Shown: positions 1 through 40,035 of the stretch, piece by piece | Layout: each line of letters starts with the position of its first letter | Position numbering within the stretch: position 1 is the first letter of the stretch | DNA from: a virus | Virus record (IMG/VR): IMGVR_UViG_3300006947_002595 | Coordinates: 1 to 40,035 of that record | Length of the DNA: 40,035 bases | Strand: one strand, 5' to 3' | Translations under genes and position numbers: made by a program | The notes under the pieces: generated by a model | Seen by the model: the letters and a program-made list of their open reading frames with translations, nothing else | Database searches by the model: none | Told to the model about the DNA's origin: nothing

Positions 1-414
1 AACAGCACAAACGGAATAGAGCCACCACGTGCATTCGTTAGTGTAAAGCAAAGTAAACACGGAGTACTCAAACAAGTAGTTCCAGGTTATCCACGCTTAA
101 AGAACAAATATGACCTACTGTGGACGCAACGTAGCCCAGAAGGCTATTTAAAGATTATGGCTGTATTACAAAAGTATATTGATCAAGGTATCAGCGTTAA
201 TACAAGCTATAACCCAGAATTTTATGAAGATGAAAAAATACCAATGTCTACAATGCTACAGCATCTAGTTATGTTTTATAAGTATGGCGGAAAGCAGTTA
301 TACTACTTTAATACATATGATGGCCAAGGCGAGATAGACGTAACAAGTGAAAATTTAGAAGACTTACCGCAAGGCATCATCGATGATGACGATTGCGATA
401 GTTGTGTAATTTAA
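1..414 (+). CDS. nrdA: Ribonucleoside-diphosphate reductase alpha subunit, C-terminal part
   Basis: The frame is open from the first base, so the 5' part lies outside the window; about 137 C-terminal residues remain. The piece begins with NSTNGIEPPRA, a hallmark of the class I NrdA barrel, followed by the LLW, GYL and YYFNTYDG blocks of the family. It ends in an acidic tail with a Cys-x-x-Cys pair (CDSC) close to the C-terminus, the redox pair that re-reduces the active site and is recharged by glutaredoxin or thioredoxin. The enzyme converts ribonucleoside diphosphates to deoxyribonucleotides in the cytoplasm with NrdB, whose gene follows 18 bases later, and a glutaredoxin gene follows that. 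An internal ATG at 157 is not a real start, because the homology continues upstream of it. Confidence 0.97.
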   Translation, partial: NSTNGIEPPRAFVSVKQSKHGVLKQVVPGYPRLKNKYDLLWTQRSPEGYLKIMAVLQKYIDQGISVNTSYNPEFYEDEKIPMSTMLQHLVMFYKYGGKQLYYFNTYDGQGEIDVTSENLEDLPQGIIDDDDCDSCVI

Positions 415-432
415 AAGAGAAGATGAGAGATA

Positions 433-1560
433 ATGTCAATACTAAATGTAAAAAATGAAAAATACCACACAGAAGCGAATGCGTTTCTAGATGGAGATCT
501 TGGGTTTCAGCGATATGATACTGTTAAGTATAAACAGTTTGATAAACTAACTGAAAAACAATTAGGTTTCTTTTGGCGCCCAGAAGAAGTAGATGTTAGT
601 AAGGATTCAAAAGATTTTAAAGATCTTACTGATCACGAACAACATATCTTTACGGCTAACCTTAAAAGACAGATCCTATTAGATAGCGTACAAGGACGAG
701 CACCAGTAGAAGCATTTGCTCCTATTGTTAGTTTACCAGAACTTGAAAACTGGATTATCACGTGGACGTTTAGTGAAACAATTCACTCACGTAGTTACAC
801 ACATATTATTCGTAATATCTATTCAAACCCAACTAAAGTGTTTGACGAATTAGCAGACAGTAAAGAGATTGTTGAATGTGCAGACGACATTAGTAAGTAC
901 TACAATGATCTTATTGATTATGCAAAATGGTACCATCTACTAGGCGTAGGTACACATACAGTAAATGGCAAGAAGATTGTTATTGACATGTACGAGCTGA
1001 AGAAGAAAGTTTGGCTATGTGTTAATAGTGTTAATGTTCTTGAAGGTATTAGATTCTATGTTAGTTTTGCTTGCTCGTGGGCATTTGCAGAACTTAAGAA
1101 AATGGAAGGTAATGCTAAAATTATTAAGTTCATTGCACGTGATGAAAATGTACACTTAGCAAGTACACAGTATTTGTTGTCAAAAGTGTTAACTAAAGAA
1201 GATCCAGATTTTGAAAAAATAAGAAAAGAATGCGAGCCAGAAGTTATTCAAATGTTTGTGGACGCAGTAGAGCAAGAAAAAGAATGGGCAGATTACCTGT
1301 TCAAAGACGGATCAATGATTGGCTTAAATGCACAGCTACTACATTCATATATTGAATGGATTTGTTGTAAGCGTATGGTTGCATTGGGTATGAAATGTCC
1401 GTATACAACTTCACAGTCTAATCCACTTCCGTGGACAGCAAAATGGATTAGTGGAGCAGAAGTACAAGTAGCACCACAAGAAACAGAGATTAGTTCTTAT
1501 ATAGTCGGCGGTGTGAAAAAAGACGTATCCGACGATACGTTCTCAGGAATGAGTTTATAA
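433..1560 (+). CDS. nrdB: Ribonucleoside-diphosphate reductase beta subunit (class Ia, di-iron tyrosyl radical)
   Basis: This small subunit holds the di-iron centre and stable tyrosyl radical that starts catalysis in NrdA. At 375 residues it is essentially the length of E. coli NrdB, and the cofactor residues fall at the same numbers: D84, E115, H118, radical Y122 (in HSRSYTH), E204, E238 and H241. It therefore appears fully active and of the oxygen-dependent Fe type, with no loss of the radical tyrosine. The C-terminus (DDTFSGMSL) is the flexible tail that docks on NrdA. It lies between nrdA and a glutaredoxin gene and is probably co-transcribed with both. Confidence 0.98.
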   Translation: MSILNVKNEKYHTEANAFLDGDLGFQRYDTVKYKQFDKLTEKQLGFFWRPEEVDVSKDSKDFKDLTDHEQHIFTANLKRQILLDSVQGRAPVEAFAPIVSLPELENWIITWTFSETIHSRSYTHIIRNIYSNPTKVFDELADSKEIVECADDISKYYNDLIDYAKWYHLLGVGTHTVNGKKIVIDMYELKKKVWLCVNSVNVLEGIRFYVSFACSWAFAELKKMEGNAKIIKFIARDENVHLASTQYLLSKVLTKEDPDFEKIRKECEPEVIQMFVDAVEQEKEWADYLFKDGSMIGLNAQLLHSYIEWICCKRMVALGMKCPYTTSQSNPLPWTAKWISGAEVQVAPQETEISSYIVGGVKKDVSDDTFSGMSL

Positions 1561-1575
1561 CAAAGCGATAGCACA

Positions 1576-1833
1576 ATGATTACAATTTACGGAAAAACAG
1601 CGTGTCCATATTGCGTACAAGCAAAGGCACTTTGCGAAAAACGTGGATATGAATACGAGTATAAACAGCTAGGCACAGATTTTGAAAGGGAACTAATGAC
1701 AGAAAAGTTTCCAACAGCAAGAACGTTCCCACAAATAGTTATTGGCGAACTCAATATAGGTGGCTACGATCAACTACTACAATATATCGAAGATACCGGA
1801 TACAACGGTACTGGATACACAATAGGAAACTAA
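1576..1833 (+). CDS. Glutaredoxin (CPYC dithiol type)
   Basis: An 85-residue thioredoxin-fold protein with the dithiol active site CPYC at residues 10-13 and the TFPQI segment with the cis-proline of glutaredoxins near the middle. The GGYDQL motif that contacts glutathione follows. Its position directly after nrdB suggests that it is the electron donor for the ribonucleotide reductase, as in T4 (nrdC) and E. coli (grxA, nrdH). It differs from the second, CGFS-type glutaredoxin at 7345, which has a different role. Confidence 0.93.
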   Translation: MITIYGKTACPYCVQAKALCEKRGYEYEYKQLGTDFERELMTEKFPTARTFPQIVIGELNIGGYDQLLQYIEDTGYNGTGYTIGN

Positions 1834-1834
1834 T

Positions 1835-2137
1835 ATGTTAATAGACGTACAATACAAGAAGAATGATATAGTAAGTTTAAAACTTACTTCAGGTGAAGAA
1901 ATGGTCGCAAGACTAGAAGCGGAAACAGAAACAGAAATTACAATAGTAAAGCCTTACATGCTAATAGCAAATCCAGACGGACAAGTAGGCCTTGCACCAT
2001 TTATGTTTACTGTAACTCCAGATGCGAAGTTTAAACTAAAGATAAATAATGTTATATGCATAGTTAAAACAGCAAAAGATGCTGCAGATATGTATATTAA
2101 ACAAAGTACAGGAATAGCAATTGCCACAGGTTCATAG
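1835..2137 (+). CDS. Small beta-rich protein, possibly Sm-like fold
   Basis: A 100-residue protein beginning one base after the glutaredoxin stop. It has alternating hydrophobic beta segments, including VSLKLTSGEEMVARLEAE followed by EITIVKPYMLI, which resembles the strand-turn-strand pattern of Sm/Hfq-like small barrels. No RNA-binding signature is clear enough for a functional claim. Its end overlaps the start of the PAAR gene by 17 bases, which indicates translational coupling. Similar small proteins occur near structural genes in T4-like marine phages (recollection, not searched). Confidence 0.75.
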   Translation: MLIDVQYKKNDIVSLKLTSGEEMVARLEAETETEITIVKPYMLIANPDGQVGLAPFMFTVTPDAKFKLKINNVICIVKTAKDAADMYIKQSTGIAIATGS

Positions 2138-2405
2138 AAACGGAGACGCTAGATTATGTGGTGCAACTACAAATGCACAAGCACATATGAATGTCTACAT
2201 AAACACTCAACCAATTAGTGTTGATGGAGATCCAAATAGCCATGGCGGTGGAAGCCTTGGTGCTAGATGTAAAAACTTTTATGTAGGTGGAAAGCTAGTA
2301 GTACTAAATGGTAACCCAGCAGGCGCAGACGTGTTCTGTCCAATTCCACCACATTGTGGTCCAGACGCTAGTTCTGGAAGTCCAGACGTATACATAGGAT
2401 TATAA
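2121..2405 (+). CDS. PAAR-motif protein, tail spike tip
   Basis: A 94-residue protein with PAAR-family character: the MPQVHRNGDARLCGA start, the HMNVYINTQPISVDGDPNSH stretch, a glycine-rich turn, and the closing GNPAGADVFCPIPPHCGPDAS block with His and Cys suited to metal binding. PAAR proteins form the conical metal-stabilised tip of the membrane-puncturing spike in contractile phages and type VI secretion systems. The start is a TTG inside the preceding gene; the next in-frame ATG would remove the first conserved block. The collagen-repeat structural gene follows after one base, consistent with a baseplate or tail cluster. Confidence 0.85.
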   Translation: MPQVHRNGDARLCGATTNAQAHMNVYINTQPISVDGDPNSHGGGSLGARCKNFYVGGKLVVLNGNPAGADVFCPIPPHCGPDASSGSPDVYIGL

Positions 2406-2406
2406 T

Positions 2407-3780
2407 ATGAGCAATGATTTCGTTGAAGGTATAAAGGATGCTAGTGATTATATAAACGGCACATCTGTAGATATTCCTACAGGTAAAGTTACAGTCAACG
2501 CAAATGATGGTAGTATAACAGCTCAAACACAAGCATACAGCTTGAAAGAAATCATATGTAGCCTTTTAGCAGGAAACGGCATTAAATTGCCTAACTTACA
2601 AATATGTTTAAAAATTAACTTAGGTAGATTAATACCTGAGATTCCAGCAGGCTTAGAAGACTTAAAAGCTAAACTAGAAGAAGCAGAAGCCGCATTAGAC
2701 GAATTTATTGCACATACAAATATTGACAATGCACTAGGTAGACTTAATGCCGCAGTAGCAGAATTTGCCGCTATTGCAAACATGATTAACTTCTGTGGAA
2801 CACCGGTAGTACCACGTGCTATACCAAACGTCTTACGAGATGCAATGGGTAGTTTTACAGGTGCAGGAAAAGGTATACTTGACACACTTGGCACAATGGC
2901 AAGTAGCGACATTGGTGGGTGTATAGGCGGAGATGGTAAATTTAATCCAGACCTATTTACTGGTGGATTGTTAGGAAAGCTAGGAGCTCAAATTGGAGCG
3001 TTATCTAGTTTACCAGATGCAATTAAGCAAGATATTATGAATGACCTAAATGGGTTTACTTCAGATATGAAAAATTTAATAGAATTTGAAAATAACTTTG
3101 CAGGAGCTTCGTCAAATGGCGGTAGCTTATTTTCACCAACAAATAGAGTAAATGCAAACGTTGGCGTAGCAGTTGATATGGATAATATGACACTAGCAAA
3201 AAGTCAGCAGTATGCAAGTAACTTACAATCATTATATAATGGATTAAAAGCATACGAAGTAGATGCAAATGGTAATAACATTTTTGATTATTTACTAGAA
3301 CCAGAGATGATTGCAAAATTAAACAATGATGGAAGCACGACTGTTCCATTATCAGAAAGAGATCCTATATACGATCATTGTAATAGGGTTATTGGGTATA
3401 CAGAGCGTAGTACACAAACAGTACAAGAAACTAGTGTAGGAAGTCCTGTATCAGCAAACACCCAACCAGGCTTAGTAGGATTAGCAGAAAGTGGAACAAT
3501 AGTAACTAGTACACCAGCTACTACATCAGTACTTGATGGAACATCATCTGTCAGTAGTACTAGTCGTATGGGAACAGGTGCAAAAGGCACAACAGGTGCT
3601 ACAGGTGCTCAAGGCCCAGCAGGTGCTGCAATTGCTGAAAATCAACCTACAAGTAATAGACCAGCAAACCCAGCATTAGGACAAATTATCTTTAATACAA
3701 CTACAAATATGTTTGAAGGTTGGAATGGTACAATATGGGTAACAATAGTATCAGCAGTATCATTAGAAATAACACCGTAA
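2407..3780 (+). CDS. Baseplate/tail-fibre-like structural protein with collagen-like repeat
   Basis: A 457-residue protein. The first 300 residues are helix-rich with an Ala/Glu coiled segment near residues 80-120 and glycine-rich stretches. Around residues 392-410 there is a short collagen-like Gly-X-Y run (GATGAQGPAGA) after a Ser/Thr-rich linker, and the last 40 residues (NPALGQIIFNTTTNMFEGWNGT onward) match the small terminal module often found at the tips of phage fibres. This arrangement suggests a trimeric virion protein that may contact the cell surface. It follows the PAAR tip gene and is closed by a hairpin terminator right after its stop codon. Confidence 0.72.
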   Translation: MSNDFVEGIKDASDYINGTSVDIPTGKVTVNANDGSITAQTQAYSLKEIICSLLAGNGIKLPNLQICLKINLGRLIPEIPAGLEDLKAKLEEAEAALDEFIAHTNIDNALGRLNAAVAEFAAIANMINFCGTPVVPRAIPNVLRDAMGSFTGAGKGILDTLGTMASSDIGGCIGGDGKFNPDLFTGGLLGKLGAQIGALSSLPDAIKQDIMNDLNGFTSDMKNLIEFENNFAGASSNGGSLFSPTNRVNANVGVAVDMDNMTLAKSQQYASNLQSLYNGLKAYEVDANGNNIFDYLLEPEMIAKLNNDGSTTVPLSERDPIYDHCNRVIGYTERSTQTVQETSVGSPVSANTQPGLVGLAESGTIVTSTPATTSVLDGTSSVSSTSRMGTGAKGTTGATGAQGPAGAAIAENQPTSNRPANPALGQIIFNTTTNMFEGWNGTIWVTIVSAVSLEITP

Positions 3781-3803
3781 TAGCGTTAATAACGCTATTT
3801 TAC
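3781..3803 (+). terminator. Rho-independent terminator after the structural gene
   Basis: Immediately after the stop codon the arms TAGCGTT and AACGCTA form a 7-bp perfect stem with a 3-base loop, followed by TTTT. It separates the nrd/structural operon from the promoter at 3833. Confidence 0.75.
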
Positions 3804-3832
3804 ACAAATCCACAAAAAACAAGACATTTCGG

Positions 3833-3861
3833 TTGACAAATGTAACTCTTACTAGTATAGT
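3833..3861 (+). promoter_or_regulatory. Sigma70-like promoter
   Basis: TTGACA, a 17-base spacer and TATAGT. The spacer carries CTCTTACT, similar to one half of the dyad found in the promoters at 16050-19612. It would drive the small genes from 3914 and possibly the tRNAs that follow. Confidence 0.7.
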
Positions 3862-3913
3862 AGTAGTTAATAAGAACTTAACTTAGAAAAAGTGAATATT
3901 ATGGAAAAAAGTA

Positions 3914-4195
3914 ATGAGAGCAACTAAATATGACGATGGCATAAAGAGGATTAAAGCTAAAATTGAAGTCCCAATGAGTGAGGACGATGTTAGTAACTTT
4001 ATTCTTAGTGCCCTTACAAGTAACGTAGTTGATTTATCAGCAGTGCAACGCCTTAACAAGCGTGAACTGTTACAGCTAGCAAAAGAAGAAGTTCGCATAA
4101 ATGGAACTGAAGCTATTGTATCAGAATCTGTAGATAATGACACGAAAGTTATAGTAAGGAACTATGTCAAGCAAATGTTTCCGGAATTGCAATAA
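3914..4195 (+). CDS. Hypothetical protein, 93 aa
   Basis: Not recognised. A charged, mostly helical protein (KRIKAKIEVPMSEDD..., LNKRELLQLAKEEVRING) with no signal peptide or membrane segment. It is the first gene after the promoter at 3833, and its stop codon overlaps the next small gene in a TAATG junction, so the two are probably coupled. The ATG at 3914 is preferred over the upstream ATG at 3901, which opens a different frame that stops after eight codons. Confidence 0.7.
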   Translation: MRATKYDDGIKRIKAKIEVPMSEDDVSNFILSALTSNVVDLSAVQRLNKRELLQLAKEEVRINGTEAIVSESVDNDTKVIVRNYVKQMFPELQ

Positions 4196-4359
4196 TGAAA
4201 GATGATGTACTTGATTATCTGTTTGATATAACAGAGAATATGGATATACATGCCCATGCAAGTGAGTCTTTTTATGATCCTTTATCAGATATGGAACCCA
4301 AAATTGGTGTAGACGTATTAATAAAGGTGGCTGCAATTAACGAGAACATTCAGCACTAA
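4195..4359 (+). CDS. Small hypothetical protein, 54 aa
   Basis: A 54-codon reading frame beginning at the TAATG overlap with the preceding gene and ending 20 bases before a tRNA. The product is acidic (MKDDVLDYLFDITENMD...). No family recognised. Support comes from the coupled start and from the lack of any competing frame here. Confidence 0.6.
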   Translation: MKDDVLDYLFDITENMDIHAHASESFYDPLSDMEPKIGVDVLIKVAAINENIQH

Positions 4360-4379
4360 ATAACACGTAAGCGAATTAT

Positions 4380-4455
4380 GCCGATGTAGCTCAGCTGGTA
4401 GAGCAATTGATTTGTAATCAATAGGTCCCGAGTTCGACTCTTGGTATCGGCACCA
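4380..4455 (+). tRNA. tRNA-Thr (UGU)
   Basis: Full cloverleaf: acceptor GCCGATG against TATCGGC (one mismatch), anticodon loop TTTGTAA giving UGU, T-loop TTCGACT and an encoded CCA. It is 11 bases upstream of a Leu tRNA. Confidence 0.95.
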
Positions 4456-4466
4456 TTACATACTAT

Positions 4467-4549
4467 GCCCCGATGGTGGAATTGGTAGACACGCTAGTCT
4501 TAGGAACTAGTGCGAAAGCGTGAGAGTTCGAGTCTCTCTTGGGGCACCA
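4467..4549 (+). tRNA. tRNA-Leu (UAG)
   Basis: Class II tRNA with acceptor GCCCCGA, anticodon stem CTAGT/ACTAG around CTTAGGA (anticodon UAG), a variable arm (TGCGAAAGCGT), T-loop TTCGAGT and an encoded CCA. Confidence 0.95.
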
Positions 4550-4612
4550 AAATACTAGAACTAATTAATAGGCTAATAGGAATGCCGGCTGAGAAAAGCA
4601 ATAGACAACGGA

Positions 4613-4620
4613 CATAAATA
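4613..4620 (+). promoter_or_regulatory. Candidate T4-type late promoter box
   Basis: CATAAATA, close to the T4-like late consensus TATAAATA, 33 bases before the ATG at 4654. No -35 element is present, as expected for late promoters. The identification is by resemblance only. Confidence 0.4.
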
Positions 4621-4653
4621 CACATAGTAATAAGTTAGGAAAGGATTACTGTA

Positions 4654-4851
4654 ATGGAAGATACAATAAAGCAAGCACTTGAACTTCATGCCAGAGGCCA
4701 AATTGCGAAACATAAAGCCAACGTACTAATTTACTTAAAGAATCCTGTAGGCATTGGAGAACATCCAGGTGTCATAGACGCAGTTGAAGAAGAGATTCAA
4801 GCAATTGCAAAATATCACGATCAACTTGAAGTACTAAGTACGTACTTCTAA
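4654..4851 (+). CDS. Small conserved-looking protein, 65 aa
   Basis: A 65-residue, probably all-helical protein (LELHARGQIAKHKANVLIYLKNPVGIGEHPG followed by VDAVEEEIQAIAKYHDQLEVL). A GGAAAGGA ribosome site precedes the ATG. It lies between tRNA genes and behind a possible late promoter. The regular helical pattern resembles small T4-like phage proteins of unknown role; no function is assigned. Confidence 0.7.
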   Translation: MEDTIKQALELHARGQIAKHKANVLIYLKNPVGIGEHPGVIDAVEEEIQAIAKYHDQLEVLSTYF

Positions 4852-4857
4852 ATTATC

Positions 4858-4933
4858 GGGGCTGTAGCTCACCTGGGAGAGCGCCTGCTTTGCAAGCAGG
4901 AGGTAGTCGGTTCGAGTCCGTCCAGCTCCACCA
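4858..4933 (+). tRNA. tRNA-Ala (UGC)
   Basis: Acceptor GGGGCTG/CAGCTCC, anticodon stem CCTGC/GCAGG around TTTGCAA (UGC), T-loop TTCGAGT, encoded CCA. Its acceptor stem is identical to that of the phage tmRNA at 35133, as expected for two alanine-charged RNAs. Confidence 0.96.
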
Positions 4934-4952
4934 ATTTTAATAGTGGAAATAA

Positions 4953-5858
4953 ATGAAAACTGTAATATATCAAAACAATCTAGGAAGTGCATCAGGAATT
5001 CACTGGTGGCTTGCTAATGAAACTAATGTAGGACCGCAGCTGTATTCATTTACTGATGCGTATTTGCGTCCGGCAGGAGATCACGTTGGTGGCATTGTAA
5101 TTGAAGATAGTAGTGCAGAATTACACAGTACACATAAAGAATCACTGTTAATATTAGATACAACTACTGCAACCGGCGAGTTAGATGTATTAGCTCCTTT
5201 TACAAACGTAGCTGATACTAACCACACTGAAAAACATGATATGTTTTTATGGAGTAACTTTGGTGGTAACTTACTTGATACAACACAGGTTATTAAAGCA
5301 GATAAAACTATTTTAGTAGATAACACTCCTGAAGAACAACTATTCTTTTATATTAGTCAATACGCATTTTCGTGGATTGATTCAATAGAAGACTTAGATG
5401 AACAAACAACAGAGTGGGTAAACGATCACCCAGAATCGTCAATTTTTAACGACATTTGGTTAAATAAGCATAAGGAAGTCTTCCATAAGGCATTTACTGA
5501 TGGAACACTCAAGTACATGTGGCAATTAAACTTTGCACATCATGACTTGGCAAACAATTTAAAGAGTGGCGGAACTGATACACAGATCCCTGATGCAGAT
5601 GATCATGGAAGACTGTTTGAAGTTAAACGCAACGATATAGCAGAGCAGTCAATGACAGATACTTTATTTGAATATTCAAATAGAGAAATAGATCATATAG
5701 TAGTAGGTGATGATTGGTTTAAGGATAAAGGAGACAGTATTTTAAGTTACCTTGATATGTTAAACACATTTAGACTTAAGAAATTCTATTTAGATTATCA
5801 CAAAATGTACATGCGAAAAAAAGTATTGTACGAAGATAAATTTTCAAAACATTTATAG
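4953..5858 (+). CDS. Hypothetical protein, paralogue A of the IHWWLA family
   Basis: A 301-residue soluble protein of unknown function. It shares clear blocks with the product of 7668-8579: an N-terminal IHWWLA motif, HKESL/HQESL, VWSN-type and FYISQYAF blocks, LKYMWQLNFAH, and a C-terminal VxxxWFK...LDYL segment. The conserved Trp and His residues suggest an enzyme or a carbohydrate-binding protein, but no catalytic motif is recognisable. The C-terminal block recalls small sulfotransferases, yet no P-loop is present, so I do not assign that function. An IscU gene follows after 11 bases. Confidence 0.72.
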   Translation: MKTVIYQNNLGSASGIHWWLANETNVGPQLYSFTDAYLRPAGDHVGGIVIEDSSAELHSTHKESLLILDTTTATGELDVLAPFTNVADTNHTEKHDMFLWSNFGGNLLDTTQVIKADKTILVDNTPEEQLFFYISQYAFSWIDSIEDLDEQTTEWVNDHPESSIFNDIWLNKHKEVFHKAFTDGTLKYMWQLNFAHHDLANNLKSGGTDTQIPDADDHGRLFEVKRNDIAEQSMTDTLFEYSNREIDHIVVGDDWFKDKGDSILSYLDMLNTFRLKKFYLDYHKMYMRKKVLYEDKFSKHL

Positions 5859-5869
5859 GAGTATAGGCT

Positions 5870-6283
5870 ATGGCTTATTCAGACAAGGTGATGGACCATT
5901 ATGAGAACCCACGAAACGTAGGTAAATTTAATGCTGAAGAAAGTAACATTGGTACAGGTATGGTAGGAGCTCCAGCGTGTGGAGACGTAATGCGTTTACA
6001 AATCAAAGTAGATGAAAATGGTATTATTGAAGATGCTAAATTCAAAACTTATGGTTGCGGTAGTGCTATTGCTAGTAGTAGTTTATTAACTACAATGGTA
6101 AAAGGTATGACGTTAGATAAAGCAGGCTCAATAAAGAACATGGATATTGCACATGAACTTGCATTACCTCCAGTTAAGATACATTGCAGTGTACTAGCCG
6201 AAGATGCAATTAAATCTGCTATTGCAGATTATCAAGGCAAGAACCCAGTACCTGAGGGTGCTAGCTACTACGAAATTAAGTAG
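5870..6283 (+). CDS. iscU: IscU-type iron-sulfur cluster scaffold
   Basis: A 137-residue protein matching IscU across its length. The cluster ligands occur at the E. coli positions: C37 and D39 in GAPACGDV, C63 in YGCGSAIASSS, and H105-C106 in KIHCSVLAEDAI. The LPPVK motif (99-103), recognised by the HscA chaperone, is intact. IscU assembles [2Fe-2S] and [4Fe-4S] clusters from sulfur supplied by IscS and passes them to acceptors. No IscS, HscA or IscA gene is visible, so the phage protein would have to use host partners. A CGFS glutaredoxin, a usual cluster carrier, lies 1 kb downstream. A TAGGAG ribosome site precedes the ATG. Confidence 0.95.
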   Translation: MAYSDKVMDHYENPRNVGKFNAEESNIGTGMVGAPACGDVMRLQIKVDENGIIEDAKFKTYGCGSAIASSSLLTTMVKGMTLDKAGSIKNMDIAHELALPPVKIHCSVLAEDAIKSAIADYQGKNPVPEGASYYEIK

Positions 6284-6297
6284 ATAACTAATATAGT

Positions 6298-6385
6298 GGA
6301 GGGTTGGCAGAGTGGTCGATCGCGTTGGTCTTGAAAACCAATGAACTGCAAGGTTCCGAGAGTTCGAATCTCTCACCCTCCGCCA
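6298..6385 (+). tRNA. tRNA-Ser (UGA)
   Basis: Class II tRNA: acceptor GGAGGGT/ACCCTCC, anticodon stem TTGGT/ACCAA around CTTGAAA (UGA), long variable arm, T-loop TTCGAAT, encoded CCA. Confidence 0.95.
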
Positions 6386-6404
6386 GTAACATTAAGGAAG
6401 TTAA

Positions 6405-6446
6405 ATGAATACAGTAGATAAAATAACAACAACTAGTTGGATATGA
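6405..6446 (+). pseudogene. 13-codon mini-frame, probable duplicated start of the CGFS glutaredoxin gene
   Basis: The frame reads MNTVDKITTTSWI and has its own AAGGAAG ribosome site. Its first 22 bases match the start of the glutaredoxin gene at 7345 (MNIVDKI...) with one mismatch, then the similarity ends. It overlaps the ATG of the SGNH-like gene in an ATGA junction. It is best read as a duplication or insertion scar, though it may still serve as a coupled leader peptide. Confidence 0.5.
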
Positions 6447-7318
6447 CCATAAAAAGAATTTTTACATACGGTTGTAGTTTTGGAAGATGGCGCTGGCCTT
6501 GTTGGCCTGATATGATTCAGAAAAACTTTGGTGACGAATACAAATATATAAAAAACTCTAATGCTGGCTTAGGCAATCAAGGTATATTCTGCATGATGCT
6601 TGAAGATGATTTGCATTTTAAATTTACAGAAGACGATATTATATTAGTAGGTTGGTCTGCATGGGCAAGGGAAGATAGACTCCAAGAAAACGGTTTCTGG
6701 GAATGTTATGGTAACCTACTAACTTCTCTTAATCCTTCTGATAAGTATGGTGAAGAATATATAAAAAAATACTGGTCAATGTCAAACGACATAATGAGAA
6801 ACACTTCGGCAATTATAGCCGCAAGTAAGATGTTTAATATTACACATCAACATCATATTTTTGATTATGATAATTTAGAAGATAATAACGCACAGAGTAA
6901 AACATATAAACTTATGAACAAATTAAATTGGAAAACTGAACCTGCTTCCAGTAGATATAACTTTAACCAGCATTGGGCAAACTTACCTGAAAAAGAATTA
7001 TTCAATGACAATAAAGGATATGAGCATAATTCACGGTTTGGTGGTCGTGTAATAGATAATCATCCTGATATTATTGCACAACTTGAACACACAACCGCAG
7101 TACTTGAAAAAATAGGTCTAACAATGAAACAAGAGACCATAGATTTTTATACACAAGAATACCAACGAGTAATTGACTACATTGATAATAGTGACCCAAT
7201 TAAAAGAGAATTATTACAAGACGGCAATTGGAATTGTTTTTCCGAAACATTTAAAATTGTGTTTCCAGAAATAGACGCACATTCGACTGGCCCATTTTCC
7301 CAGAAGATTATAAGATAA
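6443..7318 (+). CDS. SGNH/GDSL-like hydrolase-fold protein
   Basis: A 291-residue protein that opens with IKRIFTYGCSFGRW, resembling block I of SGNH hydrolases (the Ser in GCSF would be the nucleophile), followed by NSNAGLGNQGI near residue 42, like block II or III with conserved Gly and Asn, and VGWSAW. SGNH proteins deacylate or esterify polysaccharides and lipids. Marine phages often carry such proteins of unproven role. A catalytic Asp-x-x-His near the C-terminus cannot be pinned down with confidence (DNHPDI is a candidate), so activity is uncertain. I start at the ATG at 6443, inside the ATGA overlap, rather than the TTG two codons earlier. Confidence 0.68.
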   Translation: MTIKRIFTYGCSFGRWRWPCWPDMIQKNFGDEYKYIKNSNAGLGNQGIFCMMLEDDLHFKFTEDDIILVGWSAWAREDRLQENGFWECYGNLLTSLNPSDKYGEEYIKKYWSMSNDIMRNTSAIIAASKMFNITHQHHIFDYDNLEDNNAQSKTYKLMNKLNWKTEPASSRYNFNQHWANLPEKELFNDNKGYEHNSRFGGRVIDNHPDIIAQLEHTTAVLEKIGLTMKQETIDFYTQEYQRVIDYIDNSDPIKRELLQDGNWNCFSETFKIVFPEIDAHSTGPFSQKIIR

Positions 7319-7321
7319 ATA
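7314..7321 (+). promoter_or_regulatory. Candidate T4-type late promoter box
   Basis: GATAAATA overlapping the stop codon of the SGNH-like gene, 23 bases before the ATG of the CGFS glutaredoxin. It matches seven of eight positions of TATAAATA. It lies just upstream of the segment duplicated at 6405. Confidence 0.4.
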
Positions 7322-7344
7322 ACTGCATAACGAGAGTAGAAAAA

Positions 7345-7665
7345 ATGAATATAGTAGATAAAATAAAAGAACAAATTAATGGCAATGCTATTGTACTTTA
7401 TATGAAAGGCAATCCTACGTTTCCAGCTTGTGGATTTTCAGCACAAACAGTACAAAACTTACAAAATTGTAATGAGAAGTTTGCATATATTGATATATTA
7501 CAAGATGATGAAATAAGGCAAGGCATAAAAGACTTTAGTGATTGGCCTACAATACCTCAAGTATATGTAAACGGTGAATTTATAGGCGGCTGTGATATTG
7601 TAAATGACATGGCACAATCGGGCGAACTAGCCGAACTGATAAGTACTACTATAACTAGAAAGTAA
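7345..7665 (+). CDS. grxD: Monothiol glutaredoxin, CGFS type (Grx4/GrxD-like)
   Basis: A 106-residue protein with the diagnostic CGFS site at residues 29-32 (PACGFSAQ), preceded by the conserved VLYMKGNPTFP block. The WPTIPQVYVNGEFIGGCDIV block that binds glutathione follows. CGFS glutaredoxins bind a glutathione-ligated [2Fe-2S] cluster as a dimer and pass it from the scaffold to client proteins; they are poor disulfide reductants. Together with the IscU gene at 5870 this suggests a phage contribution to iron-sulfur traffic. The next gene starts two bases after the stop. Confidence 0.95.
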   Translation: MNIVDKIKEQINGNAIVLYMKGNPTFPACGFSAQTVQNLQNCNEKFAYIDILQDDEIRQGIKDFSDWPTIPQVYVNGEFIGGCDIVNDMAQSGELAELISTTITRK

Positions 7666-7667
7666 AT

Positions 7668-8579
7668 ATGATAGGAATATACCAACACGTTAATGCACAC
7701 GCACCAGCAATTCACTGGTGGCTTGCTAGCGACCCACGCTTTGGACCCCAAATATACGAAGGCAGAAACCCAAATCCAGATAACTTAGCAATTGGTAATA
7801 TAGTTTCAGAATTACGTGCCGATTCTGCTATTGATACACAACTATATAATTCCCATCAAGAATCACTTAGAATGATGGAAAACAAAAGAGAAAATAATGG
7901 TAGTGTAGATTGTCTTACAGATTATTTTAAATTTAATAACAAATTTGAATACCCAGTATGGAGTAATTACTTTGGTTGTTGTGATAACCCACAATTTGCT
8001 CCACAATGCGAAAAACTTATTGTTGCAAAAGCTACAACAAAACAAAGTGCAATGTTTTACATAAGTCAATATGCATTTAATAGAATGCCTGCAGATAGAA
8101 TCGATGTCCATACTAAGATTTGGTGGGAAGATCATATGCTAATGGCTGGAAAAGAAATTGGAAAATGGAAAGAAGTTTGGTATAGAGACTATCATCAGCA
8201 ATGTATTCAAGATGCAACAGATGGTAAGCTACAGTACATGTGGCAATTAAATTTTGCTCATTGGGATTTATACCATGCACAACTTGACGGCAACAATAGT
8301 TTTAAATTAGACTATTCGTTTCATAGACTGTTTGAACGAAAGCATGAAACTACAGATGAAATAGCACAAGACTTATCATTGTCGTACATAAAGAATTATA
8401 ATAGAGATCATTTAGTAATTGATGTTGAATGGTTTAAGAAAACAGACAAAATACTTGATTATTTAGGCGTAAGCAATAGTCAAATATTAAAAGATACAGC
8501 AAAATTGTATCACACTAGGTACTATGCAGTTAAGCATGCGTACAAAAAACTTTATAATAAATACTACAAAGGAGAATAA
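7668..8579 (+). CDS. Hypothetical protein, paralogue B of the IHWWLA family
   Basis: A 303-residue protein related to the product of 4953-5858 along its full length (PAIHWWLAS, HQESLRMM, FYISQYAFNRM, LQYMWQLNFAHWD, VEWFKKTDKILDYLG). It has no signal peptide, membrane segment or recognised catalytic motif. The conserved Trp/His-rich blocks suggest that both copies are functional and diverged rather than decaying. The N-terminal block keeps spacing and sequence best, which may mark a binding site. Function unknown. Confidence 0.72.
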   Translation: MIGIYQHVNAHAPAIHWWLASDPRFGPQIYEGRNPNPDNLAIGNIVSELRADSAIDTQLYNSHQESLRMMENKRENNGSVDCLTDYFKFNNKFEYPVWSNYFGCCDNPQFAPQCEKLIVAKATTKQSAMFYISQYAFNRMPADRIDVHTKIWWEDHMLMAGKEIGKWKEVWYRDYHQQCIQDATDGKLQYMWQLNFAHWDLYHAQLDGNNSFKLDYSFHRLFERKHETTDEIAQDLSLSYIKNYNRDHLVIDVEWFKKTDKILDYLGVSNSQILKDTAKLYHTRYYAVKHAYKKLYNKYYKGE

Positions 8580-8581
8580 TT

Positions 8582-9031
8582 ATGAAAAAGATATTAGTAA
8601 CAATGTTTGCCGCACTCACACTTCTACTTACAGCAGGACAAGCTACTGCAAAAGAAGTGAACATGGTGATTTATGATTTTGAAGTTACACGAGTTATAGA
8701 TGGAGACACAGTAGCATTTAAAGCAGACTTTTTACCAGAGCCACTTAAACAAGAACTAAGTATTCGTGTTTACGGCGTAGATACTCCTGAGAAAAGTTGG
8801 AGAGCTGAATGTACAGAAGAAGCTGGTTGGGGAGAGCTTGCAAGTAAATTTACTAAAAGCAAACTTAACGGTGCAACTAAAATACAAGTAGCAATCTATA
8901 AGTGGGACAAATATGGCGGGCGTGTATTAGGTGATATTATTATTGATGGCAAAAGTTTACGACACATGCTAATTGATAATGGATTTGCCAGAGAATACTA
9001 CGGCGACAAAAAAGAATCTTGGTGTAAGTAA
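8582..9031 (+). CDS. Secreted thermonuclease-like (SNase) nuclease
   Basis: A 149-residue protein. Residues 1-23 form a typical Sec signal peptide (MKK, a Leu/Ala-rich core, cleavage near ATA-KE). The rest matches the staphylococcal nuclease fold: VTRVIDGDTVAF, RVYGVDTPEKS (catalytic Arg and Glu) and KYGGRVLGDI with the second catalytic Arg, so the active site looks complete. SNases cleave DNA and RNA in the presence of calcium. Export to the periplasm suggests roles in degrading other incoming DNA or salvaging nucleotides (inference). Cys residues at about 77 and 148 could form a disulfide after export. A second, non-secreted SNase-like gene lies at 23381. Confidence 0.88.
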   Translation: MKKILVTMFAALTLLLTAGQATAKEVNMVIYDFEVTRVIDGDTVAFKADFLPEPLKQELSIRVYGVDTPEKSWRAECTEEAGWGELASKFTKSKLNGATKIQVAIYKWDKYGGRVLGDIIIDGKSLRHMLIDNGFAREYYGDKKESWCK

Positions 9032-9036
9032 AACGG

Positions 9037-9065
9037 TTGACAAGTTAACCTACTTATACTAAAAT
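9037..9065 (+). promoter_or_regulatory. Sigma70-like promoter before tRNA-Glu
   Basis: TTGACA, a 17-base spacer and TAAAAT, ending 8 bases before the tRNA. It shares the GGTTGACAAG context with the promoter family near 16-20 kb but lacks the spacer palindrome. It probably drives the tRNA and the genes from 9162. Confidence 0.6.
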
Positions 9066-9073
9066 AGCAACAT

Positions 9074-9148
9074 GCACCCTTCGTCTATCGGTTAGGACAC
9101 ACGGTTTTCATCCGTGCAAGAGGAGTTCGATTCTCCTAGGGTGTACCA
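9074..9148 (+). tRNA. tRNA-Glu (UUC)
   Basis: Acceptor GCACCCT/AGGGTGT, anticodon stem CACGG/CCGTG around TTTTCAT (UUC), T-loop TTCGATT, encoded CCA. It rules out a start codon at 9114 for the next gene. Confidence 0.95.
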
Positions 9149-9161
9149 AATTGAGGAATTA

Positions 9162-9884
9162 ATGCAAAATATTGAATGTCACGTATGTACGCATACACAA
9201 GGATTTTATGGAAACACATTTCTATGGTTTTTTAACCTACATGAAGGATTTGCAGAAGCTCCGCTAAGACCTCGGCACACAGTAAAAGAACTACAGCCGG
9301 GTGGTGATTACGAAACTAAAGCTGATGAGTACGAAACAGCTAGACCAGAGATTGGTTTCTTTCACTTTAGACCTGATGATTATCATAGGTGGTTTTTAAG
9401 TGACATGGATTGGAACACACACGTATCAAATGTGTTAAAAGAACAAGCAGATACAAAGTGGCGATCAAAGACAGCAATTAGTAAGTTATTAGTAAAGCCG
9501 CAAGTACATGCACCAAAGCAAATACTTGCCAAGACTAAAGAACTGTTTCTAAATGCACCAATAAGTACAGTATATAACCTAACTACTGATAAGGACAATA
9601 TTAAATTCTTTGAACACATAACAGATAGGTTAATAGTTCTTAACACATCAATAGAACCGTATGAAGAAGTGTTAAACAACACAATAAGACAAAAAGAACT
9701 AAACGATACAGCGTTAGAAACAATTAGAGAAACACACTCGGTACTTGATGTGGATGTTGATAAATTGTTTTTTAAATATGACGAAGAGGAATACCAGAAA
9801 GTATTAACAGTGTTAGGAACAGTGCCTATTGCTAACTGGAAGAAAAAACTAGACTATGCAAAGGAGATTATAGGTGAAAAGTAA
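9162..9884 (+). CDS. Hypothetical protein, paralogue A of the HEGF family
   Basis: A 240-residue protein starting at an ATG behind TGAGGAAT. An earlier in-frame ATG at 9114 lies inside the Glu tRNA and is rejected. The N-terminus (ECHVCTHTQGFYGNTFLWFFNLHEGF) corresponds to ECHLLMHTACMSGNFFLYFMGQHEGF in the next gene, and the C-terminal ends align as well (VDVDKLFFKYDEEEYQKVL with IDVGKILFDLDEDEYNNW). The His, Cys and aromatic residues near the start look like a conserved site. Function unknown. The end overlaps the next gene by 11 bases. Confidence 0.75.
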   Translation: MQNIECHVCTHTQGFYGNTFLWFFNLHEGFAEAPLRPRHTVKELQPGGDYETKADEYETARPEIGFFHFRPDDYHRWFLSDMDWNTHVSNVLKEQADTKWRSKTAISKLLVKPQVHAPKQILAKTKELFLNAPISTVYNLTTDKDNIKFFEHITDRLIVLNTSIEPYEEVLNNTIRQKELNDTALETIRETHSVLDVDVDKLFFKYDEEEYQKVLTVLGTVPIANWKKKLDYAKEIIGEK

Positions 9885-10614
9885 AGATGTAGAATGCCAT
9901 TTATTAATGCACACAGCATGTATGAGTGGAAATTTCTTTTTATATTTTATGGGACAGCATGAAGGATTTTTAAGTGGTAAAAAATGGAATAGAAATACAC
10001 GTATAGATAAATTTTGGGGTGAGAAATCACCAGAGCCATTACACTTATCAATTGAACGACACAATCTATGGCAAGGTGCATTAGGCGAAGCTGAAAATAG
10101 CCCACACCAAAACACTTCAGTTGTAGCATGGGACGAACACGTTAGATGGTCGTATCTTATGGCAAGTAAATTAAAAGATAATGAAACAGTTCGCACGTTC
10201 ACTAAGCTATCCGTTAAACCAAACTTGTTGCATAATGTTAAGCATGCAATGAAAGAACATGTAGTTGAGCAACTAATTGAAACAGTAACTCCTGAATGTT
10301 TATACTTACTTTGTGTTTCTAAACCAGACCACTATGATAAGTTCTTAGCAAGAGCAGAAAAATTAAGACCGTATGATGATCCAGGGTTAAATGACAGATA
10401 CTTGTTTGATAACTTATTAGGACAACGTGAACATATACCAGATTTAGAAAAGCTAGTTCCTAAAGTAGTGGAAATAGACGTAGGCAAAATACTATTTGAT
10501 TTAGATGAAGATGAATACAACAATTGGTGTGTGCATTTAAAGTCTCCAGCACTCGAAGGTTGGAAGGACTTGGTCAAAGAATATACAGACACATTTTTTA
10601 CAGAGAACAAATAA
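9874..10614 (+). CDS. Hypothetical protein, paralogue B of the HEGF family
   Basis: A 246-residue relative of the preceding product, so the pair is a tandem duplication. The start is a GTG behind a strong AAGGAG site inside the end of the upstream gene. The N-terminal CHLLMHT...GNFFLYFMGQHEGF block is hydrophobic but too interrupted to be a clear membrane segment. It may form a hetero-oligomer with its neighbour, given the coupling. No catalytic family recognised. The fpr gene begins two bases after its stop. Confidence 0.75.
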   Translation: MKSKDVECHLLMHTACMSGNFFLYFMGQHEGFLSGKKWNRNTRIDKFWGEKSPEPLHLSIERHNLWQGALGEAENSPHQNTSVVAWDEHVRWSYLMASKLKDNETVRTFTKLSVKPNLLHNVKHAMKEHVVEQLIETVTPECLYLLCVSKPDHYDKFLARAEKLRPYDDPGLNDRYLFDNLLGQREHIPDLEKLVPKVVEIDVGKILFDLDEDEYNNWCVHLKSPALEGWKDLVKEYTDTFFTENK

Positions 10615-10616
10615 CA

Positions 10617-11399
10617 ATGGCAATAATTAAAGAAACAGTACTAGAAGTAACACATTACACTGATACCTTATTTCATTTTGTAACCACACGAGCGCCTCAC
10701 GTTAGATTCCGTGATGGTGAGTTTTTAATGATTGGACTAGATAATTGGTCTGAGAAGTTACAAAAAAGTAAACCAATAATGAGAGCTTACAGTGTAGCAA
10801 GCCCTAACCATCAAGACACACTAGAGTTCTACAGTATTAAAGTACAAGACGGACCGTTAACAAGCAGGCTACAGCACATTAAACCAGGCGACGAGTTTCT
10901 AGTAAATGACAAACCAGTTGGCACCTTAGTACATGCTAACTTAAACCCTGGCCGTAACTTATATCTATTAGCTACAGGAACAGGCATTGCTCCGTTTATG
11001 AGTATTATACGTGGAATTGATACATACGAATATTATGATAATGTTATTTTAGTATGGGGCACTAGGATTGCAAAGGAACTTGCATTTAGAGAGCTACTTG
11101 AAGGACTAAATGACGATGAAATATTTAGTGAAGTAACTGAAGGCAAATTAAAATGTTACTTTACATGTACACGTGAAACATATGAAAACGAAGGCCGTGT
11201 TACAACAGCAATGTATGAAAACAAAGTACAAGACAAATTAGGACTACCAGAACTTTCACCATTACACGATAGAGTAATGATTTGCGGATCTATGGAAATG
11301 AATATTGAACTTAAAGAATATTTAGAAGAGATGGGATTCACAGAAGGCACAAATAAGACGCCGGGAGAGTTTGTAATAGAAAGAGCATTCGTAGGATGA
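10617..11399 (+). CDS. fpr: Ferredoxin/flavodoxin-NADP+ reductase
   Basis: A 260-residue FAD enzyme of the bacterial FNR (Fpr) type. The FAD-binding RxYS motif is RAYS at residues 56-59, followed by SPNHQDTLEFYSIKVQDGPLTSRL. The NADP-binding GTG motif occurs in LLATGTGIAPFMSI, and the C-terminus is ERAFVG. It moves electrons between NADPH and ferredoxin or flavodoxin in the cytosol and could support reductive iron-sulfur assembly, activation of NrdB, or the nearby oxygenase-like proteins (inference). An ATG at 10524 lies within the upstream gene and adds an unrelated extension, so the start at 10617 is preferred. It overlaps the next gene by ATGA. Confidence 0.95.
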   Translation: MAIIKETVLEVTHYTDTLFHFVTTRAPHVRFRDGEFLMIGLDNWSEKLQKSKPIMRAYSVASPNHQDTLEFYSIKVQDGPLTSRLQHIKPGDEFLVNDKPVGTLVHANLNPGRNLYLLATGTGIAPFMSIIRGIDTYEYYDNVILVWGTRIAKELAFRELLEGLNDDEIFSEVTEGKLKCYFTCTRETYENEGRVTTAMYENKVQDKLGLPELSPLHDRVMICGSMEMNIELKEYLEEMGFTEGTNKTPGEFVIERAFVG

Positions 11400-12106
11400 G
11401 AACAGCAGAACAAAAAAAGTTAATTACAGATAGATATACAACAGCAGAATTACACAAGGACGTAGTGAATCAAGGATTTATTGATTACTTACTTAATCAG
11501 TATCATAATTCAAAACAAATTGTAAAATATAAAGAAGCAGGATCTAAGGGTCCTGTTGTTATGAACTATAGCCCAGATAGACAAGAGTATGAAGCATGGT
11601 TTACTCCTGTACAAAACTTTGTAGATCATTTAATTGGTGAAGACAATATGGTATGGGGCAGTAACATATTTAAAGTTGAAAAACCTCACATAGTACATAA
11701 TGATGATTACCACGAAAAGATATACGATATCTTTAAGACAGTAGTTATTCCATTAGAAATATCCAAGCCAACTAGCTTTATTGTATTTGATCAATATTAC
11801 TTAGATGGTCCTATTAAGTGCTTTAGGGGATATCCAAAAGTTCCAGAAAGCTTCTATAATAAAAGTTTAACAGACTACAGTAACATAGAAGGTTTTACGG
11901 ACATTCCATTCAATAAAGAAATATACAACGAGTATCTTACACACATACCTTATGAAGCATTACATGGTCTTACAGTTGAAGCAATTGTACGTTGGCAACC
12001 TGGTGATGCAATAACATTTGATATGGGTAAGCTACATAGTGCAGTTAATTTTAATGCACAAGGTATAGACTACAAGATCGGATACAGTATTTTTACTGGT
12101 AAATAG
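11396..12106 (+). CDS. Putative 2-oxoglutarate/Fe(II) oxygenase-like protein
   Basis: A 236-residue protein coupled to fpr by an ATGA overlap. It has a possible Fe(II) facial triad: H101-N-D103 in the PHIVHNDDYH block and H214 in GKLHSAVNF, on a beta-rich background that ends in DYKIGYSIF. That HxD...H spacing fits the double-stranded beta-helix fold of 2OG oxygenases, a family abundant in marine T4-like phages. The substrate is unknown. The link to fpr is only positional. The assignment rests on motif spacing, not on long recognised homology. Confidence 0.6.
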   Translation: MRTAEQKKLITDRYTTAELHKDVVNQGFIDYLLNQYHNSKQIVKYKEAGSKGPVVMNYSPDRQEYEAWFTPVQNFVDHLIGEDNMVWGSNIFKVEKPHIVHNDDYHEKIYDIFKTVVIPLEISKPTSFIVFDQYYLDGPIKCFRGYPKVPESFYNKSLTDYSNIEGFTDIPFNKEIYNEYLTHIPYEALHGLTVEAIVRWQPGDAITFDMGKLHSAVNFNAQGIDYKIGYSIFTGK

Positions 12107-12209
12107 TGTTGTAGACAAAGCATAGTTTGGCCCAACGGATTTCACCGTTTCAGGACACAGCTATAGGACTTATGATTCGTCTGCTTATTTGAAATTAGAG
12201 AGGTAAAAT

Positions 12210-12467
12210 ATGACTCTAATAGGACATAACAGTAAGGGTGATGCTGATAAGAAATTAATTATTGATATCACGGACATATACGATCAACGAGATAGAAAGC
12301 GGAAAGAGCTTAGATTTTATACTACAGAGTTAGATAATTTAATGGCTAAGCTAGGAAGAATTCAACAAGAAGTTGGCGTAACAGAAACTATTATTAGATT
12401 AATAGAAAACGAACAAATCCTGGATTTGCAAGAAGCAATAAGGGAAAAAAGAAAATACAAGGATTAA
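12210..12467 (+). CDS. Small coiled-coil protein, 85 aa
   Basis: An 85-residue, highly charged protein with a continuous heptad-like helix over residues 25-80 (RKELRFYTTELDNLMAKLG, then TETIIRLIENEQILDLQEAI). A GAGAGG ribosome site precedes it. The 103 bases upstream hold a small inverted repeat (ACGG/CCGT) but no convincing promoter. Function unknown; such proteins often act as phage scaffolding or regulatory helices. Confidence 0.68.
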   Translation: MTLIGHNSKGDADKKLIIDITDIYDQRDRKRKELRFYTTELDNLMAKLGRIQQEVGVTETIIRLIENEQILDLQEAIREKRKYKD

Positions 12468-12468
12468 A

Positions 12469-13221
12469 ATGAACACATTATACTTAGTTTGCAGTCATAG
12501 TTGCATGAGCCAAATGGAGATTCCATATTTGCTCAACAACAGTCCTATGTTACACGGTACAAGCCAAGCTGGTGAGCATTGGGCATCATATGAACTAGAT
12601 GGTCAAGAGATTGATCACGAACCAGGCATGCTAGGCAAAATTCGTGTACATGATGATTATTGGAATATTTCAGAAAGCGATAGACAGTGGTACAATTATG
12701 AGGTCCGGAATGCCATGTCTATTACTACTGAACAGTTAGACGGACTTTTACACTTAATAGAAGATAAGAGCATAGCAGTATTATTACATGCTCAAAATTA
12801 CGAAGACATATGGAAATGGAGCAGAGGTAAAACTGCACTATTAATCAGGACTGAAATGGATGAATGGGACGGTAACATTGTTAACTGGGCATCCAGAGAG
12901 TACAACACGCTAATGGAAGACGATCGCAATGCAAACTATAGTGCAGATGATCATAGTTGGCCAGGTACCGATGTCATTGTAGATAAGTTTATAAGTAAGA
13001 AAGCATATAACAATGAAATTGATGAATGTGAAAACGATCGCATTATAAAGCAAAGCCAATGGCTAACTTTAGATGGGTTGCAAACATTATGGGATACTGT
13101 AGAAATTGAGTCTCCAGACAAAGACTGGATAGCACGATACTACGAAGACTATAATAATCACCAAGACATTAATTTAGAATTAGCTAAGGAAATAACAGAT
13201 GCCTACAATAAAAGACAGTAA
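12469..13221 (+). CDS. Hypothetical protein, 250 aa
   Basis: Not recognised. The N-terminus MNTLYLVCSHSCMSQMEIPYL begins with a hydrophobic strand, then a Ser/Cys/His-rich loop, the usual place for a nucleotide or active-site loop in an alpha/beta protein, but no Walker motif is present. Later segments are acidic and rich in Trp and Tyr. It starts one base after the preceding gene and overlaps the next by 23 bases. Confidence 0.68.
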   Translation: MNTLYLVCSHSCMSQMEIPYLLNNSPMLHGTSQAGEHWASYELDGQEIDHEPGMLGKIRVHDDYWNISESDRQWYNYEVRNAMSITTEQLDGLLHLIEDKSIAVLLHAQNYEDIWKWSRGKTALLIRTEMDEWDGNIVNWASREYNTLMEDDRNANYSADDHSWPGTDVIVDKFISKKAYNNEIDECENDRIIKQSQWLTLDGLQTLWDTVEIESPDKDWIARYYEDYNNHQDINLELAKEITDAYNKRQ

Positions 13222-13579
13222 CAACGTAGTACTATTCAGTGATCCATTAAAGATATATCTTTTTAAAGATGATAAAACAGTTAAGGTATCATTTAAAGTG
13301 ACTGATTATATAGTCACAAATAGAGAGTTTAAACAAGAAGACTTTGAATACATTTTAGAAAATTGGAAAATTGGAGAAGGTGTACAGGGTTTAGAAATGA
13401 AGCATGATGGAAAAGTTTGGTGGTATCACAGTGCGTTTGGACCACGCCCAGAATGTATTGATGCTAACATGGTATGCATTAACTTTAGTAGATTTAGCTT
13501 TAGAATCTCAGAACAAGAAATGCAACGAATCTCAGATAATTACTATCATCAAAAATCCAATGTAATGCATTGGGACTAA
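13199..13579 (+). CDS. Hypothetical protein, 126 aa
   Basis: A beta-rich protein (VVLFSDPLKIYLFKDDKTVKVSFKVTDYIVTNREF) with no signal peptide and no known motif. The 23-base overlap with the upstream gene indicates translational coupling. The downstream gene begins one base after its stop. Confidence 0.65.
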   Translation: MPTIKDSNNVVLFSDPLKIYLFKDDKTVKVSFKVTDYIVTNREFKQEDFEYILENWKIGEGVQGLEMKHDGKVWWYHSAFGPRPECIDANMVCINFSRFSFRISEQEMQRISDNYYHQKSNVMHWD

Positions 13580-13580
13580 C

Positions 13581-14657
13581 ATGGATAAATTTAATAAAGA
13601 TAATAAAAAAATAGCAGTAGGCTGGTTATTGGCAGATAATGTTAATACACTTGTTACTGGTTTTTCTCAGAATTTATTAGAATACTATTATGTAGTTGTA
13701 GACAAATACAATGCACAACAGTACATACACAATGACATAGAAGTAATGGTAGAACAATCAAAGCTAGATGGCTTTGAACAAATACTCATTATAAAGCAAG
13801 GCATTGTGTTTACTAATATTGACGAGTACTTTAATTCTGTAAATTCAACTGCACCTATGATTATAGCAGGTGGTGATACTATATTAGATTTTAATAAAGC
13901 AACACCAGATATGTTCTCACACCTAATATTAAGAATTCTTAATACACAAGTTACATTCGTAGCAAACACAGACAACCCAAATATTGCAGAACACTACATG
14001 CCAGATTTAGGCGATATACAATTCACTAAATTAGTAACAAGTGCAGGTGGATTAAATCCCATACTGTATCCTTGGTCATTGGGCATGGAAGCAAGTTGTA
14101 CAGTAGAAGTTAGAGATGTAAGCAATATTGCTTTAATAAATGCTAAACGTTGGGTAACTGAATGGGATGGAATAGACTCTAAAACCTTCTCATTAATGCT
14201 GAAGAATGCTTCAACTATTGATGGTGATACTATCCAAACACGTGGATATAAAATGGCTGATCAAATGCAAGCACAAGTGGATAATCAACTAGGTTTTAAG
14301 GATTGGCATGCAGATGCATTTAAGCATATTGGGTATTCATATCATATACATGATTTCTTTAATCCTACTGACAATGCAAGGCTGTTAGACTCCATACAAA
14401 GCAACGTAGGTAACGTTTACGTTCATTTAAGCAACATTTATCACTATCAAGCTACTGCATTCTACTTTGGGCTAAACGCCCGTGTAAGCATGCGTAATGA
14501 GCTTCTAAACAGCATAAAAAGCCGGAACCTTGGTAGCAAAGTAATGATAACTTTAATGGATCCACAGATGAATCAACCACCAAAAGCTATGTGGGTAGAT
14601 GACATTGAAATACAAGAAGTACTACCTAAATTTAAAGTGTTTCCTTGGCAGTTATAG
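13581..14657 (+). CDS. Hypothetical protein of the GWLL...FPWQ family
   Basis: A 358-residue protein sharing several blocks with the larger product encoded on the minus strand at 37592-38968: an early IAVGWLLAD (AIGWLLNN in the other), SQNLLEYY (TQNMLDFY), LIIKQGIVF (LMLKQGIVL), SAGGLNPI (TCGGLSPI), and an FPWQ C-terminus. The N-terminal part resembles a GT-A-like alpha/beta region with a family-typical KQGIV strand, so a glycosyltransferase-type role is possible, but no DxD metal site is clear. Its end overlaps the opposing gene by six bases. Confidence 0.7.
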   Translation: MDKFNKDNKKIAVGWLLADNVNTLVTGFSQNLLEYYYVVVDKYNAQQYIHNDIEVMVEQSKLDGFEQILIIKQGIVFTNIDEYFNSVNSTAPMIIAGGDTILDFNKATPDMFSHLILRILNTQVTFVANTDNPNIAEHYMPDLGDIQFTKLVTSAGGLNPILYPWSLGMEASCTVEVRDVSNIALINAKRWVTEWDGIDSKTFSLMLKNASTIDGDTIQTRGYKMADQMQAQVDNQLGFKDWHADAFKHIGYSYHIHDFFNPTDNARLLDSIQSNVGNVYVHLSNIYHYQATAFYFGLNARVSMRNELLNSIKSRNLGSKVMITLMDPQMNQPPKAMWVDDIEIQEVLPKFKVFPWQL

Positions 14658-15653
14658 CATAGTAGACATATAAGCGTAGCACATACGACTTTCGTTATGT
14701 AGCTTATGTTGGTAGAAATGATTGAATGGTTTTGTCTTATGAAAACGCTTTGAATCCCAGGATATAAGTTTTCCAGGTTCCCCAAAATACAGTATCTTTT
14801 CTAATGATGTTCCATATCCTTCTTCTTGATTGAATACACGTGTGTGGTCTTCTACATGTTCCATAATACGTGCATAATCTTCATCACTCATTGGAGCATC
14901 TGTAAAGTTACGTATATGCTCGCCAAATCTTGTTGGCTCGTCACCTTTACCAAAACAAATTATTCTCTTTTTAGGCGCAGGCCCTACACTCCATGTACCT
15001 TCAATTTCAGCACCATAATTTAAGTATACGCTATATGGATACCATTGATTAAAAGTAACTGTACCAGCAGTTGGTCCAGCATCAATGTTAATCAATCCTT
15101 GGTGACCAGCACATGGAGTTGCTTTATTTGGTTTATATTGTTTAGGATTTAAGTCTTCCCATTTCTCAGGTCTATTTTGACTTTTTAAAGGAGTATCCAC
15201 TCCGTCAGTATGAATTTCAAAAGGCTTGTTAAAATTAAATATTGATGTTGTCCAAATCCAACCTGGATCTCTTCCTAACTTAGTTAAGTTAGTGTGTACA
15301 GCATCACGCATTTCTTTTATTATGTTAAAGTCATTTTGATACTTCTTTTTAAACTGTCTGTATACTTCGTTGTCTGCAGATCTAAACAATCCACTTTTGG
15401 CACGGTTTACTGCATTAAGATAATCAAAGCAAATAAAACTTGCAGTCTCTTCTCCAGCTACATCAAAACTTGCCCAAATATCATTAATTTTTAAACGAGC
15501 AGGATCCATGTGTGCAATCTCTTCAGCAAACTTTGGTGTTATATAATTGTAAAAATCCTTAAGACCTGTTATTAGTGCAGGATCTACAAAATTATCATGT
15601 TCTACTGATTCGTATAATTCATCTTTGTAAAAATAATCACTCATTCCACCCAT
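14652..15653 (-). CDS. Putative 2-oxoglutarate/Fe(II) oxygenase-like protein
   Basis: A 333-residue protein with a plausible iron-binding triad: H148-T-D150 in KPFEIHTDGVDTP and H305 in WDSKRFHKTKPF, with R323 further on as a possible 2-oxoglutarate salt bridge. The region between (GLINIDAGPTAGTVTFNQWYPY) looks like the beta-helix core. This layout is typical of phage oxygenases related to prolyl hydroxylase or phytanoyl hydroxylase; the substrate is unknown. It is downstream of a small gene on the same strand, overlaps it by 13 bases, and runs towards 13581-14657. A second ATG three codons in is also possible. Confidence 0.7.
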   Translation of the reverse strand: MGGMSDYFYKDELYESVEHDNFVDPALITGLKDFYNYITPKFAEEIAHMDPARLKINDIWASFDVAGEETASFICFDYLNAVNRAKSGLFRSADNEVYRQFKKKYQNDFNIIKEMRDAVHTNLTKLGRDPGWIWTTSIFNFNKPFEIHTDGVDTPLKSQNRPEKWEDLNPKQYKPNKATPCAGHQGLINIDAGPTAGTVTFNQWYPYSVYLNYGAEIEGTWSVGPAPKKRIICFGKGDEPTRFGEHIRNFTDAPMSDEDYARIMEHVEDHTRVFNQEEGYGTSLEKILYFGEPGKLISWDSKRFHKTKPFNHFYQHKLHNESRMCYAYMSTML

Positions 15654-15952
15654 CCATCAGCAGTAATGCTAGCATCATCAATTCCTGACTCTCCTAACCT
15701 AATTCCTTTTTCCCATGTTCTGTTATCAGACACATGATTTGCAAATGCTCTTTTTTGTTCATCATCTTCAAATCCCATCATACAAATAACTTGTTCGCCA
15801 ACAATTTGATATTGTACTGTTGGTGTATTTGTCCAATTTGTATTGTCAAATGATGCTTGTTTGCTTGATATTCTTTGTCCTTCTGAACCAGCTTTAAATC
15901 CAGCTAAATCAGCAAAAGGTCCTATAAAAACCTTAGTATGATATATATTCAT
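15641..15952 (-). CDS. Hypothetical protein, 103 aa
   Basis: A 103-residue protein with a mixed alpha/beta pattern (NIYHTKVFIGPFADLAGFKAG, VQYQIVGEQVICMMGFEDDEQ). Not recognised. It has a clear AAGGAG ribosome site and is the first gene of a two-gene minus-strand operon, preceded on that strand by a late-promoter-like GATAAATA. Its stop overlaps the start of the oxygenase-like gene, so the two may work together. Confidence 0.7.
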   Translation of the reverse strand: MNIYHTKVFIGPFADLAGFKAGSEGQRISSKQASFDNTNWTNTPTVQYQIVGEQVICMMGFEDDEQKRAFANHVSDNRTWEKGIRLGESGIDDASITADGWVE

Positions 15953-15978
15953 ATGATTAATCTCCTTACGATTAGTAA

Positions 15979-15986
15979 TATTTATC
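15979..15986 (-). promoter_or_regulatory. Candidate T4-type late promoter box, minus strand
   Basis: Read on the minus strand this is GATAAATA followed by TTACTAAT, 26 bases before the ATG at 15952. No -35 hexamer is present. It would drive the two minus-strand genes late in infection. Confidence 0.45.
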
Positions 15987-16006
15987 TAAGAAAAATTAAA
16001 TTAATT

Positions 16007-16036
16007 TAAAAACCCTTGTTTTATATGGGTTTTTTT
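16007..16036. terminator. Bidirectional hairpin terminator
   Basis: AAAAACCC and GGGTTTTT arms flank an 11-base loop, with T-runs on both strands. It separates the minus-strand pair from the plus-strand mini-operons. The same CCCTTG-type hairpin recurs at 19542. Confidence 0.72.
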
Positions 16037-16049
16037 AGCTAACTAAAGG

Positions 16050-16078
16050 TTGACAAGTAAGACATCTTGCCGTATAAT
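16050..16078 (+). promoter_or_regulatory. Sigma70-type promoter with palindromic spacer (copy 1)
   Basis: TTGACA, spacer AGTAAGACATCTTGCCG (17 bases), TATAAT. The spacer centre forms a dyad, AAGA-CA-TCTT. The leader after the -10 (AGTATATAAGTT) is shared with the copy at 19584. It drives the genes from 16116. Confidence 0.88.
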
Positions 16079-16115
16079 TAGTATATAAGTTAAACAAACA
16101 ACGGAGTTGAATTAC

Positions 16116-16523
16116 ATGGCATATATTACATCAGAAGACGTAAAAGCAGTAAGAAACGCATTAAAAGCTGAATTTGGTAACAAGTTCAAATTTGGTGTTA
16201 CTAAGCAACATCATTCAAGCGTAAACATTGTTGTTAAAGCAGGCCCTGCACCACTTGATACTTATGAGATGAAGAATCAAAGAGGTGATATGATGGCTAG
16301 CAATGGTAACTTTCAAGTAAATCATTATCATACACATATGTATGGTGAATTCCAAGGTTTCTTTGATAGGCTTTCAGAAATTGCACATACTGCACCAGGT
16401 TTAGCAGGTGGCAGAAAATGGTATGATGATAGTGATGCAATGACAGATTATTTCAGTACTGCATACTACGTTAACATCGAAGTTGGAAAATACGACAAGC
16501 CTTACATTAACACAAGTAAATAA
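16116..16523 (+). CDS. Hypothetical protein, 135 aa, possibly LPD29-like domain
   Basis: A protein built as one alpha/beta domain: an N-terminal helix (SEDVKAVRNALKAEFGNKFKF), a strand with SSVNIVVKAGP, then a His-rich stretch NHYHTHMYGEFQGF, and a C-terminal strand YYVNIEVGKYDK. The helix-strand start (RxxLKxxF...KFxV...SSVxI) resembles the large polyvalent protein associated domain 29 seen in mobile elements; this is a tentative match. The ATG with GGAG nine bases upstream is preferred to the TTG at 16107. First gene after a strong dyad promoter, so probably an early or middle gene. Confidence 0.72.
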   Translation: MAYITSEDVKAVRNALKAEFGNKFKFGVTKQHHSSVNIVVKAGPAPLDTYEMKNQRGDMMASNGNFQVNHYHTHMYGEFQGFFDRLSEIAHTAPGLAGGRKWYDDSDAMTDYFSTAYYVNIEVGKYDKPYINTSK

Positions 16524-16534
16524 AGGAGATAAAA

Positions 16535-16750
16535 ATGGGAATGAGTAATTATATTTTAGATAACGAAGACAAATTTTGGAACCTAGCAGACGAAACTATT
16601 ATCGACTGTGAAGTGTTTGAACAATTTGTTAGTGCAATGAAGCCACAGCAAGATTTACTTCAAGGTTCACCTAGTATGCCAGAAAATGAAGTAGACTTTG
16701 AAAACATGCTAAGTGAAGCATGGTCACAAAAGCAACGTAAATTCGCCTAA
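16535..16750 (+). CDS. Small acidic protein, 71 aa
   Basis: A 71-residue acidic, helical protein (NYILDNEDKFWNLADETIIDCEVFEQFVSAM) preceded by AAAGGAGAT. Not recognised. It is second in the operon from the promoter at 16050. Small acidic early phage proteins often bind and inhibit host enzymes, but nothing here shows which. Confidence 0.72.
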   Translation: MGMSNYILDNEDKFWNLADETIIDCEVFEQFVSAMKPQQDLLQGSPSMPENEVDFENMLSEAWSQKQRKFA

Positions 16751-16751
16751 T

Positions 16752-17111
16752 ATGATAGAACATAAAAAAGACAACCCACACAAGGAAATAGGTAAACAAA
16801 AGTTTAGAGTTAAAACCTATTACACTGCATGGGTTGAATATGACGTAATTGCTGATAACAAAGACGAAGCTATGGATAAAGTAATAGAGCATGGTGGAAT
16901 TGAAAAAATTAATTGGCAAGACGGTTGTTTGGGAGATGCAGAAGTTTATGCATGTGATCACAATTTTGTAGAACATGATGATACTGTTAAAGTAGCAGAA
17001 TGTGTTCCATACGAAGATAGCGATATTGACACAGGCGAAGATGTGCTAGACTATGATGATCCAGACTGGACTACTGATGAATTTAGATGGAAAATAGAGG
17101 TTGACAAGTAA
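16752..17111 (+). CDS. Acidic hypothetical protein, 119 aa
   Basis: A 119-residue protein starting one base after the previous stop; an in-frame ATG at 16713 lies inside that gene. It has a strand-helix unit (FRVKTYYTAWVEYDVIADNKDEAMDKVIE) like small DUF-type domains, then a very acidic C-terminal third. The last codons (GTT GAC AAG TAA) are also the -35 region of the next promoter, so the gene end and a regulatory element share sequence. Confidence 0.7.
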   Translation: MIEHKKDNPHKEIGKQKFRVKTYYTAWVEYDVIADNKDEAMDKVIEHGGIEKINWQDGCLGDAEVYACDHNFVEHDDTVKVAECVPYEDSDIDTGEDVLDYDDPDWTTDEFRWKIEVDK

Positions 17112-17129
17112 GACGTCTTACTGTATACT
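17101..17129 (+). promoter_or_regulatory. Sigma70-type promoter with perfect palindromic spacer (copy 2)
   Basis: TTGACA, spacer AGTAAGACGTCTTACTG, TATACT. AGTAAGACGTCTTACT is a perfect 16-base palindrome. Compared with copy 3, both arms change together (T/A here, C/G there), which keeps the symmetry. The -35 box overlaps the stop of the upstream gene. Confidence 0.85.
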
Positions 17130-17154
17130 GTAAGTATATTAATTAAAAAGGAAT

Positions 17155-17739
17155 ATGAATATGTTTAAATTTTTATGGAAATTAATTAAATGGTCATTTG
17201 TTATAATTGTAGTTTTAATTGTTATTGCTTTTTTAATTCCAACTGATCCCGAAGCTGAAGCAAAACGTACACAAGCCCGTATTGAAAATTGCCAGACATT
17301 GATTTGGGGCGTTGGTAGTTGTGACGAAGATGGATATGAAACACAAGAATCTAAGGATCAGACAGCACTTATTGAGAGTGAGAAAAAAGCAAAAGCAGAT
17401 GCAATAGCGACAAAAGCAAAAGCAAAAGCAGATGCTATAATAGCGGCACAAAAAGCAGAATCATCTCGTATAGACAACAAATTAACAGATGGTAGACTTA
17501 TGTGTAAAAATTCCGTAAGAAAACTAGCCAAGTACCCAACTAAAGTAGACTACGATGGCTGGACATCAGGAGACATGGTTGAAAACTTTAATAAAGGTAG
17601 CCAGTATCCAGACCGTTTTTGGATTAACTTTGAAGGTGAATGGATGAATGGCTTTGGAAATATGGTACCGTTTACTGCTCATTGCAAACTTGATATGAAT
17701 TCAACTGCTGGTAAAATAGTTGATATGTGGATTAAATAA
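17155..17739 (+). CDS. Single-pass membrane protein with Lys/Ala coiled coil
   Basis: A 194-residue protein. Residues 11-29 (IKWSFVIIVVLIVIAFLIP) form one membrane segment near the N-terminus. A low-complexity Lys/Ala-rich helix with KAKADAI repeats follows at about 80-105, then a C-terminal globular domain with two Cys residues and aromatic motifs (FWINFEGEWMNGFG). The topology may place this domain in the periplasm, like inner-membrane proteins that exclude superinfection, but that is inference. It has its own dyad promoter. ATGs at 17155 and 17161 are both possible. Confidence 0.75.
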   Translation: MNMFKFLWKLIKWSFVIIVVLIVIAFLIPTDPEAEAKRTQARIENCQTLIWGVGSCDEDGYETQESKDQTALIESEKKAKADAIATKAKAKADAIIAAQKAESSRIDNKLTDGRLMCKNSVRKLAKYPTKVDYDGWTSGDMVENFNKGSQYPDRFWINFEGEWMNGFGNMVPFTAHCKLDMNSTAGKIVDMWIK

Positions 17740-17742
17740 AGG

Positions 17743-17771
17743 TTGACAAGCAAGACATCTTGCTGTATAAT
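17743..17771 (+). promoter_or_regulatory. Sigma70-type promoter with palindromic spacer (copy 3)
   Basis: TTGACA, spacer AGCAAGACATCTTGCTG, TATAAT. The arms AGCAAGA and TCTTGCT are perfect 7-base complements around CA. It drives the two small genes at 17817 and 18157. Confidence 0.88.
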
Positions 17772-17816
17772 ACATAGTATAAGTTAATTAAATAACAACA
17801 ACAAGGAGAAACATAT

Positions 17817-18155
17817 ATGTACGAAGTAGCAGAAATTAAGGCAATTGTGGAAAAAGCAAAAGCGGCAGCTCACACTGCATCACTAAAATACTTAAATGAA
17901 AACCTAAAGGGTGAAGATAATTATCCTTGTGGATTTGCTTGGGTTACTATTAACGGTATTAAAGGTAATACTAAGTTTGGAATGAACATGAAAAAAGCCG
18001 GTCTTGAGCAAGATTATACTAAGGCTTGGAAAATTTGGAACCCTGGTACAGTTAACGTGCAAAACGTTGATGTTAAAGAAGCTGGTGCAGACGCGGCAGC
18101 TAAGGTGTTTGAATCATTTGGATTTAAAGCATACTCAAACAGTAGGTTAGATTAA
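17817..18155 (+). CDS. Conserved-looking small protein, 112 aa
   Basis: A 112-residue protein with an N-terminal helix (EIKAIVEKAKAAAHTASLKYLNE), a central strand pair (CGFAWVTINGIKGNTKFG) and a C-terminal helix (AGADAAAKVFESFGFKAY). The compact fold and strong ribosome site (AAGGAG) suggest an abundant small protein. I do not recognise a characterised family. The middle block (N-x-K-x-G-x-x-M-K-K-A-G) could bind nucleic acid or a nucleotide, but no known motif supports this. Confidence 0.75.
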   Translation: MYEVAEIKAIVEKAKAAAHTASLKYLNENLKGEDNYPCGFAWVTINGIKGNTKFGMNMKKAGLEQDYTKAWKIWNPGTVNVQNVDVKEAGADAAAKVFESFGFKAYSNSRLD

Positions 18156-18156
18156 T

Positions 18157-18303
18157 ATGGATGATGCAACAATCGCATTGTACGAACGCAGAATAGATAG
18201 TTGCGTTCGTGCTTCAAAGGCCGCAGAAAAGGGAACGTGGGCACACACCTTTTGGATGCAAACTGCTTCAGCTATTTTGAGAAAACTTCGTAGAAACTCT
18301 TAA
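18157..18303 (+). CDS. Small basic protein, 48 aa
   Basis: A 48-codon frame starting one base after the previous stop and ending eight bases before the next promoter. The product is basic and helical (MDDATIALYERRIDSCVRASKAAEKG..., ILRKLRRNS). No homologue recognised. Position and lack of competing frames support it. Confidence 0.6.
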   Translation: MDDATIALYERRIDSCVRASKAAEKGTWAHTFWMQTASAILRKLRRNS

Positions 18304-18311
18304 AATAAAGG

Positions 18312-18340
18312 TTGACAAGCAAGACATCTTGCCGTATAAT
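18312..18340 (+). promoter_or_regulatory. Sigma70-type promoter with palindromic spacer (copy 4)
   Basis: TTGACA, spacer AGCAAGACATCTTGCCG, TATAAT. GCAAGA and TCTTGC form 6-base complementary arms. It drives the DNA ligase gene. Confidence 0.88.
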
Positions 18341-18386
18341 AATAGTATAAAGTAAGAATTTAATAACAAAGCCTGGAGGCATATAT

Positions 18387-19517
18387 ATGTTAGAAAATAT
18401 TGTAAAACTTGATACTCTGTTTAAAAGAGATACAAAAAGTAAAGTTCGCATGTGGGAAGTTGAATATGGACAAGGTCCTAGGCTACTTGCAGGAACACGT
18501 ACTATCAGTGGTTTAGTTGATGGTGCCAAAGTTACAAGCGAATGGAATATGAGTGCTCCCAAGAACGTTGGTAGAGCAAACGAAACAACCGCATTAAGCC
18601 AAGCACAAGCCGAAGCCCAATCTTTATGGGATAAACGTATTGAGAAAGAGTACTTTACAAATGTTGACAGCATTGACTCTTATGAACAATTTAAGCCAAT
18701 GCTTGCACATGATTATACAAAGCGTCCACAAGACAAAGGTTGGAGTCAGCCTAAGTTAGATGGTATTCGTTGTGTAGTTAATAGTAATGGAATGTGGACA
18801 CGTAGTGGTAAAGCTATTACAAGTTGCCCACACATTTGGGAATCTTTAAAAGGTTACATGGCAGAGCATCCAGGTCATATATTAGATGGTGAACTTTATA
18901 ACCATGAACTTAAAGCAGATTTTAATAAAATTATCTCACTTGTTCGTAAAACAAAAAGCACAGAAAAGGATATGGCTGAAGCTGAAACACTAGTGCAGTA
19001 TCATGTTTATGATATGTTTAATACAACAGCACCAGATATGAATTTTGTTAATCGTGTTAAGCAAGCATATTGGGCTAAAAACGATTATGTTCATATTGTA
19101 AAAACTGACTTTGCAAACAGCCAAGAAGAGCTTGATATATTGTACAGTGAATACACAGAGCAAGGTTACGAAGGCCAAATGGTACGTAACGACACAGCAT
19201 ATGAAAGCAAACGTAGTAAGAACTTACTGAAACGTAAAGAGTTCATTACTGAAGAATTCAAAGTTCTACAAGTACTTGAAGGCCAAGGAAATTGGAGCGG
19301 ATATGCTAAACGTTTTATACTTGAACTAGCAGACGGTAGACAGTTTGGTAGTGGAGTACGTGGACAGCAAGCACAGTTGGCAGAACTGTGGGCGGCTGGC
19401 AAAACAGCTAAAGGCATGCCCAATTGGGCCACTTGTAGATACTTTGAACTAACACCAGATGGAGTTCCACGTTTTCCAGTTATTGTGGACTACGGATACG
19501 GTGTACGTACTGATTAA
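18387..19517 (+). CDS. ATP-dependent DNA ligase
   Basis: A 376-residue ligase. After an N-terminal 90-residue module (VRMWEVEYGQGPRLLAGTR onward, resembling a WGR-type nucleic-acid binding domain) the nucleotidyltransferase core begins. Motif I is QPKLDGIR with the adenylated lysine at K123, motif III is HILDGELYNH, motif IV EGQMVR, and motif V NLLKRKEF. An OB-like domain closes the protein (LADGRQFGSGVRG). All catalytic elements are intact, so it probably seals nicks during phage replication. It is a different lineage from the gp30-like gene at 33005, whose catalytic lysine is lost. It sits alone between a dyad promoter and a terminator. Confidence 0.95.
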   Translation: MLENIVKLDTLFKRDTKSKVRMWEVEYGQGPRLLAGTRTISGLVDGAKVTSEWNMSAPKNVGRANETTALSQAQAEAQSLWDKRIEKEYFTNVDSIDSYEQFKPMLAHDYTKRPQDKGWSQPKLDGIRCVVNSNGMWTRSGKAITSCPHIWESLKGYMAEHPGHILDGELYNHELKADFNKIISLVRKTKSTEKDMAEAETLVQYHVYDMFNTTAPDMNFVNRVKQAYWAKNDYVHIVKTDFANSQEELDILYSEYTEQGYEGQMVRNDTAYESKRSKNLLKRKEFITEEFKVLQVLEGQGNWSGYAKRFILELADGRQFGSGVRGQQAQLAELWAAGKTAKGMPNWATCRYFELTPDGVPRFPVIVDYGYGVRTD

Positions 19518-19541
19518 CTATAAATTAATTTAAATTAAATT

Positions 19542-19571
19542 AAAAACCCTTGTATTTTAAGGGTTTTTTCT
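19542..19571 (+). terminator. Rho-independent terminator after DNA ligase
   Basis: AAAAACCCTTG and AAGGGTTTTTT arms around TATTT, followed by C and a T-run. It isolates the ligase unit from the next promoter 13 bases on. Confidence 0.82.
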
Positions 19572-19583
19572 TTACGATTCCGG

Positions 19584-19612
19584 TTGACAAGTAAGACGTC
19601 TTGCCGTATAAT
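19584..19612 (+). promoter_or_regulatory. Sigma70-type promoter with palindromic spacer (copy 5)
   Basis: TTGACA, spacer AGTAAGACGTCTTGCCG, TATAAT. The core AAGACGTCTT is a perfect 10-base palindrome. It drives the two genes from 19648. Confidence 0.88.
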
Positions 19613-19647
19613 TAGTATATAAGTTAAACAAAACAAAGGATATAAAA

Positions 19648-19980
19648 ATGCAAAATGAAATAAACACATTGTTAGCAAGTATCAAGCAAGATTATATTAG
19701 ATGGACTACCCAAGATGGTAAGAAAGAGCTTACAGGCTATAACAAAGACCAAGTAGACAATTGGGATTCGTTGATGGAAGTTAAAGAAGGTAAAAAGTAT
19801 ATTAAGATTATCAGAGACAGGGGTGTTTGGGGTTTTGTTGTTAAAGAAGACGGTCCTAAATTTAAAAAAGGTGATATACTAAAAGCCGCAGGTTATAATG
19901 CACCAGCTACTAACGCCGCAAGGGGTAACATTTTTGAAGAATTTAGTGTTGCTTGGACCGGTCCACATTACTTAAAATAA
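19648..19980 (+). CDS. Hypothetical protein, 110 aa
   Basis: A 110-residue mixed alpha/beta protein (EINTLLASIKQDYIRWTT, KYIKIIRDRGVWGFVVKED, FKKGDILKAAGYNAPATNAARGNIF). The KKGDILKAAGYNAPA stretch is like part of small phage proteins of unknown role. It is first after a dyad promoter and lies 11 bases upstream of a peptidyl-tRNA hydrolase gene. No function assigned. Confidence 0.73.
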   Translation: MQNEINTLLASIKQDYIRWTTQDGKKELTGYNKDQVDNWDSLMEVKEGKKYIKIIRDRGVWGFVVKEDGPKFKKGDILKAAGYNAPATNAARGNIFEEFSVAWTGPHYLK

Positions 19981-19991
19981 GGGAATATAAA

Positions 19992-20396
19992 TTGACACCA
20001 GTACTTTACATACTAATGAGAAATGACCTTGCTTCGCTTAATGCGGGCAAGGCGATGGCACAGGCTAGCCATGCTAGTAATGCATTTCTCTTCAACTTAG
20101 TAAATGATCCATCAAAAGCTGACTATAAGGATTTAGTTGAAGAATGGATATCCACTACAACACAAGGCTTTGGCACTGTTTTTGTTCTAGCAGTTAATGA
20201 AGAACAATTAAATAAGGCTATTGATCTTGCAGATGCAGATGGATTTGCAACTAACATAATTACTGATCCAACTTACCCAATCAAAGACGGTGACGTTACG
20301 CACCATTTACCACTAGACACTTGTGGATATATATTTGGTGATCATGAAGATCCAATGTTGAGATTGATAACACAGGATTTAGAATTATATCCATAA
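19992..20396 (+). CDS. Pth2-type peptidyl-tRNA hydrolase
   Basis: About 134 residues. The N-terminal block LYILMRNDLASLNAGKAMAQ, then ASHAS, reproduces the Pth2 signature (R-x-D-L, G-K, A-Q, H-A), and the VNEEQLNKAIDLADADGFATNIITD segment matches the second family block. Pth2 frees tRNAs from peptidyl-tRNAs dropped by stalled ribosomes; it is usual in archaea and eukaryotes, while most bacteria rely on an unrelated Pth. In this phage it complements tmRNA-based rescue. I choose the TTG at 19992, behind AAGGGA, instead of the ATG at 19953 inside the previous gene. It ends just before another promoter. Confidence 0.85.
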   Translation: MTPVLYILMRNDLASLNAGKAMAQASHASNAFLFNLVNDPSKADYKDLVEEWISTTTQGFGTVFVLAVNEEQLNKAIDLADADGFATNIITDPTYPIKDGDVTHHLPLDTCGYIFGDHEDPMLRLITQDLELYP

Positions 20397-20402
20397 TAGG
20401 AC

Positions 20403-20431
20403 TTGACAACCAAAGCGTCTTACCCTATACT
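20403..20431 (+). promoter_or_regulatory. Sigma70-type promoter, degenerate dyad
   Basis: TTGACA, spacer ACCAAAGCGTCTTACCC, TATACT. Only the right half of the dyad (GTCTTAC) is kept. It drives the HD hydrolase gene. Confidence 0.75.
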
Positions 20432-20463
20432 GTATATATAACTTAATTAAAAAGGAAAACGAT

Positions 20464-20973
20464 ATGACACTCATTCAAAAAGCAGATCTTTTCGCAAGTG
20501 TAGCACATGCCGCAATTGGACAGAAACGCAAGTACAGCAATGATGACTATATCGTTCATCCTCGTAGAGTAGCAAAAACTGTTGAAACTGTTGGCGGCTC
20601 AGATGAGATGATTGCCGCGGCTTTGCTACATGATGTTATTGAAGATACAGCAATTACAGGTCCAATGATAATGTCAGCATTTGGAGCGACTGTATTTAAA
20701 CTTGTATTGGAGTTAACTGACACTAGTAAGCCAGAAGATGGAAATCGTGCAGTACGCAAAGGAATTGACGCCACACGCTTAGGGTTTGCAAGCAAAGATG
20801 CACAGATAATTAAACTTGCAGACTTAATTGATAACAGTAATGATATTGAAGCAAATGATCCAAGTTTCTCAAAAGTGTTTCTTAAAGAAAAAGCACACTT
20901 ACTTGATGTAATGGATAAGGTTCATGATCATGAGTTATATGTAACCGCACGTAAAAACTTAGGAGGTAAATAG
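20464..20973 (+). CDS. HD-domain protein, MESH1/SpoT-like alarmone hydrolase
   Basis: A 169-residue single-domain HD phosphohydrolase of the RelA/SpoT hydrolase group: an AHAAIGQKRKYSNDDYIVHPRRV start, the HD-E-D block ALLHDVIEDT (H56, D57, E60, D61), then KLADLIDNSNDI. There is no synthetase, TGS or ACT domain, so it has the size of a small alarmone hydrolase (SAH/MESH1). Such enzymes remove the 3' pyrophosphate of (p)ppGpp and may act on NADPH or related nucleotides. The likely effect is to relieve the stringent response in a starved marine host (inference). It is the first gene of an operon that leads into clpP. Confidence 0.88.
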   Translation: MTLIQKADLFASVAHAAIGQKRKYSNDDYIVHPRRVAKTVETVGGSDEMIAAALLHDVIEDTAITGPMIMSAFGATVFKLVLELTDTSKPEDGNRAVRKGIDATRLGFASKDAQIIKLADLIDNSNDIEANDPSFSKVFLKEKAHLLDVMDKVHDHELYVTARKNLGGK

Positions 20974-20977
20974 TTAT

Positions 20978-21178
20978 ATGGAATTAGATTTTATCATAGT
21001 AATGGGTGTGTTCACAATGTGTTGTGCATACTTTAACTGGAAAAGTGGATACCGTAATGGTGTAGCCGAAGGCATGGAACTAACATTAAAGATGTTAGAA
21101 GACGGCGGATACATTAAGATCGTAAATGATGAGATTACAGCAATTGCGAAAGTCTCTGAAATACGAAATGACGCATAA
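20978..21178 (+). CDS. Small membrane protein, 66 aa
   Basis: Residues 4-19 (DFIIVMGVFTMCCAYF) form one membrane segment. The remaining part is amphipathic with a GYRNGVAEGMELTLKMLEDGGYIKI stretch. No family recognised. It begins four bases after the HD hydrolase and overlaps the next gene by 11 bases. Confidence 0.7.
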   Translation: MELDFIIVMGVFTMCCAYFNWKSGYRNGVAEGMELTLKMLEDGGYIKIVNDEITAIAKVSEIRNDA

Positions 21179-22001
21179 TTTATTCACATACGAAACACTT
21201 GATGAGTTTCAGCAACAAGGTAAATGGCCTATTGCTGATTCTCTACTACTTTCTACGAAATACAAAGACAGATGGGAAATAGCAGAACGTTTATTTGATG
21301 ATGTTAATGAAGACTTCTTTATTAGACTTAACAAACAAGACGAATACAGTATAACAAAGTCTGTAGACCCAGAAATTCCACACAAGAGTTATTCCTTTCA
21401 TCAATCAGGATCAGTGTTCAGTTACGACAACGACTTTATGGCAGGCCCAACAGACTGGGCATTAGATACACAGCACCCTAAAGAAGTAGTAGAACGTAGT
21501 AAGGTTTACATATACGATTGGACAGCAGATAATGTTAAAGAAAGTTCTCCAGAGTTTGATTACTTTGTAGAGATGCATAAAGATTTTAAACCAGTACTAG
21601 ATCATTATTTAAATGAGTGCTATTCAGACCAACAAGAATTAATAGAAAAAACTCTTTACAAATTAATGATAATACGTTATACTAATCCTAGTGCTACTAA
21701 ACACAACTTAGTAGAACATCGCAAATGGAATACAGAACGATTTGGAGATGGACACTTTGATGAAACATTAGGAGGTTTGCACTTAGGTGAAAATTATTCT
21801 GAATTTACAGCAAGAAATGAAACAACAAACGAATGGGAAATTATTACTGAATTAACTGAAGATAAGAAAATGTGGATGCATGGAGAACATGCACAACAAA
21901 GTGGCTGGATTCCTACAACACATGGAATGTCACATAATCCACAACCAGATCTTAAGGACCGTTACAGTATAATTTTTGATTTACAAGCAAGATACAAATA
22001 G
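21168..22001 (+). CDS. Hypothetical protein, possible 2OG-oxygenase-like
   Basis: A 277-residue protein starting at an ATG inside the previous gene; an ATG at 21126 is 14 codons earlier but gives an unrelated N-terminus in an overlapped region. The region [17 protein letters not shown] (H196-x-D198) followed by later His-rich motifs (MHGEH, THGMSH) could provide an Fe(II) site of the HxD...H type, and it ends in a [12 protein letters not shown] strand as in the other oxygenase-like products. The call is weak. clpP follows after eight bases with a GGAG site. Confidence 0.5.
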
Positions 22002-22009
22002 GAGATATT

Positions 22010-22597
22010 ATGATAATACCAACAGTAATTGAATCAACAGGACGCGGCGAACGTGCATACGATATTTACAGTCGTTTGCTTAAAGATCGAATTGTAATGC
22101 TTAATGGCGAAGTTAACGACCATACTGCAAATTTAGTAGTTGCACAGATGTTATTTTTAGAATCACAAAATAGTAGTGAAGATATTAATTTCTATATTAA
22201 TAGCCCAGGTGGTGCAGTTACAGCAGGCCTAGGAATTTACGATACTATGCAGTTTATTAAATCTCCAGTAAGTACAATTGTTATGGGCCAAGCATGTAGC
22301 ATGGGTTCGTTCCTTGCTAACGCAGGCGAGCCAGGTAAGCGTTTAGTATTACCTAACAGTCGTACAATGATTCATCAGCCAAGCGGTGGTGCAGGTGGAC
22401 AAGCAACTGATATGCAGATTCAAGTAAATGAGATTATTAAGATAAAAGAAAGTCTTACACGCATTTATGAGAAGCATAATAGTAAGGGCAAAACATACGA
22501 AGTACTTGCAGAAGCTATGGAGCGTGATAACTTTATGTCCGCACAAGAAGCTGTAGACTTTGGTTTGGCCGATAAAGTTATAGAACGTAAAGTTTAA
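22010..22597 (+). CDS. clpP: ClpP protease subunit
   Basis: A 195-residue serine protease subunit with S97 (GQACSMGS) and H122 ([11 protein letters not shown]) at the E. coli positions and the catalytic Asp in MERDNF (D173). The oligomerisation block [16 protein letters not shown] and the N-terminal axial-loop region are present, and there is no long propeptide. ClpP forms a tetradecameric chamber that degrades proteins fed by ClpX or ClpA. ClpP-like proteases occur in phages as prohead proteases, but here a real ClpX with an IGF loop and ClpS are encoded nearby, which points to regulated proteolysis. No head genes are adjacent. A small kinase-like gene follows. Confidence 0.96.
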
Positions 22598-22610
22598 GAT
22601 AAATAATAGT

Positions 22611-23303
22611 ATGAAGATACACGACATACTAGAATCAGAACAAATAGACGAAGGTCCAAACGACCCACATATATTCAAGGCAGTATTCCTAGCCGGCGGA
22701 CCCGGCAGTGGAAAGAGCTTTGTTGCAAACGATATGTTGGGAGGTTCGGGACTAAAGACTATTAATAGCGATATGGTCTATGAATACATGGCTCAAAAGA
22801 AACAATTGGATTTAAGAGATCCTGAGCAAGTAGCTAGTCCAGATGGTCAAGAGATACGAAACCATTCAAAAACGTTAGCTGATCGAAGAAAGAACATCTA
22901 TCTAGACGGCCGCCTTGGAATTATTATAGACGGAACAGGAAAAGATGTGCAAAAGGTTGCAGACAGTATTAAGGTAATGAAAGACCTAGGATACGAGTCT
23001 ATGATGATATTTGTTAATACAAGTCTAGAAATAGCACAGGAGCGTAACGACAAAAGGCAACGTAGATTGCCAACAGAGCTCGTTGCGAATATGTGGAGTA
23101 CTGTACAAAATAATATAATGAAATTTCAACAATTATTTGGTGCGAGTGATTTCCATGTTGTTGACAACAGTGGAGGATTAGAAGATCCGTCAAGAAAAGA
23201 GAATTTTGGAAAAGTTTATAAAGAAATCCAAAAGTTTCTTAACAGACCACCAGCGTCAAGGATAGCGAAACAATGGTTAACTGACGTTAGAAGTAAACCA
23301 TAG
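22611..23303 (+). CDS. P-loop kinase-like protein (zeta-toxin / polynucleotide-kinase type)
   Basis: A 230-residue P-loop NTPase with Walker A GGPGSGKS near residues 30-37, a following INSD block (Asp acceptor or metal site), the RLGIIIDGTGKD strand and a basic lid region QERNDKRQRRLP. This order is typical of zeta-toxin and AAA_33-type kinases that phosphorylate small molecules or nucleic acid ends. The substrate is unknown. The N-terminal 20 residues (IHDILESEQIDEG) are an extension often seen in marine phage proteins. A late-promoter-like GATAAATA lies only five bases before the ATG. Confidence 0.8.
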   Translation: MKIHDILESEQIDEGPNDPHIFKAVFLAGGPGSGKSFVANDMLGGSGLKTINSDMVYEYMAQKKQLDLRDPEQVASPDGQEIRNHSKTLADRRKNIYLDGRLGIIIDGTGKDVQKVADSIKVMKDLGYESMMIFVNTSLEIAQERNDKRQRRLPTELVANMWSTVQNNIMKFQQLFGASDFHVVDNSGGLEDPSRKENFGKVYKEIQKFLNRPPASRIAKQWLTDVRSKP

Positions 23304-23325
23304 TTATAAGTTCCCTCGATACTAA

Positions 23326-23333
23326 AATAAATA
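23326..23333 (+). promoter_or_regulatory. Candidate T4-type late promoter box
   Basis: AATAAATA followed by CTAA, in the 77-base gap before the nuclease gene, 47 bases before its ATG. It resembles TATAAATACTA of T4 late promoters. Confidence 0.4.
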
Positions 23334-23380
23334 CTAAGCAGTTCAACATAGAATTGCTTATCAATATGTGAAAGAATTAT

Positions 23381-23734
23381 ATGTATACTTACAGTGCGAA
23401 ATTAATAAGAGTAATTAACGGTGACACATTGGACCTAGATATTGACTTAGGTTTCGATCTGTCTACAAAGCAACGATTAAAACTCCATGGTGTAAATGCA
23501 CCCGATTCTAGATCAATGGATATCGATATCAAACAAAAAGGTATTGATGCTAAACAAAGACTAATTGATCTATTGACTAAAGAGTTTAAAGTAACGACTA
23601 TCCTCAATAAGCGAGGAAAGTATGGAAGGATCTTAGGATTCATTTACGTAATTGATTCTAAGGGTAATGAAGTTAACGTAGGTGAAGTATTGGTCGAAGA
23701 AGGCCATGCGATACACTACAACACAGGAAAATAG
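23381..23734 (+). CDS. SNase-like nuclease, cytoplasmic
   Basis: A 117-residue protein of the thermonuclease fold without a signal peptide: KLIRVINGDTLDLDIDLGF, RLKLHGVNAPDSRS and KYGRILGFIYV. The catalytic Glu that follows the DxP motif in staphylococcal nuclease (DTPE) is Asp here (NAPDS), and the preceding Asp is Asn, so catalysis may be altered. It is probably intracellular, unlike the exported SNase at 8582. It ends one base before the membrane protein gene. Confidence 0.82.
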   Translation: MYTYSAKLIRVINGDTLDLDIDLGFDLSTKQRLKLHGVNAPDSRSMDIDIKQKGIDAKQRLIDLLTKEFKVTTILNKRGKYGRILGFIYVIDSKGNEVNVGEVLVEEGHAIHYNTGK

Positions 23735-23735
23735 T

Positions 23736-25421
23736 ATGAGGTATTTTGGTTATTGGACAATTTTAGTTGCACTATCAATAAGTGCTGTGGCGGCCTACTA
23801 TAGCATAGTTGGTCTTGTGGCTATCTTTGCCAGTGCCATTATACCGATTATTATTATGGGTACCGTATTAGAAATCGGTAAGTTAACCTCAGCAGTGTGG
23901 TTACACTTGCATTGGCGAGAAGCTCCCATGCTTATTAAGACGTATCTCACTGTAGCCGTGCTTATGCTAATGCTTATTACAAGCATGGGTATATTTGGCT
24001 TTTTATCTAAAGCACACATAGAACAAACTAGCCGGGCTACTGAGAACGTTGCTCAAATAGAACGCATTGAAGAAAGTATCGTAAGACAAAAGTTTATTAT
24101 TACTAAAGCAGATACTAGCATAGACAAACTTGAAAATACAGACAACAATAAAGACGAAGGTATTCAAGCAAAAATCAATGTAGAACAAGAAAGAATTAAT
24201 TCGGCATACGCAGGTGTGCAACCATCAATTGATGAACAGAATGCAATTATTACAGATCAAAAAAATAGCTTAGAAAAACAAACAGCACCGTTTACTAGAC
24301 AGTTAGAAGAGATTGATAATCAACTAGCGTCAATAGAAACGTATATTGCTAATGAAGATATTAAAAAATTACAAGGACTAATAGGCGCATCACAGGATGG
24401 ACGCTATGGAACTAAAACTGCTCAAGCAGTGAATGAATATAGAGCTGAAAAAGAAAAGAACAGACGCATGGTTTTATATCAGCTAAATAATATTAGAAGC
24501 CAGGAAGATACAGTTACTAAGGAAGCTAGAATAGAGATTAAAAGACTTAGAGCCTTTGCAGAACAACAAATTGCAGACTCTAACGCATTAATAACTAGAC
24601 TTAGAGCAAACTTGGGACAAGGACAGTTAGTAGATAGTACAGACCAGATTAATGCACAACGTACTATTATTACTACAGCAGAAGATGTCCTAGATACGTT
24701 ATACACCGAGAAGTTTACATTAGAGGGCGATAGCAGATTATTAGAAGCAGAAGTAGGCCCTGTAAAGTATATTGCTGAATTAATATGGGGTGCAGATCCT
24801 ACTCGAAACATGTTGGACGATGCTGTTCGATTTGTTATATTAATGTTAGTACTAGTATTTGACCCACTAGCAATTGTGCTTGTAATATCAGGCATAACAC
24901 TAGTAGAAAGGTTTCCACGTAAGAAGAAACCAAAGGTAATATATGAAGAAAAAGAACCAATTTCTGAAAACATTGAAACAGACGATAGCGTCGAAGAAAA
25001 TGTTGAAGTCATTGAAGAAACAAACGAAGATCAATCCAGTGTTAGCGTTCAAGATGAGATACTTGAAGAAGACGTAATACACACGGACGGCGAAGGCAAA
25101 GAGTACACAGTCGATGCACTTACAGGCAAGCGCCAATATCTTTTAGATGAATCACAGTATAGTTTAAACGACACAGCAAGATCAACTTTAAAAAAGGAAA
25201 AAAAAGAACTGGTAAATAAAATAGTAGCAGAGATGCGAAGCACAGGCAGTTGGCCCGGAGCAGGTTACTTATCAGATGATGGCGTAATCAAGAAAAGAAT
25301 AGAAGATATATTTGCAGATGACGCATCGTTAGAGTTGAAAGAGTTAATGGCTAAGGCAGACTCAGCAGTGTTAAATGAAGTATACAAAGAAATCATAAAA
25401 GATACCAGAGATGAAAATTGA
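23736..25421 (+). CDS. Coiled-coil membrane protein with peptidoglycan-binding-like motif
   Basis: A 561-residue protein. Three to four hydrophobic segments in residues 5-90 (ILVALSISAVAAYYSIVGLV, IIPIIIMGTVL, TVAVLMLMLITSMGIFGFL) are followed by a long coiled coil (about 95-350) and another membrane segment near 366-390 (ILMLVLVFDPLAIVLVISG). Inside the coil, residues about 208-235 read KKLQGLIGASQDGRYGTKT..., which resembles the PG_binding_1 motif of cell-wall proteins. The C-terminal 170 residues are acidic and cytoplasmic. T4-like marine phages carry related proteins of unknown role. The start is the ATG at 23736, just after the nuclease stop, because the ATG at 23682 lies inside that gene. 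Confidence 0.78.
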   Translation: MRYFGYWTILVALSISAVAAYYSIVGLVAIFASAIIPIIIMGTVLEIGKLTSAVWLHLHWREAPMLIKTYLTVAVLMLMLITSMGIFGFLSKAHIEQTSRATENVAQIERIEESIVRQKFIITKADTSIDKLENTDNNKDEGIQAKINVEQERINSAYAGVQPSIDEQNAIITDQKNSLEKQTAPFTRQLEEIDNQLASIETYIANEDIKKLQGLIGASQDGRYGTKTAQAVNEYRAEKEKNRRMVLYQLNNIRSQEDTVTKEARIEIKRLRAFAEQQIADSNALITRLRANLGQGQLVDSTDQINAQRTIITTAEDVLDTLYTEKFTLEGDSRLLEAEVGPVKYIAELIWGADPTRNMLDDAVRFVILMLVLVFDPLAIVLVISGITLVERFPRKKKPKVIYEEKEPISENIETDDSVEENVEVIEETNEDQSSVSVQDEILEEDVIHTDGEGKEYTVDALTGKRQYLLDESQYSLNDTARSTLKKEKKELVNKIVAEMRSTGSWPGAGYLSDDGVIKKRIEDIFADDASLELKELMAKADSAVLNEVYKEIIKDTRDEN

Positions 25422-25860
25422 TAACGATAGTTACACAGTAACACCCCCAGATTTAATGATGACGGAACATGGGATTGGAATTCTAATCTCCTCAACTAAT
25501 CACGAACTAGTAGATGACATTAAAGCAGTATTTGAACAATACATTGCTACAAGTGTTGTGTTTATGGTTCAAAATAATAAAACAAATGGAGGAACATTAC
25601 CTTGGATGTGGAATGTTTCTAAAACATGTGACTTCATGATAATTGATGTTGACACGTGTGCATGGGAAGATATTATGGCAGCACTTTTGAAATCAAAAGA
25701 AGAACCAAATACCGTCCTATTTTATAGTGATAAGTACAAGAGAAGGGAGACAGTTAAATTGATTAATGCAACAGGAACAAACTTAGTGGTTAGGTCAATA
25801 AAAGATATAACAGCCTATATCCAAGTACAAATGAGCACAGAGTATCTAAATGAAATCTAG
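25411..25860 (+). CDS. Hypothetical protein, 149 aa
   Basis: A compact alpha/beta protein (GIGILISSTNHELVDDIKAVFEQYI, CDFMIIDVDTCAWEDIMAALL, TVLFYSDKYKRRETVKLINAT) with a response-regulator-like or Rossmann-type alternation of strands and helices, but without clear catalytic residues. It overlaps the genes on both sides by 11 bases, so it is translationally coupled to the membrane protein and to clpX. Unknown function; a role as a ClpX adaptor is possible only by position. Confidence 0.72.
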   Translation: MKIDNDSYTVTPPDLMMTEHGIGILISSTNHELVDDIKAVFEQYIATSVVFMVQNNKTNGGTLPWMWNVSKTCDFMIIDVDTCAWEDIMAALLKSKEEPNTVLFYSDKYKRRETVKLINATGTNLVVRSIKDITAYIQVQMSTEYLNEI

Positions 25861-27076
25861 TTCTTCGTTAGTTCAGTGCAATTTTTGTAGTAAAGATACA
25901 ACACAGGTAAAGAAGCTACTAGCAGGTGAAAACCATACGCATATATGTAGTGATTGTGTTGAGCTTTGTTATGGCATAATCAAGAACGAAACTGTTAAGA
26001 TAGAAAACGCTATTCAAAAGAAAACTAAAAACGTTATACCCACTCCCAAAGGAATACACAAGCACTTAGACAAGTATGTTATTAGCCAATCACATGCTAA
26101 GAAAACATTAAGTGTTGCAATGTATAATCATTATAAAAGAATTAGTAGTAAAACAAAATCAAGGTTACAAAAAAGCAACGTGCTTATTGCAGGTCCTACT
26201 GGAACTGGCAAAACATTAATGGCACAAACACTAGCTAGGTTTTTAGATGTTCCATTTGTAATTACAGATGCTACAGTTATCACAGAAAGCGGATATGCAG
26301 GTGATGACGCAGAAGTATTAATACATAAATTATTTGCCGCAGCAGATTACGATATTGACAGATGCCAACGTGGTATTATATATGTAGATGAAATTGATAA
26401 GAAAGCCAAGCGAAATGACTATGTTAGCTTGAGTAGAGACGTTTCTGGAGAAGGAGTCCAACAGAGCCTTTTAAAGCTCATGGAAGGTACTATAGTAGCG
26501 GTTCCGAACAAACCGACACATAACCCGGAGAAGGTCGAAATCGACACCACTAACATACTATTTGTAGTAGGTGGAGCCTTCGTTGGCCTACAAGATGTTG
26601 TGCTTGAACGACTCGGTAAAGCAAAGATAGGTTTTAACGACTCTAACGATGCCGCAATTAAAGACTGGCAAAGGCACTTACAAACACGTGACTTAGTAAA
26701 ATATGGATTAATACCTGAGTTTATAGGTAGACTTCCTAGTGTTAATGTGTTAAACTTATTAAGTAAGCAAGATTTAGTAGAAATATTGACAGAACCAACA
26801 GATAGTATTATTGATCAAATAAAAGATTTATTTTTACTTGACAAAATACAAATAGAGTTTACAATAAGTGCATTAGAAGAAGTTGCAACTGTTGCTATAA
26901 ACGAAGAAATGGGTGCTAGAGGTTTACGTAAGATTTTAGACGAAGCACTTTTAGACATCCAATATGAGTTACCTGAGATGTATGAACAAGGAGTTAGAAA
27001 AATTATTATTAACGAAAATGTAATACGCAATACCGGAAAACCCATAATTATTAAAGGCACAAACACAGTTGAATAA
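25850..27076 (+). CDS. clpX: ClpX ATPase / unfoldase subunit
   Basis: A 408-residue AAA+ protein aligning with ClpX from end to end. Zinc-binding C10, C13, C33 and C36; Walker A GPTGTGKT (115-122); Walker B IIYVDE (176-181); pore-2 block SRDVSGEGVQQ; ClpP-docking tripeptide IGF (260-262) in its loop; sensor II GARGLRK. Two substrate-contact loops differ from E. coli: pore-1 GYVG is GYAG (148-151), and the RKH loop, which reads the ssrA tag C-terminus, is KPTH (221-224). ClpX unfolds tagged proteins and feeds them to ClpP, whose gene lies 3.3 kb upstream. It overlaps infC by eight bases. Confidence 0.97.
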   Translation: MKSSSSLVQCNFCSKDTTQVKKLLAGENHTHICSDCVELCYGIIKNETVKIENAIQKKTKNVIPTPKGIHKHLDKYVISQSHAKKTLSVAMYNHYKRISSKTKSRLQKSNVLIAGPTGTGKTLMAQTLARFLDVPFVITDATVITESGYAGDDAEVLIHKLFAAADYDIDRCQRGIIYVDEIDKKAKRNDYVSLSRDVSGEGVQQSLLKLMEGTIVAVPNKPTHNPEKVEIDTTNILFVVGGAFVGLQDVVLERLGKAKIGFNDSNDAAIKDWQRHLQTRDLVKYGLIPEFIGRLPSVNVLNLLSKQDLVEILTEPTDSIIDQIKDLFLLDKIQIEFTISALEEVATVAINEEMGARGLRKILDEALLDIQYELPEMYEQGVRKIIINENVIRNTGKPIIIKGTNTVE

Positions 27077-27590
27077 AAGCAATTTTAAAAAGAGAGACAT
27101 CGGTCCTAAAGTAGTAGCAAATAACAGGATTAGGTGCAAGACAGTAAGAGTTTCCTTTCCAGATGGTGATAGTCAAATACTATCGATTGAGGACGCACAG
27201 AGGAGTGCATTAGAACTAGACTTAGATTTAGTGTTGATCACTGAAACAGCAGATCCACCAGTTTGTAAAATAACTGATCTAGCTAAGTTTATATACGCCT
27301 CTAAGCAAAAAGACAAGTTGGCTAAACGAAAGCAACGTGAAAGCGTTGTTGAGACAAAGGAAATACGTTTGGGAATTAACATCGATATAGGTGACATAAC
27401 TACCAAGGCTAAGCAAGCACGTAAATTCTTAGACAAAAACAACAAAGTTACGGTTACCATTATTCTTAAAGGTAGAGAGCGGGGGAAAAGCGATAGAGCT
27501 AAAGAACTGCTAAATACATTTGCTGACACTCTAGGTGTTGAATATGAAAATATAAGCATTCAGAATAATAGAGTGACTGGAAAGATATAA
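27069..27590 (+). CDS. infC: Translation initiation factor IF-3
   Basis: A 173-residue IF-3 with both domains: the N-domain (NNRIRCKTVRVSFPDGDSQILSIEDAQRSA, then DPPVCKITDLAKFIY), a Lys-rich linker (QKDKLAKRKQRES), and the C-domain beginning TKEIRLGINIDIGD with KARKFL-type and VTVTIILKGRERG blocks. It lacks the last few residues seen in many host IF-3s. IF-3 keeps ribosomal subunits apart and rejects wrong starts. No ATG is available near the start: translation most likely begins at the TTG inside the clpX stop region. Host infC genes also use poor start codons for self-control. The bS21 gene follows after six bases. Confidence 0.95.
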   Translation: MNKSNFKKRDIGPKVVANNRIRCKTVRVSFPDGDSQILSIEDAQRSALELDLDLVLITETADPPVCKITDLAKFIYASKQKDKLAKRKQRESVVETKEIRLGINIDIGDITTKAKQARKFLDKNNKVTVTIILKGRERGKSDRAKELLNTFADTLGVEYENISIQNNRVTGKI

Positions 27591-27596
27591 CAAAAT

Positions 27597-27833
27597 ATGT
27601 CAAAAAATAATCATAAAGATCAACGAGGCGGCGGTGGCCTAACAGTTGAAGTTAGAAACAATAATGTAGAACAAGCACTACGTAAGCTAAAGAAAATGAT
27701 AGCCAAAGACGGTATCATGCAAACAATACGTGACCGTAGTCATTTTGTAAGTAATACTGAGAAACGATTAAAAGCAAATGCCGCGGCAGCTGCCAGACAT
27801 CGTAGACGTATTAAGGAAAACAAGTACGAATAA
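27597..27833 (+). CDS. rpsU: Ribosomal protein bS21
   Basis: A 78-residue basic protein with the bS21 signature VEVRNNNVEQALRKLKKM, the RDRSHFVSNTEKRLK middle part and an Arg/Ala-rich end (AAAARHRRRIKEN). bS21 sits on the small subunit near the mRNA exit and affects initiation and Shine-Dalgarno recognition. Marine phages, including pelagiphages, are known to carry it. With the adjacent infC it makes a two-gene initiation module that could bias host ribosomes towards phage mRNAs. The N-terminal 14 residues (MSKNNHKDQRGGGG) are an unusual glycine-rich extension. Confidence 0.95.
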   Translation: MSKNNHKDQRGGGGLTVEVRNNNVEQALRKLKKMIAKDGIMQTIRDRSHFVSNTEKRLKANAAAAARHRRRIKENKYE

Positions 27834-27948
27834 TTTAACAGAATTTGTCCATTTTTATGGGTAAATAATAATGCGTGTTAGAACTGATTTCTGCATGCAG
27901 GAATGCCGAAAGGGTTCCAAAAATCTTGCTTAACAAAGGAGAACAATT
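27834..27948 (+). promoter_or_regulatory. Structured 5' leader of hsp20, candidate ROSE-like RNA thermometer
   Basis: This 115-base leader contains a hairpin GGAATGCC-GAAA-GGGTTCC with a GNRA loop (about 27900-27918), then TTGCT (27926-27930) six bases before AGGAG (27937-27941), the ribosome site for hsp20. In ROSE thermometers of alphaproteobacteria and enterobacteria a U(U/C)GCU segment masks AGGA at low temperature, upstream of small heat-shock genes. The same arrangement here is suggestive. CTGCATGCAG is an extra palindrome. No promoter hexamers are obvious. Confidence 0.45.
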
Positions 27949-28374
27949 ATGACAAGACTTACAACACTAAACCTACCAGACTTCTATAAAGCCACTATTG
28001 GTTTTGATAGAATGTTCGATGAGATGCAAAATGCATTTAATCCAACAACTACAGGCGGGTATCCACCCTACAATATCGTTAAAGTAAACGAAACAAGCTA
28101 TGCAATTAGTTTAGCAGTAGCTGGTTTTAATAAGAACGATATTAGCGTGGAGCAAGACGGTAACATGCTTACTATCAAAGCTGAAGATACTTCAGAAGAA
28201 GATGTTAAGGAATATCTACACAAGGGTATTGCAACTAGAAACTTTACAAGAGAATTTAGTTTAGCAGATTATGTAGATGTAACTGGAGCGAAACAAAATG
28301 ACGGAATTTTAGAAGTCACTTTGCAACAAAACATTCCAGATAACAAGAAACCACGTAATATTAAAATTGGATAA
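27949..28374 (+). CDS. Small heat-shock protein, Hsp20 family (IbpA-like)
   Basis: A 141-residue chaperone. After an N-terminal arm (DFYKATIGFDRMFDEMQNAF, similar to the IbpA start) comes the alpha-crystallin domain (PPYNIVKVNETSYAISLAVAGF, DISVEQDGNMLTIKAED, IATRNFTREFSLADYVDVTGAKQNDGILEVTL) and a short tail. The usual I-x-I tail motif appears as NIKIG. Hsp20 proteins hold unfolded proteins for refolding or degradation. T4-like cyanophages also encode Hsp20. In this window it lies between bS21 and ClpS, within the protein quality-control group. Confidence 0.95.
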   Translation: MTRLTTLNLPDFYKATIGFDRMFDEMQNAFNPTTTGGYPPYNIVKVNETSYAISLAVAGFNKNDISVEQDGNMLTIKAEDTSEEDVKEYLHKGIATRNFTREFSLADYVDVTGAKQNDGILEVTLQQNIPDNKKPRNIKIG

Positions 28375-28385
28375 CAGGTAAAACA

Positions 28386-28688
28386 ATGGCTCAAGCATCA
28401 CACGAAGACATAGCAGAAATGACAAGGTTAAAATCACCACCTAAATTTAACGTGATTCTAATGAATGATGAAGCTACGCCTCAAGAGTTCGTAGTTAATG
28501 TTTTAAGATCAATTTTTAATAGAACATCAGACGAAGCAGAGGCAGTGATGCTTGAAGTCCATAACAAGGGCAGAGGCATAGCTGGTACATACAGTTACGA
28601 AGTTGCTGAACAAAAATGCGTTGAAACGATTACTGACGCAAGGCGTAATAGCTACCCACTAGACGTCACATTAGAAAAAACAGAATAA
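28386..28688 (+). CDS. clpS: ClpS, N-end rule adaptor
   Basis: A 100-residue adaptor with all ClpS blocks: KFNVILMNDEATPQEFVVNVL, IFNRTSDEAEAVMLEVHNKGRGIAG and TYSYEVAEQKCVETI. The residues that line the N-degron pocket (ND in MNDE, M and H in VMLEVH) are present. ClpS normally delivers proteins with destabilising N-terminal residues to ClpA for ClpP. No ClpA gene is visible, so it would act with host ClpA or with the phage enzyme in a new way. It starts 11 bases after hsp20. Confidence 0.95.
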   Translation: MAQASHEDIAEMTRLKSPPKFNVILMNDEATPQEFVVNVLRSIFNRTSDEAEAVMLEVHNKGRGIAGTYSYEVAEQKCVETITDARRNSYPLDVTLEKTE

Positions 28689-28694
28689 AATTAA

Positions 28695-29264
28695 ATGAAA
28701 ATAGCAATCACGCAACGTGTGATTGACTTTCGAAACGGCCCTTACGACAGCTTAGATCATGGATTCTATGACATGTTTGCAGGGCATACATTACGTCCCA
28801 TTCCAAACAACTTAGAACATTATCAAACAGAGATTATAGTTAATAGTGATTTAGTAGTTTTTACGGGCGGCAATAGTATGATACCGGGCAACTGGCAATA
28901 CAATGAAGACCGGCTACGTATAGAAAAACACACGTTAGATCTAGCAAAACTTTATAATAAACCAATATTAGGTATTAGTAGAGGATGTCAATTCCTTACT
29001 GTAAGCCTTGGCGGAAGTATTAAAGAAAGTGGTAGACATAAAGCTGATCATACAGTATACTATAAAGATAGTGAAGTAGAAGTTCATAGCAGGCATGAAG
29101 AAATATTAAGTAGTATTCCACATGGTGCTACATGCCTTGCTACAGACGACGAAGGAAATTGCGAAAGTTGGAAACTAGATAACATATTAACTGTACTTTG
29201 GCATCCTGAAAGAATGAATACACACTGGCTTCCGTATGAAGCATACAACATACTAGGATTATAA
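28695..29264 (+). CDS. Class I glutamine amidotransferase-like protein with Ser in the nucleophile position
   Basis: A 189-residue GATase1-fold protein (peptidase C26 / gamma-glutamyl hydrolase type): it begins KIAITQRVI, has the VVFTGGNSMIP oxyanion region, the nucleophile elbow GISRG (93-97) and the H170-P-E172 dyad in LWHPER. In the family the elbow is G-x-C-x-G; here the central residue is S95, and a Cys lies three residues later (C98). Either a Ser nucleophile is used or activity is changed. The next gene is a cytidylyltransferase; the pair resembles the amidate hydrolase plus cytidylyltransferase of capsule phosphoramidate synthesis, an inference only. Confidence 0.82.
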   Translation: MKIAITQRVIDFRNGPYDSLDHGFYDMFAGHTLRPIPNNLEHYQTEIIVNSDLVVFTGGNSMIPGNWQYNEDRLRIEKHTLDLAKLYNKPILGISRGCQFLTVSLGGSIKESGRHKADHTVYYKDSEVEVHSRHEEILSSIPHGATCLATDDEGNCESWKLDNILTVLWHPERMNTHWLPYEAYNILGL

Positions 29265-29265
29265 T

Positions 29266-29682
29266 ATGAAAGTTGGAATAACATTTAGTACATTTGATCT
29301 ACTCCATGCCGGACACATTGGCATGTTGAGGGAAGCGAAATCAAATTGCGATTATCTTATTGTGGGTTTACAAAGTGACCCTACAATTGATCGCCCAAAA
29401 ACAAAAAACAAACCCATACAAACAATGGTAGAGCGTTATGCACAACTTAATGCAATTAAGTTTATTGACGAAATTGTGCCATACCAAACAGAAGAAGATT
29501 TAGTGGATATACTAGAACTGTTTGAAATTGATGTACGGTTCCTTGGTGAAGAATATAAGGAAGATGAATTCAGCGGTAAAGACGTATGTCGTAAACGTGG
29601 AATTGACTTGTATTTTAATAAACGTGAACACAGGTTTAGCACGAGCGGCCTTAGAAAAAGAGTGTGTGATAATCAAAAATGA
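29266..29682 (+). CDS. Cytidylyltransferase-family nucleotidyltransferase (TagD-like)
   Basis: A 138-residue protein with the family HxGH motif in TFDLLHAGHIGML, the LIVGLQSDPTIDRPK block, and the closing STSGLRKRV motif (ISTT-R type). Such enzymes transfer CMP or AMP to phosphorylated polyols, cholines or sugars, as in glycerol-3-phosphate cytidylyltransferase. It starts one base after the GATase-like gene and overlaps a HAD phosphatase gene by four bases, suggesting a shared pathway that makes an activated small molecule. The substrate cannot be read from the sequence. Confidence 0.9.
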   Translation: MKVGITFSTFDLLHAGHIGMLREAKSNCDYLIVGLQSDPTIDRPKTKNKPIQTMVERYAQLNAIKFIDEIVPYQTEEDLVDILELFEIDVRFLGEEYKEDEFSGKDVCRKRGIDLYFNKREHRFSTSGLRKRVCDNQK

Positions 29683-30011
29683 AATATATAATTGATATAG
29701 ATGGTACTATTTGTAAAGAAGTTTTTCTTGCAGATGGTAAGAAAGACTATGCTAACCATATTCCATATATGGATCGTATTGCAAAAGTAAACAAACTACA
29801 TGAAGCAGGTCATACTATCAAGTACATGACTGCACGTGGAATCACTAGTGGAATAGATTATTTTAAACTAACAAATAATCAGCTAGTAGAATGGGGTGCA
29901 AAGTTTGATGAACTTGATGTAGGTAACAAACCCCATTACGATATATGGATTGATGACAAAGCATTTTGGAGTGAGAACTTCTTTAGAGAAACAGGTGAAA
30001 CATATGAGTAA
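29679..30011 (+). CDS. HAD-family phosphatase
   Basis: A 110-residue HAD phosphatase with motif I DIDGTI (D4, D6), a motif II region YMTARG (Thr), and motif III/IV near YDIWIDDKAF. It lacks a cap domain, as is typical of small capsule/phosphonate-type HAD proteins. Coupled to the cytidylyltransferase by an ATGA overlap and to the aldolase gene by an eight-base overlap. It probably dephosphorylates an intermediate of the same pathway. Confidence 0.87.
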   Translation: MKYIIDIDGTICKEVFLADGKKDYANHIPYMDRIAKVNKLHEAGHTIKYMTARGITSGIDYFKLTNNQLVEWGAKFDELDVGNKPHYDIWIDDKAFWSENFFRETGETYE

Positions 30012-30798
30012 ATTTATAGCCGCAATGGACCACAGTGGTGGAAGCACAGGCGGAGTACTAGAACGTTACGAACAAGATTATACAGAAGATAATAAAATGG
30101 ACCTTGTACATCAAATGCGTATGCGTATGGTTAATAGTCCAGACTTTAACAGTAATAATATTTGGGCCTCAATACTTTATAAAGATTCAGTTGAACGAGG
30201 TTTATCTATGATCCTACGTGCAAAAGGCATTGAACCATATCTTAAAATTGATAGTGGGTGTGAAGAAGATGGAACACTCAAACACTTTGATTTAGAAGAG
30301 ATGTGTAAGTATGCACTTGAAATGCAATGTAGTGGTACTAAGATGCGTAGCATTATTAAAAGCGAAGAGATGATTGATGCAGTACTTAAACAACAATTTG
30401 GTATGGCTGCATATATTAGTAACAAAGGCCTTATGCCAATTGTAGAACCAGAAATTCCAATTGATCATCCAATGAAGCGTTCGTTAGAGATTATGCTTTT
30501 TGAACAGTTAAACAATCATCTACAAACATTAGATGGTAAGTGTATTCTAAAACTTACACTACCTGATATTAAAGAACTCTATAAACCATTGACAGCACAT
30601 GAAAGTTGTAGTAGTATTGTAGCATTAAGTGGTGGATACACTACAGAAGAAGCATGCAAAAGACTAGCAAATAATCCTTCAATGGGTGCTAGCTTTAGTA
30701 GAGCATTAAGCGAGGGATTGTTCTATGGACAGACTGAGCCGGTATTTGACACACGAATAAGTGCAAATATTGATAACATTAAAAGGAGTTGTGAATGA
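30004..30798 (+). CDS. Class I fructose-bisphosphate aldolase
   Basis: A 264-residue protein matching bacterial class I FBP aldolases of the staphylococcal type: [17 protein letters not shown] at the start, [17 protein letters not shown], the Schiff-base lysine region [24 protein letters not shown] and [11 protein letters not shown]. It cleaves or forms fructose-1,6-bisphosphate by a Schiff base without metal. Aldolase in a phage could divert carbon to triose phosphates or feed the neighbouring nucleotidyltransferase pathway (inference). The ATG at 30004 is chosen because the conserved sequence begins there; an ATG at 29950 lies within the HAD gene. It overlaps guaC by ATGA. Confidence 0.93.
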
Positions 30799-31943
30799 GA
30801 ATCGAAACAGAACACAAGCTAGATTATAGCGATGTATTAATTAGACCAAAGCGTAGTACGTTAGGGTCGAGAAAAGACGTTGATTTACAACGTGGATTTA
30901 CATTTAGAAACTATTTGGGAGCAAGGCCTTTAAATGAACCAGAAGACTACAGCGGTATTCCTATTATGGCTTCTAACATGGATGGAGTTGGTACATTTGA
31001 AATGGCAGACACACTTGCTAAACAAAGTATCTTCACTTGCTTAGTTAAAACATACAGCGTAGAAGAACTTGTTGAATTCTTCAATACGGATAATGAGTCT
31101 CGCACAGATAATGTTGCTATTAGTATTGGCATCATGGAAAAGGATCAACAGAAATTTAGTGACGTATATGAACAAGTTGGTGCCCGTATCAAGTATGTTT
31201 GTATTGATGTAGCAAATGGATATAGTGAACGATTTAGTAACTTTGTTAGAAAGTTTAGAAAACAATATCCATACGTAGTAATTATTGCTGGTAATGTAGT
31301 AACAGGCGAAATGACAGAGGAGTTAATTCTTAATGGAGCAGACATTGTTAAAGTTGGAATCGGACCAGGTTCCGTGTGTACAACAAGAATCCAAACAGGT
31401 GTCGGATACCCACAGCTATCTGCAGTTATTGAATGTGCAGATGCGGCACATGGACTTGGTGGACATATTATCGCTGATGGGGGTTGCAATTGTCCTGGTG
31501 ACGTGGCTAAGGCATTCGCTGGCGGTGCAGATTTTGTAATGCTTGGCGGAATGCTAGCAGGACATGATGAAGGCGGTGGAAAAACTATTCTTAAACATTA
31601 TGAGACAAATGAACTTGTATATGAAATAGGTAGTCACTTGGATAAGCATACAAAGAAAATTGAAACAAAAGAGTTTGTAGCATTCTACGGAATGAGTTCA
31701 AATGCGGCAAACACAAAGCACTTTGGAGGATTGAAAGATTATAGATCAAGCGAAGGACGTGAAGTACTTGTTCCTTATCGTGGAACAGTAGAAAATACTA
31801 TACAAAATATATTAGGCGGAATACGTAGTACATGCACATACGCAGGTGCAAACCGTCTTAAATACCTAAATAAATGCACTACATTTATTATGGCTAACAA
31901 ACAGTACAACGCAGTATATGAAGCGACTACAACGAAGATTTAG
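30795..31943 (+). CDS. guaC: GMP reductase
   Basis: A 382-residue member of the IMPDH/GMPR family. The start [19 protein letters not shown] is GuaC-like, and the catalytic loop [20 protein letters not shown] contains the active-site Cys. [35 protein letters not shown] forms the phosphate-binding part. No CBS domain pair is present, which supports GMP reductase over IMP dehydrogenase. It deaminates GMP to IMP with NADPH, letting guanine from degraded host RNA flow to adenine nucleotides, useful for an AT-rich phage genome. It closes the metabolic operon. Confidence 0.93.
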
Positions 31944-32302
31944 CACTCTAAGACGCCGAATAAGTAGCCAGGCAAAGATTTAACAGAAGCACCTTAAAGG
32001 ACTATAGGCTAAAGGAAAAAGGTAGTCATAGGAGACAATATACACTCATGCACATACGGCATAACGAAAATGCTTTACGTGCATGAGTCTTTTTGTGGTC
32101 TATGTGATAAATAGAAGTGTTAAATAAGACAAGCGACCTCAGCTTTGAAAAAATGAGTGGCACTAGGGAAAGACCAGGGCATAACCCATGCCTTACAAGT
32201 GATGCTACAACTGTCAGGCATCGTGGTAACACCGGGAGAGACCGGAAAATTGAGACCGGATGCTTTCCCAAAAACATCCAAAACTTTTATTAGGAGACTA
32301 AA
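31944..32302 (+). ncRNA. Non-coding region with terminator and structured leader of the DUF1127 operon
   Basis: No convincing gene in 359 bases. The first 100 bases hold a short A/G-rich stretch; then comes a strong terminator (32044-32093). After it lies a GATAAATA box (32106) and about 150 bases that are richer in G and C than the surroundings: GGCAT-AACCC-ATGCC, a later GTCAGGCATC that could pair alternatively with ATGCC, and a direct repeat GAGACCGGA (two copies, nine bases apart) followed by ATGCTTTCCC. This looks like an RNA leader with two exclusive folds, ending at the TTAGGAG ribosome site of 32303. No known riboswitch class recognised. Confidence 0.4.
32044..32093 (+). terminator. 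Strong rho-independent terminator after guaC
   Basis: ACTCATGCAC and GTGCATGAGT form a perfect 10-bp outer stem, with inner GCAT/ATGC pairing, followed by CTTTTT. It ends the long plus-strand block that begins near 20403. Confidence 0.85.
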
Positions 32303-32530
32303 ATGACAACTCACTTTTTTAGTGGCTTGGCAGGAATCTTTGGTAAGCGCCGATGTGACTACCGTAGAGACCTCGAGAGTTACGCAAAGACGGAATATAA
32401 ACATGACTGGCGATTTGCTTATGATTATATGGTAGCTAATGAGGGCAGAGGCCCTTCAGCTTACGCACTACATCAAGAGTTAATTAAAGGAGCTGAAATG
32501 GCTCGTTTAGAAATGGATATAAAACGATGA
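32303..32530 (+). CDS. Small protein of the tandem MTT group, 75 aa (first)
   Basis: A 75-residue basic protein (MTTHFFSGLAGIFGKRRCDYRRDLESYAKTEY...), with a TTAGGAG site. Its arrangement with the two following genes, all starting MTT and joined by ATGA-type overlaps, suggests a tandem family of small regulators. It resembles DUF1127 proteins in size and placement, but not in the conserved C-terminal block. Confidence 0.7.
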   Translation: MTTHFFSGLAGIFGKRRCDYRRDLESYAKTEYKHDWRFAYDYMVANEGRGPSAYALHQELIKGAEMARLEMDIKR

Positions 32531-32745
32531 CAACACTAACAATTTATCAAACAACATGCAACGTATGCGAATACATAGCAGACAAGATTTCAAACGCTTG
32601 TAATAATATGATTAAAAGTTTTGAAGTAGTTGGAACAGCGAGAGCCGCTTCACAACTAGCAAGCATGGGTTATTACAAAGAAGCAGAAGCTCTTATGTTA
32701 CAACTCAAAGACATAAGAAAAGAATTAGAGGCCATTAAAAAATGA
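32527..32745 (+). CDS. Small protein of the tandem MTT group, 72 aa (second)
   Basis: A 72-residue helical protein. The N-terminus (MTTLTIYQTTCNVCEYIADKISN) is similar to that of the next gene (MTTLAETYCAFCDRIALTVNN), including the Cys-x-x-Cys spacing. The C-terminal half (AASQLASMGYYKEAEALMLQLKDI) could be a diverged DUF1127-type helix-turn. Overlaps both neighbours by four bases. Confidence 0.7.
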   Translation: MTTLTIYQTTCNVCEYIADKISNACNNMIKSFEVVGTARAASQLASMGYYKEAEALMLQLKDIRKELEAIKK

Positions 32746-32957
32746 CAACACTAGCAGAAACTTACTGTGCATTTTGCGATAGAATTGCACTTACCGTTAA
32801 CAACTTAATTAGTAAATGGGAAAATAGAGAAAGACCGTATAACAGAGATACATACAATGCTTTATCGAAGTTGTCAGATCATGACTTAAAGGATATTGGG
32901 TTATGCCGAGGCGATATCATGTTTATCGCTAAGGGTGGATCGATTTACCGTAAATAA
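32742..32957 (+). CDS. DUF1127 family protein
   Basis: A 71-residue protein whose C-terminus carries the DUF1127 signature: DTYNALSKLSDHDLKDIGLCRGDI. DUF1127 proteins are short, arginine-rich and common in alphaproteobacteria, where some have been linked to RNA turnover and phosphate or stress responses. In a phage this suggests a host-derived regulator. The CFxC-type N-terminal Cys pair (CAFC) is shared with the preceding gene. It is the last gene of the three-gene operon. Confidence 0.85.
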   Translation: MTTLAETYCAFCDRIALTVNNLISKWENRERPYNRDTYNALSKLSDHDLKDIGLCRGDIMFIAKGGSIYRK

Positions 32958-32962
32958 AAAAC

Positions 32963-33014
32963 CCTTGCTCAGATAACACTAGTTTTAATCGGCTAAATAG
33001 TTGTATGAGCAAGG
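32963..33014 (+). repeat. Inverted repeat spanning the start codon of the ligase-like gene
   Basis: CCTTGCTCA (32963-32971) is the exact complement of TGAGCAAGG (33006-33014), which overlaps the ATG at 33005. The loop is 34 bases. If transcribed from upstream, the pairing would hide the start codon. A GCTAAATA late-like box lies in the loop, so late transcripts from it would lack the left arm. Confidence 0.4.
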
Positions 33015-33976
33015 TACATCTTTTATCACAAATAATAGCTAATTTACAGCTACCTACAACTCAAGACGAGAAGATTGAGTTACTAACCACCTATAATAAA
33101 GAAATCATACTGAAACGCATTATAAGTATTGCGTATAATCCATGGATTGATCTTGGTATGACTAAGTTTAAGCCTAGACATACTGGTAAACAGTTTGGAA
33201 TGGGTATAGCTAGATTCTTACATATTCTAGATGATATTATAGATGAAAAATATTCACATAAAGAAAAAGAGTTTTCATGCAATATGGCACTTATGCATAT
33301 TGAACAAAATGATGCTAAACTCTTTACTAGCTTAATTACACAGTCATTAGATCTATGCTTAGATATTGAATCAATCAATACAGTTTGGCCTGGATTAATA
33401 ATGAACTATCCAATAAGCACTCCAGTTACTACAGACTATAAAGAATTTAAATTGTTTCCAGCATCAGTACAACCACTTAGCAGAGGCTTACGAGTCAATG
33501 TAATGGTTTACAATGATGTTGTATTCTATAAAGACAAGCTAGGTAATAATATACTAGGTTGGGAAATATATGACAAACAATTTATTAACCTAGCACAAGG
33601 TAACAATACAGTATTTGATGGGCATGCAGTAGTTGCAGAAGGCGTTAACGTTGTTGAAGTTGCAAACGATAAGGTACTAGAAGCAGAAGCAGAGAACATT
33701 AGATTCATGTTATGGGACGTTATACGTTATGATGGGTTTGTTAAAGGTGAAGACACACGCATGGGTTATAACTGGCGTTACAACGGTATTGAACATATGC
33801 AAATATTAGCCATAGACAAGAATCCTGCTCCTTGTTATGATTTAGTTCGTGCTGAATTAGTAGGTAGTCAAGAGCAATTAGCACTTACTGTGTCTAAATT
33901 CAGTGGATGTGTTATTAAGAGCTTAGATGGTATCTGGAAACACGGTCCAGATGAAACACAAGTTATTTGCGTCTAA
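33005..33976 (+). CDS. Degenerate T4 gp30-like DNA ligase, catalytic lysine lost (pseudo-enzyme)
   Basis: A 323-residue protein collinear with the first two-thirds of T4 DNA ligase: ILKRIISIAYNP near the start, HTGKQFGMG, SINTVWPGLI, then the motif I region FPASVQPLSRGLR. In T4 this reads LKADGAR with adenylated K159; here the Lys is Leu (L158) and the Asp is Arg (R160). Motif III DGE is DGH (205-207), the motif IIIa strand RFMLWDV is kept, motif IV EG is SG, and the protein stops at SLDGIWKHG, before motif V and the OB domain. It cannot be a normal ligase. The frame is intact, so a structural or DNA-binding role is likely. It overlaps the lipase gene tail to tail. Confidence 0.85.
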   Translation: MSKVHLLSQIIANLQLPTTQDEKIELLTTYNKEIILKRIISIAYNPWIDLGMTKFKPRHTGKQFGMGIARFLHILDDIIDEKYSHKEKEFSCNMALMHIEQNDAKLFTSLITQSLDLCLDIESINTVWPGLIMNYPISTPVTTDYKEFKLFPASVQPLSRGLRVNVMVYNDVVFYKDKLGNNILGWEIYDKQFINLAQGNNTVFDGHAVVAEGVNVVEVANDKVLEAEAENIRFMLWDVIRYDGFVKGEDTRMGYNWRYNGIEHMQILAIDKNPAPCYDLVRAELVGSQEQLALTVSKFSGCVIKSLDGIWKHGPDETQVICV

Positions 33977-34730
33977 GTATTTTCTTAAGGTAGTTAGCAC
34001 TCAAGTGATCATAAAAATTATCAAAGAACTGAAACTTACTCCAAGCCTTTAATCTTCCTTTTATTCTATCTCTCATTCTATGCAAAAAAGTTGTGTTAGT
34101 CTGTATATGATCAGTGTATGATATATAGAACAAATCACCTATGTGTTCATAGTAACCACCTGGTGGAACTTGTGGCACAATATCGTTGTTATTCACAAAA
34201 CGATAAGCATCTATTCCATCAAATTGCTTAGTCCATGCAAGTGTTCCTACTTTAGGGCATCCATATGTATAAAGAGATATATCCTTATTGTCTACATGAA
34301 TACGTGTAGCGGCTATAGTTGCCATTGCGGCACCTAAGCTATGTCCACATATTACAAACTTGCGTGATTTTATACTTTTACCTAGCCACTTAGTTAGTGC
34401 TGGCCAAAGTTTATCAAGTTCAGTTTTAAATCCACCATGTACATGTCCTACAGTTTCAGCACTACTTGGCCATGCTTTAACGTCTGCAAGTATGTCTCCG
34501 AATTGTGTTGGTTCAGTTCCTCTAAATGCAATTAATGTATACTTGGGAAATTTAATTCCGTAACATTGTGCAGAACCTTTAGAAAAGAACTTTATAGTGG
34601 AATATTTTATTTTATGTTTTATTAGATACGCTTCCATTGTATCAATATCGTTATATGCTTCTTCTACCATTTCCGCTGTTAATTCAACAACGGCCCAATC
34701 TATCTTATTTTTTGTTGTTTGATTTGGCAA
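33963..34730 (-). CDS. Lipase class 3 (alpha/beta hydrolase)
   Basis: A 255-residue hydrolase with the lipase-3 signs: FRGTEPTQFGDILADVKAW, HGGF, the nucleophile elbow CGHSLGAAMA (S131), YGCPKVG, then NNNDIVPQVPPG (catalytic Asp) and YDHLSANY (catalytic His). These enzymes release fatty acids from glycerolipids. No signal peptide is present, so it would act inside the cell or at lysis. It is the second gene of a minus-strand pair and overlaps the MscS-like gene by 26 bases; both could weaken the envelope late in infection (inference). Confidence 0.9.
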   Translation of the reverse strand: MPNQTTKNKIDWAVVELTAEMVEEAYNDIDTMEAYLIKHKIKYSTIKFFSKGSAQCYGIKFPKYTLIAFRGTEPTQFGDILADVKAWPSSAETVGHVHGGFKTELDKLWPALTKWLGKSIKSRKFVICGHSLGAAMATIAATRIHVDNKDISLYTYGCPKVGTLAWTKQFDGIDAYRFVNNNDIVPQVPPGGYYEHIGDLFYISYTDHIQTNTTFLHRMRDRIKGRLKAWSKFQFFDNFYDHLSANYLKKILRRK

Positions 34731-35037
34731 TTACTTTCTCCAGTCTCATCATAGGCATTCTTTTGTTTTCAACATATCTCCACACTTTACCGCGGCCGTT
34801 GTCAATTTCAAAAATAGTTTCTCGTAAACCAATGCTGATGATTGTTGCTTGTTCACCTTCAAGAAAAACTACATCTCCGGGTTCAAACCCAGGTTTCATT
34901 TTCCATCTTATACTTGCTACTATATCAGCAACTGCTTCTTTAAACCACATTGCTATTATACCACCAATTAGTACTATAATAAACGGCTTAAAGAATTCTT
35001 CTATGTCAATTGCGTATTTTAGTGCTTCTGTTTCCAT
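34705..35037 (-). CDS. Minimal MscS-like mechanosensitive channel domain protein
   Basis: A 110-residue protein with one membrane helix (about residues 16-36, FKPFIIVLIGGIIAMWFKEAV) followed by an MscS-type beta domain: FEPGDVVFLEGEQATIISIGLRETIFEI, then WRYVENKRM in place of the usual IPN. Normal MscS has three or more helices (about 280 residues), so only the pore-proximal helix and the beta domain remain. It may form a small channel, or dominate host MscS. First gene of the minus-strand pair; a CATAAATA box lies five bases upstream of its ATG. Confidence 0.8.
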   Translation of the reverse strand: METEALKYAIDIEEFFKPFIIVLIGGIIAMWFKEAVADIVASIRWKMKPGFEPGDVVFLEGEQATIISIGLRETIFEIDNGRGKVWRYVENKRMPMMRLEKVIAKSNNKK

Positions 35038-35042
35038 GCTTG

Positions 35043-35050
35043 TATTTATG
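35043..35050 (-). promoter_or_regulatory. Candidate T4-type late promoter box, minus strand
   Basis: On the minus strand this reads CATAAATA followed by CAAGC and the ATG at 35037. If active, the message would be nearly leaderless, which lowers confidence. Confidence 0.35.
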
Positions 35051-35097
35051 CGTAATTGAAATTAACATTTGTGTTAATTAAATATTTGATAAATAGG

Positions 35098-35126
35098 TTG
35101 ACAGAAGACACTACATAGTGTATAAA
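35098..35126 (+). promoter_or_regulatory. Sigma70-type promoter of the tmRNA gene
   Basis: TTGACA, a 17-base spacer (GAAGACACTACATAGTG) and TATAAA. A start site near 35133 is expected. It lacks the AAGA-TCTT dyad. A GATAAATA box (35088-35095) directly precedes the -35 element, so early and late transcription may both occur. Confidence 0.75.
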
Positions 35127-35132
35127 TATAAC

Positions 35133-35465
35133 TTGTAACGTTGAAACTTAATTGAACGCTAAACTGGACCTGGGGGCAGTACCCAGCAGCTCCACCATAA
35201 ACACACCGCCGTGTGGACCGAAAGACGGATTCTATAGGCGTTTCGGCATATGTCGCAGTAGAATATTACGGTGTGTTTTTGATGGGGCTGATATAGGATC
35301 GACAGGTAGACTAGATAAGTGGAGTTATCCCGATGTAAGCTGGGTTAACGCGAACAAACTTTATAATTGCAAACGCAAATTATGAGCCAGAAATGGCAAT
35401 AGCAGCCTAAATTAGGTATGTAGGGGTTTTGGTAACTTGGACCTGGCAACAGAATCAAGTTGCAA
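35133..35465 (+). ncRNA. ssrA: tmRNA, circularly permuted two-piece type
   Basis: The acceptor piece comes first: T-arm CTGGG-GGCAGTA-CCCAG (35170-35186), then CAGCTCC and encoded ACCA (35187-35197). An intervening hairpin (AAACACACCG/CGGTGTGTTT) leads to the second piece, which starts GGGGCTG (35284-35290) and pairs all seven bases with CAGCTCC, then GATATAGGATCGACAGG as in other tmRNAs. The resume frame GCA...TAA (35370-35411) encodes ANANYEPEMAIAA. The 3' end is not exact; the AACTTG/CAAGTT hairpin ends near 35461. Permuted ssrA genes are typical of alphaproteobacteria. It rescues stalled ribosomes and tags products for ClpXP; clpX and clpP are also in this window. Confidence 0.93.
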
Positions 35466-35508
35466 ACTTCATGGACATAAGTTCATGATTATCTTAAACA
35501 GGAATAAT

Positions 35509-36093
35509 ATGAAAAATTTAATGATGACTGCGGCCGCAATAGCCGTAATTTCTACAGCCGCATTGGCTGAGGATTATGACAATACATCTATTACTATGGC
35601 AGCTGAAGGTGCTACAGTAGGAGTTGAGTTGTCAACAAATGATACAACTAGATCACTGGGCGTATACACAACTAACACTGCACTCGATTATGGTGTGCAA
35701 ATGATTGATAATGGCACTAAGCGTGACTATAATCTTTCAGTTGGTAATACAGTTGAAATGCCTGTTGGATTTGCCGGAACGGCATATGTTAAAGGCGAAG
35801 CTGAGTATAATTGGGGTGACTCATATACTAAAGCAGAAATGCACATTACACCAGCAGTTGGCTTTAAAACAAAGTTAGCTCAAATTGCTCCATTCGTTGA
35901 AGCTGGTTATAGATTGAAATCAATCGAAGGTGATTATACTAATGTAAACCGTGATGCTCCTTATGCAAAACTTGGTACTTCGTATCAGTTAACGCTTAAC
36001 ACAGCATTGAACTTAGACGTAACACAGTCTATGGATAAAAAGTGGAAATCAACAGACCGTGAACTTGGTGCAAAATTAACATTTAAATTCTAA
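35509..36093 (+). CDS. Outer-membrane beta-barrel protein with signal peptide
   Basis: A 194-residue protein. Residues 1-20 (MKNLMMTAAAIAVISTAALA) form a Sec signal peptide with an ALA cleavage site. The mature part is alternating beta strands (TVGVELSTNDTTRSLGVYTTN, MHITPAVGFKTKLAQIAPFVEAGYRL) and ends in Phe (KLTFKF), the BAM recognition signal. The size fits an eight-stranded barrel. An outer-membrane protein made by a phage could block receptors or alter surface properties (inference). The start at 35509 with AGGA is preferred to an upstream frame that would read into the tmRNA. A strong terminator follows. Confidence 0.85.
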   Translation: MKNLMMTAAAIAVISTAALAEDYDNTSITMAAEGATVGVELSTNDTTRSLGVYTTNTALDYGVQMIDNGTKRDYNLSVGNTVEMPVGFAGTAYVKGEAEYNWGDSYTKAEMHITPAVGFKTKLAQIAPFVEAGYRLKSIEGDYTNVNRDAPYAKLGTSYQLTLNTALNLDVTQSMDKKWKSTDRELGAKLTFKF

Positions 36094-36105
36094 AAATACT
36101 TAAAC

Positions 36106-36142
36106 GGAAAAGGGAGCTACTTCTTAAAAGCTCCCTTTTTTT
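36106..36142 (+). terminator. Rho-independent terminator after the beta-barrel gene
   Basis: AAAAGGGAGCT and AGCTCCCTTTT arms around a 10-base loop, followed by a T-run. Strong stem of 10 or more pairs. Confidence 0.9.
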
Positions 36143-36160
36143 CTGGCTAAATTACCAAGG

Positions 36161-36192
36161 TTGACTTTTGGCTTCTAATGTGTTACTATAAT
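36161..36192 (+). promoter_or_regulatory. Sigma70-like promoter
   Basis: TTGACT in the GGTTGAC context with TACTAT 17 bases on, or TATAAT 20 bases on. Drives the small gene at 36239. Spacing is less clear than in the dyad promoters. Confidence 0.55.
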
Positions 36193-36238
36193 AATGTAGA
36201 AATGAATTCTACAACACACAAACACACAGGAGAAGTAA

Positions 36239-36469
36239 ATGGTAACAAATAATAAAAATGCGTATGAGATACGTACAGAAATACTAAGTATGGCCCAAGG
36301 GTTCGTTATGGACAAGTTTCATAATGAAAGAAACAATTGGGAAAGTTCTACAAGTAGACATCCTGAAACAGGACAATTATTATCTACAAAAGATGCACCA
36401 GTGTATCCTTCATCTGAAGATATACTAGCAGAAGCAAATAAGCTATATTCGTTTGTTGATAGTAAGTAG
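36239..36469 (+). CDS. Small hypothetical protein, 76 aa
   Basis: A 76-residue charged helical protein (YEIRTEILSMAQGFVMDKFHNERNNWE, then SSEDILAEANKLYSFV) with a CAGGAG site seven bases upstream. It has its own promoter and terminator, so it is a single-gene unit, as often seen for accessory phage genes. The layout of helix, Trp-rich linker and closing helix is like small conserved cyanophage proteins; function unknown. Confidence 0.75.
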   Translation: MVTNNKNAYEIRTEILSMAQGFVMDKFHNERNNWESSTSRHPETGQLLSTKDAPVYPSSEDILAEANKLYSFVDSK

Positions 36470-36481
36470 TTAAATTACGGG

Positions 36482-36508
36482 AAAAGCCATCGAAAGGTGG
36501 CTTTTTTA
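36482..36508 (+). terminator. Rho-independent terminator
   Basis: AAAAGCCA and TGGCTTTTTT arms around an eight-base loop. It ends the 36239 unit, 16 bases before the next promoter. Confidence 0.88.
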
Positions 36509-36523
36509 TGACTAAAATACCGG

Positions 36524-36551
36524 TTGACTTTGGGGTAAATTCTTATATAAT
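36524..36551 (+). promoter_or_regulatory. Sigma70-like promoter before tRNA-Arg
   Basis: TTGACT, a 16-base spacer and TATAAT, ending nine bases before the tRNA. It would drive the tRNA and the methyltransferase gene. Confidence 0.65.
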
Positions 36552-36560
36552 AGTAAATAT

Positions 36561-36637
36561 GCACCCTTAGCTCATCTGGATAGAGCGTTGGTTTGCGGAA
36601 CCAGAGGTAATAGGTTCGAGTCCTGTAGGGTGCACCA
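36561..36637 (+). tRNA. tRNA-Arg (GCG)
   Basis: Acceptor GCACCCT/AGGGTGC, anticodon stem TTGGT/ACCAG around TTGCGGA, giving GCG, T-loop TTCGAGT, encoded CCA. Bacterial Arg CGN codons are usually read by an ACG anticodon with inosine; a GCG form is uncommon. Confidence 0.88.
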
Positions 36638-36657
36638 AATTCATAAAAGAGATATAC

Positions 36658-37620
36658 ATGTTTAAAGGAAAATACAACGAACTAGTAAGTCATCAAACTA
36701 TGATTCAAGATGAAACTAGAACACAAGGTTATATGGAAGCTATTGAAAAAGCAGTTGATCCAGGAGACACTGTTATTGATTTTGGCAGTGGCACAGGAAT
36801 ATTAGCTATTAAAGCCGCTAAGTGTGGAGCAAATAAAGTTTGGGCAATCGAGCGTAATCCTGTTACAGCTATGATACTCAGAAAAAACATATTATCTAAT
36901 AATGTAGATGTTGAAGTATTTGAAGGAACTGCTGCTGAATTTATAATAATGCATCATGGCGAATTTAAAGCAGATGTTGTTATTAGTGAATGTATAGGAG
37001 ATCACATATTTGAAAATACTATGGTCTTAGATTTCCACGAAATATGCAAACACTTTTATGCAACAAAATGCATACCTTCAAACTTTAAATTATATTGTCA
37101 TGGCGAATACATTACTAGAAAGCAAGATAAATTTGATAATGCAAAAGACAATTTAGCAAAACATGATATTAATTTAGAAATGTTAAACGAAGAATTGTTT
37201 CCAAATGCATTTTTAGATACATGCTATTTTGAAAATAATGATGATAATTTAGATTATTATTTTAAGTTTATTCCAAGTGATAAAGAACATTTACTATTTG
37301 AATGGAATAATTCAGCTACATTGTTAAATTATGAAGACAATGATGAAATTATTAAAACTAGTTTTACTATGGACAAGTTACCTAATGCAGGTGACTACTT
37401 AATGTTGTATTGGGATATTGATTTATTTAAAGGTACAATGTTTACAAATAGGCCTAGTAGAAAGAGTACTAAAAATCATTCATATTTTCAACGAACAATC
37501 AACGTAAGTAGTTATGTAATTCCAGAGTTCAACTTAGGTATTAACATACTATTTGATAAAATAGCAAATGAAGATACTCCTTGTAATAATATTAAACTAT
37601 TTGCCAAGGAAACAACTTAG
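36658..37620 (+). CDS. SAM-dependent methyltransferase, protein arginine methyltransferase (PRMT)-like
   Basis: A 320-residue protein. It starts YNELVSHQTMIQDETRTQGYMEAI, close to the PRMT N-terminal signature (H-x-x-M-x-x-D-x-x-R). The SAM site is VIDFGSGTGILAIKAAKCGANKVWAIE. The double-E loop is SECIGDHIFEN, with both Glu residues in place, and KNHSYFQRTI may stand for the THW loop. The C-terminal half is beta-rich, as in PRMTs. It probably transfers methyl groups to arginine in proteins, unusual in bacteria and rare in phages; the target is unknown. Its 3' end overlaps the opposing gene by 29 bases. Confidence 0.8.
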   Translation: MFKGKYNELVSHQTMIQDETRTQGYMEAIEKAVDPGDTVIDFGSGTGILAIKAAKCGANKVWAIERNPVTAMILRKNILSNNVDVEVFEGTAAEFIIMHHGEFKADVVISECIGDHIFENTMVLDFHEICKHFYATKCIPSNFKLYCHGEYITRKQDKFDNAKDNLAKHDINLEMLNEELFPNAFLDTCYFENNDDNLDYYFKFIPSDKEHLLFEWNNSATLLNYEDNDEIIKTSFTMDKLPNAGDYLMLYWDIDLFKGTMFTNRPSRKSTKNHSYFQRTINVSSYVIPEFNLGINILFDKIANEDTPCNNIKLFAKETT

Positions 37621-38968
37621 GCAACCATTGTTGATTCTTATGCTCATTCATTTCATTGATTACAAAGCCTTTTGCTATAATCTTATTACCATACTCAGCA
37701 ATCCAATCTATGTAACTACGTTCGCATCTTAGTCTAACATTCTTACTATACAACATAGCGTTAACTTCGTAATTAAATGCATTACTAACGTCAATGAATA
37801 CTTTCTCATTCTCAGTACTTTTATTAACAGCGTCATCTAGTTCAGCTTTCATTCTGCTCATCCGCATTACATCAATGCGTTTGAATACTACACCAAATGA
37901 TTGTGCTTCTTTTCTCCACCAATCAATAAATGGTTGTCCTAATTTAAGTAAGTATTCGTCCATTTGATCTAATCCATCTGAAGCCGCAAAGTAAGGCCTA
38001 GACATTGGATTATCTGCTAAGTAAGAATTAACAAATTGTTTCCAGTTTGTACCATCCCAATTTTTAAAGACATACCAACACATTTCTAATGCTCTAGAAT
38101 CTGCATCAAAGCATGTTATCTCGCCACCTGGTCTTAAATTTTGAATATATGCATTTGCTATTGGACTTAATCCTCCACATGTACTGAATATACTACTGCA
38201 CACTTGATCTTTAATTTCTAAATCTAAGTCTTCTGTGTTAGAACAATACCAACGTGATACCCATGTTTCGCTGCCCAATAGATATAACTTTTCATAGTGA
38301 TCGTTCATCTCAGGATAACAGTATTCTTTTAAACTACGTAAATGTTCATTCCAAATGCCTACTTTTTTACCTTGTGATAATGCAGCATCTAATAGTTTCC
38401 AGCCAGTGCGTGTGTACGTTGCAGAAACTGTTTCGTCTGTAGCTTTAATCCAGTCTGGGTTATATGTGTCACTTTTATCGCTACCTAAAGAATCTGTACT
38501 TCTTTCTACCTTAGTAGCAGTATATGGATTTGCAATATCACTACGATCACCAAAGTCTGGCTTTCCTGCTTCCTCCCACCATTTCAAGTCAATATACATT
38601 GCTTGTGGATGTATTTGCCACCAAGCATCTTCGTTTGTTCTATCTAATATGTGTCCAACTATAACACAGTCTTTGTATTGACCTTTCCAATACGGTTGTG
38701 TTTGTTCAATAAAGTCTGATTGTAACACTATGCCTTGCTTTAACATTAGTATTGATTTAAGTCCAACATGTAATCCTTGTTCACATAAGTCCATAAATGT
38801 TGCAGAAGATAGTTGAGGTATTTTTCTGTATTTCATACTGTAAAAGTCTAGCATGTTTTGTGTAATGCCTTGTGTAGACAGTTCTTTAATTTGATTGTTC
38901 AGCAACCAACCTATCGCACAGCCTTCTGGTAGTTTGTCAGCGGTGTGAGGTATTTTATAATTTATCAT
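37592..38968 (-). CDS. Large hypothetical protein of the GWLL...FPWQ family, methyltransferase-like middle
   Basis: A 458-residue paralogue of the protein at 13581-14657, with matching GWLL, KQGIV, CGGLSPI and FPWQ blocks. The N-terminal 150 residues look like a GT-A-type alpha/beta unit (LKSILMLKQGIV, then a VIVGHILDR strand and a YIDLKWW block). The middle has NLRPGGEITCFDADSRALEMC, which resembles the glycine-rich and acidic loop of a SAM-binding fold. It may be a two-domain transferase, possibly acting on surface glycans, but catalytic residues cannot be confirmed. AAAGGAAA precedes the ATG. Confidence 0.72.
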   Translation of the reverse strand: MINYKIPHTADKLPEGCAIGWLLNNQIKELSTQGITQNMLDFYSMKYRKIPQLSSATFMDLCEQGLHVGLKSILMLKQGIVLQSDFIEQTQPYWKGQYKDCVIVGHILDRTNEDAWWQIHPQAMYIDLKWWEEAGKPDFGDRSDIANPYTATKVERSTDSLGSDKSDTYNPDWIKATDETVSATYTRTGWKLLDAALSQGKKVGIWNEHLRSLKEYCYPEMNDHYEKLYLLGSETWVSRWYCSNTEDLDLEIKDQVCSSIFSTCGGLSPIANAYIQNLRPGGEITCFDADSRALEMCWYVFKNWDGTNWKQFVNSYLADNPMSRPYFAASDGLDQMDEYLLKLGQPFIDWWRKEAQSFGVVFKRIDVMRMSRMKAELDDAVNKSTENEKVFIDVSNAFNYEVNAMLYSKNVRLRCERSYIDWIAEYGNKIIAKGFVINEMNEHKNQQWLPKLFPWQIV

Positions 38969-38986
38969 CTTTTTCCTTTAAATGTA

Positions 38987-39015
38987 TTGACATGTGTTCT
39001 TTGTTGTAGTATAAT
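38987..39015 (+). promoter_or_regulatory. Sigma70-type promoter
   Basis: TTGACA, a 17-base spacer and TATAAT on the plus strand, in the divergent region between 38968 and 39173. It lies 158 bases before the first plus gene, so it may make a long leader or act with the promoter at 39112. Confidence 0.65.
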
Positions 39016-39077
39016 ACTAACTGTTGTAGGGAATATTATAACATACTTCATTAACAAAGTATATTACTATTTACCAT

Positions 39078-39085
39078 TATAAATA
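39078..39085 (+). promoter_or_regulatory. Candidate T4-type late promoter box
   Basis: TATAAATA, a perfect match to the T4-like late consensus, in the plus orientation, 26 bases upstream of a sigma70-type -35 box. Confidence 0.5.
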
Positions 39086-39111
39086 AAGTAGTAAGTAAGG
39101 AAAAATAAGTG

Positions 39112-39140
39112 TTGACAAGCATGGGCTTACTATGTTATAT
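39112..39140 (+). promoter_or_regulatory. Sigma70-type promoter
   Basis: TTGACA, a 17-base spacer (AGCATGGGCTTACTATG) and TTATAT. The spacer keeps AGC and CTTACT-like parts of the dyad family, but no symmetric palindrome. Drives 39173-39821. Confidence 0.7.
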
Positions 39141-39172
39141 TAGTAACATAATTAATAAAGGATACGGGTGAT

Positions 39173-39379
39173 ATGATTAGCAGTAGACAAACAGTAGAGA
39201 TATTAAAAGAAGAAATGAACAAGTACACCGAAGTAAGTGAAGGACGCAAAGCTCTTAAAAAAGCAATTGAGCGTATTGAAATACTAGAAGAGATCGAGTA
39301 CGTTAATATGTATAAGCAACCCGTTTATGATGTAAAGAAGGCTAACAACAAAGAAGAGCTCGAGAAGTTCTTCAAATGA
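39173..39379 (+). CDS. Small coiled-coil protein, 68 aa
   Basis: A 68-residue, Glu/Lys-rich helical protein (SRQTVEILKEEMNKYTEVSEGRKALKKAIERIEILEEIEY). No family recognised. First gene after the promoter at 39112; it overlaps the next gene by ATGA. Confidence 0.72.
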   Translation: MISSRQTVEILKEEMNKYTEVSEGRKALKKAIERIEILEEIEYVNMYKQPVYDVKKANNKEELEKFFK

Positions 39380-39543
39380 CAGTAGTTGCGTTCGCAGAAC
39401 AAACGAATCGTATTCAAGTATTAACAGAAACTGTAGAAGTGCTCAGAAGTCGTATACAAGAACATGACACTGGGCACTTATACACAACTATTAGTACACT
39501 AGAACGCTACATAACAGAGTTAAATAAGGAAATAGAAACATGA
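39376..39543 (+). CDS. Small coiled-coil protein, 55 aa
   Basis: A 55-codon frame linked at both ends by ATGA overlaps. The product has heptad-like Leu/Val spacing (IQVLTETVEVLRSRIQEHD, LYTTISTLERYITELNKEI), so it may pair with the preceding coiled-coil protein. Support comes from the coupled starts at both ends. Confidence 0.68.
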   Translation: MTVVAFAEQTNRIQVLTETVEVLRSRIQEHDTGHLYTTISTLERYITELNKEIET

Positions 39544-39821
39544 ACCTTACAGATTTTAAGCAAAATGAACACAATGGCGGTGTGCAAGTATTACTTGATT
39601 ACACTCAATACCAACTAAGCATTATTAAATCAGACTTTTCATATGGTGGAAAACAAGGACTATATGAAATTGGCGTATTTGATAACAACGGTCTGGTAGA
39701 GTTAGCAGATATCACCTCAGAGGGAGATACCGTTCGAGGTCATCTTACCGAAACCCAAGTTGATAGTATCATTAAAATGATGACTATGATAACAAAGGAA
39801 ACCCCAAAACAAATTAACTAA
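39540..39821 (+). CDS. Hypothetical protein, 93 aa
   Basis: A beta-rich 93-residue protein (GGVQVLLDYTQYQLSIIKSDFSYGGKQGLYEIGVFDNNG) with a C-terminal helix (TETQVDSIIKMMTMITKE). The composition and length fit small phage proteins with an OB- or Sm-like sheet, but no match is recognised. Last gene of the three-gene unit, followed directly by two tRNAs. Confidence 0.7.
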   Translation: MNLTDFKQNEHNGGVQVLLDYTQYQLSIIKSDFSYGGKQGLYEIGVFDNNGLVELADITSEGDTVRGHLTETQVDSIIKMMTMITKETPKQIN

Positions 39822-39830
39822 AGAGTAATT

Positions 39831-39907
39831 GTCTCCTTAGCTCAGCTGGATAGAGCAACGGCCTTCTAAGCCGTAGGTCACAGGTTCGAATCCTGTAGGG
39901 GACACCA
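39831..39907 (+). tRNA. tRNA-Arg (UCU)
   Basis: Acceptor GTCTCCT/AGGGGAC, anticodon stem ACGGC/GCCGT around CTTCTAA (UCU), T-loop TTCGAAT, encoded CCA. It reads AGA/AGG, codons favoured by this AT-rich genome. Confidence 0.95.
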
Positions 39908-39913
39908 ATTTAA

Positions 39914-39997
39914 GCTCGCATGATGGAATGGTAGACATAACAGACTTAAAATCTGTGGCCGTAAGGCGTCCCGGTTCGAGTCCGGGTGCGAGTACCA
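39914..39997 (+). tRNA. tRNA-Leu (UAA)
   Basis: Class II tRNA: acceptor GCTCGCA/TGCGAGT, anticodon stem ACAGA/TCTGT around CTTAAAA (UAA), variable arm GGCCGTAAGGCG, T-loop TTCGAGT, encoded CCA. It reads the TTA codon, frequent in these genes. Confidence 0.95.
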
Positions 39998-40035
39998 AAG
40001 GTGTAGACTGGGTGTCGGAATACACTAGAAAATTA

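Follow-up and report, generated by a model that had tools for sequence, protein, structure and literature searches.

The main interest of the DNA analysed here lies in a clade of phage ClpX proteins in which, as alignments indicate, the motor is intact and the surface that reads the ssrA tag has been replaced. The window, by which we mean the whole stretch of 40,035 bases, is a complete IMG/VR record and a fragment of a larger virus genome. Its longest close relative measures 204,772 bases and is not closed, so the full genome probably exceeds 200 kb; the source is most likely a large marine phage (>204 kb, judged from that relative), and its hosts would be Alphaproteobacteria-like. Naming the host through the tmRNA or ClpP was abandoned, the best alphaproteobacterial tmRNA matches spanning the conserved tRNA core only and the nearest bacterial ClpP being at most 65% identical, without a close host.

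An earlier note had listed eight elements in the window (Pth2, ClpP, ClpX, IF-3, bS21, Hsp20, ClpS and a permuted tmRNA), each of which scores above its family cut-off, and had joined them into one working system. What stands of the latter claim is a phage-borne proteostasis set, syntenic and under purifying selection; the link between a tag RNA and a tag-reading protease is not supported. The explanation that we favour, and regard as probable, is a phage core of ClpA, ClpP and ClpS, accompanied by a retargeted ClpX and by an independent tmRNA that works on host SmpB. The features are:

19953..20396, + strand: Pth2 peptidyl-tRNA hydrolase (PF01981, 37.9 bits against a cut-off of 23; phrog_1866)
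22010..22597, + strand: ClpP (PF00574, 264 bits against 20; PRK00277, 300 bits against 249; alignments)
23682..25421, + strand: conserved membrane protein of 579 aa ahead of the block (synteny)
25411..25860, + strand: conserved 149-aa alpha/beta protein overlapping the clpX start (AlphaFold pLDDT 80)
25850..27076, + strand: ClpX (NF003745 equivalog, 500 bits against 359; motif tallies; tree)
27069..27590, + strand: IF-3 (TIGR00168 (infC), 122.8 bits against 60)
27597..27833, + strand: bS21 (TIGR00030 (S21p), 55 bits against 29; Pfam S21, 52.6 against 27)
27949..28374, + strand: Hsp20 small heat-shock chaperone, IbpA-like (PF00011, 69.5 bits against 20.8; phrog_432)
28386..28688, + strand: ClpS (PF02617, 96 bits against 23; alignments)
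35098..35126, + strand: sigma-70-type tmRNA promoter TTGACA-N17-TATAAA (conserved in relatives)
35135..35464, + strand: permuted two-piece alpha-type tmRNA (RF04321, RF01849; ARAGORN extent 35105-35501)
35159..35197, + strand: 3' half of the tRNA-like domain, ending in CAGCUCCACCA (ARAGORN layout)
35284..35314, + strand: 5' half of the tRNA-like domain (ARAGORN layout)
35369..35410, + strand: tag frame ANANYEPEMAIAA, then stop (sequence; homologous 13-aa tags)

A conserved block of Clp, chaperone and translation genes

The window ClpX served as query against viral contigs, where 61 loci were found, all of which contain clpX by construction. The order in nearly all of them is clpP, kinase, nuclease, membrane protein, 149-aa protein, clpX, infC, rpsU, hsp20, clpS, and some loci are without individual genes (IF-3, Hsp20, S21 or the kinase). 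Pairwise dN/dS values, about 0.07-0.2 for most gene pairs, indicate that the block is under purifying selection. The 579-aa membrane protein is syntenic in nearly all relatives, whether clpX is present or not. Pth2 lies outside this conserved module: the domain claimed for it is present, in an ORF that starts at 19953 or later and whose NCBIfam equivalog score (31) misses the cut-off of 126, but the search for homologues drew a blank in all 61 related loci and in the 204-kb relative.

The ClpP reading frame opens at the mature N-terminus (MIIPTVIE...), without a propeptide, and the Ser-His-Asp catalytic triad that had been claimed for it is seen in alignments, the ClpP subfamily score being reached as well. 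Pfam recognises the zinc finger (51 against a cut-off of 27) and AAA_2 in ClpX, and both IF3_N (68) and IF3_C (65) in IF-3. The N-degron pocket of ClpS is retained, with equivalents of E. coli N34, D35 and H66; the gatekeeper M40 is replaced by Q in the window's subclade.

Full-length ClpA-like proteins are encoded 19-30 kb 3' of clpX among the 37 related records that we searched. The window ends ahead of the expected clpA position, and the evidence for ClpA comes from these relatives; the earlier note missed the protein because the window is a fragment and ClpA is encoded farther on. Sixteen records continue for 30.5 kb or more on the downstream side of clpX; ClpA is encoded in 15 of them and the tmRNA in 13. 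In 14 ClpA sequences both Walker motifs are shared, the D1 pore residues are identical, the D2 pore is GYVG and the docking loop is IGF in nearly all that can be aligned. Their match to E. coli ClpA spans its full length, N-domain included; they fall short of the NCBIfam ClpA equivalog cut-off and are strictly to be called 'ClpA-like'. Since nearly all long relatives possess it, the set comprises ClpA, ClpX, ClpP and ClpS, and is fuller than the first reading of the window could tell. ClpS is an adaptor for ClpA, not for ClpX; with ClpA in the relatives and its own pocket kept, the phage ClpS thus has its usual partner.

The tag-reading surface of ClpX

The Walker motifs and the IGF tripeptide previously noted in the window ClpX are indeed present. 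The protein keeps the C4 zinc finger, Walker A and B, the arginine finger and sensor 2, and the window protein and the common phage variants listed share the IGF loop for ClpP docking. In E. coli, ClpX binds the ssrA tag through Y153, V154, T199, V202, R228 and H230 (PMC7652416). The window ClpX has GYAG in pore-1, S at the position of T199 in pore-2, and VPNKPTHNPE in place of the RKH loop. All 50 ClpX sequences of the clade share these changes (V154 to A, turning GYVG into GYAG; T199 to S; RKH loop replaced), the replacement usually being a VPNK...PE loop three residues shorter; R228 is lost and H230 is not conserved, while Y153 and V202 are retained.

The ssrA-reading residues are canonical in all 78 bacterial ClpX proteins and in all 7 deeper-branching phage ClpX proteins from the scan of viral contigs. 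The bacteria of this comparison, for the most part gamma- and betaproteobacteria, had been collected through a ClpP search; they include two alphaproteobacterial MAGs, whose ClpX is canonical as well. The remodelled proteins form a single branch of the tree (support 100/100), on which the loop change happened once. Decay of ClpX as the cause of these changes is ruled out by dN/dS values mostly below 0.2 and by invariant catalytic motifs.

Mutating the ssrA-binding residues of E. coli ClpX strongly raises KM, T199S by about 4-fold only (PMC7652416); the published effect at V154 is for V154F, whereas the phage change is V154A. With its ssrA-reading loops rebuilt, the phage ClpX should read ssrA tags poorly and degrade other substrates, and we infer that ssrA recognition is lost. 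The zinc domain is retained, and through it an adaptor, host SspB-alpha, could still bring ssrA-tagged proteins to the phage enzyme.

The 149-aa protein that overlaps the clpX start was considered as a dedicated ClpX adaptor. It occurs in all 48 covered loci of the remodelled-ClpX clade, against none of 7 loci with canonical ClpX. Its structure model is weakly similar to receiver domains (best E 1e-3), the domain type found in the ClpX adaptor RssB (PMC7226468). The candidate was dropped, 42 of 50 homologues in a second locus set lying in loci without clpX and the closest match among viral structures being a nucleoside deoxyribosyltransferase-like protein (E 7e-7).

A separately transcribed tmRNA

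The tmRNA, permuted and of alphaproteobacterial type, is recognised by both RF01849 (98.7 bits, cut-off 50, E 6e-26) and RF04321 (105.9 bits, cut-off 47). It has the alanine-type tRNA domain (G3-U70, ACCA) and the tag frame expected of the family. The acceptor pairs with GGGGCUG at 35284-35290 and retains G3-U70, which is kept across relatives, the inner acceptor pairs varying with compensation. ARAGORN gives a truncated tag, ANYEPEMAIAA; judged by relatives, whose tags, such as ANDNYSPEMALAA and ANANYEPEMALAA, have 13 residues, the resume codon lies two codons farther upstream and the tag is ANANYEPEMAIAA, in agreement with the one first proposed. Every tag examined ends in A[LIM]AA.

Not only in the window but also in each of 22 relatives, the tmRNA is preceded by TTGACA, a spacer of 16-17 nucleotides and TATAAA or TATCAT; such sigma-70-type promoters are only sporadic ahead of the genes of the Clp block. 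Most relatives have the tmRNA 9-16 kb downstream of clpX; others have it on the upstream side, at 13.5 kb in some and at 5.5-6 kb in the deeper clade. It forms a transcription unit of its own, with a dedicated promoter and no fixed place in the genome. For this RNA a T4-type late promoter, TATAAATA, was also considered and rejected, as the same bases form the -10 element of the conserved promoter, and TATAAATA is no more frequent in the window than expected. SmpB was found in none of 37 related records, all of them fragments, the positive controls being recovered in 10 of 14 genomes; host SmpB could serve the phage tmRNA.

Independent assortment of tmRNA and clpX

Loci obtained with ClpX as anchor could not but contain clpX, and taken alone they suggested an obligate block. 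To escape this anchoring we refetched loci through the neighbouring IMP dehydrogenase/GMP reductase gene (GuaC), and the obligate block was overturned. Across the 79 GuaC-anchored loci scanned, clpX is present in 11 and absent from 68 within the stretch covered, absences that are provisional because all records are fragments. In the clpX-less loci the membrane protein and the 149-aa protein directly abut infC or rpsU, and clpX is best described as an optional insertion. A further search of 27 GuaC-anchored records found clpX in 4 and ClpP in 13, and five clpX-less records have ClpA-like proteins 40-48% identical to the ClpA of the 204-kb relative. The wider set would thus be ClpA, ClpP and ClpS, to which clpX is an addition.

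The tmRNA occurs in 22 of the 68 clpX-less loci and in 4 of the 11 that contain clpX, leaving 7 clpX loci without a tmRNA in the stretch covered. The co-occurrence of ssrA and clpX that the earlier note proposed to look for in related phages is therefore not obligate: the two assort independently across the 79 loci. Independent carriage, which would speak against a single system, holds for tmRNA and clpX and for Pth2; it does not hold for the clpX-infC-rpsU-hsp20-clpS block in this clade.

Comparison with known phages

That jumbo phages may carry Clp proteins and tmRNA is already known: several Clp proteins, Hsp20, Pth2, IF-3 or bS21 are on record for them (PMC6102473, PMC7824862, PMC11242549). 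The closest arrangements are those of the jumbo phages Atu_ph07 (Agrobacterium) and AP-J-162 and Phosso (Sinorhizobium), which like the window have clpX beside infC, then hsp20 and clpS, together with ClpP and several Clp proteins, an archaeal-type Pth2 in Atu_ph07 (PMC6102473, PMC11242549) and, in AP-J-162, a tmRNA too (PMC11242549). However, their block is broken by other genes, their ClpX is just about 44% identical to that of the window and has GYVG and the RK motif, and Atu_ph07 is without tmRNA (PMC11242549). Pseudomonas phage PA5oct has a clpX-rpsU-...-hsp20-clpS row with ClpP close by, but lacks IF-3 in this row, and its distant ClpX has GYVG and has lost RKH. In phages 121Q, GAP32 and Kaldavass, infC adjoins clpS.

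ClpX and tmRNA occur together in Bacillus phage G, where clpP and clpX are adjacent, and in Prevotella phage Lak-B2. The ClpX loops of both are canonical, and Lak-B2 encodes SmpB, whereas none was found in the window's clade. Methylophilales phage Melnitz and the pelagimyophages are marine and have a permuted alpha-type tmRNA (PMC9004378); Melnitz, however, combines it with a genome of about 141 kb without ClpX, and control by a glutamine riboswitch has been reported there (PMC9004378). Hsp20 and Clp proteases within ten genes of bS21 (PMC9723584), and tmRNA with SmpB (PMC7162821), are on record for huge phages; the passages concerned do not describe ClpX specificity or the relation of tmRNA to ClpX. 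A literature text search for phage-encoded ClpX, with most subscription journals outside its reach, found no paper, and the remodelled ClpX clade itself appears to be new. Acinetobacter phage MD-2021a and several other 'phage' matches were set aside as precedents, since they resemble bacterial DNA (tig-clpP-clpX).

Possible mechanism and alternative explanations

Under the explanation that we favour, ClpP would be the peptidase of a phage-encoded Clp complement in which ClpA, beyond the window, acts with ClpS as the N-degron unfoldase and ClpX as a second unfoldase. Hsp20 would be a holding chaperone, and bS21 and IF-3, from the same transcribed block, probably work on host ribosomes. The phage ClpX, to judge from its motifs, would keep ATP hydrolysis and ClpP docking and, through its rebuilt entry loops, read ssrA poorly and take other substrates. 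The tmRNA would be a separately promoted ribosome-rescue RNA used with host SmpB, its A[LIM]AA tags being handled chiefly by proteases other than phage ClpX, namely ClpXP or ClpAP of the host or phage ClpAP. More tentatively, we suggest a ClpXP of new degron specificity: three ssrA-reading elements would have been rebuilt jointly on a single branch and have become fixed, with the phage's own tmRNA still adding a canonical A[LIM]AA tag. Tagged waste would then bypass ClpX, leaving it to other targets, perhaps host proteins, and the tags would pass to ClpAP.

Could these genes instead be loose auxiliaries, each topping up host machinery during the shut-down of host expression and without a common target? 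The independent assortment of tmRNA, clpX, infC and Pth2 fits this view, as does the presence of single members in many other phages (PMC7824862, PMC9723584). We nonetheless find it unlikely, given a clpX-infC-rpsU-hsp20-clpS order that is fixed in the clade and has related forms in PA5oct, Phosso and Atu_ph07, a complete set of peptidase, two unfoldases and adaptor, and a directional loop change confined to ClpX.

The single system of the earlier note, in which the phage tmRNA tags, phage ClpXP degrades with the help of ClpS, Hsp20 and Pth2, and tRNAs are recycled, fares worse and seems to us rather improbable. All its elements lie within 15.5 kb, 13 of the 16 long relatives bearing the Clp block have the tmRNA, and the tags retain a C-terminal degron. 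Yet the tmRNA has its own promoter and a shifting position, and 22 of 68 loci have it without clpX; SmpB was not found in 37 records, Pth2 is not conserved in relatives, and ClpS serves ClpA rather than ClpX. Because the tag-reading residues of ClpX are changed and tmRNA and clpX assort independently, the central link of the single-pathway reading is contradicted, and tmRNA and ClpX probably do not form one pathway.

A role of ClpP and ClpX in virion maturation, after the manner of ClpP-type head proteases, is suggested by the proximity of this ClpP to head-maturation protease families in PHROGs and by the finding that in other phages bS21 has genes for a prohead protease and capsid close by (PMC9723584), but is highly improbable for a ClpP that passes the general Clp subfamily model (300 against 249) and fails the head-protease model (107 against 120), whose partner ClpX retains the IGF docking loop, in a window annotated without a capsid gene.

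Implications

As tmRNA and clpX assort independently, their co-location in one window is weak evidence for a shared pathway. If the loop changes act like the E. coli mutants, this clade would offer a natural experiment in the retargeting of an AAA+ protease, with about 50 related phage ClpX proteins of intact motor and rebuilt entry loops to set against phages with canonical ClpX. If our reading is true, it would permit a direct test of the degron preference of a phage protease in infection, and a test of whether phages keep ribosome rescue apart from targeted degradation.

Genes around the clp block and the tmRNA

5870-6283: NifU/IscU-type iron-sulfur scaffold, as identified by sequence
20464-20973: HD-domain protein (partial match to TIGR00691, E 1e-19)
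23682-25421: membrane protein whose long middle part is coiled-coil-like
25411-25860: alpha/beta protein of 149 aa, conserved, whose gene overlaps the start of clpX
29950-30798: gene resembling class-I fructose-bisphosphate aldolase
35509-36093: gene for a Phage_OMP beta-barrel (PF24653)

The membrane protein adjoins the clpX-infC-rpsU-hsp20-clpS block, a position kept in phages both with and without clpX. In the 149-aa protein, residues D79, D81, C83 and D87 are invariant; its likeness to receivers is weak, and a deoxyribosyltransferase-like phage protein is nearer. The Phage_OMP gene lies immediately downstream of the tmRNA, in many relatives too, and several relatives carry homologues of the scaffold a short way upstream of their tmRNA.

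The TIGR00691 match covers the hydrolase part of RelA/SpoT, and the HD-domain product is possibly an alarmone hydrolase. Among the 61 viral-contig loci recovered with the window's ClpX, the aldolase-like gene occurs only in the window and an identical fragment (L058).

ClpP and ClpS variants

Among loci L221-L224, infC adjoins clpS in Rak2-like phages, and Vibrio phage 2.275.O has the order infC-rpsU-ClpS-like.

Two types of ClpP handle region, IHQPSGG versus IHRVSSGT, are found within the clade (ClpP genes of loci L002-L051), the latter with about 10 additional residues. In ClpS (28386-28688), glutamine replaces the gatekeeper M40 only in the window's subclade, a substitution that might shift N-degron choice.

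Follow-up and report, generated by a model that had tools for sequence, protein, structure and literature searches.

Which proteins would a ClpX choose if its motor and its ClpP-docking loop were left as they are in bacteria, while the loops that read degradation tags were exchanged? This question is raised by a clpX gene in IMGVR_UViG_3300006947_002595, a 40 kb IMG/VR virus record without host contigs, which was analysed over its full length of 40,035 nucleotides (the window). Relatives found among viral contigs have single records of 184-222 kb, so the window represents only part of a large phage genome. Its tmRNA, permuted and of the alphaproteobacterial type, suggests an alphaproteobacterium as the host.

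The surroundings of clpX consist of genes for proteostasis and translation (Table 1). A ClpS match is present in 22 of 22 phage records, that is, in all records searched. Among the remaining genes of the window, the one immediately 3' of clpP possibly encodes a polynucleotide or zeta-type kinase. The start call of the Phage_OMP beta-barrel ORF, a TTG within the 3' end of the tmRNA gene, may be wrong.

Table 1. Features of the window; positions are counted from its first nucleotide.
Feature	Position	Strand	Basis and occurrence
Two ORFs, phage ATP-dependent DNA ligase	18387-19517; 33005-33976		each matches phrog_114
Phage clpP, 195 aa, full triad, Lys at the E. coli Arg192 position	22010-22597	+	PF00574, 264 bits; 58% identity to E. 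coli ClpP
AAA_33/Zeta-toxin-like kinase gene	22611-23303		in 33/61 related loci
Membrane protein, 579 aa, 5' of clpX	23682-25421
Receiver (REC/CheY-like) protein, 149 aa, candidate ClpX adaptor	25411-25860	+	shares 11 nt with the 5' end of clpX; AF2
Phage clpX, 408 aa (zinc-binding domain, AAA+ large and small domains)	25850-27076	+	Pfam; AF2 model, pLDDT 83
Pore-1 loop GYAG, residues 148-151 (E. coli GYVG; Val154 to Ala)	26291-26302	+	Ala 35/35 lineage, Val 80/80 cellular
Ser195 codon, equivalent of E. coli pore-2 Thr199, ssrA carboxylate contact	26432-26434	+	Ser 35/35 lineage, Thr 79/80 cellular; role from PMC7652416
RKH-loop region VPNKPTHNPEKVE, residues 218-230, without RKH, 3 residues shorter	26501-26539	+	alignment; AF2
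IGF loop, residues 260-262, ClpP docking	26627-26635	+	IGF in 35/35 lineage ClpX
Translation initiation factor IF3	27069-27590	+	Pfam IF3_N, IF3_C; in 55/61 loci
Ribosomal protein S21	27597-27833	+	Pfam Ribosomal_S21
Hsp20 small heat-shock protein	27949-28374	+	PF00011, E 2.9e-19
ClpS adaptor	28386-28688	+	PF02617, E 1.2e-27
IMP dehydrogenase/GMP reductase-like	30795-31943		PF00478, E 1.5e-68; in 47/61 loci
Permuted alphaproteobacterial-type tmRNA, tag ANYEPEMAIAA	35105-35501	+	ARAGORN; RF01849 98.7 bits, RF04321 105.9 bits
Phage_OMP beta-barrel ORF	35437-36093

The phage ClpX, 48% identical to that of E. coli, matches the Pfam families zf-C4_ClpX (E 9.9e-14), AAA_2 and ClpB_D2-small. The zinc-binding cysteines are kept in all 34 lineage proteins that have this region. 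Walker A (GPTGTGKT), VDEID, GLIPEFIGR and GARGL are unaltered, and the catalytic columns are kept across all lineage loci except for one truncated row. Measured against a canonical ssrA-reading ClpX, the protein lacks Val154 of GYVG as well as Arg228 and His230 of RKH. The RKH motif is replaced by KPTH (residues 221-224), and the AlphaFold model of the monomer predicts at its position a plain, short hairpin of two beta strands (215-219 and 228-232). GYAG, KPTH, IGF and the unbroken catalytic motifs had been listed in an earlier note on this DNA, and all are confirmed by the translation and the Pfam matches. Absent from that note were the shortening of the RKH loop, Ser195 at the Thr199 position, and the ClpP, ClpS and Hsp20 of the phage.

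In E. coli, the ssrA tag is read by six side chains, Tyr153, Val154, Thr199, Val202, Arg228 and His230, as established by cryo-EM and mutants (PMC7652416); the statement of the earlier note that both loops read ssrA in this species agrees with that work. The exchanges Y153A, V154F and R228A raise KM at least 50-fold, T199A and H230A raise it strongly, and T199S raises it about 4-fold. R228A, while lowering specificity for ssrA, increases it for an N-degron substrate (PMC7652416). A published measurement for V154A was not found in a literature search. The phage ClpX is altered at four of the six ssrA-reading positions, with Ser199 retaining the hydroxyl. Weak direct reading of ssrA can thus be predicted by reasoning from these residues. 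Because T199S keeps the hydroxyl and raises KM only about 4-fold in E. coli, some ssrA reading may remain.

The exchanged loops might simply have come with a clpX gene acquired from the host, and the earlier note had named GYAG and KPTH in the ClpX of the likely alphaproteobacterial host as the observation that would mark them as inherited. Cellular ClpX was sampled with scan patterns seeded outside the loops (n=80, about a quarter alphaproteobacterial). GYVG is present in 80 of these 80 proteins and RKH in 79, so the pore loops of bacterial ClpX are nearly invariant in this sample. A DNA-level search for TExGYAG(D/E)D found GYAG in none of 385 alphaproteobacterial genomes, 357 of which contain the GYVG version. 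Inheritance from the host is rejected on these counts, and the refutation proposed in the earlier note fails.

How widely the changes are spread was followed in viral contigs, where one scan yielded 61 loci and a second 80 further, overlapping ones; one pattern of the second scan admitted only Ala or Val at position 154, so that rarer residues there may be under-sampled. The other lineage proteins share 50-80% identity with the window ClpX. Ala154, Ser199 and IGF occur in each of the 35 distinct lineage proteins, and RKH in none. A three-residue deletion shortens the RKH loop in 25 of 26 representatives; the exception, L049, also lacks RKH but has no deletion. Ala154 is encoded by GCA, GCT, GCG and GCC across the 26 representatives, and its retention over all four codons indicates a residue held by selection. 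Conservation reaches 0.93-0.94 in the pore-1 and pore-2 windows, compared with 0.73 for the whole ClpX and 0.64 for the RKH tip.

Phages outside the lineage present another picture. L053-L060 have the same clpX-IF3-S21 gene order, yet they retain GYVG and RKH. Of 65 other distinct phage ClpX proteins, 63 carry Val154, 56 Arg228 and 52 His230. RKH is also lost in L093, L094, L095, L239, L242 and L254 (among them SCTP-2 with GYMG, LR756504 with GYTG and PA5oct with GYVG); loss of the RKH loop is thus recurrent among phages.

Counted by E. coli position, 134 alignment columns reach a conservation of 90% or more in cellular as well as in lineage ClpX. Twenty-two columns are fixed differently in the two sets, and 13 of them fall within the three loops that read degrons (odds ratio 10, p 9e-6, the columns not being strictly independent). 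The conserved columns of the IGF window are identical in cells and lineage. In a ClpX tree computed without the loop columns, the lineage forms a single clade with an SH-aLRT support of 100; this clade has a long stem and lies outside cellular ClpX. On this tree GYAG requires one change, and the RKH state requires eight over the whole tree. Since every lineage ClpX carries the loop changes, which are not derived from the host and cluster in the degron loops, a retuned substrate specificity of the phage ClpX is well supported by sequence comparison.

The partner of this unfoldase has to be considered next. The phage encodes a ClpP of its own, and a strong ClpP match was obtained in all 21 lineage records searched. 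Its gene starts with AGGAG followed by an ATG placed right at the mature N-terminus, without a propeptide. The equivalents of Ser97, His122 and Asp171 are present in 53 of 53 lineage ClpP sequences. At the position of Arg192 these sequences have Lys (48/53) or Ile/Leu (5/53), whereas 60 of 73 cellular ClpP sequences carry Arg there; this column lies at the variable C-terminus and its alignment is less sure. The lineage thus lacks an Arg192-type docking residue, which is conserved, though not required for being ClpP. In E. coli, ClpP R192K loses ClpX binding (PMC7112951). With IGF retained by the phage ClpX, the simplest reading of the sequences is a co-evolved pair of phage ClpX and phage ClpP. 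The tacit assumption of the earlier note that IGF serves the ClpP of the host is weakened by the phage's own ClpP with its altered docking residue, and mixing of either phage protein with host partners may still occur. Three long lineage records (G010, G012 and G015) each contain a second, weaker ClpP-like match of 105-113 bits, probably a head maturation protease and not a true ClpP.

The tmRNA accompanies ClpX in most lineage records (13 of the 21 searched) and, where present, lies about 8 kb downstream of clpX. The tags of the lineage include ANDNYSPEMALAA, ANDNYQPEMALAA, ANNNYAPEMALAA, ANNNYEPEMAMAA, AEDNFAIAA (L376) and that of the window, and each of them ends in hydrophobic-Ala-Ala, as do the sampled alphaproteobacterial tags. 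A C-terminal Ala-Ala is read by canonical ClpX. A tag of the host type is, for example, ANDNYAPVAVAA. The motif PEMA(L/I/M)AA occurs in phage tags and is absent from the sampled alphaproteobacterial ones. In G011, no tmRNA was found from clpX to beyond the syntenic tRNA-Arg(tct)/tRNA-Leu(taa) pair, and in G015 none within 33 kb downstream of clpX; the ClpX loops of both are the same as in the window. They are also the same in L376, whose tag is quite unlike that of the window. The ClpX loops do not change with the presence or sequence of a tag. SmpB was not found in 20 records, and the phage tmRNA would therefore need host SmpB. The adaptor SspB was not found in 23 phage records.

A candidate for substrate delivery is encoded directly upstream of clpX. 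The 149-aa gene is located immediately 5' of clpX in all lineage loci with upstream sequence, and a separate scan for this gene placed it beside a GYAG clpX in 50 of 50 loci (49 automatically, one by eye). Its product has no solid match in Pfam, PHROGs, PDB sequences or the phage collection, and Response_reg matches weakly in 6 of 31 family members. The AF2 model (pLDDT 79, pTM 0.74) consists of a (beta/alpha)5 fold following a disordered, strongly conserved N-terminal tail, DNSSYTVTxPDL. The top Foldseek and VIA matches of this predicted model are mostly receiver domains of response regulators, with Z up to 10.6 and a Z of 9.4 for RssB (8twd). Asp79 at the end of beta-3 is invariant in the lineage and varies in a second phage group, and the acidic pair after beta-1 is absent; control by phosphorylation is doubtful for these reasons. 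In Caulobacter, the single-domain receiver CpdR primes ClpXP via the ClpX N-terminus (PMC8973945). From fold and linkage, we infer that the 149-aa protein is a candidate adaptor of the phage ClpX.

The gene is not exclusive to the GYAG lineage, as homologues adjoin clpX on its 5' side in eight loci of the second phage group, where ClpX has canonical RKH and GYVG. The link with clpX is accordingly older than the loop change or independent of it, and the receiver-fold gene alone leaves the loop changes unexplained. In the canonical-RKH phages L053-L060, it is the membrane protein gene that adjoins clpX; in the window, the 149-aa gene is an extra one between both. A 143-aa ORF 5' of clpX in Phosso looks similar by eye and was rejected as a homologue, since hhalign found no significant similarity (probability 0.3%, E 0.18).

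Several explanations of the altered entrance can be weighed on these data. The earlier note had linked the retuned specificity to the phage's own tag. The loop evidence strengthens the retuning itself, while the link to the tag is weakened by the identical loops of G011, G015 and L376. That the loops were retuned to favour the tag of the phage tmRNA at the expense of tags and substrates of the host is quite unlikely: the joint occurrence of tmRNA and ClpX and the PEMA(L/I/M)AA motif would fit, yet the loops do not follow the tag, every tag keeps the canonical end, and so variable an RKH tip does not look like a new site for specific tag binding. The same variable tip, together with the repeated disruption of RKH in phage ClpX, could reflect drift in a protein that was freed from host substrates and lost specificity residues no longer needed. 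Such drift is unlikely, with GYAG and Ser199 invariant in 35 distinct proteins and Ala154 kept over four codons.

Other explanations place the function of the phage ClpX outside substrate choice. For Atu_ph07 and other jumbo phages, a mainly non-proteolytic role as a remodeller in replication or virion assembly has been suggested (PMC6102473, PMC7824862), and clpX does lie near topoisomerase genes in other phages. For the present lineage this role seems rather unlikely, because IGF is conserved without exception, clpX is always accompanied by a complete clpP gene in its vicinity, and the neighbours in the window are proteostasis and translation genes. Interference, in which phage ClpX subunits or ClpP would compete with or poison host ClpXP, draws on the canonical IGF, which makes docking to host ClpP possible. 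It is highly improbable given a phage ClpP with an altered docking residue and the retention of all catalytic residues in both proteins, none of which a poison would need.

On balance, we consider it more likely than not that the lineage possesses a self-contained phage ClpXP, the entrance of which was rebuilt a single time when the lineage arose and has been conserved since, with substrates being delivered in another way. The ClpX keeps its motor and docking loop and would work with the phage's own ClpP. The single remodelling comprised Val154 to Ala, Thr199 to Ser and the loss and shortening of the RKH loop. Its likely effect would be a weak direct reading of canonical ssrA and of other ClpX degrons, and a shift towards substrates that reach the enzyme through N-terminal degrons or with the help of a dedicated adaptor. 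For the latter, the best candidate would be the receiver-fold protein whose gene overlaps the clpX start, and which may act like CpdR. Gene content, the loop changes, their single origin and conservation, the linkage and the predicted fold come from computation, whereas altered specificity, pairing of phage ClpX with phage ClpP and adaptor function are inferred.

The lineage phages probably degrade a set of proteins different from that of the host. A more tentative extension, possible at best, is an orthogonal ClpXP that combines the remodelled unfoldase, a peptidase with a matching docking surface and a receiver-fold priming adaptor, and that would carry out phage-specific degradation largely insulated from host ClpXP. 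With all three degron-reading loops changed and the motor kept, the lineage constitutes a natural experiment on substrate choice by an AAA+ protease. Should the receiver-fold partner prove to be a true adaptor, phages would have a counterpart of CpdR and RssB, which could also serve as a tool for orthogonal targeted degradation. The ClpX and ClpP of jumbo phages, so far seen only as possible aids to assembly or replication, would gain a testable role.

ClpX and ClpP have been noted before in jumbo phages, with suggested roles in virion assembly or replication control (PMC7824862, PMC6102473, PMC11242549). Al-Shayeb et al. described IF3, S21 and tmRNA in huge phages (PMC7162821), and "Clp" is absent from the text of that article. 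In the open-access literature searched, we found neither the loop changes nor the receiver-fold partner described.

Compared with bacterial ClpX (E. coli, Caulobacter), the phage protein has the same domain architecture, Walker motifs, sensor arginine, zinc-binding cysteines and IGF; it differs in having GYAG for GYVG, Ser for Thr199, a loop without RKH that is three residues shorter, and a deep separate branch. The Rak2-like phages Atu_ph07, Phosso and AP-J-162 share the order of clpX followed by IF3 and also encode their own ClpP (64-66% identity to that of the window), with S21 or ClpS elsewhere in the genome. Atu_ph07 and Phosso, in contrast, retain GYVG and a full-length loop with RKN, and they fall outside the lineage clade. 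Human mitochondrial ClpX is likewise altered by nature at the Thr199 and His230 positions, with Leu at both, whereas the phage has Ser199, a short loop and GYAG. The human enzyme does not degrade ssrA substrates and regains this ability with the pore-2 and RKH loops of E. coli (PMC7652416).

With CpdR and RssB, the 149-aa protein has in common the receiver fold, which in the phage protein is a predicted one. It differs from them in the missing acidic pair, in the missing beta-3 Asp outside the lineage, in the additional conserved N-terminal tail and in having no significant family match. In phage SPO1, an adaptor-like protein is reported to modulate host ClpCP (PMC6873191). There, a host protease is the target; here, the phage itself encodes the unfoldase, the protease and the candidate adaptor.

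Follow-up and report, generated by a model that had tools for sequence, protein, structure and literature searches.

A conserved pseudoenzyme descended from the T4-type gp30 DNA ligase, encoded together with a second, active-type ligase in T4-like phages

The DNA ligase of phage T4, gp30, is built of an alpha-helical N-terminal DNA-binding domain (DBD), a nucleotidyltransferase (NTase) domain, and a C-terminal OB domain. Its catalytic signature comprises motif I (KxDGxR, with the lysine that is adenylated), motif III (DGE), motif IV (EGxxxK), and motif V (KxK). The gp30 loop that follows motif III reportedly binds the sliding clamp in T4. The sliding clamp, for which nicks can serve as loading sites, takes part in T4 late transcription, and gp30 enforces the coupling of this transcription to replication (PMC2988020). 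The ligase DBD is also known as a protein of its own: Iyer et al. (2021, PMC7824862) described a standalone form from jumbo phages and proposed that it recruits a host ligase. Cyanophages are described as lacking gp30 (PMC2984593).

The window analysed here is the whole 40,035-nucleotide stretch of the IMG/VR virus record IMGVR_UViG_3300006947_002595. It contains a gene which a preliminary description had read as a gp30-like ligase deprived of its catalytic residues. The features of this pseudo-ligase gene are as follows.

33005..33976, plus strand: pseudo-ligase coding sequence, 323 aa, gp30-type DBD and dead NTase without an OB domain (profile matches, alignment)
33005..33409, plus strand: alpha-helical DBD, residues ~1-135 (5wfy and 6dt1 matches; gp30 and standalone DBDs by hhalign)
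33410..33973, plus strand: NTase-fold domain without catalytic residues, residues ~136-323 (VIA-align to 6imk)
33476..33493, plus strand: degenerate motif I, LSRGLR, residues 158-163 (alignment to gp30)
33617..33625, plus strand: degenerate motif III, DGH, residues 205-207 (alignment to gp30)
33731..33838, plus strand: newly invariant block, residues 243-278, DGF..G.D.R.GYNWR.NG.EHM..L.......PCY (column invariance)
33902..33919, plus strand: degenerate motif IV, SGCVIK, with Lys305 kept, residues 300-305 (alignment)
33956..33973, plus strand: last part of the NTase domain and of the protein, with the motif V lysine pair replaced (alignment to gp30)

The frame runs uninterrupted from the ATG at 33005 to the stop at 33976, as had been claimed for all 323 codons. 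Homology by descent to gp30 is indicated by significant profile matches that span both the DBD and the NTase domain. The family phrog_114, "ATP-dependent DNA ligase", matches residues 2-314 (E=1.3e-20), and an hhalign comparison of the pseudo-ligases with six phage gp30s gives a probability of 99.8% (E=1.6e-28, 315 columns). The T4 ligase structure 6dt1 is found with the single sequence (E=1.4e-6) and with the family profile (E=4.9e-15), and the latter also retrieves the 136-aa ligase chain 5wfy (E=6.5e-7). The helical N-terminal DBD of active T4-type ligases is thus present, and the likeness to gp30 noticed earlier in the sequence holds in profile searches. In Pfam no match was obtained for the window protein, and DNA_ligase_A_N weakly matches two members of the family (0.011). 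PADLOC returned no defence-family match.

An AlphaFold model of moderate confidence (pLDDT 66, pTM 0.56) agrees with this assignment. Its top Foldseek match is again 6dt1 (E=5.7e-13; VIA Z 15.7), and its NTase half superposes on the solved ligase 6imk with a VIA-align Z of 14.8 (3.0 Å, 160 residues). Over the whole chain the rmsd to 6dt1 is 15.7 Å, which presumably reflects the orientation of the domains.

In the alignment to gp30 the residues required for catalysis are replaced. The adenylated lysine is Leu158, the motif I aspartate is Arg160, DGE has become DGH207, and motif IV has lost its glutamate (EG to SG), all of which the preliminary description had recognised. The two lysine positions of motif V are occupied by Ile321 and Val323. 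The same description had the protein stop before motif V; the truncation and the loss of the lysines stand, but the final strand of the NTase domain can still be aligned, which puts the end of the protein at the NTase/OB boundary. The OB domain is indeed lost, since the protein terminates where this domain would begin. A convergent lipase gene overlaps the stop codon and leaves no evident space for it.

Two scans of viral contigs yielded about 40 contigs with relatives of the pseudo-ligase, and a further scan, run with a divergent member, added L198. The 24 distinct coding sequences analysed diverge down to ~40% identity, the most divergent being L072 (41% identical to the window protein) and L198. 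The lysine position carries Ile, Leu, Val, or Cys, and Lys in none of the 24. Motif III reads DGH, or DGC or DGI in the divergent pair, and the motif III and IV glutamates are absent. In L198 motif I reads CLDGKR, with the lysine alone lost, which fits a history in which this residue disappeared first and the rest of the motif may have changed later. In the tree the pseudo-ligases form one side of a branch supported 100/100 against the gp30s, at a point where long branches meet. Sequencing error or recent decay can be dismissed, because the loss is common to all relatives and the frame is kept open in every member. Among bacterial and archaeal genome contigs only pattern matches were found and no relative was confirmed, and a megablast search of a phage database with the first 24 kb of the window gave no match.

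Selection was estimated by pairwise dN/dS with our own Nei-Gojobori script, on pairs with dS of 0.05-1.5. The median is 0.157 for the DBD and 0.174 for the NTase domain. Since the values are similar, selection holds the dead NTase as tightly as the DBD, and both halves appear to be needed. The columns K23, N125, W128, and L131, invariant in the DBD of gp30, are still invariant in the pseudo-ligases; so, among the pseudo-ligases, are Arg163, Trp237, Asp238, and Lys305. The strongest conservation is found in a new block outside the catalytic motifs. In residues 241-278, 20 of 38 columns are invariant in 23 pseudo-ligases versus 2 of 38 in six gp30s, a contrast somewhat inflated by the greater divergence of the gp30 set. 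Over the whole protein the pseudo-ligases have 75 invariant columns and the gp30s 40, which makes the gain a local one. With its fold kept, its catalytic residues lost, and both domains under purifying selection, the protein qualifies as a pseudoenzyme, with a gp30 ligase of the T4 type as its ancestor. The earlier suggestion that the pseudo-ligase is conserved for something other than ligation is well supported by the single clade of 24 distinct sequences, by dN/dS values of ~0.17, and by the new invariant block.

A separate complete ligase had also been claimed at 18387, and this gene is real.

18387..19517, plus strand: complete active-type ATP-dependent DNA ligase, 376 aa, with an N-terminal domain of another type, NTase, and OB (motifs, predicted structure)

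All ligase motifs are present in this protein, and an alignment of 31 members shows no variation in the catalytic ones. The structure predicted for it (pLDDT 89.7) has AsfvLIG as the best match (E=6.7e-26, 420 alignment columns). The first 60 residues are predicted to be strand-rich, unlike the helical DBD of gp30. On the predicted fold, which is closest to AsfvLIG, it belongs to another lineage than gp30. The companion ligase occurs in all 14 contigs that reach far enough, namely the window and 13 of 13 relatives (two copies being partial at a contig end). The four pseudo-ligase contigs without it begin 1.5-8.7 kb before the pseudo-ligase, and the ligase lies at a distance of ~11-15 kb. In many other phage records, some of which are fragments, a ligase of the same type was found and neither a pseudo-ligase nor a standalone DBD was detected, so dependence can be one-way at most.

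The pseudo-ligase profile also picks up a phiM12 protein of 168 aa (E=3e-9), a member of phrog_461 / DUF6433. Standalone DBD relatives of this kind are present in 380 phage records, for the most part of cyanophages, where the DBD is carried as a hypothetical protein. By hhalign they match the gp30 DBD (E=3.3e-7) and the pseudo-ligase DBD (E=9e-9); phrog_114 weakly picks up several of them, and phrog_461 matches the pseudo-ligase DBD (E=0.0026). A PDB search with the standalone-DBD profile gave nothing at E<=1, so the link between this DBD and the ligases rests on hhalign, phrog_114, and phrog_461. In phiM12, Cr30, OC, and the IMG/VR phage G022 the standalone DBD is found with an active-type ligase of the companion's kind. 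In the cyanophages Syn19, P-RSM4, and S-RIM8 phrog_114 has no ligase match, and in S-PM2 it finds the standalone DBD only, which agrees with the published description of cyanomyoviruses as phages that lack gp30 (PMC2984593). As the DBD occurs with an active ligase or without any, it seems to be worth keeping without catalysis. It directly adjoins RNase H in phiM12, Cr30, OC, and S-PM2, and the ORF beside it in G022 is likely an RNase H as well, by reading of the ORF. Beside the pseudo-ligase no RNase H was found, apart from one weak and distant match in a single contig (G010). In the Ochrobactrum phage OC the 144-aa standalone DBD, p091 (L176 3219-3653; MT028491.1 74218-74652), is annotated as a DNA ligase and called so in the genome paper; the real ligase of this phage is p206.

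The region upstream of the pseudo-ligase contains elements that bear on its expression.

32980-32988, plus strand: TAGTTTTAA box upstream of the pseudo-ligase (sequence)
32992..32999, plus strand: octamer GCTAAATA, resembling a T4-type late promoter and spanning -13 to -6 relative to the ATG (same place in 19/19 main-clade sequences)

The late promoter of T4-like cyanophages is NATAAATA (PMC2984593). An octamer of the form N[ACT]TAAATA stands exactly at -13 to -6 in all 19 main-clade sequences, which are related and not independent; the heptamer [ACT]TAAATA has a frequency of ~6e-4 per position. The element is of the NATAAATA type and at a fixed distance, as in T4-type late genes, with C replacing the first A in some main-clade sequences. 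No Shine-Dalgarno sequence is evident at the window pseudo-ligase, and most main-clade sequences have none. The spacing of T4 late promoters would put the transcription start at or near the ATG, so the transcript is possibly leaderless. In L072 and L198 the late motif lies farther upstream, with a leader and GAGG. The companion ligase has GGAGG upstream and no late motif. The phages belong to a T4-like group: gp20, a gp21-type protease, and gp23 occur together in one contig (G002), and the portal gene of the group (Portal_T4, E=7e-108) has ATAAATA, GCATAAATA, upstream. By its match to this consensus the pseudo-ligase is apparently switched on with the late genes. A TAAATA ending 5 nt before the ATG, with no evident Shine-Dalgarno, also precedes the genes at 22611 (plus strand) and 35037 (minus strand), whose transcripts are possibly leaderless late ones too.

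The gene has a conserved neighbourhood.

30795..31943, plus strand: GMP reductase / IMPDH-family gene, syntenic upstream neighbour
32742..32957, plus strand: DUF1127 small protein, syntenic upstream neighbour (PF06568, E=2e-11; in L072, E=4e-12)
33963..34730, minus strand: class 3 lipase, convergent, sharing 14 bp with the 3' end of the pseudo-ligase gene (PF01764, E=3e-24)

The divergent L072 and L198 keep the order GMP reductase, DUF1127-type small protein, pseudo-ligase, and convergent lipase. In two contigs compared as possible empty sites, G016 and G023, the gene order around GMP reductase differs. Other genes of the window were recorded. A permuted tmRNA of alphaproteobacterial type lies at 35094-35501 (RF04321, 105.9 bits; RF01849, 98.7 bits), with the tag ANYEPEMAIAA. 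It is found downstream of the pseudo-ligase in 10 of 10 main-clade loci scanned, with varying tags, and not in L072; its type hints at an alphaproteobacterial host. Near it, at 22010-28688 of the window, are genes for ClpP (22010), a ClpX-like ATPase (25850), IF-3 (27069), Hsp20 (27949), and ClpS (28386), a phage-borne set for trans-translation and proteolysis. A NifU/IscU-like iron-sulphur scaffold gene is located at 5870-6283 (PF01592, E=1e-53).

Taken together, these observations suggest a dead ligase turned into a DNA-break-binding or regulatory protein. The reading we consider somewhat probable is that of a late, non-catalytic binder of nicks or ends derived from gp30, with sealing left to the other ligase and a partner at residues 243-278. 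Ligation would have been taken over by the co-encoded ligase, freeing gp30 from catalysis. The DBD and the inert NTase would bind nicks or ends of phage DNA, neither sealing nor encircling them. A late promoter of its own would drive synthesis of the protein late in infection, and its newly conserved 243-278 region would contact a partner, either protein or DNA. Strand breaks may in this way be protected, marked, or handed over during late DNA metabolism. Of the roles suggested earlier (nick or end binding, scaffold, decoy), binding to nicks or ends is favoured because the DBD has been kept and because related phages encode the same DBD by itself. Against this reading count the moderate confidence of the model, a late promoter recognised by its match to a consensus, and the chance that residues 241-278 form a surface for proteins only. 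The protein is also not generally required, since many phages have a relative of the active ligase and neither a pseudo-ligase nor a standalone DBD was detected in them.

Of the other explanations, a doubtful one, though the best of them, makes the pseudo-ligase an accessory subunit that delivers or stimulates the 18387 ligase or a host ligase at nicks, the two proteins together rebuilding a DBD-NTase-OB clamp. The co-occurrence of both genes in 14 of 14 contigs, the presence of such a ligase alongside the standalone DBDs of phiM12, Cr30, OC, and G022, and the recruitment of a host ligase proposed for jumbo phages (PMC7824862) speak in its favour. Against this, the 18387 ligase has an N-terminal domain of its own and matches AsfvLIG over its length, so no domain is missing. 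The two genes are ~11-15 kb apart and carry different signals, a late motif versus a Shine-Dalgarno sequence. Moreover, the active ligase has relatives in phages where neither a pseudo-ligase nor a DBD was detected.

It is improbable that the fold no longer binds DNA and serves purely as a protein scaffold or regulator, a platform for replisome, late transcription, or packaging partners. The most conserved segment is the new block, which lies outside the catalytic motifs; the loop that follows motif III in gp30 is shortened or absent, so the partners differ from those of the T4 ligase. Such a scaffold is at odds with a DBD as constrained as the NTase and with the gp30-invariant DBD columns that stay invariant.

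A role as a late regulator that sits on nicks in the phage DNA, or prevents their closure, is similarly improbable. If this were true, a late-made, non-sealing nick binder would control clamp loading, late transcription, or the protection of nicks before packaging. A literature search yielded no report of a dead ligase used as a late nick regulator.

Very little probability is given to an enzyme of altered chemistry, or a nucleotide sensor, that would use the remaining pocket (Arg163, Trp237, Lys305): these residues and Asp238 are invariant, but the nucleophilic lysine, the glutamates of motifs III and IV, and the motif V lysines are gone, and no other catalytic signature was seen. Least credible of all is a decaying gp30 relic not yet lost, which would account for the missing catalytic residues and OB domain beside another ligase but not for an open frame in all members, dN/dS of ~0.17 in both domains, divergence to ~40% identity, or synteny conserved in the divergent clade.

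The literature searched yielded no paper on phage pseudo-ligases and none on a form combining the DBD with a dead NTase. A conserved dead ligase beside a co-encoded active one is a clean natural experiment on the DNA-binding half alone. T4-like phages hold three states of one gene, namely full gp30, DBD with dead NTase, and DBD only, and the role of a ligase DBD without the ligase becomes directly testable, in cyanophages as well.

With T4 gp30 (6dt1; phrog_114) the pseudo-ligase shares the DBD and NTase folds, the order of the blocks, the motif IIIa Trp-Asp, the Gly and Arg of motif I, and the Lys of motif IV. It differs from gp30 in lacking the Lys and Asp of motif I, the glutamates of motifs III and IV, the motif V lysine pair, and the OB domain, and in having a short loop after motif III and the new invariant block 243-278. 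AsfvLIG and the kDNA-ligase-like phage ligases are nearest to the co-encoded active-type ligase, not to the pseudo-ligase. With the standalone DBD (DUF6433 / PF20025, phrog_461, cyanophage T4-GC 313) it has in common a gp30-type DBD that persists with no catalytic function, beside an active ligase or instead of one. Proteins of the DBD-only family measure ~140-170 aa; the pseudo-ligase, of 323 aa, does not adjoin RNase H and adds a complete dead NTase of ~190 aa, which places it outside that family.

Follow-up and report, generated by a model that had tools for sequence, protein, structure and literature searches.

A two-piece, circularly permuted tmRNA gene in a phage-only lineage marked by a private tag class, a promoter and a closing helix

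The analysed sequence is a linear virus record of 40,035 bases (the window), and the features mapped here lie on its plus strand. A circularly permuted, alpha-type tmRNA gene is located at positions 35133-35464 of this record, which comes from a marine phage. ARAGORN called a permuted tmRNA (tmRNA*) at 35105-35501, and two Rfam families matched the locus: RF04321 (tmRNA_permuted) at 35135-35410 with 105.9 bits (gathering cut-off 47, E 7.6e-20), and RF01849 (alpha_tmRNA) at 35094-35464 with 98.7 bits (gathering cut-off 50, E 6.3e-26). The beta and cyano models reached only 41.6 and 14.2 bits, both under their own cut-offs, and are outscored by the RF01849 model, for which the locus lies above the gathering cut-off. 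A preliminary description had proposed a two-piece, circularly permuted tmRNA on a phage; the ARAGORN call and both Rfam matches bear this out, including the score from the alpha-tmRNA covariance model that it had suggested as a check.

The acceptor piece (35133-35197; ARAGORN, Rfam and pairing across relatives) comprises a T-arm (CTGGG/CCCAG), the acceptor 3' strand CAGCTCC and an encoded CCA, which terminates the piece (CAGCTCC-A-CCA) at 35197. An intervening segment of 86 nt (35198-35283), predicted to be removed by tRNA-processing enzymes, separates it from the coding, mRNA-like piece (35284-35464; Rfam), which opens with the acceptor 5' strand GGGGCTG and extends as far as the RF01849 match. 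The CCA end thus precedes GGGGCTG, and all seven acceptor pairs form between the pieces, in agreement with the order and the seven-base pairing described earlier. The third pair is G3-U70, the identity pair of alanyl-tRNA synthetase. The inter-piece acceptor pairing, the T-arm and G3-U70 together make up a tRNA-like domain, and none of 200 shuffles folded as stably as 35133-35324 (z -3.0).

The tag frame, ANANYEPEMAIAA, occupies 35369-35407 and is followed by a TAA stop, which extends the feature to 35410. The alpha_tmRNA model places the resume region UUGCaAACG at the start of the tag, and the relatives have the same frame, confirming the tag as originally read. The window locus therefore carries a tag frame with a resume codon and an Ala-Ala end. 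The tag reported by ARAGORN, ANYEPEMAIAA, was rejected, as it begins two codons late relative to the resume region and the frame of the relatives. The AIAA ending had been singled out as distinctive, a claim that does not hold: 27 phage and 4 host tags in the set share it. Among the phage copies, almost every tag residue is under constraint and silent variation is present, and nearly all copies retain the Ala-Ala end and an intact frame. All 85 phage copies with a tag of this length begin it with GCA, a codon that the scan pattern itself fixes.

The tag pattern AN-x-N-x-x-P-[E/A]-M-A was searched for in genomes from 84,980 species of bacteria and archaea. PAMA tags were found in Rhodobacterales and in a few alphaproteobacterial or unassigned MAGs. 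PEMA tags occurred on only two MAG contigs, L208 (PBPT01000016.1) and L218 (PALK01000009.1), filed under Neomarinimicrobiota and Rickettsiales MAGs. Both were rejected as bacterial carriers: the flanking ORFs have matches in viral contigs (reaching 100% in the case of L218), which makes misbinning of phage DNA the most likely explanation. The scan of these species thus found no PEMA[L/I/M]AA tag in genuine bacterial contigs. The same scan of viral contigs returned at least 120 stretches, mostly with PEMA[L/I/M]AA tags; loci fetched by tag are biased towards PEMA, and these counts are not tag frequencies among phages generally.

Phage relatives were gathered in three ways, by ClpX protein, by tmRNA pattern and by tag pattern, and alphaproteobacterial tmRNA genes were taken from the tag pattern and from a class sample. 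Acceptor pairs were counted in the 81 distinct sequences of the phage sets that had not been fetched by an acceptor-stem pattern. The acceptor stem is complete, with seven pairs, in 79 of the 81. Pairs 5 and 6 show compensatory changes although as much as 266 nt separates the two pieces; covariation extends to the T-stem, with several pair types, and G3-U70 is invariant (81/81). The phage sequences are related to each other, so that neither these nor the other counts represent independent events. The covariation of the acceptor and T-stems and the invariant G3-U70 indicate a maintained RNA, and comparison among relatives gives strong evidence that the phage tmRNA is kept by selection on its structure.

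The intervening segment has a structure of its own. The perfect 10-bp inverted repeat noted in the preliminary description is present, with the 5' arm AAACACACCG at 35199-35208 and the 3' arm CGGTGTGTTT at 35269-35278, the latter leading through TTGAT into the GGGG with which the coding piece begins. Together with the acceptor strands, the repeat forms two 22-nt arms with 86% complementarity. Across 59 distinct phage spacers, 97.9% of the cells at nine spacer pairs of this closing helix are standard pairs, a single position showing as many as five pair types, and its register is fixed beside the CCA and the TGAT-GGGG junction. Pairing reaches at most 63% when the register is slid and 78% when arms are mixed between genomes; alphaproteobacterial spacers of at least 30 nt show 58%. 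Perfect arms of at least 8 bp occur in 54% of phage spacers, compared with 0.6% of shuffles and 12.5% of host spacers. The spacers also differ in median length (54 nt in phages versus 29 nt in the Alphaproteobacteria class sample). Judged by this covariation, the closing helix is a conserved element of phage spacers. It may act as a precursor hairpin that keeps the acceptor strands together until host tRNA-processing enzymes free the spacer. One phage pre-tmRNA spacer (L144, 1590-1730) contains a partial tandem duplication with a second GGGGATGAACAGGATCGACTCCACCA block.

A sigma-70-type promoter, TTGACA-N17-TATAAA, lies at 35098-35126, directly in front of the gene, and transcription from it is predicted to start at the mature 5' end of the acceptor piece or right next to it. 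Phage tmRNA genes were scanned for TTGA[CA]N and TATAA[AT] separated by a gap of 16-19 at a near-constant distance from the gene. The pattern was found in 64 of 79 distinct phage tmRNA genes against a shuffle expectation of 0.28, and in 2 of 146 alphaproteobacterial genes. The tmRNA of Methylophilales phage Melnitz has been reported just behind an early promoter (PMC9004378). The window promoter, identified by sequence conservation, is probably active early in infection.

The phage genes separate from their bacterial counterparts. In a FastTree analysis of 191 tmRNA sequences, 111 phage tmRNAs lie on one side of a branch, with the bacterial genes and a few divergent phage ones on the other. 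An IQ-TREE analysis of 132 sequences (74 alphaproteobacterial and 58 phage rows), with the tag codons left out, grouped 57 of the 58 phage rows below a single branch with an SH-aLRT of 95, and the phage/host label changed twice, compared with 43 times in shuffles. A single core phage clade is not rejected by IQ-TREE in a tree limited by long branches and a quick search. The window tmRNA fails to group among the bacterial RF01849 members and sits in the phage-only branch. Its alpha-model score of 98.7 bits compares with 143-313 bits among the full-length bacterial matches listed and 96.5 bits for one partial match. As judged from gene content, the branch spans unlike phages: those Melnitz genes that were compared with a 205-kb relative of the window phage gave only a few distant protein matches, and that relative has its own terminase, tail sheath and DNA polymerase.

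These results modify the origin first proposed. The link to Alphaproteobacteria stands insofar as the RNA is of alpha type (RF01849), whereas a recent origin from such a host is not supported, given the phage-only branch, the low alpha score and the lack of the tag in genuine bacterial contigs. Similarly, the permuted form had been taken as alphaproteobacterial; the window gene is alpha-type, but the form is also known from Betaproteobacteria and Cyanobacteria (PMC9004378, PMC11915505). The suggestion that the gene points to the host range is not supported either: Melnitz, in the same branch, infects an OM43 methylophile, which is not an alphaproteobacterium (PMC9004378). The authors of that study took the Melnitz tmRNA as evidence of acquisition from Alphaproteobacteria and of a host transition (PMC9004378). 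Our comparison suggests, to the contrary, that two-piece tmRNA genes circulate among phages. Because of the phage branch, the private tag class, the promoter and the covarying helix, we read the window tmRNA gene as one that phages have carried for a long time and that says little about host range.

Upstream of the tmRNA lies a cluster of genes for proteolysis and translation. It comprises ClpP (22010-22597; catalytic Ser97 and His122 kept, with the Asp of an RDNF motif), ClpX (25850-27076; Zn finger, ATPase motifs and IGF loop), translation initiation factor IF3 (27069-27590), ribosomal protein bS21 (27597-27833), the small heat-shock protein Hsp20 (27949-28374) and the ClpS adaptor (28386-28688). 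The order is kept across most of 61 related contigs. ClpP, ClpX and ClpS lie 7-13 kb upstream of the window tmRNA, and the tmRNA-ClpX distance is about 8-11 kb in close relatives. A permuted tmRNA scored above the cut-off in 30 of 50 ClpX-bearing fragments. The weak RF04321 matches of three ClpX contigs were considered as reduced tmRNAs and rejected; the one inspected (G029) is a tRNA ending CTCCACCA. A 192-kb ClpX-bearing contig with no permuted tmRNA over the cut-off (L153) has tandem, near-identical tRNA-Ala (TGC) genes at 848-1045. With positive controls, no SmpB was found in the window or in any of 50 related contigs, some of 184-205 kb and all fragments or of unknown completeness. No ClpX was found in 45 of 48 tmRNA phage records outside the ClpX set, many of them fragments; the records without it include the complete Melnitz genome and contigs of 151 and 183 kb. 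Because most tmRNA contigs outside the ClpX set, complete Melnitz included, show no ClpX, the tmRNA appears to be kept without a phage ClpX.

The residues of E. coli ClpX that touch the ssrA tag are Y153, V154, T199, V202, R228 and H230 (PMC7652416). The ClpX clade of the window retains the ATPase and the ClpP-docking IGF loop, and uniformly differs at the tag-contacting positions: the pore-1 loop is GYAG (V154A), T199 is replaced by Ser, and the RKH loop with R228 and H230 is lost, a shortened NKPxHNPEK or similar standing in its place. Compared with an ssrA-degrading ClpXP, the pore-1 GYVG, the pore-2 Thr and the RKH loop are thus absent, whereas the IGF loop and the ClpP catalytic residues are present. 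Human ClpX, whose pore-2 and RKH loops are altered, leaves ssrA substrates undegraded (PMC7652416). The ClpXP of the window clade is, on these residues, probably not tuned to ordinary ssrA tags. In a more distant phage ClpX group (L054-L058, L060, L061) the bacterial loops are retained, and those members that have a tmRNA carry a different tag. Permuted tmRNAs with the tag ANNNDY(T/S)(S/P)AQ(I/V)(A/M)LAA were seen in a second group of ClpX-bearing phages whose loops are of the bacterial type (L055, L058, L157, L158).

As a whole, the locus is probably best explained as a functional two-piece tmRNA gene of a long-standing phage-only lineage that works with host factors. Host RNA polymerase would transcribe the gene from its own strong sigma-70-type promoter, probably early. 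The precursor would form one long hairpin, from the acceptor stem through an ACCA/UGAU gap to the conserved closing helix, the last of these supported by covariation. As in known permuted tmRNAs, host tRNA-processing enzymes would cut at the CCA and before the GGGG, the spacer would be discarded and the two mature pieces would be held together by pairing. Host alanyl-tRNA synthetase could then charge the RNA through G3-U70. The charged RNA would join host SmpB, a partner proposed because no phage SmpB was found, free ribosomes stalled on broken mRNA and append ANANYEPEMAIAA, whose Ala-Ala end would most likely be read by host ClpXP or ClpAP. Host SmpB and host proteases are thus the probable partners, although huge phages encoding SmpB exist (PMC7162821). 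The likely benefit would be that a phage-controlled rescue RNA keeps ribosomes free during the breakdown of host mRNA.

If an alphaproteobacterial ssrA gene had recently been captured from a host, possibly by transduction, and were now decaying or neutral, this would account for the covariance-model preference for the alpha type over beta (41.6 bits) and cyano (14.2 bits), but the phage-only branch, the private tag, the covarying helices and the conserved promoter render such a capture highly improbable. A closed phage module, in which proteins tagged by the tmRNA would be broken down by phage-encoded ClpXP, with ClpS, to recycle host proteins or remove specific ones, draws on the conserved ClpP, ClpX and ClpS cluster 7-13 kb upstream, the tmRNA in 30 of 50 ClpX-bearing fragments, the IGF loop and the Ala-Ala end of the tag. 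We consider this unlikely, because the ClpX loops are altered (V154A, T199S and no RKH loop with R228 and H230, uniformly in the clade), human ClpX, in which the pore-2 and RKH loops are changed, spares ssrA substrates (PMC7652416), and most other tmRNA contigs show no ClpX (45 of 48 records outside the set). A complete tag-and-destroy module was accordingly dropped as the leading view, SmpB also not having been found. A related idea, also unlikely, is that the phage uses its own PEMA[L/I/M]AA tag as a private degron, with the ClpX loops of the clade rebuilt to read it or to ignore ssrA tags; phage-tagged and host-tagged proteins would then meet different fates in the infected cell. The phage RNA might instead interfere, competing for SmpB or ribosomes or sparing, through its tag, proteins that the host tag would condemn. 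The tag is indeed unlike all bacterial tags found, but a pure decoy would not need the intact, conserved frame with its Ala-Ala end in nearly all copies, and we regard interference as very unlikely.

Phage two-piece tmRNAs are already known as a kind: 53 of 133 unique phage tmRNAs have been classed as two-piece, and marine or aquatic phages account for 50 of the 53 (PMC9004378). Melnitz (MZ577095-8; PMC9004378), a marine myophage, has a permuted alpha-type tmRNA in the same phage branch with the same kind of promoter directly upstream; it differs in its tag (ANDNYVPVDYALAA), its spacer of 142 nt, its lack of ClpX and a reported glutamine riboswitch (PMC9004378), the like of which was not found near the window tmRNA gene. 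The alphaproteobacterial two-piece tmRNAs (RF01849) share the permuted order, G3-U70 and a tag that begins AN and ends AA, but score higher (143-313 bits among the full-length matches listed), have shorter spacers and a weak closing helix, and mostly have no TTGACA-TATAAA at the fixed place (2/146 have it). The Rhodobacterales PAMA[L/V]AA tmRNAs have a similar tag, ANDNRAPAMALAA, and some phages carry ANDNRAPAMAIAA; their tree position is among other alphaproteobacteria, apart from the phages. Large phages combine a tmRNA with IF3, bS21 or Clp proteins: tmRNA with SmpB, IF3 and bS21 has been described in huge phages (PMC7162821), and tmRNA with ClpX in Sinorhizobium phage AP-J-162 (PMC11242549). 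The huge-phage set has SmpB, unlike the window phage and its relatives, in which none was found, and no description of the permuted form, the tag class, the promoter or the closing helix was found in the two reports. Hsp20 and Clp proteases have been noted near bS21 genes (PMC9723584).

No report of a phage-only lineage, a PEMA tag class, a covarying closing helix or altered ClpX loops beside a tmRNA was found in the open-licence literature. The new elements are the phage-only branch, the PEMA tag class, the fixed-place promoter and the covarying closing helix. Phage tmRNAs have previously been read as picked-up host genes that point to the host; a lineage confined to phages, with a tag class, promoter and helix of its own, indicates ribosome rescue as a phage function maintained across unlike phage groups. 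The PEMA tag may serve as a simple marker for such phages and for phage contigs misbinned into bacterial genomes. The changes in the ClpX loops pose the biochemical question of whether phage ClpXP reads phage tags, host tags or neither.

Several neighbouring genes were also observed in the window. A PTH2-type peptidyl-tRNA hydrolase (19953-20396; PF01981) represents another translation-rescue function in the same phage, and 20464-20973 encodes a protein with an HD_4 domain (PF13328, phrog_990) that is similar to a (p)ppGpp hydrolase. A NifU-like iron-sulfur scaffold (phrog_8429) lies at 5870-6283, and at 29995-31943 a gene resembling class I fructose-bisphosphate aldolase precedes one resembling IMP dehydrogenase/GMP reductase. 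Directly downstream of the tmRNA, 35509-36093 encodes a phage outer-membrane-type beta barrel (PF24653), which occupies the same place in several relatives.
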